Shown here piece by piece: positions 1-64,000 of a stretch of 64,000 nt of DNA. The notes under the pieces are model-generated. The model saw nothing but the letters and a program-made list of their open reading frames with translations. It had not been told where the DNA came from and did no database searches. The stretch's first letter is position 1; every line of letters starts with the position of its first letter. The DNA lies in contig OZ020521.1 of assembly GCA_963971425.1 (NCBI GenBank), forward strand, positions 23,700,012 to 23,764,011, given 5' to 3'. The translations under genes were made by a program, and so were the position numbers. This stretch comes from Bryoerythrophyllum caledonicum (Eukaryota > Streptophyta > Bryopsida > Pottiales > Pottiaceae).

Positions 1-349
1 GGCCTTTGAAACATTGTGACTGTGGGCCATTCCAATTTCCTCCTCGTGAGTCAAACATAAAAAAACGAAACAAGCATCTCTTACATGTTATGTAAGATAT
101 TTTCAGTGGAACCATTCTTAAGAAACTATATAAATATGTGCTTCCACGCGCACAATAGAATATCCGCGTGAATGCGTACAAAATCTTCCCGACATTCTTC
201 CGACCGTTAATGCACGTGACTGGATCTCCAAATCTCGATTGCACGGGGAAAGTCAACCGTCCCAGAAAAGGAAGTGGAGGACAAGGGAAGGGAGATGAGA
301 GCATGAGAGGGGAGAGAGTTGGGAGGGGAGGGAGCGCAAGGAAGTGGAG

Positions 350-720
350 GAGCCAAGAGGGGAGGCCGATCGATCGGGGTCGCCTGCGGACGATCTCGGC
401 CGTCCAATCCGACGGCCGCGGACAGACTCTACGGCCGGATCCGATCAGACGGCCAAGACAGATCAGACGGCCGTGGCTGCGGACGGCCACGGCCGTCCGA
501 TCGGTCGGCCGCCACCCATCGGACGGTCGCGACCCATGGGACGGTCGCGACCGATCGGACGGCCGCGGCCGTCCGTGGCGGCATCGTGGCCGTCCGATCG
601 GGCGATATGCCCGAGGCCGTCTGCCATCGGACGGCTCGGACGAGTCGCCGACCGTCCGCCGAGGCCGTCCGCCGCTTGCAGACGGCATAAAAGACGGACG
701 GCCGACCTTTCTCCCACACT
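350..720. repeat. GGCCGTCC/GGACGGCC palindrome array
   Basis: GC-rich array of the half-sites GGCCGTCC and GGACGGCC in both orientations, several joined as palindromes centred on CGATCG. Variants with GGACGGTC or GGTCGGCC occur. It lies upstream of the gene starting at 1072. Similar arrays are at 10690-10960, 22075-23100 and 30290-30560. The placement next to element termini or gene starts suggests protein-binding sites; that is inference. Confidence 0.8.
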
Positions 721-812
721 ACGGTGGGCGAGCTGGTCGCTTTGGCAGATTCTGCCGAATCGCTTGCGCCCCCTCGAGTGGCTCTATATTTATCATATTT
801 TAATTCGTTTAA

Positions 813-1026
813 CCCCTAAACGACCAGAGTCCTTCGGGGGAATTCCTTGATTTTTGGGCAGGTTCCTAAAATTCGTAAAACAATTCAATTTTCTCTGAAA
901 TTTTTATTCTACATTGCCTTTGATAAGAGCTTCGTGGACATATTTTTAATTTCTTTTTTGGATTTCTGGTTTGAAAATTAGTATCACTTATAGTTTTTGA
1001 GGGAAATTGTCAAGGAGCTTTAGGGG
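813..1026. mobile_element. piggyBac-like MITE (214 bp)
   Basis: Starts CCCCTAAA and ends TTTAGGGG, flanked on both sides by TTAA (809-812 and 1027-1030). TTAA target duplication with a CCC-rich short inverted repeat is the hallmark of the piggyBac superfamily. A second member of nearly the same length (213 bp) and the same ends is at 37957-38169. There is no coding capacity. It sits just upstream of the gene that starts at 1072. Confidence 0.6.
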
Positions 1027-1071
1027 TTAATTCCCATTCATTCATTTCATTGTTTGTTCTAGTTAGGGAAG

Positions 1072-2301
1072 ATGCCAAGGTCCAACCGGCCCGTTGCTCC
1101 AAAGGGGAAAGCCCCCGAGATGGATTGGGATGCAACGGACGATCCAAATGTCGTTGCGGAGTACGGATGGCAGGATGAGGAAGAGAGGTTGTGGACTTGC
1201 ATCATGTGCAAGAGGTATGTGAAGATGAAGCACCTCATGAAGTTGTGGCCCAGGGCACAAGCGAGGATATCGGGGCCGCGGCGCGAAGGTCTAGCGAGCA
1301 ATTGTCTGAGCGACCATTTCCGCCATCGATATCATGAGGTCACTGCTGCGGTGGGTGTGCGTAACTCCAGGCCGGAGATCATGTTGTATTCGAACATGGC
1401 GATGGTTTGGGCGGAAATCGTCCTACACAAAAATGTGGACTGGCGCACCGTGGCGGGCCGCAATGTCAGCCTGATGGATCGAACTGCCCATTATATACCA
1501 ACTACCTGGAATCAACCGAGTGATTGTTGGCCACGTTGGTCAAACCGAAGATCCGGGGACGATTCCGATGCCCACCAATAACGGCGGACACCTCCAGAAG
1601 AGTACGGGGGACATAACTACGACTACAACCGTGGCAATGATATGGGTTCCGCACCTGTATCATTTGGTGGGGGGAGTGGCAGCCATTACTACGAAGGCGG
1701 CCAATGTGGTACAGGGACCAACACCCCTCAGAGCTATACGCCAACGCATCCAAGGGGTACGTACAAGTCTGGTCGAAATTCCCCCGGAAAAAAGGAAGAA
1801 CACAACACCCAACACTCAACACCCGTCTATTACGACGGATATGGCGGTTCTTACCATGGATATGGCCGTTCTTTGGATGGCGGCCAATGTGGTACAGGAA
1901 CAAACACCCCTCAGAGCTATACGCGAACGCATCCAAGGGATTCGTATGAGTCTGGACGTAATTCCCACAGAAATGAGGAAGAACACGACACTCCAAACCC
2001 TGGACCCGTCTGTTACGACGGATATGGCTATGCTTACGATGGATATGGCCGGAGATTAGATGGGAGAGACAACACGCCTCCATCAACGTTTCCACCTTGT
2101 CAGAACGAAGATGCCGAGTTTGAAAGACAAATGCATGAAGCCACAATACAAAGCCAGAACGAGTACATCCGCAGGCTCGAAGATGAATCTCGCTACATGA
2201 ACAGACAATACAATAACTTGTATGATGTTTATTCAAGCGGGCCGTACTCAAGTGGCACTGGGCCAAGTCAAAGACGTGATACTGACTCAGATTCCGATTA
2301 A
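1072..2301 (+). CDS. BED-like zinc-finger protein, transposon-associated, one internal stop
   Basis: One reading frame of about 409 codons from ATG at 1072 to TAA at 2301, interrupted by one in-frame TAA at 1579-1581 with clear coding on both sides. The N-terminal part has W-T-C-x2-C and a following H/L-rich segment (residues about 40-60), like the start of a BED-type DNA-binding finger. The C-terminal part is low complexity, rich in G, Y, S and T, with two imperfect repeats of a roughly 65-residue unit (GGQCGTGTNTPQSYT in each). It ends in a short helical stretch and an acidic SDSD tail. There is no catalytic domain. BED-like fingers are common in hAT elements and their accessory proteins, which fits the hAT-group array upstream. 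Function is unknown. Confidence 0.55.
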
Positions 2302-2659
2302 TCATACATGGTCTTTGTGTAATGTAATCCATGTGGATAATGTCTTCATGCGAGAACAATGTTGACTATTTTATATATTTAGAAGGTCATTCTTTAAGAT
2401 CTTCAAATCGATGTTTATTAAATATTTCTACGTTGCGGCTATGTCAATGTGGATGATGAATGTACAATGCATGCTACATGTTTCCAAATGAATTTTATTG
2501 ATAAGTTTTTAGTATAAGTGGATGTGTGGAATGAGAAATTTTTATACATTTCAACTTTTCATTCACCTCATAAAAGTTATAGAGTATTTCATATCATTAC
2601 ATGTTAAATAGTTTTTTTTACAACATGTACCTCTAAAGTTCCTTGAGTATTTCTGACCC

Positions 2660-4048
2660 AAAAGTTAAAGCAAGAAGAGAAACGTCGGTCCGCAAAGGGG
2701 CCGGCGTGAATAAAGAATTTGTTCGTTCCATCACTAAGACCATGCCCACCAGACACCATGTCGGGGAGGGCTTGGTTTCTTTTCCATTTTGCGTTGGTGT
2801 AGTAGAATGGACATGGCATGTTGAATGGCAACAGTGTTAATAATATTGAAAGTGTGTGAAATTGTTTCGATGGAGATTTTAAAGGTATCTGAAAAGGAAA
2901 TTTATAGATGGGATAAAGGTGGTGGCACGAGCATCGGTAGTGATTACAATAAGCGGGTCCATTTTCCATCCGAGGGCAATGATGTCATTAATAAGGGGTT
3001 GTTCGGTTGGTATTCATTTATTTTGTTTTCAATTGTTTCCAGGGAGAATCTATCATTACAATATGTGAATTCGATGAATTGAATGGTATACTCTTGGTTA
3101 ATGTGGTCGGGTGGAGGGTCGTTGTATGGTAGGCCCCGAATGCAAAGTATGTCGGCTTTGAGTCTAGCGTTACAAAGACAGCGCTAAGTTGCGCATGTGC
3201 ATGGGAGTCGGGAGTAGCCAAGGGGGGACCGTATTTCCTTCTGGGTTGTAACTTGTTATTAAAGGTGCCGGCATTCATGAGGATAAATCATCGTGATTTG
3301 TTATGCGAGGTAAATAGTTATCGAATTTCCCGTACTGCTTTGTTATGTCTTGTGACAATTAAGGAGTGTATGTGATGGTTTTGGCATTCTCAGTAGAATA
3401 TGGAGTGATTTGTCGGGGTCTGAGGAAGTGCATATGGGGCATGTTACATATGGGAATTTTTCTATTCCAAATAAGAGTTGTTTTCGGGCGTTTCCCACAT
3501 ATCGACTATTACGGAATTTGGTGACGCATGTTATTTGTGAGTTCTTGATGATTGTATTTTTCCAAGAATTCGTAGAGAGTTCATAGTCTATTTTGTTGTT
3601 GCCAACCCATTATTCTATATTAGGGAAGTTTTCTTTGATTGTGTCAAGGTTGTTATAGAGGTCTTGTTTCTTGAGATATTTGTTCAAGAATAAAACCGGA
3701 ACCTTAACAGGGGTATCCTCTTTAGGAGGCCAATCTTCTTTTTGGAAGTAGTATGGGGTAGCATGTGGATGTTCGTATGAGTCTTTGGCATTTTCATGCG
3801 TTTTTTTGCGGACCTCTTTTCCAAGTTTATTTGCTTGTTCGTTTCCATCGATATTTGCTTGAGCAGAACTTTGTGAAGGGTTGTTATATGTGTTCAGTTT
3901 TCTAACATGTGGACCAACAACATTAAAATAGTTTGGTCGAGATGGCTATTGTAGAGGATCGGGTTTGTTATTTGGATGTTTAGTAGATAAAGTGCATTGA
4001 TACAATCAATGAATATGTGTGCGGGTTTGTTGTTGTATTTTGTATGGC
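2660..4048 (-). mobile_element. 5'-truncated LINE copy (RNase H/RLE type), minus strand
   Basis: Reading the minus strand from about 4048, the sequence encodes the same RNase H segment (KYNNKPAHIFIDCINALYLL) found on the plus strand of the neighbouring copy. It then follows the same order down to the shared 3' UTR and hairpin at 2683-2706. Coding is heavily decayed. It is diverged from the plus-strand copy, so the two are separate insertions or an old duplication, joined head to head near 4048. Confidence 0.75.
2683..2706 (-). other. 3'-terminal hairpin of LINE (minus copy)
   Basis: A GC-rich stem-loop, on the minus strand CGCCGGCCCC then TTTG then CGGACCGACG. It is the counterpart of the better-paired hairpin at 5753-5777 of the plus-strand copy. 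Conservation of the structure at the same place in both 3' ends suggests a reverse-transcriptase recognition element, as in LINEs with stringent 3'-end recognition. Confidence 0.5.
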
Positions 4049-5040
4049 GAAGAGAAAAAGCCGGATATGGAATATACAACGCTACGAAAGAAATCAGACT
4101 AGCCAAAAGACTACATGGACTGCAAAATATCCTCAGAGTAGAACTAATGGCCATCCACAAAACACTAGAAATCGTCTCAACAAAATACAACAATGAACCG
4201 GTGCACATATTTACAGATTGCATTAATGCACTATATTTACTAAACACCCAAATAACACATCGTACCCTCCATATTAGTCACCCCAACCAAATCATACTAG
4301 AATCAATGGTCCAAATGATACTAAAACAAGGACAAATCACAACCCTCCACAAGGTCCGAGCCCATGCTAATATCGATGGCAATGATCAAGCGGATAAACT
4401 TGCAAAAGAACGAAGAGAAAAACCACATAAAAATGCCAAAGACCCACATGAACACGCCCAAGCCAGTCCTTCCTATTTCCGAAAAGAAGATTGGCCCTCC
4501 AAAGAAGACACCCCCGATAAAGGCCCGGTTAGATTCCTGAGTAAATATCTCAAAAACCAAGACCTACACAACAATCTTGACACAATCGCAGACAACTTTC
4601 CTAACATAGAAAAGTGGATTAACAACAATGACATAGACAATGAACTCTCTACAAATTTTTGGAAAAACCCCATCATCACCGATTCACAAATAACATGCCT
4701 TATCAAATTCCGTACCGGTCAATACATGGGAAACGCCCGTAAACAACTCTTCTTTGGAATAGAAAGATTTCCATCCATAACATGCCCCATATGCCCCTCA
4801 ACGGACCCGGACACATGGCTACATGTTCTACTCAAATGCCAAAACCACCACATACACTCCCTAATTGTCAAAAGACATAACAAAGCGGTATGGGAAGTCC
4901 GAAAACTACTCACCTCTCACAATAAATCGAGATGTTTTATACTAATGAACGCCGGCACTTTTAATAACAACCCTCAAAAAAATACGGTCCCCAAAAAGGC
5001 TACTCCCATGCTCATGTATGACCCAAAGATGTCATTGTAA
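4049..5040 (+). pseudogene. LINE ORF2 fragment: RNase H and zinc finger
   Basis: Open on the plus strand to a TAA at 5038-5040. It shows the RNase H core in order: the Glu of VELMAI, the Asp of IFTDC, then the His and Asp of HKVRAHANIDGNDQAD. The first catalytic Asp would lie upstream of the truncation. After a linker of about 120 residues comes CPIC-x(8)-H-x(5)-C, the CCHC finger that usually precedes the endonuclease. Reading then passes to the next frame near 5020-5040, where the endonuclease continues, so this copy carries a frameshift as well as the 5' truncation. It is inactive. Confidence 0.7.
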
Positions 5041-5491
5041 CGCTAGGCTCAAACCGGACATCCTTTGTGTGAAAGGTTTACCATATAATGACCCACCAGC
5101 CGGTAACATCAACCAAGACTACACCATTCAATTCATTGAATTCACATATTGCAACGATAGATTTTCCTCGGAAACAATCCAAAACAAAATAGATAAATAC
5201 CAACCCCTTATAGACGACATCATCGCCCTCGGATGGAATGTCGACCCCCTTATTGTAATCATATCCGGCGCTCGTGCCACCACATTCATCCCATGTATGA
5301 AAGCTCTAGAAGATACCTTCAAGATACCCATTGAAACAATTAAAACCTCCTTTAGAAACATTAACACCATAGGTATTCAACATGCCATGTCCATTCTTCT
5401 ACATAATCGCAAAATTGAAAACAACGAAGCCCTCCCCGATACACATGACCCCCATGCATGTTCTTTTCCCGCCTTGATTTATCATGACTAG
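5018..5491 (+). pseudogene. LINE restriction-like endonuclease domain
   Basis: Continues the LINE protein in the next frame. It shows the PD-(D/E)xK nuclease pattern: PD in LKPDILC, E and D in IEFTYCNDR, and K in NKIDKYQPL, followed by the hydrophobic strand LIVIISGARAT. This is the restriction-like endonuclease that nicks the target in RLE-type LINEs. It is offset by one frame from the preceding RNase H/zinc-finger segment. The stop is at 5489-5491, followed by a 3' UTR rich in GTTGGTTCG. Confidence 0.65.
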
Positions 5492-5752
5492 TTGGTTTTG
5501 AGGCTTTTGACTACTTCCTTGATTGATGGTTCGTTCGACCAAAACTCCTTCTGAGACTGGCATTCTTCTTCTGTTGGTTGGTTCGTTGGCTAGTTGCTTC
5601 GTTTATGATTCGTTGGTCGGTTGATTGGTTTGTCGTTCTCTGGCTACTTGTTAAATAGTGTCTATCCTCGAGAGAGGGGAGTAGTTCGAGCTTACTAATT
5701 CCTTGTCCTGTGGGCATGGTCTTACTAGTGGAACGAATAGACACTTTATTCA

Positions 5753-5777
5753 CGCCGGCCTCCTTTGGAGACCGGCG
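5753..5777 (+). other. 3'-terminal hairpin of LINE (plus copy)
   Basis: CGCCGGCCTCC-TTT-GGAGACCGGCG, a nearly perfect 11-bp stem at the end of the LINE 3' UTR. Its counterpart is at 2683-2706 in the minus-strand copy. Confidence 0.6.
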
Positions 5778-6493
5778 TTCTTCTTCTTCTTTGTATTGTG
5801 TTGTGATGATTTGTCATGTTTTGTGTATGGCCATAAGTTCTGCTCTAAGGATATTATAGTGTGTGGAAATTACTCTATAGAGTACACGAAATAGTAGACC
5901 AAATACATTATACAATATCAATGAATACAACAAAATCTTCCTATAAGCATTTTTGCTATTCATATTCGAATGCCTGTACATTTTAATGTATGCATGTTTG
6001 TATTAATGATTGCATATACTTCATTGCTTAAAATTGTTATGGTTCTAGATGTCTGAGTAAATATGTCGTAGCAATCTACCTACGGAGTTAGGCTTTCTAC
6101 TTCCTTAAAATGCTTTACAAACACTCACAAGAATGTGGTTTTTGGAAAACCTTGTACACAATTTATTTTTTCTACTAAATCAAATCCTACTTAGAGAGCC
6201 GATATCCACTATTAATATAATCTGGCCAAATTAGAATTTCATCCACTGCGGATGAGAATAGTCAGAGGATGGAGAAGCAGTCCGTGGTTGAAAAAACAGT
6301 CTCTGGACAAAAAACAATCTCCAGAAGAAAAATCGTCTGCGAATGACTATTGCTTAGTGTTAAGAATCATCACGAACACTATTAAGAAACACTTAATGTT
6401 TGTAACCCGCTCCTTCTCTAGTCTTCAATTTTTTTTAAAATAATTTTGAAATGAGTTATTTTCTTAATATTAAATAATATAGAAAATTCATTA

Positions 6494-6602
6494 AAGTGGT
6501 TGTTATAATGCGTTGCAAAACAAGCGCAAACCAATACTAAACTTCAACAGATGCAAAGTAGCGGTTGGCGCTTGCTTTGCAACGCATTAGTCCAACCATT
6601 GT
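6494..6602. repeat. Short inverted-repeat element
   Basis: About 38 bp at the left (core AATGCGTTGCAAAACAAGCG) recurs inverted at the right (core GCGCTTGCTTTGCAACGCATT), giving a compact foldback unit of about 110 bp. The same 38-bp sequence occurs as direct copies at 12733-12776 and 12943-12986, where it ends in CTAG. Confidence 0.6.
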
Positions 6603-6639
6603 AATGTAGTTTAATATTATAATTAGTTTTCTAAAATTT

Positions 6640-6870
6640 CATCCGCAGTATAATTTTCATCCGCTGCAAATGTTTTCATCTGCTGCAAATATTTGAACCG
6701 CAGTCTGATTTTCATCCGCATTCTGATTTTTCATCCGCTGTTTTTATTTTATCCACAGCCTGTTTTTAATTCGTTGTGCTGGTTTTCATCCGCTGCGGAA
6801 ATTTTCATCTACTGCGAGATTTTTCTTCCGCCGCATGGAATTTCATTCACAGTGGATGAAACTGTTTTTT
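6640..6870. repeat. Degenerate TTTTCATCCGCTGC tandem repeat
   Basis: About ten spaced copies of a degenerate motif TTTCATCCGC(T)GC every 20-26 bp. Related GGATGAA and TTCATCCGC strings occur at 6240-6350 and in the foldback MITEs at 24084 and 30107. Confidence 0.6.
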
Positions 6871-8824
6871 TTGGTAGAATGAACTTAACAGATAGTTAAT
6901 AACTTCTAAAATTGAAAATATTCTTTTTTTTTGAATTCCGACTTCGGATTCGGGCTTTTTAGGCGAATTTTCATCTAGTAGGAATGCAAAAAAATTAGTA
7001 CAAAAGTTTTGAAAATTTGACATTTTGGAGTGTATTTAAAAATAACATTTTAGGGACTAAACTTTGGATGTAGATTATGGCTAGAGAATATGTTCATCAC
7101 ATTCGATCTCATGCATGTTTTTTGTGTGTTACTGTTGGTTGTGTTTTCAAATTTGTTATATATGGCGATATTCATTTACAAGACATGTAAGGTGCCTCGT
7201 TTGAAATCTCATTTGAAACAATAATATGATGATGGACACGGAAAGAATACAATTGGATGGAAGGGGACGTCGCTAAAGCGTGCATGAACCCTAAAAGTTA
7301 AAATTCTTCATGCAAAGTTTGAATGAAAGTTTTAACTTTTCTATGCACTTGATTCATGTGTAAATATTTAGAAGAATGTACATGACAATGTCATGGAAAA
7401 CCTCATGAGAAACGATGTTTTTCAACGTTCCCTTGAAAAAACAAGTCTTCTCTTTATTGCATTTTTAAAAAATAGCATACCAACCCAAGTCAAACATTTT
7501 CACACATTGTCACTCATTGTCGGGCGAGGTACCAAAAGATCTTATTAATTTTCACATAAAACCTACATATCTTTGTATTTCTTACATTTTATTTTCTCTA
7601 CATTAATATGTGGTGTAAACCTTCTTATTGACCATTCGGATTAGTAATTCAAAACACATGAAGTTCACAAGAAGAAGAAGTTTGAATTGGCAAAGTTTGA
7701 ACCTCCACTACTTCCATAGTTGTTTAGAATACGCTACACCTGTCCTGTACCTCAAGAAATTGTTCTCTAAGGAACTACCATCATGCTTAGGGTAGTGGAT
7801 TTAGACCTTGTGTGGTTCAAAATTTTGACGCCAGGGAAAGTCAAAGTCTGCGGATCCACTAAACGCAGTGAAGACCCTATACCATTTGCTTCACTTCACA
7901 CACTATAATCTTTCAATCTGTGCGGTCAAAGTTTTTGAAATTTTGTAAACATATTTTTCAATAAGTCTTAATTGAGATCCAGCGATCAGAACTAGAAATC
8001 AGACTTTTGGTTTCCTTCTATGGTCATTGCACTAGAATCCAACAACTTTGAAGTGTTTTCGGTTCAAAACTGTCACAATATTTTTGGGGATATGGGAGAC
8101 ATGTTGTATGAGTAGGGAGTCGGGCATGAGGAGGCGTTTCAAATGGGGGTAATTTCTATAAATGCTAAATTGTATTCAAGAAACATAAAATGGTTGAGGT
8201 TATGTATGATTTTGTGCCATGGGCACTATGATCTATCCCAAAAATTCAAACCCGAACTCGTTAAATTTGATATACGTCTTCTCTACATAAAACCTAGAGA
8301 TCATCATATTTTACACATTTTTCTTTTTCAACAACATGTAGTGAACATTGAAAACCTTCCTAAACCTCAGTTTGGATTATCATTTGAAATCTTATTCAGT
8401 TTACAAATAAATAAAACATGGAATGGCAATTTTTAAACTCCAGTATTTGCGCACTTGATTTGAATATGCTACAGTTCTTTTCTACCTATAAAAATTGGTG
8501 TGTAGGGAAATCTCATCATAAGGTTGGATTTGGATATTTTGAGGTAATTTTAACAAAAATTCTGAAATACAAGAATTTTGAAATAGAACACATTGATAAG
8601 TTAAAAAATCGGAACTATGCCACAACTTAAACCATATAAAATTAACAAAATGTCGGTCTTTTTCACGGCTATATAAAATAAGGTTTTTTTACTTCTTGTG
8701 CCCAAATTTTAAAGGCATGCAATACATATTAATCTAAGACTATTGCTATAGTCACTTCAAAATGTGCATGCTATCTAGTATAGTCTAATAATGCCGAAAG
8801 GAATAAAATAAAACCTATGTATTA

Positions 8825-10309
8825 CTAATACGTTGACCTATAATGCTCATGAGGCGTGGGCCAGTTGTATGTGTCGCTGAAGCGTGTAATGATATGAAAC
8901 AACCATCCACCGCTTTCTCGGTTTTCGTTGCAGACTCTCTCCATGTACATATGAAATGTATCCGCAAATTCTTGATTTGAGAATACTACGGAACTCCGAG
9001 ATTCCCGTTGCAGATTCTCGTAGTCGATGGACATTGTCCGCGCGTTGATTTGTTGCGCTATTCGGGCCGTAGCGAACTCCTCCGAAGCCATCGATAACTT
9101 CGGAATCATTTGTACATCCGCATCTGGTTTGTGCAAATATGCAACCCGCGGATCGACCCACCATCGCTTTCGCAGAGTCTCGGCCATGTCTTCACGCTTT
9201 GTGAACGTATAAAGAGACTGCATTGGTTCGTTAACCTTCGCGGTCATGCCCCAATCGCATACTCCAATATACACTCACGATTCATCTGGCGGGAAGTGGA
9301 GGAGGATATTGTCCAGAGACAAGTCATTGTGGAGATTGTTGCTCTTGTGGACCTCGTTCATGATGTGCAACAACGCCCATGCAAGCTCGATTCGTTTTTG
9401 GCAAAAACGAACCAACTGTTGAACTCGAATAATCTCATCATCGGGAAATCTCCCATAGTTCAAATGTGTGATGACATCGTCACCAAACTCGATATCCCGG
9501 TTCAACATCTATCGAATTGTCCCGCCATTCCACCAATACGCATAGCCTTCGTACTTGTCCGGATGAATGGCCACGAAACGGATGACACCCGGATGTGGAA
9601 TCCTCACTGCCATCGACTCGTTCTGATGCTCCACTTTTGCTAAATCCGGCCGTGTCTCCGATTGGTTGGACAATTTGGCGGCAAATTCTCAGAATGGTTC
9701 AATGCCCGGAGCACCCTCAATGCGGACTTTGCAAATGGTGGCGTATCCACCTCTCCTGTTCGCACTGTCCATTCGTATAACCGCGGCTATTGGCGGAATG
9801 GGAATAAGATGGGCTTTACGCAGCAGGTCTTTTTGGTGCCCCTCTATCGAGTTCCACCATCCCACGAAGCCACGCCGGTTTCGATTCTTAGCGAATGGCT
9901 TCATCTGGGGCACGAACAAGTCTGCCTTCAATAGCACGTCGTTGAAAACTTCATCCGCCGCGCGATTGAACCTTCCAAACTTGGTCAACCAGTTCTTGGC
10001 ATTCCAGAGTGAATTGTGCACTCTGGCATCCAAGAACTTCAAAAATCCGCGCTTCTGGGTCTCCGTATTCCACATCGGGGCTTGAAGCGCGTCCATCATG
10101 TGCTGCCACATGTCCGTTCGGAACTTCTCGGGGCCTTCATCTCTGTATCTGACATACTTGCTCTCCAATGATCGAATAGAATTTTCCTCATAGAATCTGA
10201 CGGTCAGTTCTATGAGGAAATTTTTGCAAGCCTCAGATGGAACGTCGTGGATTGGATGAAGCTTCACTCCGAAGTCCGCAACCTTCTGCTTCTTCTTGTC
10301 CTTCGGCAT
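8825..10309 (-). pseudogene. Protein-kinase-like gene, transposon-associated
   Basis: One minus-strand frame from ATG at 10309 to TAG at 8825, interrupted by two TGA codons (near 9688 and 9275) and one TAG (near 9510) with coding on both sides. It opens with a Lys-rich start and an N-terminal region of about 150 residues. A kinase fold follows: glycine-rich loop (RRGGYATICKVRI), Lys of EFAAKLS, the HPGVIR strand, catalytic loop HNDLSLDN (HxD-L-x3-N) and DWG in place of DFG. The key K, D, N and D residues are all present, so the ancestral protein was probably an active kinase. The C-terminal lobe is short. The gene starts just inside a hAT-type terminus (10690-11113) and runs away from it. The stops fit CGA to TGA and CAG to TAG decay. 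Confidence 0.6.
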
Positions 10310-10329
10310 CTTCTTGAACCCGCCGCCGT

Positions 10330-10560
10330 TCGAAGTTTTAAAAAAAAACTTTTTGGAACAAGTTTTAAAAAAAACTTAAAGTAAAAAACTAGTTTGGAAC
10401 AAGTTCTAAAAAAAACTATGAGAAAAAACTTCTTAGAAGAAGTTTTAAAAAAAACTTAAAGAAAAAACTAGTTTGGAACAAGTTTTAAAAAAAAACTACG
10501 AGAAAAACTATGTTTCGAAGAAGTTTTTAAATTTTTTTTAAAAAAACCGCAAAAACTCCC
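10330..10560. repeat. A-rich tandem repeat upstream of kinase-like gene
   Basis: About two copies of a roughly 110-bp unit made of AAGTTTTAAAAAAAACTTAAAG and AACTAGTTTGGAAC-like blocks, directly upstream of the minus-strand gene start at 10309, in the position of its 5' leader. Confidence 0.65.
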
Positions 10561-10689
10561 CCCCAATGTGAATAACTTTTTCCCTCCCAAAGATGAGGAG
10601 CCAATGGATGGAAAAATGCCAGCCAAAGCCACTCCGCATCCACTCGAAAATATATTTCGAGAGGGGAAGGAAAAAGTGAGAGGCTTTGG

Positions 10690-11113
10690 TTGGCGGACGG
10701 CCTTTTATGGGGTGGCGGACGGCCATGAGGCCGACCGCCACCACGGCCGTCCGATCGGACGGCCGGCCGGCCCTAGAGCCGTCGGCCTAATCGGACGGCC
10801 ATCGTGCGCCCCCGCGATCAAATCGGGGCCGTACGATCAGTCCTTCGGCCGTCCGATCAGGCGGACGGCCGAGGTGCCGTCCGATCTCTACGACGGCAGG
10901 GACCGATTGGACGACCTGTCGCATTTCGACGGCTGAGATCTCGCCGCGTGGCACTTCGTCGAATCTGACGGTCCAGAAAACTTACCAAGGCCTTCCGTAA
11001 ATGCATTTTCCCCCCCCCCCGGACGCTGCGTCCGACGTGACGTCAGGACGTCCTCGTCCTGGGACGTCCTAGGACGCTCTCTGACCCCCAAGGACGTCGG
11101 ATTGGTATCCCTG
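10690..11113. mobile_element. hAT-type terminus with GGCCGTCC array
   Basis: Carries GGCCGTCC palindromes (10690-10960), then a run of C, then GACGTC/AGGACGTCCT repeats, and ends GGTATCCCTG at 11113. This copies, block for block, the right end of the hAT element that ends at 30688. The sequence read inward from the end, CAGGGATACC, is a normal hAT inverted repeat. The next 8 bp, GTCTATAT, would be the target duplication, but I found no matching left end in the window. The kinase-like gene may be its cargo. Confidence 0.65.
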
Positions 11114-11600
11114 GTCTATATCCAGAAAACAACCTCTCGACGGTACGCTCAATGTCCCTCACTTAAATCAACACTCACCTCACACACCAATGGCCTCTCA
11201 CAGCGCATACCTACCTAACCTAATGCGTCGGCGCCCACTCCACAAACCAAGAAAGAAAATCCCTCTCGCCACTTCGACTCACTACCTTCGACATTACGAA
11301 GACAAAAGCCATAAAAAACAAGAAATGGTTGATGCTTGGAGTTCCCATAACCCAAAGAGGACAACCTAGACGGCTCAAGGGTGTGACAGCTCATGATGAC
11401 AGTGGGTGAAGTTAAAAATCAGCTGAAATCACGTACATATACAACGTGTACATTTCACAATCATGACATTGTCAATGTCGTGAGCATGCGTGACAAGACG
11501 TATTGATACCCGATTTCATGGATATTAGATATGACTAGAATAGATACGCGGGTTCACCGGGTATTAGAGTAATCATTATACTTGAATTTAAAACAACATA
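11114..11600. other. No gene seen
   Basis: Unique-looking intergenic sequence between the hAT terminus and the CT-rich array. No motif or coding signal was recognised. Confidence 0.4.
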
Positions 11601-12580
11601 AGTGAAAAAGCTTCATCTCCCTTTCCGTTACTCTCCCTCCCTTCTTTCCCTCACTTGTTTTTCTTATTTTTGTTTTACTCTCCCCTCCTTCTCCATCTCC
11701 ATATCTTTTTTAATCCTCATTCTAATATTTTTTTGACTCCCCGTGATTTCAATAATTACACATTCTTAAATAAACTTACTACTCTAAAAAAATCCCTTAC
11801 TCTCCCTCACTCACTCTCACTCTCTTCCTTACTCTCCCTCTCCATCTCTTTTTTACATTTGATTTTTTTTAAAATTCCCCTTATTACATATTCTAAAAAT
11901 ATAAACTACTCTAAAAATAAATCCCCCAAGTCTCTCCCTCTCTTACTCTCCCTCTCCTCCTTAATGTCCCTCCTTTACTCTCCCTCCTACTTGTTTTTTA
12001 CTTATTTTAGTTTTACTCTCCCCTCCTTCTCCATCTCCATCTCTATTTCACTTTTGAATTTTAATTTTTTGGATTTCCCCTTATTTCAATATATTCACAT
12101 TCTCAAAATAGTTAACTACTCTAAAAAACAATCCCGCACTCTTCCTCGCTTATTCTCCCTATCCCTTACTCTTCCTATCCCTTACTCTCCCTATCCCTTA
12201 CTCTCCCTATCCCTTACTCTCCCTCCCTTACTCTCCCTCCCTTACTCTCACTCTCTTCCTTACTCTCACTTTCTTCCTTACTCTCCCTCTCCATCTCTTT
12301 TTTACATTTTTTTTTTAGATTCCCCTTATTACATATTCTAAAAATATAAACTACTCTAAAAATAAATCCCTCAAATCTCTCTCTCTCTTACTCTCCCTCT
12401 CTTACTCTCCCTCTCTTCCTTACTCTCCCTTCCTTACTCCCCCTCCTACTTGTTTTTTTCATTTATTTTAGTTTTACTCTCCCTCTCTTTCTTACTCTCC
12501 CTCCCTTACTCTCCCTCCTACTTGTTTTTTATTTATTTTAATTTTACTCTCCCTTCCTTCTCAATCTCCATCCTTAGTTA
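11600..12580. repeat. CT-rich tandem repeat (TTACTCTCCCTC type)
   Basis: Nested repeats. The basic unit is TTACTCTCCCTCCC, and a larger unit of roughly 350-450 bp containing CTACTTGTTTTTTATTTATT and CTAAAAAATAAATCCC recurs about three times. A long open frame here (11655-12341) is S/L/F-rich translated simple sequence and is not called as a gene. Confidence 0.75.
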
Positions 12581-12732
12581 ATAATATTGAACTATTGTAA
12601 TAGTATTTTTTTTTCTATCCTATTCTATTACATTATTAAAATTAATGCATAGGTTTCAAAGATATATTTATATTTTATGTAGATTGTTGTTACCTTTTTT
12701 CTTAAATACTTTGTGATATAAAAACTACATTA

Positions 12733-12986
12733 AAATGGTTGAACTAATGCGTTGCAAACCAAGCGCCAACTCCTAGTCATACTACTAAAATCATAATTTG
12801 TGCAGTAAACCACGGAGTGAACTATCGCGTAGTCAACCATGCAGTGAACTACAAAAATGCTACAGTCAACCGCGTTGTCATCAATATTGTGAACCATTCC
12901 ACCTTTTCTTTTTTAATACTTTTTAATATTAAAAATACATAAAAATGGTTGGGCTAATGCATTGCAAAGCAAGCGCCAACAGCTAG
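12733..12986 (+). mobile_element. Two Helitron-like 3' termini
   Basis: Two direct copies of a 3' end: 12733-12776 and 12943-12986. Each has a hairpin-forming core around GTTGCAAA(C/G)CAAGCG, then about 12 nt, then CTAG followed by T. This is the layout of plant Helitron 3' ends (hairpin, CTRR, insertion before T). No RepHel coding is present. The hairpin is imperfect, so the call is tentative. Confidence 0.4.
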
Positions 12987-13219
12987 TCTACTCTAAAATT
13001 AAATCCATTATCCTCCTTCTCTTCTTTATTCTCCCTCTAACTAAATTATAATGTATCAAAATAAATAGTTATTGTTCAATTCTCGCTAAATTTCCTTACA
13101 CTCTATTGTATCCAATTTTTTTTTAAAAGTTATAGTTATCGATAAACTTAAGGTTATAGTTCATAGTTATAAAATAATTTTAATTTATAGATTTATAGGT
13201 GATATAAGTCCTTGACCTT

Positions 13220-13345
13220 CATGAACCCAGAACCTTCCACGGTGAACCGTGAACCGTGAACCCTTAACCTTCAATCCCAAACCGTGAACTAAGAACCCTA
13301 AACCCTAAACCCTAAACCCTAAACCCTAATCCCTAATCCCTGATG
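13220..13345. repeat. Telomere-like AAACCCT tract
   Basis: Four to five clean AAACCCT units near 13295-13340, preceded by degraded ACCCTTAACC-like and GAACCGTGAACC units. AAACCCT is the plant telomere repeat. It is interstitial here and lies at the apparent left edge of element A. Confidence 0.75.
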
Positions 13346-14402
13346 CACAATCCAGCCTGAACACGGAAGCTGTACCCGAGTTCATAGGACCGGGTTGTTG
13401 TACTTCTAAAAGCATCTGCTCAGTTATTTGGGCACGTTTCTTCTCAATCATCCATAGAACTTCTGTCGAACTAGGAAATATTGGAGATTATTCTAATTGG
13501 TAACGAATGCTGACGTTCTACTTGAGTCTTGTAATGCTAGATGAACAATACTATTAGGCAGCAAAGGGCCGTCTCCTTTCCTTGGGTAGGGTATAATTTA
13601 ATTCACAAAGGTGAGTACGAGAAGTCCAACACGATTACATTTTACTGTGATTTAGTATAAGACGTGATGCGGCCCTAGTATATTCAAAGATACATCATGG
13701 GGCATACTTCATCTTCCATTTTCTAATTTGCAGCACTCTGGGAACTAGATGGTATCCTTACAATATGGTCATCCCAAGAGTACGAGCCTTTCATTATCAT
13801 GAGTGGAATGTGGCCTTGGTCGTGGGCACGTCGAAAAATGCGCACTATCATGATGGTGTACAGTAGTTAGTTTGAAGGAGCATGCATGCCCAAGATTCGT
13901 TTCAAATTTGAGCGCTTGAATTTTCCCTCCAAGAGGTGATGGAAAGGTTGATAAGAGTATCCTTCAACTCAGCTCTCATCCTTTTTTGCTCTGGAGGTTT
14001 GAGATACTGTGGGAGCTGAGGGAGTCAGTGAGTGTGTTCGCGTGGGCGACATCGTGCTAGATAACTGTAGGGAATCGATTTGACATTATTCCAGGAATGT
14101 TAAGTATGTTTCCTCATAAAATTCCGTATCCGTTGTCTATTTGTGAGGATTGGTGAAGATTGTGTTGCATTCTTCCCTTTGAGTCGATCGGGAGCTGTTG
14201 TGTAGTGATTCTGTAACTAATTCGTCTCCGGAGATACAGTCATAGCCCGGAAGCAGTAATTTAATTCGACTCAAGAATTAAGATGACGTAATTGTTTGGC
14301 GTGTGAATCCGAACTGTTAACCGGGTTTTGCAACTGTATCACACCGCCATACCCGCAAATATTCCGTACGGCTAGTGTTTCAATCAAGACAACAAAAGCC
14401 AA

Positions 14403-14699
14403 CCGGAGATCTCCGGCTGTTCATGCCGTGCTAGTCTGGATTTTGCCAAGCACACTTGCTAACCACGGTTGCAACCCTTGATTCCAGTGGCTATCATAAT
14501 CTTCGAACGCAGGATTTCTGGAGATCTCCGGCTACTCTAGTGTAAAATGTTCATAGAAAGTTTCCTCGCCAGCCTGGTTCTGATTAACTGGAGATCTCCG
14601 GTTAGATACAAATGGAACTTTTAGCTCCACCTTTCTCTCCCTTACTTAAACAAGAAGTCGACGTTCTTGATCATTCTCTACTCAGCCGGAGATCTCCGG
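14403..14699. repeat. Left cluster of CCGGAGATCTCCGG palindromes
   Basis: Four sites: 14403-14416 (perfect), 14518-14531 and 14588-14601 (one change each), and 14686-14699 (perfect). A fifth perfect site at 15213-15226 lies inside the coding exon, and a sixth at 16198-16211 lies in the intron. All are centred on GATC. Confidence 0.9.
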
Positions 14700-14857
14700 C
14701 TAGCTCAGCCGACGTTATTGACGTTGGTCATCCAGTTCCATTCTACATGCACACAATTTCTCATCGAGGGCATCAGCCACCAACCGATCATCCAACGATG
14801 CAGCACGGGAGTATGTCTGACTCAGATTGGTAGGAGAGTGGCTCAGAAGACCTTGCC

Positions 14858-16123
14858 ATGGTCGCAGCTCAGTGCCCTGATTTTGGACATGTGAATTACA
14901 CGGAAGAAGATGATCCATCCCAAGAGTCTACTAGAAGATCGGAGGTTCTGTGGTCAGGAATGTCCGTGAACCTTATGAGGCCTGGTTCAAGCAAAATTGG
15001 AGAAGCGTCCATTGTTGAGGTTCACTCCATGGGACAATGGCTTGGAGTTGACATACCAATCGGTTCCAATGAGTTCGTATTATTTAGACCAACGGCCATA
15101 TCCTCCGCGGCGGAAGAATTACCACTCATTTCCTTGCAACGCCGATACGATTCACTTGTTCACACACTCCAGCGGACCGTCCTATGGAGAAGGGCGGATG
15201 TCATGATTCCAACCGGAGATCTCCGGTCCGACGAGCCCCCATTCGTACCACGAGAGCGATGGGTTGGACTTGAAGTGCAGAGGCTGGACGGAAATGGGTT
15301 GGTGCACTCCTCTGGAAGAATCATGGCCGCTTTACGAGCGGATCATTTCCAAAGTGGATGCTTGGGAGAAGATAATATTGGTGTAACTGTCCTCGACGTT
15401 TTTGTGGGGGACACGGAGAGAATTATGAGTCACGAATCGTGGCCCATTCTTGAATGTTGTTTTTCTTCCGGGCGTTCTTTGAAAAGCACAATTGATCATT
15501 TCGCATCCTAGCCTTTACAACCTGATTCTGGTGCTCATTTGGGGGGTCGTGCAAAGGAGCCTTACCGCTTCATTTCCCGACAACAAGACTTTAACAAGAA
15601 GGAATCCTTGTACACCAAGAGGACTACCGACGACGAAATTCGCAAAGTCAGCTCGGAAAGGTGATGTCCCAAATGATGCTGCCAATATTTTCAACAATCC
15701 CAGTCTCTTTCTGTTAGACAAAAATTCTATGACAAATCCTTTGAAGACAGAAAGGAGTATGCTATATCAGGAGGCGGGCAGTTCCATTCCATTGATGGGG
15801 ACCGGAAGAGAAAGTACGTCACGTTCTTGGGAACGGAGGTCTGCTCTAGCCTCTGTTGCATGGTACACGATCCATGGAGTCCACGTTCACACGTACATCG
15901 GACATTTCAGTAGAGGAATCATCAATGCAACTCACTGTAACAAGGGCATCAAGCGCCCACGGCTTGCCACTATACAGGCGATGGGTTCAATGACGTCGAT
16001 TATTAATGACAACGTGGATCAAATGCCACACCAAATGTGGAGTGTCGGGAATGGTCGGATTGACACTCTCAAGTATCTTCCTGCGGGAATCAACTGGAAG
16101 CAAATTCGTGCCAACGTCAATGA
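14858..16123 (+). pseudogene. Element A transposase, N-terminal exon
   Basis: The coding frame starts near ATG 14858 and stays in one frame to about 15850, then resumes in another frame up to a splice donor after the AAT GAT codons at 16123. TAG near 15509 and TGA codons near 15658-15672 interrupt it. The translation aligns along its whole length with 59139-60416: GMSVNLMRPG...WLGVD and the later blocks RKYVT and KRPRL, then MDTLKFLP or IDTLKYLP. Two modules of the form G-x-G-(x)n-W-LGVD-(x)n-LxRP resemble the small beta-barrel modules of TNP1/En-Spm-type transposases; that likeness is from memory. The intron 16124-16326 carries one palindrome. The function is likely DNA binding or an accessory part of the transposase. 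Confidence 0.55.
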
Positions 16124-16326
16124 TGTACGTCAGACCCTGCATATTGCTATGGATTTGTAATCTTTTTCCTGAGTAGACCGAAATCCTAGTTTCTTAACCG
16201 GAGATCTCCGACTCGGTCAGTGTTGACATGCATTGGCCTTCAATTGATTAACTCTGTACTTCGCACTGTCTGTTGGATTGTTCTTCTGAAATTCTCTTCT
16301 CACTGGGTTATTATTTCATTTTGCAG

Positions 16327-18216
16327 ACAAACGACTCCAACGGTCTCTCTCCTGTAAGTCAGTCCACAGTTAGTAGGGTAAGGAAGGAATTCTTTGGGAA
16401 TGTTGCTATTAAGCCATCTGGAAGCACCTTCGCAAAATGCAGTACTTGCGATGAGTTCAATCAATTCTTACTGACGACTCCAAAGGGAACGCCCGCATAC
16501 GAGCTATTCTATAGCAACAGGCAGGCTCACTTGAATCACCAACAATCATGCCGAAAGCTATACGCAACATGGAGAGAGGAGTCAAAGGCGAAGCCGCTGA
16601 CCTTTCTTTGTGTCATTCACGACAAGATGGACACTGCGAAGACGGCCCTTACACGCATGTGGAGGACTACTAAGGCGACATTTGGTCTCGGACAACTTCC
16701 CATGAATGTCACCGGAATGGTGGCACACGGTCATGTCGACGGAGCGTATGTTCACTATGCTCCTGCTTTATGGCATGGAGATTCGAACGCCACCATATCC
16801 TCTTTGGCAAACCTTTTTAGGCGGCTTGAGGGGGCACCATTACATGAGACGCGCGTGCTCTTCGAGCACCCACCTCCAAACTCGATGTTTGCAGCGTTCA
16901 TGAGGGGAAAGAGCAGGTGCGTCAACGCTTTAGAGCCCGTGGAGCCCAGTGCTTTTAAGGGACCAAAACCGTTGCCACCGAAATTGTTTCTACAGCTCGA
17001 CAACTCAGCGAAGGACAACAAGAACCAATACTTGATGGCATTCTTATCACTGCTAACAGCTCGATGAGTTTTCAAGGAGATACAGGTTGGCTTCTTGGTG
17101 GTCGGACATACGCATGAAGATATTGATGCTTACTTTAGTCATCTATCGAAAGAACTGAAGAAAAGCAGTACATATATTCTAGCGGATTTGATGAAGGCAT
17201 TCATGAAGTCAGAGAAACTAGCCTTCATGCCGGAAGTTATCCAAGAGGTGGCCGACTTTAAATCGTACGTCGATGGCTATCTATGCATTGGGGCGGCACG
17301 TCTGGTGGGACTAAGTGATATGCATCTTTTCAAGTTCTACGTTGACAATGACGGTGTTCCGGTCATAAAGTTCAAGAAATCTGCCGTTGACGCAGAGTGG
17401 TTACCCATGAATAGAGAGCCGATAAAACTCTAGAAGGTAGATGACAGCGGACGTCCCATGTTTCCAACAGGATCTCTCAAGCCCGTCCCATTCAAGCCCA
17501 TATGGGGTAATGAGGAGCAGAACCCGGTCGGAAACTAAGATGTTGCCAGAGACAAGGACAGAAAAGCGACGAAGAACAAAAGCTTCACAAAGACGGGGCT
17601 TCGGAAGTACGTGGACTACTGGGCGTCCGGAATGTCTAAGTGCGCAGGGTACGCAGACTCCATCCGCCGATACCTGCAGTATTGGAAGGACGTCATCGAC
17701 GAGCTTGACAAGCCACTTCCTCAATCGCCCTCCGAACTTGAAGAGGGATTCTGGCCTGCCCATGATTAGAGAGGTCCTCATGAGGGAGGTGAAAATCCGC
17801 TAGGATCGCTTCCACAACCATTGGATGTCACTCCCGAAGATGAGGTTCTCGAGCCTTACTGTAGACCCGCCAATGAAGCCCTAAAGTCCACATTTAATCC
17901 TTGGCGTGATATTCGTCTCGGGTCCTGGATTTTAGTTACACCTAGTGATCCAGACATCTATCATGTTTGGCAGGGAAGAGCAGTTTCGGACGTCGTCAGG
18001 GATGAGGGTAATGTCAACCACAGAAAATTCCTCGTTAAGTATTGGGAGCCTGATAACAAGCAGAAGAATCTGAAGCAGAAGTATCAGGACTGTTGGGAAG
18101 CCACTTGGGTTCCGGACCAAGAGAAGCCTGTATGGTGTCATGTGAGTTCTGTGTTGTTTGCGACTTGGTCAAGCAAAGTTAACCAACTTACGAGATCCAT
18201 TCCACGTAAAATGTAG
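16327..18216 (+). pseudogene. Element A transposase, catalytic exon (DUF7869-type)
   Basis: The exon follows an acceptor TTTTGCAG at 16319-16326 and keeps one frame to the stop at 18214-18216, with a few internal stops (near 17065, 17431, 17512 and 17767). It shows an RNase H-like catalytic plan: CVIHDKMDTAK (first Asp), LFLQLDNSAKDNKNQY (second Asp), then FLVVGHTHEDIDAYFS (His and Glu/Asp). This is the signature I know as DUF7869, a transposase-like family of plants and animals. Upstream lies a Cys pair in AKCSTCDEF. The C-terminal 130 residues (17821-18216) are a basic, W-rich domain with LGSWILV and KFLVKYWEPD, like a chromo or SH3-like barrel. The internal stops are CTAG or TGA types consistent with C-to-T decay. 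Confidence 0.6.
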
Positions 18217-19230
18217 GAAGCAACGCTTGTGAACTTAGAGAAAGCGAATGCCGCCGATCCCTGATACGGTGATCAGTCCCAATTTCTAAAATTCTGTTCT
18301 GTGAAATTATGTTTGTGAAAAATCTCGAAGAGTCTCTACGTCCTCATGGAAGAGCACCGGAGATCTCCAGCTGTGAAAACGATTATTATTTGGTCCGGAG
18401 TTCGACATCCCTCCTTTCAGCTCTCGCCAGTCATCGTGAAGAGAACCGGATTTGTGCTCTTCCATTCGCTGTAATTAGGATACATTGAGTAGTGACACAA
18501 TCACTATTGAGTGATTTATGCCACCGTGATATTTTCAGACCCGCATGTCTCTCAGATAGCTTACCGGAGATCTCCGGGTATGGAAGTCAAATTTCGTGGT
18601 CGGAAGGATGTTCATGTATTGCCATGTTCAAGTCGGTGAGATCTAGTCGGAGATCTCCGGATAGGAGATTCACATCCACGATTCTTAACAATGGGGTCCA
18701 CATTTCCCAATTTTGAGCTTATCTAGGTGTTCTGAAGAGTATTGTAATATATTCGGAGATCTTCACTGACTACGATACTCCAATTTCTCTGACGATGGAA
18801 CTTGTTTCAAAATCACAGTGACCTATTGGACATTCTCTTGGCTGGTTCCTTCTTAGATTTATGACATGCCACTGCTAAAATGAATATGGGCGGTCAATTA
18901 CACAGTTCATATCAGTCATCCGAGTTCCTTCTTATGATTAAAGTGATGTTGATGGTTGGCGGCCGAGATTGTACTTCTCACATCTCATTACGACAGGACG
19001 CTTGACGCGTGGCCTACCATGTTGTTCATTCATGATTGTGGCATCTTCCTTTAATTCCATCAGTCTCGGTGTTATGGCGACTCTAATCAATGTACCTACG
19101 CTCGAGAAGTGTAATTAGTGGGTGGGTAGGGAGGATAGTATAAGAGAGGGTTCAGGACTGCAACAATCCATATGTTTTGCCTTTCAACGATAAGTCTTGT
19201 TAGTCCATAGCCACGGTGGAGAGAGAGGAG
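18217..19230. other. Right subterminal region of element A
   Basis: No gene. It holds four palindromes of the CCGGAGATCTCCGG family: 18357-18370, 18564-18577 (perfect), 18647-18660 and a half-decayed one at 18753. Two more lie beyond the acidic ORF, at 19853-19866 and 20152-20165. Confidence 0.75.
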
Positions 19231-19656
19231 ATGGCTTTCGCAAGTAGGAAGAGGGAGAGAGAAGTCTCTGATTCGGTAGACAGGAGAGTTTCACGAAGGA
19301 TGGTGAGCTAGGCTCAGGGTTCGGAGAAGGGAAGAGTGTTTTTCCTACAAATCGGGTACACAAGGGCGATCTGTTCCGATCGGCGTGTTTTGGACGAATT
19401 GGAGGAGGATGCTGAGAGCAAGTATGTTCAAGAGGAGGACGACGGCATCGACTATGATGCGGAGGATGAAAAGGAGATCGACTCCGATGTGGATGAGACC
19501 CTCAATGGAGGTGCTTTGGTTGAAGAAGAGGAGGACGACGACCCGTGGTATGAAGACGAGGAGGAATCTTCTTCGGAGGGCGGCTGCAGCCCATTTCAAA
19601 CTGGGTGTGACGCAGGGTCTGATGTTGATTCGGACATGTACGCACTGGCGCACTAG
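19231..19656 (+). CDS. Small acidic protein of element A, one internal TAG
   Basis: A frame of 142 codons from ATG at 19231 (MAFASRKREREVSDSVD) to TAG at 19654. One in-frame TAG near 19309, in a CTAG context, separates the basic N-terminus from an acidic body (DELEEDAESKYVQEEDDG, then an EEEEDDDPWYEDEEE run). No known domain. The basic start and acidic tail suggest a nuclear accessory protein, for example a chromatin- or transposase-binding factor; that is inference. It lies between palindromes of element A. Confidence 0.45.
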
Positions 19657-20790
19657 AAGGATCGTTAGAGGTCTTCAGAGGTAGTGTCAGGATAGATATT
19701 GTTCTTTGATCCAGGAGTTTCGCTGAGACCACTCAAAGCTGTCTCGTAGATTTGGTCTTGTATCTGAAGCTGTTGTAAAAGGACTTCCTTCCGAAGAAGC
19801 AATATCGTTTTTGAACAACTGAGCAAATGTTCTTTGATTTCTCTACTTCCGACCGGATATCTCCGGATAATTGAACGGCATTCCTGACATGTCAATGCCT
19901 CCAGCTCTAAAATGTACTATCGTCTTCTGGTACAGCTTCGTGTATCATTGTTCATAGGAAGGACACTAGACGGCGTCCCATGTTTTTTGGTCCTTCTCTA
20001 CTTTACTACCACAGAAATGTATACTACACCATATTACATGCTATGTTAACGTGATAGCTTGAAAGTTGTTATCATTTTGTTGATCAGGACTAACAAAATT
20101 CCACGCGTGTTCTATCACTGTAATCGATTCGTATCGTATTACTGAAATCATCCAGAGATATCTGGCTGAATGATTAAGATATATTAACTGTGTATCCCTT
20201 TCAATTTCTTTGGTGCCACTATTTTACTACACTAAAATCCTTTTTCCTTATTTCTGGACTTTGCAAAGTCCAGAAATAGTTAAATATAGCATGAATGGAA
20301 GAACTTCTTCCAAAGAAGGTTACAACGTATGGGGTGCCTTCCAAAGATCCCCCCCCTTGCTATGTTGATTGGTCCATGGTTCCATTGCATGAAAGAATAA
20401 GAGATTCCACGTGCCCATATATCGCATTTCTCATTCCAAATTCAGTGCACATCACCAAGTAGTGAAAAGGACTGCCGATAGTGGGGCCGCGTAGGCGTGA
20501 TGGCGCTTCACTTGCAACAAGATACCTCGGAACGGAGAGTAAGACCTAATATTTCAAGGCACGGTAGAAATAGTGAAGCATTTTAGGAGCCAACATGTGC
20601 AAGTTTTGAATATACCAAGTGGTGCATGTACCACCTTGTTCGAAAAGCAAATTTAGTTGTTGGATCCAAAATATGAAATCAACAAATACTTTTGAGATGC
20701 TTTAGAGATGCATCAACACATGATTTCTTGGTTGACCTACTTCCATAGGTATTCTCTACAGAAAACAACTCAAACTAGTGTCCATCACTT
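19657..20790. other. Intergenic; end of element A and flank of SWIM gene
   Basis: No gene seen. It contains palindromes 19853-19866 and 20152-20165 and a perfect 28-bp palindrome at 20250-20277 with the core GGACTTTGCAAAGTCC, which is not of the GATC type. Confidence 0.5.
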
Positions 20791-20791
20791 T

Positions 20792-21961
20792 CTAGATTTT
20801 GTTGAAGTTGAAAGTAGGGGCATGAATGAAGTGGTCATCCTCCGAAACGAGCTTGCACAACACACAAAATATATAGTAGAGGTGCTTACAATGGTACCAA
20901 GTGCCTTGCTTCTTTGCCCTTATCCACATGTCCTTGAAGTCCTCGCAAGAGCAATCCGGGTTAGGACCAATGGTTAACCGATATTTTGTCGTCCTATGTG
21001 CCTTCTTTGAGTGAAACAATATAATACCTCCATTGGTCAGGTAGGGTGTCGGAGTTACCTCGCTCATGCGGACATCGAGAATATTAGCTAACTCCCAACG
21101 ATTACGTTGCTTCACGGATACCTTGCCGTCTACTAGACAGGGAATGTGGCGTCCTTCACGAAGAGTTGGGGATGCATCACGCGCAATAGGTGGTCGAACT
21201 ACAACATGATTAGCAACTCGATTGGCAGTGTCCTCAAAGAGACGCCTCAATGAAACTTTCCGGCGCTCCTCAAACTGGAATCGAGCCTCCTCAAGTTTTG
21301 GAATTTCCTTCTTTGTGAGCTTCGTGCCCTTGAGTATAGGCCATACCTTGGGGACTAAGGGACAGTAGTTGACCCATTTTTTCTTTGTACCTTTCATACA
21401 CCTTTTGATGTGGTCTGCACAATGGACAAACTCCATCACTTGGTCCTTCAACAACCTACGAACGTGCAGAATTCCAGTATAGGTAGGGATAGGAGTACTT
21501 TTACTTAGACGCACAATCTTCTCCGTGCACGTTCTTCCTATTCGGGCGTGTTTGGCAAAGCAACACTTATCGGAAGTCTTGGGGAGACGGGCAATGTGTC
21601 ATTTCTTCACATGACAATTAGTTTTGTCGACGCTTGTGACATGCTTGACGCGTGTTGGCATTGTTGGTGCTCATGTTGGTGGAGACAAAACTCGAATGAT
21701 GTCAAAAAAAGTAGGAATTTTTAAGACAGATGGTACCATGGCATGTAGAGTACTCTCCCAGCGTGCTCCTGTAGACCTCACAAGGACCTTAGGATAGCTG
21801 TAGTTCATCTTGTATGGCCGATGGCTGTTAAACACGGATCCAAATGGGAAGTCTAATATTTGCTTGCTAGACCCAAAGACCTCATCTCGCTTAAAGTGAG
21901 CAATACGAGTACACCACTTCTTTGCTTCAGACATACTCTCCATTGCTTCTTGAACCTTATC
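20792..21961 (-). pseudogene. SWIM zinc-finger (MULE-like) gene, 3' part
   Basis: A minus-strand frame from the hAT insertion at 21961 down to the stop at 20792, broken only by two TGA codons near 21670 and 21600. It carries a SWIM finger near the C-terminus: CSC, about 21 residues, then CKH (in NPDCSCEDF and WYHCKHLYY), the C-x-C-x(n)-C-x-H pattern common in MULE transposases and FAR1-type proteins. Upstream are a helical region (DKVQEAMESMSEAKKW) and another Cys/His-containing stretch. The gene continues on the far side of the hAT element (30697 upward), with the 8-bp duplication ACCTTATC at the break. It is probably the C-terminal half of a MULE-type transposase; the DDE core is not visible. 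Confidence 0.6.
21954..21961. repeat. hAT target duplication, left copy
   Basis: ACCTTATC, identical to 30689-30696 on the far side of the element. Confidence 0.85.
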
Positions 21962-22074
21962 CAGGGTTGTCAGGATGCTCGACGTCGCTGACGTCAGGAC
22001 GAAGGACGTCCTCGGGCCTATCAAGACGTCCGGTGACATAACGAGTTTTGTCAATTTACCCGGGGGTAAATAGC

Positions 22075-23100
22075 CGTCCGTAGCCTCGGCCGACCGCTCA
22101 GCCGTCGGATGCGACCACCCTCCGTTTGCCCGTCGCGACCGCCCAGTGGTCGGTTAGTGGCGTCCGCCCCGCCGTCCGCTCGCCACGACCGATCGGTGGT
22201 CGGTCGGTGCCGACCGCTAGGCCATCCGAATTGCGGTCGGCGCTCGGCCGTCCGAATGGCGGTCCGCAGTTGGCCGTCTGCCCGACTGTCCAAATGGCAA
22301 TCAGGTTGGCCATCCGGTAGCCGTCCGCCCGGCCGTCCGAATGGCGGTCGGCGTTTTGGCCGTCCGATCGGCCGTCTGAATGGCGGTCGGCCGTCAACCG
22401 TCCGCCTAGTTGTCCGAATGGCGGTCGTCGCTCGGCCGTCCGCTGCGTGCTATACACCGTTAGAAGCGCATTTTCAAGACTCTTTGAATGGTATATTACA
22501 CGTTCAAAAACTATCAAAACTGAGGGAGTTATGGCCAAAAAACCCGTGCGGACGGCTAGGCAGTCAACCGCGCGGACGGGTCAAGGCCGACCGCCGTGCG
22601 GACAGCCCTTGCACGTCCGATGTGCGCTATATACCGTTGAAAGCGCATTTTTAAGACGCTTTGAATGGTATATTACAAGTTCAAAAAATCCCAAAACTGA
22701 GGGAGTTATGGCCAAAAAACCCGTGCGGACGGCTAGGTAGTCAACCGCGCGGACGGGTGAGGGCCGACCGCCGTGCGGACGGCCCTTGGGCGTCTGCTAC
22801 GCGCTATATACTGTTGGAAGCGCATTTTTAAGACGCGTTGAATGATATATTATACGTTCAAAAAATCCCAAAACTGAGGGAGTTATGGCCAAAAAACCCG
22901 TGCGGACGGCTAGGCAGTCAGCCGCTCCGGCGGACAGCCAAGCAATCGGTGGGTCAGACGGCCAAGAGTCGATCGAGCGGCGGTCGGCCATAGAGTCCGG
23001 AGGGCGAACCCTCGTGTAGTGACAAGTGGTAGTTGGAGAGGCGGACAACGGAGGGAAGCACCCAAATGCCAGAGACGGACGGCGGGGCGGACGGCCATTC
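22075..23100. repeat. GGCCGTCCGAATGGCGGTCGG array and 170-bp tandem repeat
   Basis: First part (22075-22440): about eight diverged units of GGCCGTCCGAATGGCGGTC. Second part (22440-22960): three copies of a unit of about 180 bp that contains CGCTATATACCGTT, CAAAAACTATCAAAACTGAGG and GGCCAAAAAACCCGTGCGGA. Both are subterminal in the hAT element. Confidence 0.8.
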
Positions 23101-23720
23101 TAATAGGCTTGTGGTTAGTAAAGGAGAAAGATGAATCTAGATTTCTTGTGTAGTCTATTTTAAGTGAAACTATTATTCACAAGTTCTATTCTTCATATGT
23201 TTTCAAGTGCATAGGATATTTGAAATGGAATATTCATATATATTCGCATAATATCTTTGAGACATTCTTCTGACTAATAATGCACATGACTCTTTCTCCT
23301 AATTTAGAGTGCACATGCAATGTCTATCTATCCAAAAAAATAATGTTCCAAACCGTTTCCGTATTGTCAAAGAGTGGAGAGAAGTGGAGGAGAGGGAAGA
23401 AAGTTGCTGAAATTTGAGGCTTGGTGGCTTGGTGGCTTGGTGGCTATCCGCCAAGCTCTAGGAGCAGACGGCATGGCGGTCGACCACCAAGTGCCGACCG
23501 ACTGGCCTTGAGTCGATTGATCAAGGTCATTTTTTAAAATCTCCTAATGGATGTTTTTTTCCACATTGCGGCTATGTCAATGTAAACAAAAAGTATACAT
23601 TTTATGTTACTTGTTTCTAAATAAACTTGATTGCTTATTTTTAAGTATAAGTGGATATGTGGAATGAGAAATTTTTATACATTCCAACGTTTCCAACATA
23701 GAATTTGAAAGGAGTAATTA
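23100..23720 (+). mobile_element. Internal-deletion derivative of the 0-2.6 kb unit
   Basis: 23200-23400 matches 60-350 (GACATTCTTC and TGCACATGACT blocks). 23440-23520 is a short remnant of the GGCC array. 23530-23720 matches 2384-2570 (TGCGGCTATGTCAATGT and AAGTATAAGTGGAT blocks). The gene is missing. It is a MITE-like relative of the unit at the window's left end. Confidence 0.7.
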
Positions 23721-24083
23721 TTTTGGCAAGGATGTATGTAGTAAATTTAGAACTTGGAGAGAGGTGCAAGTGTTAAATGATACTTTCCAAAATCATAATG
23801 TCTATAATGTTCTACAAACAATGTAATTACATTAGCAATGTCTTAAAATATTCCGAAACTCTATACAATTTTGGGGTGGCAATATTTGTGTTCCATATAG
23901 AATTGGAAGTTGGGGGTTTGAACCAAGGTTGAACTTTCTAAACACACTTGGAATAAAAAAAAACGTAGAAGTTAAAAGATGAAGTGTTGGACTGGTAGAA
24001 TCTGACTTCTTTATTCATGTGAAAGTCCATATTTCTAATACACAATGCTCTTGACATTATAATTTATATTGCCAATTTCGAAA

Positions 24084-24211
24084 TGGTATGGCATCTGAGA
24101 ATCCGACAAAGAACCAATGACTTCTTAATGGATGAAGTACTCCATTGAAAGAGTTCATCCGCATTTAACGCATCCATTAGTTATCCAATGGATTGTTGCC
24201 ATACCATCTTG
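24084..24211. mobile_element. Foldback MITE, copy 1
   Basis: The left end ATGGTATGGCA and the right end TGCCATACCAT are inverted copies. The inside carries GAATCCGACAAAG, GGATGAAGTACTCC and TTCATCCGC blocks shared with the copy at 30107-30236. Length is about 128 bp. Confidence 0.65.
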
Positions 24212-24589
24212 CAATGAACATGTCAAAAATAAGAGCGTGAAAGCCCTCAAAAGCACTTATGATAGAGATCTCAAAACTTAGAAATAGACTACAAGTTGAG
24301 CTTATAAGCTTAAATCATTGCATGTGGACCACTTTTTTATTCTTGGAATGCCATAATAGAATTAATAGTCCCGCATTTTATTAAAAGGTACGGTGTCGTG
24401 TTGTAAATTAATATATTGTGTGAAAATATTAAAGATGTTGCCTAAGACATCGGATAGAATATGAGGAAAAAGATACAAAAGGTTGGGATCGTAGAGAAAT
24501 CCACGGTTTGGTTCAATGGGGGATAACCGGAGCTTGTTAGTATAACTTGGAAGCCTGCATCTTGTCACTATAGCTCAAGGAAGCGTAGG

Positions 24590-26880
24590 TGGCCGGTTGG
24601 CTGCTTATTTCCTGCTTTCACTAGCAAGTACCAAGTTGCAACTATCCAGGCCGTTCAACGAGTTTGATAAAGCTCGAACCCAGAACCGGCAAGCAACAAT
24701 CAACGGACCTTGACAGCCAACCAAGTCCGCAACTTGGCGACCATTAGTGGACTCAAGGCGGCTTTATACAACTGTTGAGGGACTGTACAATGTCGCGACC
24801 TTGTCCTTTAGCCAGATCTTTTGATGCGGGCTACTTTTGGTTTAAATAGAATTATTTATGGCTATTTGAGTAATTTAGTGAAGGCAAGCTTCTTAAAGAA
24901 GTTACTGAGAGATATAAAAAGGAAGATAGTTTCTTTGCCTCACATGATTTGCTTCAAGCCAATAGCTTGAGTTGATCGTATGGATTCTCAAGACCCAGAT
25001 GAGTGGGAGTTGTCATTATCGTAATTACCGGAGGATCCGTTTCAATCTTCTCAGCCATCAGCTTCCAGACGGCGAGTGCGAGATGAAGCGGGGCCTTCCG
25101 AGCGTCGTGTTCAACCACGTCCAGATCCAAGTCTGCGACAATTTGCATTTGTGAATCTACAACCGAACGCGAGAGCTCTAGTGATTGTATTGGAGGTTGA
25201 AGCTTCATTGACGGGTGGCCGTCAGATGGTGTTTGAAGGGTGTTTTGAAAATACCAATGAAGGCCAAATGGTGAGTCGTTTTTCTAATGAGATGGGCCAC
25301 CGTCTTTGGCTTCGAGGGCCGCTGACCTATTTAAGCGATGAACGGAGAACGAGTTATGTTTCTACGGTGCTCCGTCAAATTCTAGAGTTTTTATTCGGTT
25401 AGATAACGGTAGAATCCATTCAGTTGTTAATATAGGAGTTTGTTATGTGTTTATGTTTATGTTAGATCAAGATCTAAGAAAGAAAAAGAAAAGAAACTAA
25501 GAAAAGGTTTGACCGTCTTAGAATTCTTTTGGAACTTCACCTTATAAAGCCATATGGTTGGGGTTTCTTTCCTATCTTATCTTGGTAGACTTTAGAGTGC
25601 TTTTGGAAGTTAACCAATAGGCTTTAGATGCCCATGTGGCTTAGACATGGGCTGATGTGGAAGGATAAGGGGGGGTGACTCTTTTTTCTTCTTGGTGTGT
25701 GTTTTTGGTGTGTTGGAGTGTTGTGAGAAAATTCCCGAGAAAGAGATCGGGCGGTGTGTACTCGTTTTTCATGAGAATATTATGCAAGTTTGTGAAGTTG
25801 TTCCTTGTAAAGTTGCGCTTCTTTGAGCGGTGTTTTTGTTCAATTTGGAGTTCATACGCAAAAGTTATGAGAGATTGAGTGAGGAGTAGTTGGCCGCTAC
25901 CCAAGTAGAGGAGCAGCAACTTCGGGCCTTCACCACGGCTTCGATACTTTGTGTTTGGACTTGAAATTTGAAAGAAGCATACCTCATTGTATTAGCTTTC
26001 TAAGAAGCTATCCCTCGACTCATTTAGATGTGCTATGAAAAAGTTATAGCCATCTAAGTAGAGGAGAGTATTGCCGTCTTGGAAGTGGGGAGGCATGAGT
26101 TTTAAGCTTACACAAATTTTAGTGAATAGATTACTTTGAAGTGAAATTTAGAGAAGTTGTAGCTTATTAAATTAGCTTTCTATAAAGCTATTATACGGCT
26201 CATTTAGAATCGTAGTATAGAAGTTATAGCCGCCAAAGTTGGAGAGGGTTTGTTGCCATCGACTTAAAAAGGCACAAATTTTGAACCTTCATAACTTTTA
26301 GAAGGTAATTTAGAATAACCTGAGATTTTGGAGGGTGTTAGCTTATTGCACCGGCTTTCCAAAAAGTTATAGCACTTGGCATTTGGCGGCTCGAACCATC
26401 TGTGGCATCAATCTGAAGCTCGCAGCTAGTGTGGTAAAGAACTTTGGGAGGTCTTTTGTATTTTTGAACACTTCAAGACTTGAAAATAAGAAGATTTGAA
26501 GACTTGAAGAATGAAGACTTGAAGATTGAAGACTTGAAGATAAGAAGACAAGAAGACTCGCGTGTTGTGGCTTGTCGCTTTGTTATTCCTAGCCGGCTTT
26601 GGAGGCTCGTTGTTTTTATTTGTTATTCCCAGCCGGTTTTGGAGGCTAGTTGTTTTTCAATTGTGCTTCGTAAACTTTGTTGCGGCAAAGTGGGGTTAAC
26701 GGCCCATACGGTCGTGTTTATGTTGTTCCCACCGGTGAGGCGCGATTGCTGGTCACCGTGGGTTTGAAGTTTAGGAGCCAATCTTTCGGACGGTCAGCTC
26801 GTGATTTGGCCGTCCCGTTTTACCCGTCCGAGGCCGTGGTTTCTTATCACCTACCCTTACCCTTAACCCTTTAGAGCCAC
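24590..26880 (+). repeat. Dispersed 2.2-kb repeat, copy 1
   Basis: Homologous in blocks to 38930-41215: the ATTTCCTGC...CAAGTTG block at 24620, the CTTCATAACTTTTAGA block at 26290, the GACTTGAAGATAAGAAGAC block and the GCCGGCTTTGGAGGCT block (doubled at 26590 and 26630). It contains an ORF at 24979-25402 that copy 2 lacks. The family is not identified; it may be a long terminal repeat or a large non-autonomous element. It is old and decayed. Confidence 0.55.
24979..25402 (+). pseudogene. Hypothetical small ORF inside dispersed repeat
   Basis: ATG at 24979 (MDSQDPDEWELSLS), an in-frame TAA soon after, then continuous coding in the same frame to 25402, ending in LRQILEFLFG. The N-terminus is acidic, then Ser/Arg-rich, then a hydrophobic folded-looking part (ARALVIVLEVEASLTGGRQ). 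No known domain was recognised. Confidence 0.35.
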
Positions 26881-29800
26881 CACAGGATAGGCCAACGGGG
26901 AGGAGTTTGAAGATTGAAGATTGAAGAATGAAGATTAAAGAGTTGAAGACAAGAGGATTTGGTGGTCAAGACTAGAGATTTATTTGAAGACAATCTTTGT
27001 TCTCAAACCATTTCTAGCAGCAGCTAGGATCTCTGCGATTTCCCAAAGAAGAACTCTCGCTACTCGACAACGGGTATAGTCGTAGTGGCAAAAGGTAATG
27101 GCTAGATCTTCCATAGTTAGGTATGGCAGTGGCATGTATTCCGAAATTTACATATTAAGCAAGATATATTTCGAGAATCAACCACCATCAAAATTTGTAT
27201 ATATTCATGCTTGAATTGCATATCGATAAACATGTAGTATGGAATATCACTCTTGCACCTATTATGCTACTACTATTGATTTAAATAGATTATGCATAAA
27301 AGGAAAAAACAATGATTACTTAGAATAATTATTTTTATTGTTTTCCTCAGAAAGACCACAATAATAGTTATTGTTGGAAAAACTATTGGCAACATCTTTA
27401 ACAAGAATCTAAACTCATCTTACTCTTGCATCATATAAGTTTAACCCCCGCAAGCCTAAGTGTACTTTACAAGGTTTATTATGTTTACCTTCACTGCGAT
27501 CATCTTTCAATTGAAGTGGTTAAATTTCACGAATTTTTGACCACATCATCTCATATAAGTTGGAAAAACTTTCCTATCGACACATTATCATTAAAGTTTT
27601 TTTTGCAAGGTGAACCCCTAAAATTTTGAGTATTTGTCATTAAAATGCACGTTTACTTTAGAATGTACATTTACTTTGTGCAAAAATAAATGAGGGGAAA
27701 AAAAGCTTGAAGCTCTACTTTAACCCTCACATTTAGAATAACATGCTTTCAAAATTTCATGAAAGTTGATGGTATGGATTGAGAGATTATATATTTTGAA
27801 GCAAAAAACAAGGTTCTTTTTCACTTCCATGTATTTTAAGGATCATCTCCTTTTGAATTGTTGTGATGTAAATTTCATGCTTTAGATTAGAATCAAATTT
27901 TGTGCAAAAATTTGATATACAATGTTAGGTCCTTGCAAGAAAAATCAAAGTGAAATATGAAGGGTGCAAAATATTCAAAAAACATTGTGGAAGGGATTGG
28001 GGTTCAAATACTATTATGATATATATATTTATTTATTTTTGTGGTGTATCTAATTTGCCATAAATTGAGAATCCCAACAATAAAAAGGATGGCATATAAC
28101 GCATCATACAGTAAAATAAAACCGTAGAGCCAAACCATTAAAAATAGCTCTTTTCAAAATTTTAAGTGTAGTAAGGGTTGTGTATATATTCAAAAATTAG
28201 TAATTAGTGTTAAAAGTTCATATCAATTGGTTAAAATAGCTAAAATACATATTAAGCCAAGAGTTTATTAAAAGTTAGTTAAGATTTGAAGAGGTGCATC
28301 CATTTAATGAACGGTTGTAGAAGTTAAAGTACTTATAATACACACCTCTTTTCAAGAGGTGTCTTCCCTAAAATTTAGATTATACATAGCATTGGAAAGA
28401 CAATAATTCCACCACTACCATGTTAAAGATTGGAGTGTGTCCTACCTTTGGAAGCTAGTTTTTTTGTGAAACTCTTGAGTTTGTAAGAGTAATTGTTGCT
28501 ATATGTATTGGATTTATGATTGATATATGTGATTATTCATTGTATAATTATTGTCTTGATTTTGTGAATTGAGTCATTTGTAATACATTGAATATTAATA
28601 CTTCATTATAAATTAGAGAAATACCCTAATTTGTCTAACTAATACAATTTTGTGTGTATGAAGATTAATTATAAACATTGTGATGAGATGTGAGTGTGAT
28701 TGAATTAAATTAATGTAAAACTTGAGTGCAAGTAAGAGTATGATTTGATTGAAGCTTTAAGTGGCATTGTAGATGTTTGAGGAGTAATTTCATGAATGAG
28801 ATATTCATGTGTGTGTGTTAATGTGTAATCAGTGACCTAATGCAATACTTCCAGGAATGCATGGGCACTTGCCACTTTATAAAGATTTAAGTTTGAGTGT
28901 TGAAAATTAAAAATGCATAAGAGTAAGAGTAATTTTTAATACTAATGATAAAAAAATTATCAAGAGAGATGCATTCCTTGATGCATAGCATGGTAAGAGT
29001 GTTATGTGCATGTAATAAGTTGAATTAAATCTAACCTAGAAAGGAGAGACTCCTTAAGGTAGATTAATCGCATTTGTGTTTTATGACAAGTGTAAAGACA
29101 AATGAATTTACAATTTCCATTACACTCAATTCCTCAAGGTGGATTAATCGCATTTCGTTTTGATTTATAAGAAGAACATAATTAATGATTTGTATTGAAA
29201 TTCAATGGAATCTTCCATCGGTCTATCTAGGCATGGATTAAGAATCTTCACAGTTGACCACATGCACAATTGATAAAGGAATAATGTTCCTTCTAGGCAC
29301 TTAGTCCTTGGATTTAATGAATACTTTGTTCCTTTAGAGGGATGCATAACAATCTTAAATTCTTAAGAGTTTAGGTTAAACTTAAGTTTTGTTGATGGAA
29401 GAGAGTTTTTGTATAGAAATTAGAGTTAAATTAAAATACAATAGACGTTAGACCATCCGAGAAATGAGTTTAGAATCAAAAGGAGAATATGTGTGAGTCT
29501 TGGTGTTTTGTGAGTTGACCCGTTTTAAACCTTACAAAAATCTAAACCCAAAGATGTAAAAATGTCCAAAATTATTAGTGGTTCTCTTTACACTACCCAG
29601 AAATGTGTGAACATTTTTTACTTTGCTTGAAAATTAGATCTTTCATTGAAGGCATGAAATATTTATTGACATTTTTAAGAAACCTAGGTACGATCTAGTA
29701 ATACAAAGACTCTTAAAATCGATGGAAGCTTCTAGCAAAATGTTTGGAGTTGCGCGGAGTCAAAGTATGTGTGACTAGAAGAGCATTGCTTTTTCTTCAG

Positions 29801-30100
29801 GAATCCAAGTGGGACAAAATTAATGTTTCCACTAGGCTTGCATTATGGAAATCTCTGTTTAACATTCCGCAATATTCCAATTAAAATCACAATCATAAGA
29901 ACGTGCACCAAGTGAAAAGTTTCTCCCCGGGGGTGATTTCTTCCTTCAAGGATTAGACCAAGGTCTTGCATGATCAATACATCTCAATAAAAGAAAGATC
30001 CATTAGTCGAAGGAATTTTTTTGAACCATTACAAATTTGTCTTCGCCATTCACATGGGATTCCATAATTTTAATGCTTTATGCTCCGGACACCATGCTGC
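26880..30100. other. AT-rich interior of the hAT element
   Basis: No gene seen. A short duplicated block (AAGGTRGATTAATCGCATTT) occurs at about 29057 and 29136. The rest is AT-rich with no recognisable coding. Confidence 0.45.
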
Positions 30101-30106
30101 CAACTC

Positions 30107-30236
30107 CAGAATGGTGTGGCAACTGACAATCCGACAAAGGACAAAGCACTTATGAACGGATGAAGTATTCCGCCGGAAATGTTCATCCGCTCATAACTCA
30201 TGTAATTTTCATCCGATGAGCGATTGCCACACCAAC
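30107..30236. mobile_element. Foldback MITE, copy 2
   Basis: The left end AATGGTGTGGCAACTGACAA and the right end TTGCCACACCAACTT are inverted copies. The interior blocks match copy 1 at 24084-24211. Length is about 130 bp. Confidence 0.7.
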
Positions 30237-30289
30237 TTAGAATCAGCAGGTCATAGAGAAGAGTGTGATGTGCAAAAAAGGCGGGCCAT

Positions 30290-30688
30290 CCGCCGATAGG
30301 CCGTCCGCCGAAAGGCCGACCGCCGATGGGCCGTCCGCCAATTGGACGGCCACTCCGACGGCCGGGCGGCCGTCGACCTGATCGGACGGCCATCGTGCGC
30401 CCGCGCTATCAAATCGCGGCCGTCCGATCAGGCGGACGTCCGAGGTGCCGTCCGATAGCCCCGACGGCAACGACCGATTGAACGGCCTAGCGCAATTTGA
30501 CGGCAGCGATCTGGCCGCGTGGCACTTTGTTGAATCCGACGGTCCAGAAAACTTAACAGAGCCTTCCGTAAATGCATTTTACCCCCCCCCCCCCCGGACG
30601 CTGCGTCCGACGTGACGTCAGTACGTCCTCGTCTTAGGACGTCCTAGGACGCTCTCAGACCCCCAAGGACGTCGAATTGGTAACCCTG
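30290..30688. repeat. Right terminal array of the hAT element
   Basis: GGCCGTCC/GGACGGCC units (30290-30560), a run of C (30582-30594), then GACGTC and AGGACGTCCT units, ending TAACCCTG at 30688. It is the same block order as 10690-11113. Confidence 0.85.
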
Positions 30689-30696
30689 ACCTTATC
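30689..30696. repeat. hAT target duplication, right copy
   Basis: ACCTTATC, identical to 21954-21961. Confidence 0.85.
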
Positions 30697-30850
30697 CAAC
30701 TTCCCTGATCTCTGAGCTTAGCAATATTAATGTTAAAATGACTTGAGAGATGCTTGCACAAACAAGTGGAAGACACACAAGGTAGTACATACAATGCTTG
30801 AAGTAAGACGTTGCCGTCTTTCAAAGGCCTTTACTTATACTACCACTTAG
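30697..30850 (-). pseudogene. SWIM/MULE-like gene, part upstream of the hAT insertion
   Basis: On the minus strand the sequence continues the SWIM gene without change of frame across the hAT target site (AQRSGKLDKV). Upstream lies a stretch with C-x-F-H-L, like the C-x2-H motif in MULE transposases. Three TAA codons within 30 bp (about 30718-30736) either mark decay or belong to an intron end with an acceptor at CTAAG or CTCAG. Confidence 0.4.
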
Positions 30851-31250
30851 TGGCGTCTCATGCATCTTGAAAATGGCTTCTCAAGTAATTTGCAAGTCCC
30901 TTTATGCCAACTCATGGCCACCCACTTGTCCTCGCTGATTCCAAGCAAGACATGTAGGTTGGTCCTACATCTTTGACCTTGCGCCATACATGCACCTCTC
31001 AAGTTCGTTTCACCTCTCCTCATTTTCTCCCCATTTACTTTCCCCTTTTAATCTACCTCAATAACTATTTAAAATGCCGTAATAACTACGAGCAACTCTT
31101 AACTCCAATAGGGATCAACCTTCTCCTTCGTGATGGTGGCGAATGTAGGGTTGTTACCGTGATTGTGTTTCTAATGTAGATCATGGTTAGCTAGAAGAGT
31201 CCACACTTTATTGTGTTTTGGTAGGGTTCTCGTTCCAGGCTAGGCTTTTG
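30850..31250. other. No gene seen
   Basis: Intergenic stretch between the split SWIM gene and the 3' end of the host gene. Confidence 0.4.
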
Positions 31251-31254
31251 GGGT

Positions 31255-32500
31255 CATTTTATTATTCTATTGTGTGGCACCTTCCGAGGAAAGTTCGTGA
31301 GAAACAGGGCGCTGCGTTTCCGCTGGGACCGCTGTGTGCTACACAGCTTTGTGACTGGTCACTGGATCCACTCAATTGAGTACGTACTGATGGAGTTGTT
31401 GAATATCGGCTGCGTTTGATTGCATCGATTGCCTTCGTGGCTGACATCAGAATCATCACTTGCGCAGGCTGGCCCAAGAACAAATCACGCCTTTGTATAT
31501 CGCTAACGTTGGAACTCTGATTGTGTTTCGTGGGTGCAGTTGTTTGGGGTAATTGATCATAAATGCAATTACCGTCCTTGCAACGTAATGAGTTATCTTC
31601 TCTACTTGCCCATATCATCAAGCACCTCAACCTCGCACCTTACATGAAATATTAAGCTTCGTCATATACAAAAACGATGAGGTATGTTGCACACCTCCAG
31701 AACATGATCAATTTGGACTTCAAGATTGTGTAAAACCAAAAACTTCCTTCCTGATGATACTCTTTAGAAAAAAAATAAAAAATCAAACATAACTATACGT
31801 CATTTCACCACTTGGAATAGCTTATTCTAGTCAAAACTGAAATTGGACGAGGTAACGAGAACCGCAAAGGCAATAAAACCGTTGCACCAAAGTCCTTCTC
31901 ATCTTCTTGCGTACTCAGAACCAGTGTAGCAAGGTCAAATTAAATCCGCTGATGAAAACTATACAAGGGATGGTCACGTGACTTGCACATCATGCAATTA
32001 CAGGGTTCAGAGATGAATTCCGGCCACGACAACCATGTGGGGACAAAATTTCAGCACCTACAAGCTTTACAATTACCTTTCCTCCTCGTATTCTTGCGCC
32101 GTGTCACCATCATATGCAACAATTGACACTGTTTCCAACAATACTCCGGAAGTCCTGCAAACACCCAAACATATAATACATCAAACCCAACACGGTGTGA
32201 CAACAAGATTCCTCGCCTCAAAAACACCACAAACCCATCGTATGAATAACAATGACCGACACAGGATGCATATTTCAACAAGACTCGAATGATCCATGAA
32301 CACACCTTCAGCATTCCGAGAAAAATTTCCTCAATGAATATGGGAAGGTGAGGAATACATACATAAAACACTCGACTAAACACTTCCCACAACATAAACA
32401 ACTCAACTTAACAAGCAGGCAAGGATTCGATCCCGACAGAGCGTACCTGCTAAGTGCTGGATAGGGGTTGCGCTCATCATGTCGTTCGCCACAATGAATA
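31255..32500 (-). other. Probable 3' UTR/downstream region of host gene
   Basis: Between the TGA at 32501 and a minus-strand AATAAA near 31262. Open stretches here (for example 31262-31630) show no domain and are read as UTR. Confidence 0.4.
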
Positions 32501-35500
32501 TCAACCAGGACGATAGCTCTCCTTATAAGCTGAACCTCCCATCGACCCGGATACCACCACCTGCACCTGCGGAGATCTCGTGTTCGCCAAAGCCTGCTGC
32601 TGTACATATTCTGCCCCAGCCCCAAAACATGCTACACGTGGGCCCTGGGGCGTGCACCCTGCCTCGCTTGGCCCTTGCATGCTGCTCCTCTGTCCCATCA
32701 CGTTCAATGATTTCAGCCGTGTCATCTCTTTCCCTGCCACACCACTTCATCCATCAGACCACCAACCGCGATCCAAAACCGACACAAAAACACCACAACA
32801 CCTGCTCAACCCATACCGACCACAAGCACTACACACCCATCAAAGAAAACCAAGCTTTCACTTAAATCACTCAAGTCCGCCACAATACTGCAACTACATT
32901 CCACACCAAAATCCCACATCATCCCCGCACCACGTATCCTTGCCCTACAACCATTTATTGACGCTCTAGCACATCAAGTCATGCTGGCTTCGTGCCCCTA
33001 CCTTCTTCGATTGACAGCCACAGGGCCCTCTGTTCTAACCCTACGGCATGTGAACTCCGTCCGGCTGCTGATAGTGGCCGCAGAGCTGCCAAACACAACC
33101 ACACGCACAACAAACACGCCATCAATATACATGCTCAACAATCACGAGCAACACCCCATAGTGTGAACATCAAAAACGCCATTCCTTTCACCAACCCTCC
33201 CATCCCACCCCAAAAGTACTAAATATCCTGCAACAGACCAGGATACCACATGGGCGTCAAAATACATCCTCCAAACCCACCATCAAGTAAATGGCTCTGG
33301 TCATCTTCATCACACTTCTTCAGAAACAACTGTAACTGTACAAACCGCTCTTGATAGCCCAATGCCTTGGCCTCCTCACCGCTGACCTCCACTGCACTCG
33401 GTCGCTCAGCGCCCGGCCCACACAGAGCTAATGACTTGCCCCATTCCTCCTCTACACGCACAAATCCCCAGCACAGCCAGTTGAACCACATCAATGCCAG
33501 CTTTCACTCCACAGAATTAAACGCTCCGGAAGTAGACATCATAGTTCATCCAGCTCTTCTAACATATAACAACACCGTGATTATAGTGAATCCATCAACA
33601 CAACATGTTCAGACGTCTGGGGCTCATCATACATAATTAGTCAGTTAAAACTCATCAGGGGCAACTACAAATGGTAAAAGGTGCCATACATTCAGCTTAA
33701 CAGATTGCAGAACATGATCTTACATCTCACATTGATGGCTTTGGAACTCTGCTGGCCATCCTCACATATCTAGAGCAATCGACCGAGGCTACCGGCCACA
33801 ATTGTGCCAGATCCGAGTTCACGAGACAGAACCGTAGAAATCTGACCCTCACTGGACAACACACCTGTCGAAGTCCGGGAGATCGAAGCAGCAGGCCGCT
33901 GTGGTTTAGGTGAAAAGTTCAGGCTAAACGGCAAAGCCGGCTCGCCCATCGACAGAGCAAGCTTCGATGTTGACATGAGAGAGCAACCAGATCCTTTGTC
34001 CATTCTTGATTCTAGCTGCGAGAGAAGAACGCTAGAGCCATCTTGTTCATCTTCGCGATGTTCCACCCCTCTATCTCGACCACATAATTTGTCCGCAGAC
34101 CTACTGTACAGATGTTGACTTGCATAACTCGTCGAATCACTCGCAACCGTACTGCCTTTCATACCTGACGCAACATGTACCACCATTACCGACGAATCGA
34201 CATAATTTAGCCAACAAACACGAATTGGATCTCAAAACAGCTCGAGGCCATTAAATGTCGCCTACCTTGCTTCATGGACGGAGAAAGCACCGCGCCCGGA
34301 ATTAATCCTGGACTCCTCATACTGTCCTCAAACATCAGCAATTCCGACCTCGAGAACATTGCACTCGGGTCGCTGTTGTGTACTCTCTTTGGAGTCTTCT
34401 TCACAACCATGGTCTTTGGTTCACCACCACCCATTTCCAGAATCCTCCCAAACGCGTTCTCCCTGTAGCTCTGCGAAAGCAAAGCTGCTCCTCCATTACC
34501 CCAGAAAAGACTCCTGAAATCCTCCTGCTTGTTCTCATACGTGCCACCTCTTCTGCGATCTGCACCAACTTTCAGCCATGTGTGTCAGTTGGTTCAGGAA
34601 AATCCAAGTACAAAGAACGACGAGGACTCAAATTCACTTCGTCCAGTTCCCAACATTCAAAACCAACCCTTTCCAACAATCAAACTCAAGGAACTTATAG
34701 GTTAACACACCAGTGTGTAGTAATCCACACTCCACAGAGCAGAGATTACTCGCTCTCTTCAACAAAACGCCATGACAAGTTAAATACCCGACATTCCAAA
34801 CCCACGCGCGATAGAATTCAGCAACACTGGTACCACACATCACAAATTTCAAAAAAAGCATCCAGAAAACGATTACCTCGGTCTTCGTTCCTTTCCAATA
34901 TCCGCTCTCTGGATCCGTCAAGACTCATTCTTGTCTCCACTGCCTCCCTCTTTACACGCTTCGTCGATGGATCGTCGCTTGAATCCGCACAACCCTTCGC
35001 ACCATGCCCCACACGAACGCACGCACTCTGATCCAGAACTTGCCTGAAACGATGCTCCACGTTCCCTTCCACTCTTCCCCTTTCCACTTTCTCTTCCATT
35101 TCCGGACCTAATGACAACTGTAGATGCCCCCCTGTCCACTCGCCCACCTTACCGTTCTCGCCTCCACCATGCCCATCCCTTCCTTGCGATACCTGCAACG
35201 CCACTGCTCTCCCCTCTCCGCTCCGACCGCCTCTCGCGTCTGCGCTCTCCCATACGCAACTGAAATCTACACAACTCCTCTCTTTCGACCCCGAAAATTG
35301 CGAACCAAGACTCAGCCCGGCGTCCAATGAGAATCCAGCACTTTCGGTCTTCACACTGAAACTTGGACGACCCATCGACGTCATTGACTTGTCGGAGCCC
35401 GCTCGCTCAATCGCGCTACAGCTCGACATGCTGGCCTCCTCTTCGGAGCTCTTCGACGTCACCCGTGTCTCAACTTCGTCTTTCAACACGGCCTTCGTAG

Positions 35501-35672
35501 GACCTCCCATAGTAGCAAGATCACCGCTCACTAGAGGATGTCCAACATCATCCTCCACTGCAGCTAACAATGGACAGGACGTATCCACCGTTTGTGAACC
35601 GCCAATAAGGCACTCATTCGAGGCTGTCAGCACCTGCCCTCTTTCCGCCTCACCCTGGACAGCGTCCTACGC
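32501..35672 (-). CDS. Plant-specific multi-exon host gene, uncharacterised family
   Basis: Six exons on the minus strand join in frame with GT-AG introns: about 35672-34877, 34559-34266, 34164-33793, 33451-33281, 33085-33002 and 32733-32501 (stop TGA). The spliced protein ends in a conserved C-terminal block: QERFVQLQLFLKKCDEDD, then LRPLSAAGRSSHAVGLEQ, then RALWLSIEEGKEM, then TRLKSLNVMGQ. I recall this block as typical of an uncharacterised land-plant family (consensus like SRHAVELEKRAIQLSLEEGKE). Upstream are SYRENAFGRILEMG and a Ser-rich, basic region with HLQLSLGPE. There are no catalytic motifs or membrane segments; it is probably nuclear or regulatory. The 5' end is unresolved: upstream non-coding exons probably reach the CpG-rich stretch near 37.5 kb. 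An AATAAA on the minus strand near 31262 fits the transcript end. Confidence 0.7.
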
Positions 35673-37380
35673 CACACACCATCTCAGACCTCAGTCTCTG
35701 CAACCTTCGGCATGGAGAAAGCTTCAATATCTCAGGAAAATAATAAGAAAGCACGATCTCCTTCAGATACATCGAATGAAGTGCACACCTCTGCAGATGC
35801 AGGCAGAGACTGCGGGGTTCCGGAAGCTAACTGCAGTTCACATCTTGCCTTGACTGCCTCGAAAGAGTGCGTGCATCCAATTGTTGAACTGATAGGACAC
35901 GGCACACTCGCCTCCCGGGGCAGCGAAGCTGCCTGCATCGGCGTCGAAGGACGGGGAACACAACTCGATCTTCACAGCATTGTCTCTTCCGTCGGAATCC
36001 TAATAAAAAATTCACGCCTAACTGTCAGATACACGTTCCAACAAGAAATGATACACAAAGAACAAATCGATGTTGTTGAAGACCACGGAACGCTGCATTC
36101 TTGGTTTACTTCATCCATGACAGAATTGTCTGTAGACGGTGAGGAAATCCTAGGTTCCTCTCAAAAGTAACGAGTGACCGCTTGAGAGTAGTGCACCAAG
36201 ATGTAACCGTAGTGTCCGTTTCACATAACCTCGTCGAACCCGGGAATATGCCTACGCTAGTAAGTCATTACCAGAAACACCTACATCTCAAGATATGTCA
36301 CAAATATGTGGTGAATCTTCCACGTAAAAAATAAGCAAGGCTCCTACCCTTCATGCATCGCGCATCATGAGAAACTATACTGAGATATTCCAAACACCGT
36401 GTGCAATCACAGCCAAACTCGAGCGCAAGTACACTAATATCCATCTGCTGCGTTACACCACAAGGCTCCCTCGCACTTCTTGGTCCTCAAAGCCTAATTC
36501 CATCTAGACATCTATAGCTGACGTCGTAGCGGGCGAAAGTAGCTGTTACACGATAGCAAATATCAAAAGGTACTCAAATAAGCTTCAGAAGTGGAATTCT
36601 TGGGGAACGGCGACCAGATCAGTGCCTTCGCTCACTTCGCAAAGCCGTGGCATCCTCGCAGTACAGAAAACTCATGCCTCCATTTCCACGACCACAGTAA
36701 ACTTCAAAATCTTACAAAGTCGAAAATAACCTCAACTCTGCAAAAGTTGCTACCATTCGAAGCGAAAAAAGTGCCGAGCCGAACCAAGGATACGGCCAGA
36801 AAGAGAAGAACAAACGACTCACCAGTGCAACGCAGCTCTCCTACAAATATGCATTACTAAGAGAGCGTCAACCACTACAGCGTCGAATTATTACCGAGAA
36901 AATGCTCACGGATCGACAGAAAATGTCCGACCTCGCTATCACGTGGCAATCAACCGGAGCTGGACAACAACACCGTCAAAACTCGTGGATCTCTCCCACC
37001 TTAGAGTGATTTAAGTAAAAGACTTCACAACACTAAACGAGCCAAGGCAAGAAGGTATTATCCAGCTCGAATTGAAGGCTAAAGTATCACGTCTCCACTT
37101 CAAGTCTAGAAATCAAATGCTCAAATCAGAGCACTGGCATGTCACGCGAACGCAACACGGTGAATTAAACGCATCACGATCACTGCCAGCTACAATCCTG
37201 TCACGAAAAAACGTCAACGACAGCAGCTACAAAAAACTTCTCACTTCGCTCAACCTCACACATTGTCTCCCAAGCTCCATGACATCCCTCTCAAAATGCA
37301 GGCCCCCGGTCACACATGCACACCACCACTCGCCACACGCTCGCTCTCCTCTCCTCTCCTCACGCGCACTCCAACCTCAA
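35673..37380 (-). other. Probable 5' UTR exons/introns of host gene
   Basis: Moderate GC and mobile-element-free. Several short open stretches exist, but none joins convincingly to the exon at 35672. A minus-strand ATG near 35711 is followed by too short an intron to be trusted. Confidence 0.35.
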
Positions 37381-37700
37381 CCAATTCACCACCGCAACTC
37401 ACATTCGGAGCTCCTAGTCCTCCTACGGCCTCCATCGGCTCGCAAACCGATGCGCAACGGTCGCCTCACCACCATCGCCATCGCTTCCCTCGCTCCCTCC
37501 CTCGCTCCCTCCCTCGCTCGCTCGCCCTCCGCTCCTTCGTCCCCCTGCTTCAACCCTAGGCCGGAGCTGTGCCGGGCGCGGTACCGCGCGCGCCCGAGGG
37601 CCTGCCCCTGCCGCGCGGCTCTTCATGCGTTAGGTGCGGTGCCGCTTGCCGGGCCCGGCTTCCGTCCACGCTTGGTGGGCTGGTCCACCCCCGGTTTTGG
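37380..37700 (-). promoter_or_regulatory. CpG-rich, GA-repeat promoter-like region of host gene
   Basis: High local CpG density (CGCGCGCGCCCGAGGG) and, on the minus strand, repeated GGGAGCGAGGGAGGGAGCGA. This is typical of plant promoters and 5' leaders, and it lies upstream of the minus-strand host gene. Confidence 0.45.
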
Positions 37701-37956
37701 TAGATGTGCGAGGGTGGGATGTACGCAGGGTGTGGATGTCTGGTTGGAGTGCGGGGATTCTGGGAACGTACCTTTCGGCTTTTGTGGGTTTGAAATGGGG
37801 TTGAGGTGGTGGGTCCCTTTATTGGGAGTTTCGTTATGGGTCTTTGTTTTTGTATTGGTTGAGAGCTATTCTGGCTGTTGTGGGGATGGGAGCTCTCGCA
37901 ACTTGGGTTATAAAAGGACCAAGGCATTTCAGGGGAATCTCTACTCCATTGATTAA

Positions 37957-38169
37957 CCCCTAGAAGACCAAGTGTCGTTTTGGGGACAAATCTTTTCACC
38001 TGAATGTAATTATCTTTCATATCATATGGTCAAAATTCACAAAATGTTTACCACATCATCTCTTGTAAGTTTAGAAGAAGATTCTCTTGTTACGTTCTCA
38101 AAAAGCTCATCTAGGTAGTTTTATCAATGGAGTAGAGATGGCTCTAAAATGCCTTTAGACATTTAGGGG
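37957..38169. mobile_element. piggyBac-like MITE (213 bp), copy 2
   Basis: CCCCTAGAAG...TTTAGGGG flanked by TTAA at 37953-37956 and 38170-38173. Same ends and almost the same length as 813-1026. A 40-bp block (CTCTACTCCATTGAT) just outside its left end recurs inverted inside its right part, a local inverted duplication. Confidence 0.6.
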
Positions 38170-38179
38170 TTAATAACTT

Positions 38180-38930
38180 CCAAGATTTATTTTTTGGGAT
38201 TGTAAATGTAAGATTTTCCTCTAGAAGAAGAAAATGAACAAGAACTCCGGTCACTACATTGTTCTCTAAATATAGTGTGGACCAAAGTAGTTTGATTTTC
38301 TACACTAATTGGAAATTTACATGCAATAAGCGACTAACACACACTTGCTTGAAAATAATTACCCAATTTGAACTTGGCATGCATGTGCTTGATATAAATT
38401 TGTTCAGGTGATCAACATCAATGATGAATCTACACTATTTATAGCAATCATTGTAGTGGATCTTCTTCTCAAATTATATGAAACTAACCTAGTGACCCGT
38501 CGCCCTCAATGGGCTAACATAAAAGTTTGTAAGCATGGATTCTTGAACCCAAATCAAGACAAAGTCTAATTAGTGCATTGCAATCACAATAAGTGAGTTT
38601 GGGTCAATCCGCATTCCCCAAACTCTATGGCTCTATTGTAGTTCTAGTGTGTCTATTGGAGGTGGCAGGGTTGGAGCTTGCCACCGTCGAGGTGGTCACA
38701 TAGCTTGCACAAACTTGAAAAGGGAAAAAAATAAATCACCATGCGTATCACCCAGGTAGGAACACCATGTATATTTGCCACCACGCTTATTATAGGAGTA
38801 GAATGTGGTAAACAATTTGTGAATTTTGACTGTACAGATGACGATGTCGTGATGGAAATTCTTCTATCATGTACATATAAATATCAATCTTGATATGTGT
38901 GGATATTAGTAAGCGAGGAGTTGAGGCACA
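38180..38930. other. No gene seen
   Basis: AT-rich intergenic DNA without recognisable coding or repeat structure. Confidence 0.4.
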
Positions 38931-41215
38931 AGTGGTTGGTCGTGGTGAGAACTAGAATTTGAGGACATGCGAGCTTAATTCAGCAACGAATGCAACACCA
39001 CTTTTGTTACATACACAACTCAGGGGGCTTGTCCAATTTCCTGCCTTCCTTGCGAACCAAGTTGTGGGCGGTGTGAAGCCGCTTGACAAGTTCAATCAAT
39101 GTATTAACCCGGACCAGCGGACGACCAATGATCAGCGCATCTCCAACCGACCAAGTTCACAATTTGGCGATCAAAATTTGGAATTTGTCGCTTTTCTGCA
39201 TCCGTGAGAGGGCGTGGCTACTCTATGGTAATTGGTTTTGTATTTATTTATTTCCTTTTTACATATCTAAATGATTAAAAGGTTCATGTATTTTTTTTCA
39301 ATTAAATAAAATCACTATGGGATTTAGGTGGTTCACAAAGTGTGTATAGAATAGGGATAAGCATCTTTGGTGGAGTTTAGATAGGGGAGCATGGGCTGAT
39401 GTGCCCCACTTCCTCTTTAGGTTTGGAAGGAAATAGAAATGATATTCCTTGATGAGTGTTGAGTGTCGTGTGTGTGGGGATGAGTTTTGAAGGTTTCAAG
39501 CCAAATTGCGACTCGATGTAGTGGATCAAGCAGGAGTCTTTTGGAATTTTAACTTTGAAGATTGTTTTTAGTGTTGAGAAATTTTCAAATTATATTTGCA
39601 AGTTGGATTTAGAGCTATATTGCAAGAGTTATGAAGGTTTGAAGTTGTGAAGATGGAGGCCATCCATTAAGAGGGCGAAGGTTTGAATAATCTGAAACTT
39701 TTGTTGTGTTTTTCACCTTGCATTGAGGTTTCAAGGTTGTTTGTATCATTGTTGTAACTCTCCAAAACCTTATTACATTTGAGGTTTAGAGTTTGAAAAA
39801 ATAGTCATGGAGAACTGAATATTTAGGGTCGCTTTGCACCTGGCCGAGTCAAGAGTCCGTCCGTCAAAATTTATGCCCAAACTATGGTGAGAGTTTAAAC
39901 TTTTGGATTAAAAAAACCATTTAAATATATATATTGAAGCCTTTTGGCGGTTGTGGTATGAAGCCCCAAAGCCCAAGTCCAAAGTCCAAAGTCCAAACCC
40001 CATATCATTACGCCAAAAAAAATCAGCCCAAAAAAATCAACTAAAAACATCAGCAAAAAAAATCACCCATAAAAAGTCATCCAAAAAATTCGGCCTCTTT
40101 CATCTAACGATCTAGATCTTGTCAGATTTTGATTATTTTATTGATAAAATCGACGGACTCTCGAAGGAAGTTTGGGTTGACTAAAAACGGCAACCCAAGT
40201 TTTGCTTGAAAGTTCGTCACCTTGGCTCCAAAACTCTCCAAAAGTACTACCATGTAGGCACATTGGAAGACGACAACCTTTGATGTGAAGGCCGAGAGGC
40301 CGGACTTTGGCCATTCAAGTAATCTCATTGGTCGAAATCGATGAACTCTCGACTCGAGCGTTAGGTGCGAAGCGGCGCTTAGAAGAGGACGAAACTTTGA
40401 ACCTCCATAACTTTTAGACAGAAGTTTAGATTGATTTGAATCTGAAGAACTGTTAGTTTGTAGCATCAACTTTTCAAAAAGCTATTACATTAAACATTTG
40501 GAGGTCTGAGCTATTCCTAGCATCAGTTTGAAGTTCATAGTTGGAGTAGCAGTTTTTTTAATGTTTTGAAGACTTCAAGACTTGAAGATAAGAAGACATG
40601 AAGACTTGTGTGATGTGGCTTGTGGCTTGTCCTTCCTAGCCGGCTTTGGAAGCTTGTTGTCTTTATTTGTTATTCATAACCAATTTCGGAGGCTAGTTGT
40701 TTTCAATTTTGCTCAGTGAACATTGTTGCGGCGAAGTAGGGTCGATCACCTACACGGTCATATTTTATTTTGTTCCTACTACCGTAGGTGAACCTCTGGT
40801 GTGGCACCTTAATGCCGAATAATCAATTAAAGTGAAAAAATGACATTTGGCATTCAAAATAATAATAATGTAATTTTTGGCAAGAAGTCATAGTCTATTG
40901 TATTTTACCTACTTTGATGTCCATGGAGATTGAATTCAAGACCTTGGGATTCCAAACCCAAGAGTTCATGCATGAGAGGCCATGAATGAAGACTTTTCCA
41001 AGCCTTAATCCCCTTTGATGTCTCTCAATGTGACAAAATCTGTAAATATACATTTCTAATAAATTTGGCATTTTCAAAAAATTATTTTCCACTTAATTCG
41101 GCATGGACTTTTCTAATTATTTTAAGCCAAACTAGAGGTTCACCCACGGTACTAAGGCACAATTGTTGGTCGTCGTGTGTGAGGTAAAATGCCCCTCCTC
41201 CTAGTGGGCAAGTCA
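38930..41215 (+). repeat. Dispersed 2.2-kb repeat, copy 2
   Basis: Same block order as 24590-26880 but without the small ORF, and with a MITE inserted at 40787-41144 that interrupts the GGTCGATC...GGCACAATTGTTGGTCG block. It is old and decayed; family unknown. Confidence 0.55.
40787..41144. mobile_element. MITE (358 bp) inserted in the dispersed repeat
   Basis: Inverted ends GGTGAACCTCTGGTGTGGC and GCCAAACTAGAGGTTCACC (about 19 bp, two mismatches), with further inverted similarity inside (ATGCCGAAT and AATTCGGCAT). Comparison with copy 1 of the host repeat at 26735-26750 shows this block is an insertion. A clean target duplication was not found, so the superfamily is left open. Confidence 0.7.
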
Positions 41216-42640
41216 ACTATCCACAAGTCCTAAGAATTTTAAAGGTTCAACCCTTGGATGGATTTTTAGATAATTAGGTTAGATTTGGTTGGTTGCCTTC
41301 TTATTCCATCCCTTAGATTAAGCTTATTCAAGGGCTAATGAGTGGAGTTGCACGTTCCTAAATTAGACAAAAAGAACACTTAGGACTTGTGAATTCAATT
41401 AATCTTCCTCAACTACTCCAGCTCAAGCTGTTGGACCTCGGTGAAAAATTGATGATTTGTTTATTTATTATTTATTTATTGTTTTATTTTATTTTATTTT
41501 AAAAAATATTTTTTCTTTTTCTTTTATTTATTTCTTTTCTATTGTTTGATTTTCGTTTAATTCGGAATTCTTCTTAACCCATAATTCATTCACTCTTGAT
41601 TCATTTACCCTTCTTTTACTTTTCTTCCCTTCTCTTTTCTGCTAAACATAATCATTGTTCCTTAATTTTTCTTACTTTTCTTCGGCTGATGGTACTTCTT
41701 TTGTGATCAACACGGCCAAACTTCATCAGATCATCACTTGCTAAAAATGCTCCAAATTCAATGTTTTTCAGCCTACAGTAGATAATTTTCCGTGCTCTTT
41801 ACAATGGACCAATCACAATGTGAATATGACTCGTCCATCAACCACAATCAAAGGACCAGCAGTAGGGCAAAGAATCACATTTATAACGTAAAGCCTGATC
41901 ATGCATCAACCATTAACTACACTTGATAAACTTAACAGTTTGTCATATCACTTAGGGCTGAGGCATCATAAATTTAAGTCAAGACAACAACTCATGTGTT
42001 GCCCACGAAATCAATTTAGATCTAGAACTACGCATCATCTCTTGTGATGCGTTAATTACCAATGGATGAGCACGACCACTATCAAAACCCTAATTTGAGC
42101 TTCTAACCAAAATCCGGCAGCGCTTCTGCACACCAAGGAACAACTAAAAATTTCACAAGTCACTACAAGGTGATCTCCAGTCACAATTGATAATTTGCAT
42201 TCGCATCAGGGAAGGATCAATATCACCTCATAGTTGATAATTGAATGTTCAGCTGTTGTGATCTACTTCTCCCAGGCTCTTGCTCACGCCGTGGACTCTG
42301 GTCCTCCACTACTCCCAATCCTCGCCTTGGTTACCACCACTCACACTCGTGATCTTCTAGTCTTGGTTCCGCTATCAAGCTCTCCTCTATCACGGGACGT
42401 GGCGACCAAGATACCTTGCCATGGCCTCAAAATTCTCCTCCGGAATTGGCATGACATTTAGAGGTGGAATGTGTAGGGGTGGTAGGGGGCCGGGGCGAGT
42501 GCAAGTATTATGGTGTAGGTTCAAAGCATCTCAATGATTCTTTTATTAGTTCATTGTGGAGAAATCGAAAGTGTTGTTGTATAGTCTGTTGTGTTGGACG
42601 TGGATTTTGATTTTGGATGAATTCGTATGGTTTTTGATGT
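41215..42640. other. No convincing gene
   Basis: AT-rich, with pyrimidine-rich stretches at 41460-41680. One short plus-strand open stretch (42234-42461) has no recognisable domain. Confidence 0.4.
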
Positions 42641-42662
42641 ATCAATTCTTTATGATATAAAA

Positions 42663-42700
42663 CTAGGGTTGGTACCCGTCATCCCGACAGGGAGAGCGGA
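42663..42700 (-). mobile_element. Helitron-like 3' end, minus strand
   Basis: On the minus strand a hairpin (CCCTGTC-GGGAT-GACGGG) is followed after about 8-10 nt by CTAG at 42663-42666 and then T. It fits the Helitron 3' end plan. No RepHel coding is nearby. Confidence 0.45.
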
Positions 42701-43059
42701 GGGTGGTGTGTTAAATTTACGTTTGTATGTTTTGTATTTTAAAACCTATAAGCTCAAATTGAATCTAAATCAAATCAAATACATTCCCCGTTGTCATCAA
42801 CTGACCGGGCCAATCCCACGTTAAATAAACATATGTAAATGCAAAAATAAAATTTATCCATTATATATGTATTATGTACTATATATACCTACTATTCACT
42901 TTAAATACCCATTATTTATTTCATATACATGTTATTGTCTTTAGATAACTATCATTTATTTTATGTACCCGAGGTAGTATATTGTGTAGTTTCAATATGT
43001 TGGAAATTATGGTTTTATTTTTTTGTTTTTGATACATAATACAATTTTAAAAAAGTCAA

Positions 43060-43210
43060 TAAGCCAAATTTGAATAAAATGGCACTATAAAGGATTCCTT
43101 CAAAGGGCACTATAAAGGATTCCTCCAAAAGGCACATTTGGAGGATTCTTTCAAAGTTCACATTCAATTCAAAAGGCACATTTGATTCAAATGGCAATTC
43201 CAAAGGTCAC
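43060..43210. repeat. Short tandem repeats GGCACTATAAAGGATTCC
   Basis: Two clear copies and several degenerate copies of a roughly 27-bp unit with AAAGGATTC(C/T)TTCAAAG and GGCACATTTG variants. Confidence 0.6.
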
Positions 43211-43297
43211 GTGACCAGGAGCGGCGGACGGACAGACGACTGTCCCCTATTATATATATAGATAGTTGAATAGGGGTGAGTGGTAATTATTAAAGTA

Positions 43298-43340
43298 CTA
43301 GAGTGTTACCCGTGTCCTCCGGACACAACATTTTTTTGTA
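43298..43340 (-). mobile_element. Helitron-like 3' end, minus strand
   Basis: On the minus strand GTGTCCGGAGGACAC forms a clean hairpin, followed by GGGTAACACT and CTAG (43298-43301), then T. A partial direct copy of the same end occurs at 43570-43612 without the T. This is a good match to plant Helitron 3' ends. Confidence 0.55.
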
Positions 43341-43830
43341 TTGAGTCCCCACCTCCCCGTCCCCTAGCCCTTTCCCTCCAATCCATCTCCCCCCGTCCTT
43401 GTCCCCTTGTCCCTTTGTCCCCCGTCCCCCTTTTGTCCTTTTATCCAAAACCCTAACTTTTAGTTTTTTTTGTGTTGAGTCCCCACCTCGTCCCGTCCCC
43501 CGTCCCGCGTCCTGCGTCCCCGTCCTCATCCCCGTCCCCGTCTCCGTCCCCGTCCTTTTATCCAAAACCCTAGAGTGTTACCCATGTCCTCCAGACACAA
43601 CATTTTTTTGTGTCCAAAAAAATGTCCCCCCCAATCCATCGTCCCCCCGTCCTTGTCCCCGTCCCCTTGTCCCCGTCCCCGTCCTGTCATTTTATCCAAA
43701 ACCCTAACTTTTATCTTTTCATCCAAAAGAGTTTTTCATCTACACATTCATCCATCGACATGCCATTTTCATCTACGCGTTCATCCATTCGGCACGCTCA
43801 TTTCATCCAAGATTCTTTTATAATAAGAGA
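43340..43830. repeat. GTCCCC-rich array
   Basis: Pyrimidine-rich simple sequence based on CCCCGTCC and GTCCCCTT, with the Helitron-like end repeated about 270 bp apart. Open stretches across it (PRPP- or VPVP-type) are translated repeat. Confidence 0.7.
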
Positions 43831-44091
43831 TATAGTATGTGTGATGGGGGGTGCTCTTTGTTTTGTTGGATGTAATGGGCGATATGTGGAAATGCAACGT
43901 TATGTGTGTTATGTAGTGCGTGCATTATTTTTTTTGTAGTAGTGCAAATGTGTTTGAGATGTGTTGATATACATGGTGGAATTTTATGGTACTTGGAATA
44001 AAGTACATTTTTGCTCTTTTTTTGTGTGTTGCTGGGTGTGTTTTAACTAGGTTGGGCCTAGAGCCAAGGTTTATTTCAATGTCTCCTCCAA

Positions 44092-44320
<229 letters not shown>

Positions 44321-44586
44321 CTTATGTTTTGATTTTTGTTTTGATTTTTGTTTTTACTTTGTTTTGTAGTATGTAAGTATACTATGATTTGCTTTTCTTT
44401 TCTTTCATATATTTTTATATATATTTTTGGATTTTTTTCATATATATATATATATACATATATACTATAGTGTATTTGGTTGTAGCGTTGTTTGGCGCTA
44501 TGACTTTGACGTGTCAATCTTGCTCTCAATAATCCTTGCTCTTGTTTCGATGCTCGTGTTTCTGTAGCCATGATGATTGCAATAAG

Positions 44587-44799
44587 CTAGGATCGGAGAC
44601 TTGACATTTCCTCCTTTATGGATTTGAGCGTGTTTGCTTGTACTATATCCGCATATTGACTCGCTTCTTCTACAATCTCCCCTTTCATGGTCTTCATTTC
44701 TCTCCGAAGTTGTTGGAGGGTGACACCATTGCCCTTGTTTAGTCCATTTTCCATAGCAATTATTGCATTTGCTACAATCGAGTTTACATCCGTGAACAT
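44587..44799 (-). CDS. Small coiled-coil protein
   Basis: 70 residues from ATG at 44799 to TAG at 44587. Amphipathic throughout, with heptad-like spacing (LQQLRREMKTMKGEIVEEA and LKSIKEEMSSL), so probably a coiled coil. No domain known. It is the last gene of the minus-strand block of element B and could be a separate small gene or a final exon. Confidence 0.4.
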   Translation of the reverse strand: MFTDVNSIVANAIIAMENGLNKGNGVTLQQLRREMKTMKGEIVEEASQYADIVQANTLKSIKEEMSSLRS

Positions 44800-45182
44800 G
44801 CGACATTTAAGTAAATGTGGACTTTAAGACGAATTCTGGACTTAGGATCAATTCTTGATATAGGAAGTAAGATCATGAGATCATACGGTCTTACCATTGG
44901 CATCAAGAATAGTTTCAATAAATATAGGATTGAGCCTACAGATTAGGGGTAACTGCAACATTCACTTAGGGATGAAGTTTAAAAAGGTATCAAACAATGT
45001 GGTGGGATCTGGCGATCAAAGATACATAGCTTACATAGTGGGATCCTACAATCTAACAACACATGTAGGGCAATCAATGTAGTACACGTCAAACAAAGAA
45101 GCATTCAATTAGGCGCGGAGAATGGGGGTATGAACCACTGATAACTTTACTCATAGAGTATATTGAACAAAAGTAAGCCGCT

Positions 45183-45393
45183 GAAGAACTGAATGTAGGG
45201 AAGCGGCTACATACTTTGTATTACTCGCTCAAGATACATAGCGTACATAGTAAGATCCTACGGTGTAACAATACATGTAGGGCAATTGAAGAACTGAATG
45301 TAGGGAAGCGGCTACATACTTTGTATTACTCGCTCAAGATACATAGCGTACATAGTAAGTTCCTACGGTGTAACAATACATGTAGGGCAATCA
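45183..45393. repeat. 105-bp tandem duplication
   Basis: Two near-identical copies of a unit that includes GGGAAGCGGCTACATACTTT and GTTCCTACGGTGTAACAATA-like blocks. A third, diverged copy lies upstream at about 45020-45080. It contains half-sites of the element B palindrome (GTAAGATCCTACGG). Confidence 0.8.
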
Positions 45394-45632
45394 ATGTAGT
45401 ACACATCAAAAAAATAAGCAACCAAATAGGCATGGAGAATGGGGGTGATGACTATCAAAAAAATATATTCATAGAATAAACTGGATGAAAACCAACGCCA
45501 ACAGAACTCACTGTAGGGAATCGACTACGTACTTCGTAACACTCGCTCAAAGTGCCATGGTTCAAGCAGTCTACGATTAAACTTTACATCCATCGGGTGC
45601 CCCCGCAGATACTCCTTCACCGAGGCGTAAGA

Positions 45633-46154
45633 TCATAGTGGAAGGATGAACGGAAGCAACGCTGTGCCAATATTAGGTATAACATTGGATGTGTTGGGTA
45701 AGGTCATTTCACCATGCCATGACTTCGGAAAGTAGCAAGCGAGGTCTCCGTTGAAGACATGACGCATTGGCTGGTCATCAACCATCAATATTTTGTTAGG
45801 AAGACAGAACTGCTTCGTCTTCCGGTCCGTTGAGAGTCTCTGAAGAACCTTGTCACAGAAAGGATACAATTGTGGCCTTGAACACTTGTTTCGTCCATAA
45901 CAGAAAAGAAGTCTTGACCTTATGTCTTCGGGGAGGAGGACTTCGAGGACCTTCTTCAGGCGCGCGGGGACCATGGACGACCATATACCAACTTGGAAGG
46001 ACCTCAGAAGTATACTGAAGAACTCTAGGAGACCAGGCCGAACAATGATGTTGTTCCGATTGAAGCGTCGCGGGGAGCAGTTATCGTATTGCTCGAAACA
46101 AAGCAATCCGTTGACAGACAACATGATAACTTTTGTCGAGTTGTCGCGTCGCTG
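45633..46154 (-). CDS. NIF/FCP1-type HAD protein 1, catalytic motif degenerate
   Basis: The exon starts after a GATCACAG acceptor at 46154 and runs open to a stop at 45633 (about 173 residues). It spans a whole NIF domain: motif I region VIMLSVNGLLCF, RPGLLEFFS, GIWSSM (motif II-like) and ILMVDDQPMRHVF (motif III DD). The nucleophile of motif I (normally D-x-D-G-T/V) is replaced by S-V-N, so it cannot work as a normal HAD phosphatase. FCP1/SCP relatives act on phospho-Ser such as the RNA polymerase II CTD; this one may bind without catalysis (inference). No start codon is seen in this exon, so an upstream exon or a different frame supplies it. Confidence 0.6.
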   Translation of the reverse strand, partial: QRRDNSTKVIMLSVNGLLCFEQYDNCSPRRFNRNNIIVRPGLLEFFSILLRSFQVGIWSSMVPARLKKVLEVLLPEDIRSRLLFCYGRNKCSRPQLYPFCDKVLQRLSTDRKTKQFCLPNKILMVDDQPMRHVFNGDLACYFPKSWHGEMTLPNTSNVIPNIGTALLPFILPL

Positions 46155-46189
46155 TGATCATAGAGAAAGATACAAGTTATAAACAACAT

Positions 46190-46370
46190 CATGCATCGTA
46201 GGATCCCACCACACTGCCATCCATACTACAAACAAATCATCCATACAACATCCTTAACTACTCCATCCATGAGGGTCGTAGGATCCTACCACACTGCTAT
46301 ACGCATCACAAAAACCATACAATATCCTTAACTACTACATTCTTCAGGGTCGTAGGATCCTACCACCCTA
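46190..46370. repeat. Palindrome-bearing ~80-bp tandem repeat
   Basis: Three palindrome sites (about 46199, 46270 and 46350), all of the type GGGTCGTAGGATCCTACCAC, each followed by CACTGC and CCTTAACTAC blocks, giving a roughly 80-bp repeat between the two NIF genes. Confidence 0.75.
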
Positions 46371-46524
46371 AGGATAATTCATGGGAGATATTGCGATTAA
46401 TAATATTCAAAATAAGATAATGGCCTCAATACTGAAGAGTGTCTGATAGAGTAGAGGTACATCCTACAAGCTTATATTGAAACAAAATATACAAAATATA
46501 CACATCACCGAAACGAGTGAGTAG

Positions 46525-49500
46525 TCATTGTAATGCCCCGACTTTGGAATTCCATTTTCGGGAACACCCAATTACGATGTTCTGAGCCAACGCAGTGGAC
46601 CTAAATTCTCTAAGAACCGGACATCCAGGAAGGGGATGGTTACGGACATATTTGGCCACAGAGAGATTTGAGGAAAACATATTCTCGAGCCATGGAAGCA
46701 TAGTGTTCATGAGGAACTTGTCCTTCAGGTCACCTGTCCACGTTTGAGGATGAATCGCATTGAACTCATTGTTGAGGAGGTTCTTCTCCAGGCTGTCGTC
46801 AATGAGCAATGTCAGACTGAGGTCTACGTGGTCAACATATTTCCTGATGTTTCTAAGGTCCTTGAACATGTACTTCTTCTCAACGTTCACTATAAGAAAC
46901 CCGTGTTCTTTGTGACAGGGCAACTAACGTGCAATTATGTTTTGTGCAGCATCCGGCACGTCAACGTTGACGTCCAAAAAAATCCGTTATAATTGACATG
47001 CGAAAAACATGCCAAAATCTCAAAAAACAGGCCCACGTTTTTTAAAACGTCACAAAAACTTGGGGGTTGAAGGTGTTAAAAATCTGCCATGTGGCTGCCA
47101 CGTCGCGTCCACGTCATCGCCACATGGACGGGCAGTGCCACATCCCCAACTTTTTCATCCGGGCCCTTGGTAATGTGGCCCATGATGTGGCGCATGACGT
47201 GGCATACGATTGTGACTAGGCTTGCATACATGGACCCGCCATTTTATGACGTGGCACCTTTAAAATATGACGTGTCACTTTTTAAATTATGACGTGGCAT
47301 GTCCAATCAGTATAGTTTAATGCAATAATTAATTGTGGATAGTGTAAATTGGGACGTCATTTCTAACACGGTATGTTTTCTGTGACGTTCGTTATGACGT
47401 TTTCTGTGACGTTCGTTGAGATGGAGGTCACCAAAAGCAAGCACCAAGTCAGCAAAAGCAAGTGCCATGTCACCAAAAAGAAGCCCATGTCATCAAAAAG
47501 TACCATATCACTTTAAGTTTGAAGGGTAATTCAAATTCATCCAAATAGATGGATGAAAGTGAATCACTCTTGATTCAAGTGTGATGAGATAGGAGAGAAG
47601 GCCTTACATATATATACAATGGGATGCACAAGTGGCGACAATCCATATGGGATTATTGGATTTGTCATGGTGTTAGCCTCGTGTTAGCATAAACATTAAA
47701 ATGTCACAGTAGACGTCCATCCAGACGTCTGTTCCAACATCCTCTTTGCCTACGTGGCAGCTGATTTCAACCTTGCCTACGTGGCACAAACATTTTAAAA
47801 AGAATCCAATTTCTACCTTACCTACGTGGCTCAAACATGTTTTTTGTGATGTCAGTAAGGACATCCACATTTTTTGTGACGTCAGTAACGACATCCACGT
47901 TTTTATTTTTGTAGGGGTCAGCCCATCTCCATTGTGTTTTAACCGTTGGGCAGTGTTTTACGGGAGGTTGCAGTAACAATCTTGAAGTTACTCACAGTGA
48001 AGCTAAACCCCCGTGCCGACGTGGCATTGTCACCTTTCTGAGGACGTTGTCTAAAACATGACTATGTTCACTAGGACGTCCCGCAAAACAAATATGTTTA
48101 TGCTAACATCTCTGCGTTTTTCCGCCAATTTTTCCATGTTTGGGTGCAACATCCACCAGAATCCGAGAGCCCAAGGCTCGGCCCGTTTGCAAAAACATGT
48201 TTTGAAAAACACACTTGATCACAGCTAACGTCACAAAAATCACGGGTTTCTTATAGTGGTTGTTCCCCGCTCTCGGAAAGCTCGACTCCGTAATATCAGA
48301 TTGTGACATAACTGTTAGGTCATCTAGCTTTACAGTAGAACTACCCAAAGCCACCTGTAACATGCTATCGACATTTTTCCTCATGGCACAACTCCATACC
48401 ACGACAATAGCCTTATTTGTCAGCACCTTCAGAAAATTTGCACAGTCAGGTCTAGCGACAGTTTTACGCCCCTTATCGTATGATCTGTGAATCAAAAAGC
48501 CATTCAAGTCCAGCACAACAGTGTACCGAGGTTGCCTTACATTTGCTGATCTAGGGGCTGATTTAATGGCGGGTGTACTGAGTTTTCCTGCAGAAAACAA
48601 ACGTTGCAAGCATGAATCTCCAATTTAGAAAACTAATAATAAGCAGTAGAATTGTCGAGAATCATACCTTCTCTAGAGGAACCAGAGCCCTTATGTGCCG
48701 CCGATAATGGAACCTTTTCACAACGTTGAGCAGTCCCCGACATCTCAACTGCCCAAAAAAAGGAGGTAATTAGTGAAGAATACACGACCAAAAAGCCATT
48801 CAGAATACTTATACATTTCCAGCATTCGAGACAACAGTGCTGGAGGATAGTAGGATCCTACCATCCCATTAGAATCGTAGGATCCTACCATCCCAATAGG
48901 AACGAAAAAGACTACACTACCCAAAGCGATCGTAAGATCCTACGATGGCCGTAAGGATCGCCCATCCTGAATTCCCCTGAGGATAATAGTGTGAACATAG
49001 AACATAAAAGATACACAGAAAACAACAACATGGTAGAATTTAATAGCTCATACCTTCTGCAGAGGGTCCTGCATCGGTATGTTGTGCGGATGGAGGACCC
49101 TTTTCAGCAGCATCAGCCTCAACATCAGGTCTTGGGACGATCCTAAAGGTTGTTGGCTGAATTTCTTGACTGAAATTCAAAGGGTCATCCAAGTAGTTCT
49201 CAACAATAGGTGTATTCGAAATGTTCCTAGGAGGGCTGAAGGCATGTAGTGACTGACTAGCCTCCTCGAATATGCCTATGATAAACTCCCTATCGAACGG
49301 CGCTTTACTTACTGGGGGTGAAACAGTCAAATCAATGTCATGAAACGTAGCAAGTGTATTCGCGGCATAGTGTTGCTCGTTATTCGTCGTAGTCTCCATG
49401 TCCTGGCTGGAGGAAGGCTGAGACGATGGTTCTAACTCCATCCGTGTAGGTCCGGACGACGAGGGATGAAGCACGTCCGATCTTCTCGGCTTTAAAGGTG

Positions 49501-49894
49501 GAACATTCGTGACAGTCATCCTGGTGATCGGAGCAAGTAACTCTTCCTCTCCGAGCAACAATGCCTCCTCTTCTCTTCTTGTCCTTTCCTGATCTGGAAC
49601 AGAACTCACCTCCAGAAGTTCACCTCCTCGACAACTCAGGTCCTCATGGCACTCATCGGGCAAGTTGTTAACTAGAGCATGAAGGCTGCTATCCTCCTCT
49701 TCAAAAATTGTGCTGGCATTGACATGGTCGATATCATGCATAAGAGAATCGCCATAGCCGTAGACATGCTCCGCCGCTGCTGAAGTAGACGGCACATGAT
49801 CGTCATGCGAAATTTGGAAAAGCTGCGGCCATGAAATAAGGTCAGTCAAGTTGTTGTCCCAGTTGGGAACTACTAATGAAAAATTGAACATCAA
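46525..49894 (-). CDS. NIF/FCP1-type HAD protein 2 with long disordered N-terminus, split by CACTA element
   Basis: Minus-strand exons: about 49894-49043 (disordered, acidic and Ser-rich, donor GAAG|GTATGAG), 48748-48668, then 48589 down to TGA at 46525-46527. The last exon is interrupted by the CACTA element 46888-48258; without it and one GTT copy the frame runs on unbroken (PRAGN then VEKKYMF). The NIF domain shows VVLDLNGFLIH (motif I with the second Asp replaced by Asn, a change I know from many plant NIF proteins), RPDCANFL, VVVWSC, LTLLIDDSLEKN (motif III) and WTGDLKDKFLMN. Weak or no phosphatase activity is expected. It is the central gene of the element B block, and palindromes lie in its introns (48851-48944). 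Confidence 0.6.
46888..48258. mobile_element. CACTA (En/Spm) element, 1371 bp, non-autonomous
   Basis: The left end CACTATAAGAAACCCGTG and the right end, read inward, CACTATAAGAAACCCGTG match perfectly, flanked by GTT (46885-46887 and 48259-48261). CACTA termini with a 3-bp duplication define the superfamily. Inside are subterminal repeats of TGACGTGGCA and CTACGTGGC in both orientations. No transposase. It sits in the coding exon of the NIF gene. Confidence 0.9.
48851..48944. repeat. Intron palindromes of element B
   Basis: Three sites in the intron of the NIF gene: near 48851 (AGTAGGATCCTACCAT), 48875 (ATCGTAGGATCCTACCAT) and 48929 (ATCGTAAGATCCTACGAT). All are centred on GATC. Confidence 0.85.
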
Positions 49895-50860
49895 GATGGC
49901 TTAAAGCATGTGTAGGTGAAAGTGCTTTGTACACCGAAGCATCTATGCATAACTGCAATGATCAGAACCTGGTAAAGTTATTTCTCTACAACGAAAGATG
50001 AGCAGGGATAGTAGGATCTTACGATCCTAAAGCAGTCTTCGAGTAGTAATTGATGACTATATCAAGTAAGATGGATCCATCGATACATATATTCCAAGTT
50101 CTATAAACAACAGGCGGAGCAATGTCATTCATACCGGCGGCTCAGAAGATGAAGTACGCAGATGCCGATCATGTACTTCCACAGTTCCCTGCATGGAGTG
50201 GAAATATGATGATGAATATAACGAATATGCAAAGAGAAAATTAACAACAGTACATTGCTGATCAGTTCACATGGTTATTGTTATATACAATTGTCCTAGA
50301 ACAGTTTGTCCGTTGACAAAGATAAAAAAAAGCGTGTGTATCATACAATGGTCGCTTCATGGGCACCGGTTTGTGTAGAAGAGGGAGGAGTCAAGTTGAT
50401 TTGCTCCTGGTTATCCAACTGCAATCTTCGATGAGTCTTGGACCTGCCCGACCGCCTGTCGTCCAAAGGCGGATCCTCCTCTTCGATGTCCTTCGCCTCC
50501 ACGTCCTTCGCCTTCTCGGAGGCTGCCTCGTCCGAGTCGCTGGAGGAGTCACTCTCAGAGCTGGATACCGGTATGACCTTCTTCTTGCCTCTTGCGATCT
50601 TCTTTTTCTTTCTCTCGCTCACAGTCAAGGCTGCCATGGCAGGTACCGCTATTGCCAGCATCTGAGCACTTTCCCAGATATCTTTCGCTGTCTCATCGGC
50701 TCTCGTCACTTCATCCCTGGAGAAGACGACTTCGATGACTTGTGCTCCTTTAGTCTACAACAGAGAGTAGTAGGTGTATTAGATAACAGGAAACAGATTC
50801 ATACGATGTAAAGATAGCGTGGAAAGAGAACTTAAACAAACTAAGGGATGAGGTAAAAAG

Positions 50861-50882
50861 ATCGTAGGATCCTACGATCATC
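50861..50882. repeat. Palindrome at a splice donor
   Basis: ATCGTAGGATCCTACGAT lies about 10 nt inside the intron whose donor is CTG|GTAAGATGATC near 50886. The donor itself reads like half of the palindrome (GTAAGATC). Confidence 0.7.
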
Positions 50883-52379
50883 TTACCAGGCCAATCCAGG
50901 TAATCAAAGGACCCCCACTGATGTTGACAAGAAGATTATTTGGAGCCCCTAATGTGCCAAGCAACTTGCTAACCGCGTCGATATTGAAATTGGCATATGA
51001 ATGTTGGGCCCATTGCTTGGGAGCATCCTCAAAATCTGTTGCGGATATTACTGTCTAGAACGGCATCTCATTCCCAGAAGCTGATCGGAAGCACTGTGCT
51101 TCAGCCGAATTGAAGTCATTCCCATACACAAAGTTGAAGTACAGGGGCAACGTTGGTTCAGGTGATGAAGGACTGACGAAGCCCTCCGTCCCCTAGATAA
51201 TGTATAAAGTTGGTGTGTGAAACCAGGGTAGCGTTTGTGTAGCGACCATGCCCCTTTCAGCTACAGCGTTGGGAACATCCACCATTCCTGCCCGATCTGT
51301 GATAAACACACCTGGATATCGGACCCTCCTGAACTGGTTATCATCCTTATGCTCCATGGCCTGCAGAGTACGCAAAACGTGTTCCATGATTGAAAAATAA
51401 GGTTTTTGTTTCTCTTTGCCATTGACAAAGCAGTACACCATAACCACCGTCGCGTCCTTCTTTGTCCATCGAAGCATTTGGTCATTGCCCAACCGTAGAA
51501 TCTTTGCCAGGTCTCCAGCTTTCCTGTTCATCTAGGCGGATTTATATTTCGTAGAAAGCGACGATGCGGACGAGGTTGGAGCGCTCTCAGCTCGATTCTC
51601 CTTGATGGCCTTCTGGTGATCGAAGAGCATCTTTAGAATAGTGGGAAAATCATCCTCCTTGTTTGAGGGGGCTAAGGCGGATCCTCGCTTCAAGAAGAAG
51701 CGCTCTCCAGCAGGGTCCTTAATAGCCTTCTCAAACCACGTTTCGATGGTGGCTTTGGTGACCTTGTACTCCGCTGCAGCCTTAACATAATCATCCTCAG
51801 AATACGAGGCTTCCTTCAATGTCTTACACCTCAGGGGCTTCTTAAAGAAGTAGTGCATGAACTCATTCTTGATGAGTCTATGCTTCTTCTCAGTCTGACA
51901 CGCCTTCTCGAGGCCTTGAAGGACGGGCACCTTCTTCGCCGACTTCGTCGACTTCACCGAGACTTTCTTCGCCATCACCAACTTGGCCATCTTCTCGATA
52001 TCACTATCCCACATGAAATAAAGTGGCATCAAGTCGTTCTGCTTTAGAGCCCTTGCCTGGTATCGCTTCTGCTTCAAACGCTTCTTCCTAGACCTATCCT
52101 CGTTGTCCTCGACGTCATCTGCAGAGTCCTCGTCAACACCTGAGACAAAGCTCAAAGTTACCCCGAATGCGTCGGGAAGAAGTCCAAGTACCCAGCTCTC
52201 CTGGATCTGTAACCAAATCTGGAAAATTGGCTCCGAAACAAATAGAAGAGGATATTTTGGGATTCTTGTGTTGATGTCTTCAACGATCTTGAATCGGAGT
52301 TGGAGAACAGTGCCGGAAGTTTATCAGACCAGGCCTGCAAGGATATGGGGAGTGAGAATTGACACACATAAATTTTCAG

Positions 52380-52450
52380 ATAGTAGGATCCTACGATCCT
52401 GACAACCATGTGGTAATTTGAGTTAGGATTGTAAGATCCTACGATCAGTC
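52380..52450. repeat. Two intron palindromes of element B
   Basis: GTAGGATCCTACGATCCTG near 52382 and ATTGTAAGATCCTACGATC near 52427, in the intron between the ParB-like exon and the next. Confidence 0.85.
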
Positions 52451-53939
52451 TATAGCTTGTACATGAATCGGTAAGTCAAACATTAACCTAATGGGTAATG
52501 TTTCAGTGACTCACCTTGAACTCATTGGAGTGCGTCCATTCTTGGATGGAGCTGGACTACCGGCTGAAACCCAGCTCTTACGCGCTAGACCCTGCAGGGT
52601 TAGATAGTTGCCCTCTGATCTAACGCCAGCAAGATCTTGGTTGAAGACCCTTGAGTAGTATAGCATCAAGTTCCAGTCCTTGGGATCCTGCCAGACAATT
52701 GTTATGATGAAGCTCTTGGCATCTCTCTCATCTTCTTCTGAGAGACTTCCCTCCTCAATGAGGACTCTGTGTGCAGCCACGCAATGTTGCCCGCCTATAA
52801 CCACATAGTGTGTGTTTGGGCCGATGTCCTTCAGTGTTGGTTGCTCCTTGAAAAACTCGTATGCATCGTGCGGCACGTCCTTGAAATCTTCTTTCCGGAC
52901 TGGATAATGTCTCTTCACTGGCATCACGTACAAATGTTGCAGTGATGCCTGAAATGGCATCGTGCGCTTCTGGTCAATGAGCTGTAATACTCGCTTCTTA
53001 TCCAGTGGTCGATAAGCGACACTACCGGCTGGAGTTCGGTGAAGGCGGTCAATGTACACTACCAGATCAGCGGGGTCCTGCGGGGACACCTTCATTGGCT
53101 TCTTACAAAAAATATGGAGTTTCGAGAACTCTCTTTCGTACAGAGTCCTCACAAGCTGCAGCTCTTTTGCGGTTTTCCCTGCACGGTCTTGCTCGTCATC
53201 CCCACTGCCTTCGCAAGTGTGAGTTCGTCCACCTTGGGGTCCGACTTCTTCCGAGTCTGCGACTTCTTCTTTGGTGGCCCCTCCGCCGCAAGAAGTGAAG
53301 ACAACCCCTTCTTCTTAGGAGGTGTAGGCGGAGCCGCTTTCTGTCGGTCTCTATTATACGAATCTCGATTCGCCCGTAGCTCCTTCCAGCCTTGGACAAT
53401 CCTTCGAACGTCGGGATTAAAATTCGATATAGTAAATCCCTAGTCCTTGACCGATTCGTTTAGTGCAGGAACCAAATCTACTTTGTCAATGACTAAGCCA
53501 TATACCCTGGAACATCCCGAACTCGCCACAAACTCGGAGATGACAATTACAAAAATGGTGGCGGTCAGGTGCAGTAACTCTAGTACTTCCATATTCATTG
53601 TTGATAATTTGTATGAAGGACCTCCAGGAGCTGCGGCATTTGTAATAGCCAACACTGGCGCTATCAGAATGTTTTTTTGCTTCCGGTCAAGCGTCCAATG
53701 AAGACCCCATTCCACAACCTTGTCGGCCATAAAAAAAGCGGTGGGCTCAGGATCACTAACTAGATTACATTCTATATTCCTCAGCCTACATGAAACAGCA
53801 TCATAGAGGTTCACATGACACCAGTCGGGGTTCACGTCTTCGAGTTTGATGATGTTTTCCCTGACCAAACCAATGCATAAATTCAGTAGTCATATAAGAA
53901 ACTCAGGTGTCAACGATTTCCTTTCAAATCACGGGAAAC

Positions 53940-54575
53940 CATCTAACTAAAGATCGTAAGATCCTACCATCTTAAAAGACACGGTTAGTTCATACAGACC
54001 TTTGGGGGATCGTAAGATCTTACGATCCCATTCTACAATGGATATAGATGAAGTTGTGATACCAAGAGTACTCTGTGAAATGGATCATAGGATCTTACTA
54101 TCTTTGAGGGGATCTTTGGTTCAAGTAGACCTGAGGGATTGCGAAAGATCATATGATTCCTCAAGGGGACCGTAAGATCTTACGATCCTGAACGGGACCG
54201 TAAGATATTACGATCCTGAAAGGGATAGTAAGATCTAATGATGCTGTCTAGAATCGTATGATCTTACGATCCTGAAAGAAATCGTAGGATCTAACAATCC
54301 TCATGGAGATCGTAAGATCTTACGATCCTCATGGGTATCGAAAGATCTTACGATCGTGAAAGAGATCGTAAGATCTTATGATCCTGAAAGAGATTGTAAG
54401 ATCTTACGATCCTGAAAGGGATCGTATGATCTTACGATCCTGAAAGGGATCGTATGATCTTACGATCCTGAAAGGGATCGTATGATCTTACGATCCTTAT
54501 GGGGATCGTAAGATCCTACCATCCTCATGACGATAGTAGGATCTTACGATTTCCATGAGGATCGTATGAACTTCA
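53940..54575. repeat. Dense 28-bp-period palindrome array of element B
   Basis: About 18 sites of ATCGTA(A/T)GATCTTACGAT separated by CTGAAAGGG or CTCATGGGG spacers. Exact 28-bp periodicity is seen at 54421, 54449 and 54477. Variants at the edges carry one to four changes. It lies upstream of the 53868 coding block, probably in an intron or promoter. Confidence 0.9.
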
Positions 54576-54799
54576 GGTGCACTTCAACACCAATGTACAA
54601 CTTATGATAACTTTATGTGTAAACAGTGTACAATAGATCTACATTCGATCGCGAAAAGTTTGCTTACCATACACAATAATCCTAAATTGCATATCAGACT
54701 ACAAGGGGTTAACATACGATTCAGTAATACTCGATGAGTGTTATGACATTCATGACATACTACAAAGCCTGTAAACCTGAGTATGAGTACTAAAGCTAG

Positions 54800-55560
54800 A
54801 ATACCATTCACATCATTCAACAGAGCTTGTAAAGCAGAACATGGAAAGGCTTAGTAGATAATCATTCAAAAGATTGTACACATCTAGCAAACTTTACCTG
54901 AATCCTAAAGCTGAAAACATTCAACACATACTAAGCACCTTGTAAACCATTCAACAGAGCTTGTAAACCAGAACATGGAAAGCCTTAGTAGAAAATCATT
55001 CAAAGATTGTACAGATCCAACAAACTTTACCTGAATCCTAAAGCTGAAAACATTCAGCACATACTACGCACCTTGTAAACCATTCAACAGTGCTTGTAAA
55101 CCAGAACATGGAAAGCCTTAATAGAAAATCATTCAAAAGATTGTACAGATCCAACAAACTTTACCTGAATCCTAAAGCTGAAAACATTCAGCACATACTA
55201 CACACCTTGTAAACCTAACATGAAAACCTCAATTGGACAATCATTCATAACATAATTCACACCTTGCAAACCTAACACAAACACCTGAATCTAATAATCA
55301 TTCATAACATACTACGCACCATAAAAACTGAACATGGAAACCTGAATCTGACAATCATTCATAACATTCAACGCACCTTGTAAACCTAACATGAAAACTT
55401 CACTGAGACAATCATTCATAACATACAACGCACCTTGTAAACCAAACACCAACACCTGAATCTGACAATCATTCATCACATGCTACGCAGCTTGTAATCC
55501 TAACATGAAAACCAGAATCTAACAATCATTCATGTCGTACTACAAATCATCTAAACCAGA
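54800..55560. repeat. Tandem repeats (about 125 bp, then about 60 bp)
   Basis: Three copies of a roughly 125-bp unit (ACCAGAACATGGAAAGCC, CCAACAAACTTTACCTGAAT and CAGCACATACTACGCACC blocks) from about 54840 to 55210, followed by five or six diverged copies of its 3' half (CTTGTAAACCTAACATGAAA, ACAATCATTCATAACATAC) to 55540. Confidence 0.8.
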
Positions 55561-55724
55561 ACGCGAAAAAGGAAAATTTAGCATCATTGAAAGGATAGAA
55601 ACTTACAGGTCACTCCAGTCGCTTGCATTGCCTGATCGACCTGTCATCCTCCTGAATTGGTACACGCTAGATGAGACGCCCTGTTAGAAGCTCGTGAGTC
55701 ACAGCAACAACACCTATTCAATGT

Positions 55725-56160
55725 CTAAAAAACATCGATAGTTGAAGAACTCCGAACAACTTCATTCTCCTTACGAACATCCTCAGCTGTACAAAGACCT
55801 AAAAACACAAAATTTCTAATACATATCAACTGACCAGAGTTTCTAAGAAGAAAATTCTTACCTCGAAGTATTGTTTCTTGCAAGTCGCCGCACTCTTTCG
55901 TAACGACGCGTCCGCCAATCGCACCGATTTGCAGTTGAAACGCACTCACACGCACACTATTTTCCCACCGCTCACAGCACTCACAGACGCGCATACAGTC
56001 ACGGTAATCACAATAAATCACAACAAAATTCGGACTCAAAACAAGAAAACTGACATGAAAACAAAAGTGAGACGAAAACAAGAACCAGAAGGAAGAAGGA
56101 GGAGGAGGGAGGGGGAGAGACAACAAAAACTGTCATTGATGGTTGGACAACTCCTCCACG
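55725..56160 (-). CDS. Probable first exon of the minus-strand gene block of element B
   Basis: Open on the minus strand from about 56126, with CT-rich leader sequence upstream, down to a good donor CGAG|GTAAGAATT near 55861. The conserved-looking part is SAFQLQIGAIGG then RVVTKECGDLQETILR. No domain. Position and orientation fit the 5' end of the ParB/NIF gene block, with the promoter near 56.1-56.2 kb. The start codon is uncertain. Confidence 0.3.
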
Positions 56161-56389
56161 ACGGCTGAGTTGCGGTCTACATCAAGCTCTAATGATGCTT
56201 TGAGTCATCATTACCATACGGTGAAGACTAATACCTCTAATCAAGAATTCTACTTTAATTCAGAGTTTGGAGCTGAAAATTGAATTAAATAACAAGTTCT
56301 TTAGACTTCACTTCGTATGATATTCTTGCACTACACAAGCTCTAAATCTCTTAACATTGTCTTAAGCATGAGGTTAGTTCCCTACAAAC

Positions 56390-56880
56390 CAATTTTTTAG
56401 ATTCCACTTCATTCTATTCAATCTTTCATAACACTTCTTCTTTCTATTTTTTGATTCCACCTATTTCTATTCAATCTTTCATTTGACTTATTCTTTATTC
56501 TATTTTTTTATTCCACTTCATTCTATTTATTGATTCCACTTCATTCTATTCAATCTTTCATTCTACTTCTTTATTCTTTTTTTTTATTCCACTTCTTTCT
56601 ATTCAATCTTTCAATCTATTTCTTTATTTTTCTTTTTCATTCTAGATATTTCTATTCAATCTTCCATTACACTTATTCTTTCTATTTTTTGATTCCACCT
56701 ATTTCTATTCAATCTGTCATTTGACTTATTCTTTATTCTATTTATTGATTCCACTTCATTCTATTCAATCTTGCATTCTATTTCCTTATTCTATTTTTTG
56801 ATTTCACTTCTCTCTATTCAATCTTTCATTCTAGTTCTTTATTCTATTTTTTGATTCCATTTCTTTATTCTATTTAAGCA
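56390..56880. repeat. Pyrimidine-rich ~60-bp tandem repeat
   Basis: About seven or eight units built of TTCTATTCAATCTTTCATTC, TTCTTTATTCTATTTTTTGA and TTCCACTTCATTC. Confidence 0.8.
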
Positions 56881-57069
56881 TGATAAGCTTTAGATATTGA
56901 AATGACCCCCAAATGAAAGATTTTAATTGAATCTCCAATCCAAAGGTGAATGTCTTGCTATATTCTAGTACATTTATTGTATGTTTAGTGTAAAATATGT
57001 GAATGTTTTATCCAAGCTCAACCAATCATTTATACAAGGGTTTCAAGGATTACCCTACACCTTGAATTT

Positions 57070-57430
57070 TAGTCCAATATCCTAAACGTAGAATTCCTAA
57101 ACCTGAATCCTAAACCCTAAATCCTAGGACCCCAAACTCTAGGATCCCAAATCCTAGGACCCTAAAACCTAGGACCCTAAACCCTAGGACCCTAAACCCT
57201 AGGACTCCAAACCCTAGGACCCTGAACCCTAGGACCCTGAACCCTAGGACCCTGAACCCTAGGACCCTAAATCCTAGGACCCTAAACCCTAGGACCCCAA
57301 ACCCTAGGACCCTAAACCCTAGGACCCTAAACCCTAGGACCCTAAACCCTAGGACCTTAAATCCTAGGACCCTAAACCCTAGGACCCCAAACCCTAGGAC
57401 CTCAAATCCTAGGACCCCAAACCAACCACC
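57070..57430. repeat. CCTAGGACCCTAAAC 15-bp minisatellite
   Basis: More than 20 tandem copies of CCTAGGACCCTAAAC with few changes, fading into CTAAACCTGAA-like units up to about 57610. The ACCCTAAACC half is telomere-like. A minus-strand open frame of repeated VLGFR residues is translated repeat. Confidence 0.9.
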
Positions 57431-57609
57431 ATGAACCCCAAACTCTGAGGCTAAAAACCCGAAACCTGAAACTCTAATCCTAGAAACTTGAACCCCAAAC
57501 ATTGAAGCTAAGACCGCGAACCTAAAACCTTATACCTAGAACTCTAAACCTGGAAGCTTGAGTTTGTTATCTTGTACTCTAAACCCTGAACCTAGAACCC
57601 TGAACTATT

Positions 57610-59060
57610 AACCCAGTCTAACAGGTTAATGATTGTAACCATGACGAATTCTCGTAAGTTCATGAGTACTACTGAAACACGTGTGTTCTTCATGATCACT
57701 GGACGTTCCCACAATTCAAGAACAATTTCACTAATATATTTTATCTTGTCTCCGTTGTTGTCATTTTCCGTCTTGGAAATAATTACATTCGAAGTGGCAC
57801 TCGTACAGCTCTCCACGTCCTTGAAAATGATTGTGATTCTGACCCCGCCAAGGATTCAACCTGTTCTTGATGAACTTCCCGCTTTCTTTAGATCAAGAAG
57901 AGGTTGCTGTGCTTTTAGTGTTCAAACATTTTGAGTTCATTTCCAGCAGAGTTAGAGTGTGAGAGAGTTGTATTTGCCCAAGAACTGAGAGCATTGTGTT
58001 TTGAAGAAACTTGGAGTATTAGAGCGTCAGAAATGCGGTATCGTCTTTGTGTTTAGTCGAGCTTGGGCTTCACCTACTTCGACACCTCTTCGTCATGTTC
58101 TGTCAAGTTTAGGTAGTGAGCTATAAGCTGTAAGCTCATCTTAACCTTCACGTCAATGTGAGCGTCACATTCACGTCAATGTGAGCGTCACAATCACGTC
58201 GATCTGAGCTTTTCAAGTTGATCGAGCGCTTCATTGCTGCCCCGCTGCTAGTATTGATCCATCTCTCTCCGGTTCCATCACAATCTACGGTACTGTCTCC
58301 TTCCTCCACTTTCTACGCATTAAGGTTTTCAAATATTTTGAAAATGCAAGTGCCGCCGTGGTTTTCAGAGTTGATGCTGTTGTAAGTGAGCTAGAATCAT
58401 AGATTCAAAACTAATTCTAATCGTGAGAATGTTGCGGTGGTTCGTAAAGTATTTGCTGTTTTAAATTAGTCTATATCATATTCTGTAAACTACTCATACT
58501 TGTGGTGGAATCAACTTTTGCCATTGCTTAAATGAACTAGTTCAGTAGCTATTATTGTGTTCGTAAACGTACTTTCCGTACAGTCATGATGATTGTACGA
58601 TCTTGGGTGGTCGTATGATAATATCGGATGATCGTAGGATAGTACTATCCTTGATGATCTGTCATGGGTCATGTTAAGATCGTATGATCCTACAATCTAT
58701 TTTGTGGTAGATGAAAACGGGCTTTGAGGGCATCCGAGTAATCTGGAAGATCGTAGGATCTTACTATCACCGAGGATCGAACTCGGGTTCTGGAATGATC
58801 GTAGGATCTTACGATCTCTTTGGTTCGGTATCGAACGAGGAATGTGGATGTTGTAGATAATCTCGGATGATCGTAGGATCTTACTATCGCCTATGATTGT
58901 TTAGGAGTTACCGAACAATTGTAGGATCTTACGATCGATTTGTTGATACTCTGGGGTGATCGCAGAACCTGGAAATCAGAGGTGAGCTTGAGATCATGGT
59001 TCATCGTAGGATCTTACAATCTAGTATCATCAGGCTTGATTTGTTGATTTGTCTCTTACG
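57610..59060. other. Leader/intron region of element B transposase
   Basis: No clear coding. A short 29-bp direct repeat (TCACGTCAATGTGAGCG) is at 58148-58200. About eight palindromes or half-decayed palindromes of the element B type lie at 58590-59020, with GTAGGATCTTAC cores at about 58751, 58799, 58870, 58922 and 59007. Confidence 0.6.
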
Positions 59061-59138
59061 ATTTTTTATTCATCAGGAGATCGAAGACCAGGGCTGATCG
59101 AAGGTTTATTGGATCCTTTTCTTTCCGGTTGCCTTTGA

Positions 59139-60416
59139 TGTCTTCAAGTTGCGGACCGGACGATGAGTTTACTGATTCTGCGAGCATTAACCCTGATGTT
59201 GATGCCAATGACGTGCGAAACCGATATGAACCGGGCATGAGTGTTTTACTATGCTACCCTGGACATGGCGTTGTTGGACATGCCATTGTCATTGAAGCTG
59301 TTCCTACTGGGTGTTGGCTTGGCGTTGACATTGATATCACGTTTGTGGAATTGACTCTTCTTCGACCTGTTGAGATACATGCACGGGCACGAAGTCTACT
59401 AATTCATCCAATGCAGGAGGGCATCTTTGTCTTGGCTGAATCGATTGGTAGAACAATTCTCTAGGAGACAGCAAGCCTTGTCCTGATTTCGGACTTAGGC
59501 GAAACTTCTGGGTCCACAAACACTCTTCCTTTTGTACCTCAAGTAGAGTGGGTGGGGAAGGTTGTGAAGCGGTTTAACGGTGATGGGGATCTTATGGCCT
59601 CTGGTAGCATTAATTGCGTCTGTCCGGATGAGCCGTTCGAAAATAGTACTTTGGGGGAGGGGAACATTGGCGTCACAGTATTCGACGTTTTCGTCGAAGA
59701 TCCTAGTGATATTATAAGTCATCGGAGGTGGCCCATTTCCGACTGTGCATTCGAAGGAGGACATAGTCTTAGCGATACGCTCGACCATTTCAATCGTCTG
59801 CCTGACGCACCGGACGCGAATGCGCACCTGGGTGGCCGCCCAAAAGCACCATTCCGGTTTGTTCGTCGCAAAAAGCGGACTGAGGAGAAGCTCAACGCAT
59901 TCGCTAAGAAGACTATGCCGGAAGAAATTCAAACAGTGAGTTCGCAATCATGTTGTTCTGATGAATGCGTGCGCTTAATCAGGCCCTACGATACCCTTTT
60001 CATTCACCAGAAGTTTTGGCTGAAAGACTTTGACGAACGCCGGGATTATGCAAGGTCTGTCGGTGGACAATTACGCTATATGGGCAACAATCGGAAACGA
60101 AAGTATGTTACTATACTAGGTCAGGATATCTGCGCTACAACGTGGTACAAAATCCATGGCATACCGAAATCTACGTTTCACGAATATATGGACTAGTACA
60201 AGAAGGGTATCGTCTCCTCTACGCACGGGAACAAAGACGTCAAACGACCCCGCCTTGGAACCGTGCAAGCACTTGGTACGATTACGGCTATCATCAATGA
60301 GAGTGTTGATCACATGCCCAATCAAATGAGGTTGACAGTACCAGGGCGGATGGACACTCTAAAGTTTCTACCCTCTGGACATAGTTGGAAGAAGATCCAG
60401 GCTGACGCCACAGAGG
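59139..60416 (+). pseudogene. Element B transposase, N-terminal exon
   Basis: One frame throughout, probably entered from an upstream exon at a CATCAG acceptor near 59072, ending at donor GAG|GTATTAC after 60416. Two in-frame TAGs (near 59461 and 60194, both CTAG) are its only breaks. It aligns end to end with element A 14858-16123: GMSVLLCYPGHGVVG...CWLGVD module, FVPQVEWVGKVVK, LGEGNIGVTVFDVFV, LDHF, HLGGRPK, RKRKYVTILG, KRPRLGTVQALGTI and MDTLKFLPSGHSWKKI. It ends at the same intron position. The catalytic DUF7869 exon is absent because unrelated sequence begins about 200 bp further on, so no active transposase can come from this copy. Confidence 0.6.
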
Positions 60417-60536
60417 TATTACTCTACATAGTACACCACATGAACCACTTTTCTACATTCACGTGTACTTTAAGCACCTCATGATTATGATAATGTCCTG
60501 AAAGACCCTCTATCTTTGCTCTGTACATCTAGTTCA

Positions 60537-60553
60537 TGGTAGGATCCTACGAT
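60537..60553. repeat. Last palindrome of element B
   Basis: TGGTAGGATCCTACGATCG, in the truncated intron after the transposase exon. Confidence 0.8.
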
Positions 60554-60639
60554 CGCCAAGGGTATGCTATAATCTTACAGTCCTTGTGGGGCTCCGTTTC
60601 CACATGGTGCTAGAAGTTAACTTTAAATCCGGTTAAAAC

Positions 60640-62035
60640 AAAAAATTAGTTAAGTAGTTATGCTAGTTTCCTCTAGGATACATCCTCTAGTCGTCAGAAA
60701 AGAATAATGACGGATGGACCGGGTTACGAACCCTTATTAAGCCAAAAATTGTTAAAACCGGAGCCGGAGCAGTTACCGGACTTCCGGGGCAAGCAGTTAT
60801 TCGGAACCGTGGCCATCAACTGTCATCATGACTTCGTACTAACAGCCGGACTACTTAAGGTGGGGTTCGGGGGGGAGAACTCTTTCTTCCCCATTCCTTC
60901 TTCGCGTGCAAGGTTTCGTCTTTGGGCTTTCTTCCTCTCCTTCTTTCACTTCCTCGCTCCCGGTTTTCTAACCTCTGGCCGTTAAGGTTTGAAGCTCAGA
61001 CGGTTAGAACGGACGTGTGTCCGTTAGGGAGTGCTTTTGTGAGGACGGTGCGTGCAAGGACTACCTTGAGAGACGGTGAGGATTTCGGAAGCTCTCATGA
61101 AGTCTGTACCGATGGCCAAGAAGAAGAGGACGGATAGAGATGGGCGCAGCAAAAGAGACGAAGAGCCGGCCGTGGGGCTTCCCCCTTTGGCCCGCGTCCT
61201 CGCGGACATCCCCGAGGACCTAGACGAATTCAACCTCCTGAAGTCGAGCCTGAAGACTATGGAGTGCGAGGGTTTGCTCGAAGTCCTATGGGGTATGCGG
61301 GAGGAGGTCTACGTCCAAGAGCTTATCGGCACTCTGGACGAGAAGTACCAGGGGTTACTGAGAGCCCATCCGGAAAATTGGGGAGTTCCGGAATGGTCCC
61401 AGGCGTACGACTTCCGGGGCGGACGCACCAAGGTGGTCGAACGACGAGACGAATTCCTGGTAGACGAATTCGCGAGTCCGGCGGACCCGAAGGAAGGCTA
61501 CAACATGCAGGACCTTCGGCATCTGGACGCCCAGCTCGTGCTAGGGTTTTTAAACCCTATCTTCCATCCGGAAAAGCCGAAGCGGGTGGTGGCGAAGTGG
61601 GCCTGCACCCTTCGGGGCACTCCGGAAGAAGATAGTCGTAGACTGGGGAACGCTCATGACGGACATGATCAACCGTCTGGTAGCCAACCTCTAGAGGGTG
61701 AAGAAGACGGCAACCCCCTTGGCTTCCTATGTGGTGCACCTCTATGCGCACCACCAGCAACTCACTGCGGCGGAAGTCCGGAAGTACGACATCGTCCTCA
61801 ACTTCCAGAAGTACGGAGGAGACGAGTCTGAAGAGGAAAAATCCGGAGAGGGGAGCTAGCGCCGGAAGCAGCCACCACCGGCACTCCGGAGGGCCGGAAG
61901 GCCTCAAAGAGACCTCGGGGGAAGGAACCTGCGACGGAGAGTCCGGGCATCCGTAGCTCCTCTGCATCATCCGAAGAAGACGAGTCTAGATCCTCGGAAG
62001 GGACCAGCCGAAAGAAGAGGAAGAACACCATATTC
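60640..62035 (+). mobile_element. Broken retroelement-type segment with a gag-like or accessory ORF
   Basis: GC-rich block that interrupts element B's transposase. The main open frame (61076 onward) begins after a basic start (KKKRTDRDGRSKRDEEP) and is highly charged with conserved-looking parts (VYVQELIGTLDEKYQGLLRA). Its style resembles accessory or gag-like ORFs of plant retroelements. It is a fossil with a few breaks; no polymerase, integrase or protease is seen in the window, and no terminal repeats were identified. Family uncertain. Confidence 0.35.
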
Positions 62036-62390
62036 ATTATATTGGGAGATTTCCAGGGATTTAGGAGGTACATGCTCTTGAGGAATCCAAATATTTTACC
62101 GTAGTGATGAAGCAAAACATGATTAGAATAGAAGTACAACACCATATTTGTAAGATAATATGAAGATGTTAGGCAAACAGTACCCAAATGGGAGAATCAA
62201 ATGAACTAATATCTTTAATTGCAGACTTTATTTATAAAATGATAGAAGTAATCCATATACAAAACATGCATCATCCTTTCCATGCAGAAAAAAGGCTTTT
62301 ACTACGACCAAAAACATACACATTAATTACTAGTCAATGCACATTCAGGTATAGCCAAGCTGAATGTGCACTTGTACCACTGAGATCATA
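62035..62390. other. No gene seen
   Basis: AT-rich spacer between the retroelement-type segment and the 3' end of the third NIF gene. Confidence 0.4.
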
Positions 62391-62393
62391 AAT

Positions 62394-64000
62394 CTACTTG
62401 ATCTTCTCCACGTCACTAGAATTAGATTTACTCAGCTCATCCCTATCCCTCTGAAGTTCATCTTTGCGGCTGTAACCGATATATGGCATTTGAGTAGCAC
62501 GTATATGTTCTTGCAGTCGTTGGCGTTGCATTCGTTGATTCCAAGTAACAACAGGCACAGGAAGCGAGTGGCAACGGCGAGAGTGACGCTTCGAGTTTTG
62601 GTTTAAACCATGCTTTGGGGAAGCACTTTGACGCTGCATAGTCGGTCGAAGCACCTAGCAAAAGAGACCACAAAAATCAGCTAAAACCAAGCTGAATATG
62701 TAGCCACACATGTCAAAAAAATACAAACACCATGACGTGGAATCCATTCAAATAATTATGTCCAATTTAGGTGTTCGTGAAACATGCAAAATCAAAACAA
62801 TGTTGATTAAGAGGAGAAGATACAACACATTAAACAATAACAAAAAATATGACCAACCTCAATAGTAGAATGCGTTTTCCCACTTAGAGATTGAAGCTTG
62901 TTCTCATCATTTCCGACCGTTGCAACAGGCCGACACGTAGTAGGAATTGTGGGCATTTTCTTTGATGGCACCGTCGTAGGTGGTTGAATTACACCAGCAA
63001 GTGTTTGAAGCGCGTGATCCTATGACGTAGGGTCAAAGGGAGTTAAAATGCAACTTGTGCATATTTAGCTCTATTCAAGCTGAATGTGCACATTGCCAAA
63101 AAAAGACCTAGGACAAATACAGAGAAGAGGAGGGGGGAATACCATGCTTCTCGGGGGAAGAGACAATGATTCCTCACGTTCACGAACAAGCACTTGGTCA
63201 CCTTTCCCACAAATCCTATCAATACTGGGGGACCCCAGAATTTGACGAGGTTGACGAATAGAATGGGAGGCAACCTTTCGAATGCAAAATTTTGGTGGGG
63301 GGCTGTTTACTTCATCTTCTTTAATTAGAGCCATCGCAGAGTCCATCAAATAATCAGCTGCTCCGTGGGAGTACAAATCATTTTGATTTCTTGGAATTCG
63401 ATATCCACAATCTTCAGACTTCAAAACAGGAATCCATGGTGGCAATACAATAGTTTACTTGAGAAAATGGTGAACGGCTCTTTTTCAAACATATAAGCAA
63501 TGAGAGAACAAAAACTTACAAACTCAACAATAACAAACAAACAATTACAATCAAATATCAAAGAACTGGCAACTGCCACTTGAATTACAAGATATGTATA
63601 GTATAACACATCACGACAATTATGTTTGATACGAGTGAACTACTTTGAATTTGCGAGCCCATCAGATATCATAATCGCGTGCGTTAATTCTATGTATTCT
63701 AAGCTATATGGATCCGAGCAAACTGTCGGACGACCAAAGGGATTCTCTTGCCGAAAAGATTGCAGCCCTAACTCTATAATACTATGGAGCTTTTGGAGCC
63801 ACGGAAGCAAGACATTGAGAAGGAACTTATCGTTCCATCCATCCCCTTTGTAGGACCAAGTCTCCGCAAGAAGCACATTCTCCGGATTATTCAGGACGTG
63901 CTTGTACGGGCTGTCATCTATGATGATGGTATTCTCCTTCGTAAAGTATCCACCCTTTTTTGTAAAAAGATCTTTCGACAACGTCTTCAGAAATACCTCC
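62394..64000 (-). CDS. NIF/FCP1-type HAD protein 3, partial (5' end beyond window)
   Basis: Minus-strand exons: window edge to about 63640; about 63445-63142 (donor ATG|GTATTCC); 63019-62863 (donor GAG|GTTGGTC); and 62654 (acceptor TTTTGCTAG) to TAG at 62394. The first exon holds the C-terminal half of a NIF domain: TIIIDDSPYKHVLNN (motif III, both Asp present) and GDGWNDKFLLNVLLPWL. Motif I lies outside the window. A C-terminal tail of about 230 residues is Ser/Pro- and Lys/Arg-rich, ending in a helical QRQRLQEHIRATQ segment. It is free of stops over four exons, unlike elements A and B, so it may be a live gene. It is a paralogue of the element B NIF proteins. The join between the first two exons is not resolved. 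Confidence 0.6.

Follow-up and report, generated by a model that had tools for sequence, protein, structure and literature searches.

Two incomplete transposons in the moss Bryoerythrophyllum caledonicum carry many short near-palindromic sites, each element in a spelling of its own. These sites are probably 20-bp operators for a dimeric, element-encoded putative binding protein that would co-evolve with them and differ between the lineages of a group of giant DUF7869 transposons. The window analysed here, i.e. the whole stretch of DNA, comprises 64,000 nt of contig OZ020521.1 (positions 23,700,012 to 23,764,011 of the forward strand). Its elements A and B derive from homologous transposons with diverged genes, and neither copy is complete. 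In the transposase ORF, DUF7869 (PF25273) is recognised with E=2.8e-46.

With no more than 2 mismatches allowed, the window contains 10 copies of the A-type site, CCGGAGATCTCCGG: 4 are exact, and 6 deviate at one position. They are all located within 14403-19866, where 0.10 would be expected in total for the window and none of 100 shuffles reaches 10. Allowing 3 mismatches adds two sites, at 20152 within element A and at 32569 outside it, so that the figure of about 12 given in a first-pass annotation of this DNA was a fair one. The B-type site, TCGTARGATCYTACGA, occurs 38 times at up to 3 mismatches, exclusively in 45036-60552 (0.77 expected; shuffle maximum 3). Here, the annotation's more than 40 copies is an overcount even for the degenerate version, because exact TCGTAAGATCTTACGA is found only twice in the window and exact GTAGGATCCTAC only seven times. 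In an unbiased ranking of the window's k-mers, words from the A and B repeats are among the top rows; the top 8-mer, CGGACGGC, originates from GC-rich clusters.

Element A (11114..20292, plus strand) was delimited by blastn against loci L049 and L050. It represents the right, transposase-bearing part of a transposon whose left part is missing. Its segment 13222-19928 shares 89-91% nt identity with a complete copy (G000:C1:1561628-1579396), and the repetitive stretch before 13222 aligns with lower identity in blastn. Four upstream sites with 0-1 mismatch (14403, 14518, 14588 and 14686; 14403..14699) precede the ORF1 block (14834..15508, plus strand). This block corresponds to the N-terminal part of the transposase gene and is 50% identical to that of element B across 88 aa. 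A coding site, read TGDLRS, lies in a linker (15213..15226), and the homologous place is occupied in the complete copy. Between the ORF1 part and the DUF7869 part, in what may be an intron, another site is found (16198..16211). It is followed by the DUF7869 gene part with one interrupting stop (16252..17430, plus strand; PF25273 in two pieces, E=3.1e-16 and 7.9e-22), three downstream sites (18357, 18564 and 18647; 18357..18660) and two right-end sites with a variant centre, the second of them degenerate (19853 and 20152; 19853..20165). The right terminal inverted repeat region (20249..20292) ends in ...GTTAAATATAGCAT, and the element closes at 20292 with ...AGCAT.

The complete A copy measures 17,769 bp, has the termini ATGC...GCAT with imperfect 29-bp inverted ends (24/29 matching) and is flanked on each side by TAGG, a 4-bp target duplication seen in this one copy. 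A second copy also displays the left end ATGCC. In addition to the DUF7869 gene, the complete copy encodes a NIF-domain gene on the opposite strand. It contains 22 sites, those near its ends being at index 350, 522, 17520 and 17757 (element at index 129-17897). The window sites 19853 and 20152 align with 17520 and 17757; window site 14588 lacks a counterpart. The search for inverted ends within the window alone yielded nothing convincing for A or B. The A ends came from the complete copy, and the ends of B were not found.

Element B is defined by the span of its 38 sites (45036..60552), whose 20-bp consensus is GATcGTARGATCYTACgATC. Its opposite-strand gene comprises, all on the minus strand, a second NIF/HAD-like block (45636..46157, E=8.9e-08), a first NIF/HAD-like domain in two pieces (46528-46923 and 48106-48624) and two further blocks (51535-52320 and 52514-53314) that are 31-32% identical to the complete A copy and for which no Pfam family was found. 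Upstream of this gene, sites at 53954, 54010 and 54085 are accompanied by a 28-bp tandem array (53954..54549). This array, which TRF delimits to 54145-54550, holds 14 of the 38 B sites in 54170-54549. A cluster of seven sites (58632..59019) is situated upstream of the transposase ORF1, which consists of three stop-to-stop pieces (59048..60481, plus strand) homologous to A 14834-16157. One site lies directly past the ORF1 part (60537..60552), in the same relative place as A site 16198, and its core is exact in 29/29 aligned copies. Among the ORFs scanned, no DUF7869 half was detected downstream of B ORF1. Corresponding positions are occupied in A and B by sites with different arms: past ORF1, upstream of both ORF1 and the opposite-strand gene, and between the blocks of the latter.

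A third group, hAT, had been credited with many copies of a palindrome of the same architecture. This was not confirmed. The hAT-type palindrome CCGTCCGATCGGACGG occurs once exactly and eight times at up to 3 mismatches in the window (0.05 expected). Among 74 GGACGG/CCGTCC words, the hAT arms, a single pair forms a dyad with a 4-bp gap, and GATC precedes 10 of the 74. Genome-wide, 41 exact copies fall into 40 clusters (20 kb), just one of which contains two. With few dyads in the window and nearly always solitary copies in the genome, the hAT palindrome was rejected as a third member of the family. One palindromic design with swapped arms, as originally proposed, thus holds for A, B and further lineages and fails for the hAT group.

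In the whole genome, there are 2,718 exact A sites, whereas the reversed control occurs 3 times and a palindrome with permuted arms around GATC not at all, an outcome in favour of the first-pass annotation, which had suggested a comparison with the density elsewhere. Exact B sites number 66 (reversed control 0). A D type with new arms has 46 exact sites (reversed control 0), its core CGGAGGATCCTCCG occurring 61 times (control 1), and an E type with a GCGC centre and outer GATCs has 127 (reversed control 0). As a test of the prediction, four further transposase lineages were opened, and all four bore repeated sites of the same kind. One of them supplied type D and one type E. The other two, L081 and L082, have the GTAG arms of B, which means that the arm type is not switched at every branch. 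L081 contains a 26-bp tandem array; an 18-mer of its kind occurs 26 times, 16 of these near B-like ORF1 copies. GATC forms the dyad in A, B, D, L081 and L082. Since type E has GCGC instead, the GATC centre is not universal and cannot be regarded as obligatory, as had been assumed. Within ~3.5 kb, none of the 30 best DUF7869 loci (L014-L043), which belong to other DUF7869 elements, has a GATC dyad that recurs, a weak negative because a large share of this DNA is coding. One of them has a single perfect GATC dyad. Altogether, the counts come to almost 3,000 sites in four or more arm groups, and many copies in the genome keep long open frames.

The arm type mostly follows the class of the nearby transposase. 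Among the sites and ORF1 matches listed, the ORF1 within 15 kb is of the matching class for all 21 B clusters that have one, for 5 of 6 such D clusters and for 17 of 18 such E clusters, the classes being alignment-coordinate classes picked after viewing the list and not derived from a tree; one D and one E cluster adjoin an ORF1 of another class. Again among the matches listed, 9 of 30 B, 7 of 13 D and 29 of 47 E clusters are without any ORF1. The class with alignment start 9/10 accounts for 37 of the 150 ORF1 matches and is absent from the lineages opened. No locus among L010-L083 (74 loci with some mutual overlap) combines the arm types counted, which were A at a maximum of 2 mismatches, B at a maximum of 1 and exact D. 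Both the co-occurrence of arms with transposases and the absence of mixed loci agree with what the annotation had predicted. Each type is largely restricted to its own element lineage, while privacy of the arms at a finer scale was not supported, L081 and L082 sharing those of B. This lineage-specific spelling suggests a self-recognition code that changes as lineages diverge.

Symmetrised over the 22 sites of the complete A copy, or over 21 dispersed B sites of the window, the consensus extends no further than 20 bp. Beyond it, mean flank identity amounts to 25% in A and 28% in B, with single pairs reaching 82% and 80%, respectively. On average, the flanks are thus too dissimilar for most dispersed copies to be duplicated longer segments, which were ruled out as the main source. 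None of the 38 B sites overlaps any of the 11 ORF blocks, which cover 39.7% of the B span, and for the 24 dispersed sites this avoidance has a P of ~5e-6. The view that the sites are scattered and not merely subterminal was borne out, as most are internal; their reported extension even into coding sequence applies to one A site (15213) and to no B site. Pairwise identity among the 29 B copies that were aligned reaches 0.988 for the 12-bp cores and 0.978 for the full 20 bp; the neighbouring noncoding DNA has 0.930 and coding DNA 0.951. This corresponds to a divergence of 1.2% in the cores vs. 7% in the neighbouring noncoding DNA. None of 5,000 random placements matched the 20-bp value. Without CpG columns, the cores still reach 0.992 vs. 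0.941 (0 of 5,000 placements). For A, one pair could be compared, the window copy and the complete copy: 203 of 220 site positions are identical and 90.6% elsewhere, which reveals no clear constraint. The window copy in this pair carries stops.

The preferred reading would work as follows. The operators are dispersed mainly over the noncoding DNA of the giant DUF7869 transposon group, and each lineage group would encode a protein that binds its own version of the site as a two-fold dimer with ~10 bp per subunit. Each half-site would retain a shared framework, A in second and G in ninth place, with the dyad usually reading GA|TC; the six or so bases enclosed by this framework would be re-specified in step with the binder. 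The sites precede each of the two divergent genes, occur in presumed introns and, in A, lie close to the ends; the bound protein would most likely govern element transcription and chromatin in cis by self-activation or VANC-like anti-silencing. Restriction of this action to the own family would enable lineages to avoid cross-reaction. A more far-reaching version, which we regard as conceivable but advance only tentatively, is a modular self/non-self address code run by a superfamily of giant eukaryotic DNA transposons: A dimeric element-encoded protein would read fixed-framework 20-bp near-palindromes with interchangeable 6-bp specificity blocks, the tens of dispersed sites in an element would be re-spelled together upon a change of specificity in its lineage, and the own family would be coated or marked by anti-silencing or ParB-like spreading. 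Searches of Pfam and PDB sequences did not reveal a DNA-binding domain in any of the three coding regions, i.e. ORF1, the DUF7869 ORF and the opposite-strand gene, and neither did NCBIfam and PHROGs for the opposite-strand pieces. Likewise, Pfam listed no MULE family for the ORFs scanned and no hAT family for those of A and B. In viral contigs, neither the DUF7869 piece nor the opposite-strand alignment found relatives, and the B pattern matched nine stretches once each, which is chance level.

Alternatively, the sites could be bound by the transposase when it pairs the ends and excises the element, comparable to the subterminal TnpA motifs of En/Spm except that they extend over its full length. 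In the complete A copy, sites are found close to either end, and the outermost right one is the reverse complement of the left variant; the arm type accompanies the ORF1 class. However, most sites are internal, i.e. upstream of both genes, in putative introns and in the 28-bp array of B, and end recognition alone leaves the site past ORF1 with its invariant core unexplained, so that we consider this function unlikely. The operator reading also includes a special case in which a ParB-like protein nucleates on the palindromes, slides and coats the element. Palindromic 20-bp sites in several copies are present, a ParB-box-like motif, IGGQHxVAAHxVL, was spotted by eye in the opposite-strand gene, and the literature describes both a ParB-like domain in the opposite-strand gene of Ectocarpus Sola1-1_Ec32 (PMC12477816) and the palindromes parS and NBS as one design with bases swapped (PMC7383237). 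By contrast, no match to the ParB family was obtained in Pfam (trimmed region, E up to 10), NCBIfam, PHROGs or PDB sequences, tblastn against phages returned chance matches only, the single match in a scan for the methyltransferase motif [DNS]PP[YFWH] lies in a segment interrupted by stops, and a single-sequence fold of the opposite-strand protein had a mean pLDDT of 32.8. This special case is rather improbable.

Two other explanations appear very improbable, and to a similar degree. Tandem arrays (28 bp in B, 26 bp in L081), the missing counterpart of site 14588 and the A pair without clear constraint would fit a functionless by-product of mutation or repeat expansion, i.e. slippage, gene conversion or a hot spot. 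This was already disfavoured, as dispersed copies mostly have unrelated flanks, corresponding places carry different arms, B ORFs are avoided and B sites are more conserved than adjacent DNA. Host silencing factors that recognise each family via its palindromes would be compatible with family specificity and noncoding placement, which suit any sequence-specific factor. Yet selection on the element should purge such sites, whereas B copies conserve them, and one host factor per arm type would have to be postulated.

With this number of sites, arm groups and long open frames in one genome, an open question can be tested directly, namely how specificity changes jointly in a DNA-binding protein and its tens of scattered sites. 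Furthermore, the elements could supply natural orthogonal protein-operator pairs. In the open-licence literature, no earlier description of four of the motif strings was found (one unrelated bacterial paper) and nothing on DUF7869; by titles and listings, family-specific, palindromic or element-wide transposon motifs of this sort were not found either. Besides VANDAL/VANC, we know of no well-documented DNA transposon group with private dispersed sites for each lineage genome-wide.

Among known systems, En/Spm (CACTA) elements have TnpA subterminal motifs, many short element-specific sites read by an element-encoded protein, and they possess CACTA-type termini and a 3-bp target duplication. Many copies of a short element-specific site are found here, too, but they are element-wide, the complete A copy has ATGC...GCAT ends, and the single target duplication found is 4 bp long. 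The latter also differs from the 8-bp duplication of hAT elements. A 4-bp duplication is reported for Sola2 (PMC3627910); the one A copy has a duplication of this length, a feature that is not unique to Sola. ParB-parS and Noc-NBS likewise use one palindrome design with bases swapped, and PMC7383237 describes a matching specificity switch in the DNA-binding proteins ParB and Noc. Their consensus sites have 16 bases (PMC7383237) compared to the 20-bp footprint here, which is accompanied by tens of sites per element and no ParB homology by profile search. Sola1-1_Ec32 of Ectocarpus is a 21.5-kb transposon whose opposite-strand gene has ParB-like and DNA methyltransferase domains; for such accessory proteins, a possible role in binding and modifying the transposon that encodes them was proposed, and the main text uses neither 'palindrom' nor 'subterminal' (PMC12477816). 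Common to both are the giant size and an accessory gene opposite the transposase strand; here, this gene is NIF/HAD-like, and the methyltransferase scan gave only the stop-broken match. A precedent is provided by VANC21 and VANC6 in Arabidopsis, anti-silencing proteins of the element that bind its motif and remove DNA methylation: Family-specific short motifs, in the case of VANC21 the 9-base YAGTATTAY arrayed in one orientation, are located in noncoding VANDAL DNA, and a joint change of motifs and encoded protein is assumed (PMC5735166, PMC10398659). A short motif per family, mainly noncoding and often in tandem arrays, is found in the DUF7869 elements as well, though it is palindromic, 20 bp long and in one A site coding. 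The VANDAL system differs in that the sites here are 20-bp palindromes, one type being quasi-palindromic, with a shared framework, and that they reside in DUF7869 elements in which no MULE transposase was recognised and for which a VANC-like role is proposed by analogy.

The window (G000:C9:23700012-23764011) holds two incomplete, homologous giant DUF7869 transposons, A (11114..20292) and B (sites from 45036 to 60552). ORF1, the N-terminal part of the transposase gene, of A (14834-15508) and that of B (59465-60193) share 50% aa identity over 88 aa, and B 60197-60481 matches the next A piece with 53% identity over 74 aa. In A, ORF1 continues into DUF7869; the DUF7869 half of B was not found within the window, and we read the sequence from about 60.7 kb on as another repeat-like sequence that takes over from B. 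Elsewhere in the genome, family A site layouts span about 15 kb. A complete A copy (17,769 bp, C1:1561628-1579396; joined loci L049+L050) has inverted ends that agree at 24 of 29 positions, with TAGG on both sides, and a second A copy has its left end at the same base. The plus-strand gene of the complete copy comprises open frames of 535 aa and 650 aa, the second with DUF7869 (E=2.8e-46), and its opposite-strand gene encodes a NIF domain (E=4.1e-13). Element A of the window is the counterpart of the right part of this copy. In other DUF7869 elements (L014-L043), open frames of about 1,070 aa are numerous, and several score identically; the first look at this family yielded 3,604 candidates in the genome.

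Corresponding blocks of the opposite-strand gene are 29-34% identical between the complete A copy and B. When the 50 best NIF copies were compared with the first 100 A ORF1 copies listed, 46 had an ORF1 within 25 kb, in 46/46 pairs on the opposite strand and at a median distance of 10.6 kb. This means that the two genes travel together. The HAD motif of phosphatases usually contains a second Asp. In the NIF domains of the elements (L049:1463-2179 (-); window 48106-48624 (-)), the motif reads DLNG instead, so these domains may be catalytically dead. A further NIF-domain piece (63643-63999 (-), E=5.3e-06) at the right window edge is 39% identical over 71 aa to that of B; site scans of the window found no A- or B-type sites past 60552. 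Telomere-like CCCTAAA repeats (13242-13341 and 57079-57423) are located inside both elements, within the long stretch separating the two divergent genes, and a perfect TTG triplet repeat of 76 copies (44093-44320) adjoins B.

The first-pass annotation had proposed three sets of palindromes, one per transposon. Two of them were borne out: in the window, A has 10 sites at ≤2 mismatches from CCGGAGATCTCCGG (0.10 expected) and B 38 sites at ≤3 mismatches from TCGTARGATCYTACGA (0.77 expected). The top rows of an unbiased k-mer scan of the window include repeat words of both, as well as CGGACGGC of GC-rich clusters. The third, "hAT" palindrome has 8 copies at ≤3 mismatches in the window, but only 1 exact. 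Since its exact copies are near-solitary genome-wide (41 in 40 clusters) and the window contains a single CCGTCC..GGACGG pair with a 4-bp gap, it was dropped as a member of the system; none of the 40 clusters lies within 15 kb of a listed ORF1. The GC-rich, CGGACGG-rich clusters formerly assigned to it (400-700, 10690-11120, 22050-23100, 30290-30700), two of which are 81% identical over about 400 bp, are a repeat family of their own with no GATC palindrome system. Another repeat, an inverted pair of 1.3 kb (2761-5439, 76% identical), overlaps an RNase H gene piece (3991-5037).

From 22 of the 23 sites at ≤3 mismatches in the complete A copy, the symmetrised consensus CANCCGGAGATCTCCGGNTG was obtained, and from 21 of 24 dispersed B sites GATCGTARGATCYTACGATC, with a weak outer C. 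In both, information drops to near zero past 20 bp. Mean flank identity is about chance (25% in A, 28% in B), with single pairs reaching 82% and 80%. In the complete A copy, the sites closest to its two ends have a variant centre. Positions 350 and 522 at the left end both read CCGGATATCTCCGG; at the right end, 17520 reads CTGGATATCTCCGG, and 17757 shows the left form in reverse complement. Across the 437-Mb assembly (894 contigs), 2,718 exact A sites face 3 of the reversed control and none of a GATC-centred palindrome with permuted A arm letters; all of the first 50 A sites listed have an A ORF1 within 15 kb. Exact B sites number 66 (control 0).

If arms follow the transposase lineage, sites of this design should also recur in lineages not seen before. 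As a test of this prediction, four of the many ORF1 matches listed, with 61-71% aa identity to B ORF1, were opened; the class whose alignments start at residue 9 or 10 (37 of 150 ORF1 matches) was left out. Repeated sites were present in 4/4. L081 has a 26-bp array of GTAG-GATC-CTAC plus sites after ORF1, L082 the arms TCGTAG-GATC-CTACGA and L083 the new arms GACCGGAG-GATC-CTCCGGTC (type D). L084 (type E) carries the quasi-palindrome GATC-GGGT-GCGC-TCCC-GATC with outer GATCs, plus degenerate repeats. The supposed common GATC centre is thus shared by A, B and three of the four lineages, but is replaced by GCGC in L084. Similarly, arms are private to an element only at the level of four groups (A, B-like, D and E): those of L081 and L082 are close to B's, and 16 of the 26 genomic copies of the L081-type 18-mer ATGGTAGGATCCTACCAT (control 0) lie near B-like ORF1 copies, so these arms are not private to L081. 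Genome-wide, D (ACCGGAGGATCCTCCGGT) occurs 46 times and E (GATCGNGTGCGCTCNNGATC) 127 times (61+66), with controls of 0. Contig G000:C1, which at 65 Mb makes up about 15% of the assembly, holds 80/127 E and 26/46 D sites; it looks rich in transposons and, at a guess, may be a sex chromosome. From outside to centre, the half-sites are CANCCGGAGA (A), GATCGTARGA (B), GACCGGAGGA (D) and GATCGGGTGC (E), which may be read as a framework, A2 and G9 in all four, around a variable block. Overall, the palindrome finding holds for A and B, fails for hAT and reaches further than the first-pass annotation could have known.

With 150 ORF1 matches classed by identity and alignment limits as a stand-in for a tree, each site cluster was paired with the ORF1 class found at most 15 kb away. 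Among the B sites listed, 21 of 30 clusters are near an ORF1, B-like in 21/21, and 9 are without a listed one. Six of 13 D clusters are near an ORF1. In five it belongs to the class whose alignments end at query residue 242 (one of the five has an unclassed ORF1 nearby as well), and the sixth goes with the start-9/10 class. Among the E sites listed, 18 of 47 clusters have an ORF1 nearby: in 17 its class is the one that starts at residue 14, 15 or 19, and the remaining cluster is next to the start-2-4 class. Apart from these single D and E clusters, the pairing of each arm type with one transposase class holds among the listed ORF1 for B, D and E. That arm type tracks class is suggestive and not a formal test, since the list was already known when the classes were drawn up.

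For B, constraint was assessed in 29 copies, namely the 30 with the highest scores (L051-L080) minus L053, which showed a single site. Mean pairwise identity at eight sites is 0.988 in the 12-bp cores and 0.978 over 20 bp, compared to 0.930 in the noncoding DNA outside the sites (58560-59040) and 0.951 in coding sequence; 0/5,000 random placements attained the 20-bp value. With CpG-context columns removed, the cores score 0.992 vs 0.941 (again 0/5,000). Of the 29 copies, 26-27 retain the exact core at five upstream sites, and all 29 do so at 60537; site 58680 has one mismatch in 29/29, and 58632 is degenerate (≤1 mismatch in 1/29). In A, one pair, the window copy (with stops) and the complete copy, revealed no clear constraint: sites are identical at 203/220 positions (92.3%) vs 90.6% elsewhere. 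Sites even in coding sequence, as first described, apply to one A site, coding in both copies (window 15213, complete copy 12873), but not to B, where 0/38 overlap ORF blocks in the window. In our reading, the places of A and B sites correspond: sites lie upstream of both ORF1 and the opposite-strand gene, directly after the ORF1 part, and between conserved blocks of the opposite-strand gene. Between these blocks, the A copy has a site at 5060, where one block ends near 5172 and the next starts near 4961, and B has sites at 52381/52429, in the gap from 52514 to 52320; A copy 1196 and B 46196-46350 are a second such pair. As the arms differ, the places appear to have been kept and the letters replaced.

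Four features, taken together, point to an element-encoded protein that binds specific sequences as a dimer: two-fold symmetry over 20 bp, tens of mostly noncoding copies, group-specific letters and the constraint seen in B. This putative protein would bind the 20-bp sites of its own group, and a candidate role is to regulate expression and chromatin of the element itself. Such a role is favoured over recognition of the ends alone, as the majority of sites are internal. Alternatively, the binder could be a ParB-like protein, an idea prompted by an Ectocarpus paper (PMC12477816) and by a motif spotted by eye, but profile searches lent it no support. For the preferred reading, an element-encoded dimer acting on expression and chromatin, the closest worked-out precedent would be VANC of the Arabidopsis VANDAL transposons. 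According to two reports, VANC proteins remove silencing marks and bind motifs that are specific to a family and lie in the noncoding DNA of VANDAL elements (PMC5735166, PMC10398659). The likeness would lie in the family-specific motif in noncoding DNA, whereas A and B belong to a different transposon type and their palindromic design is unusual.
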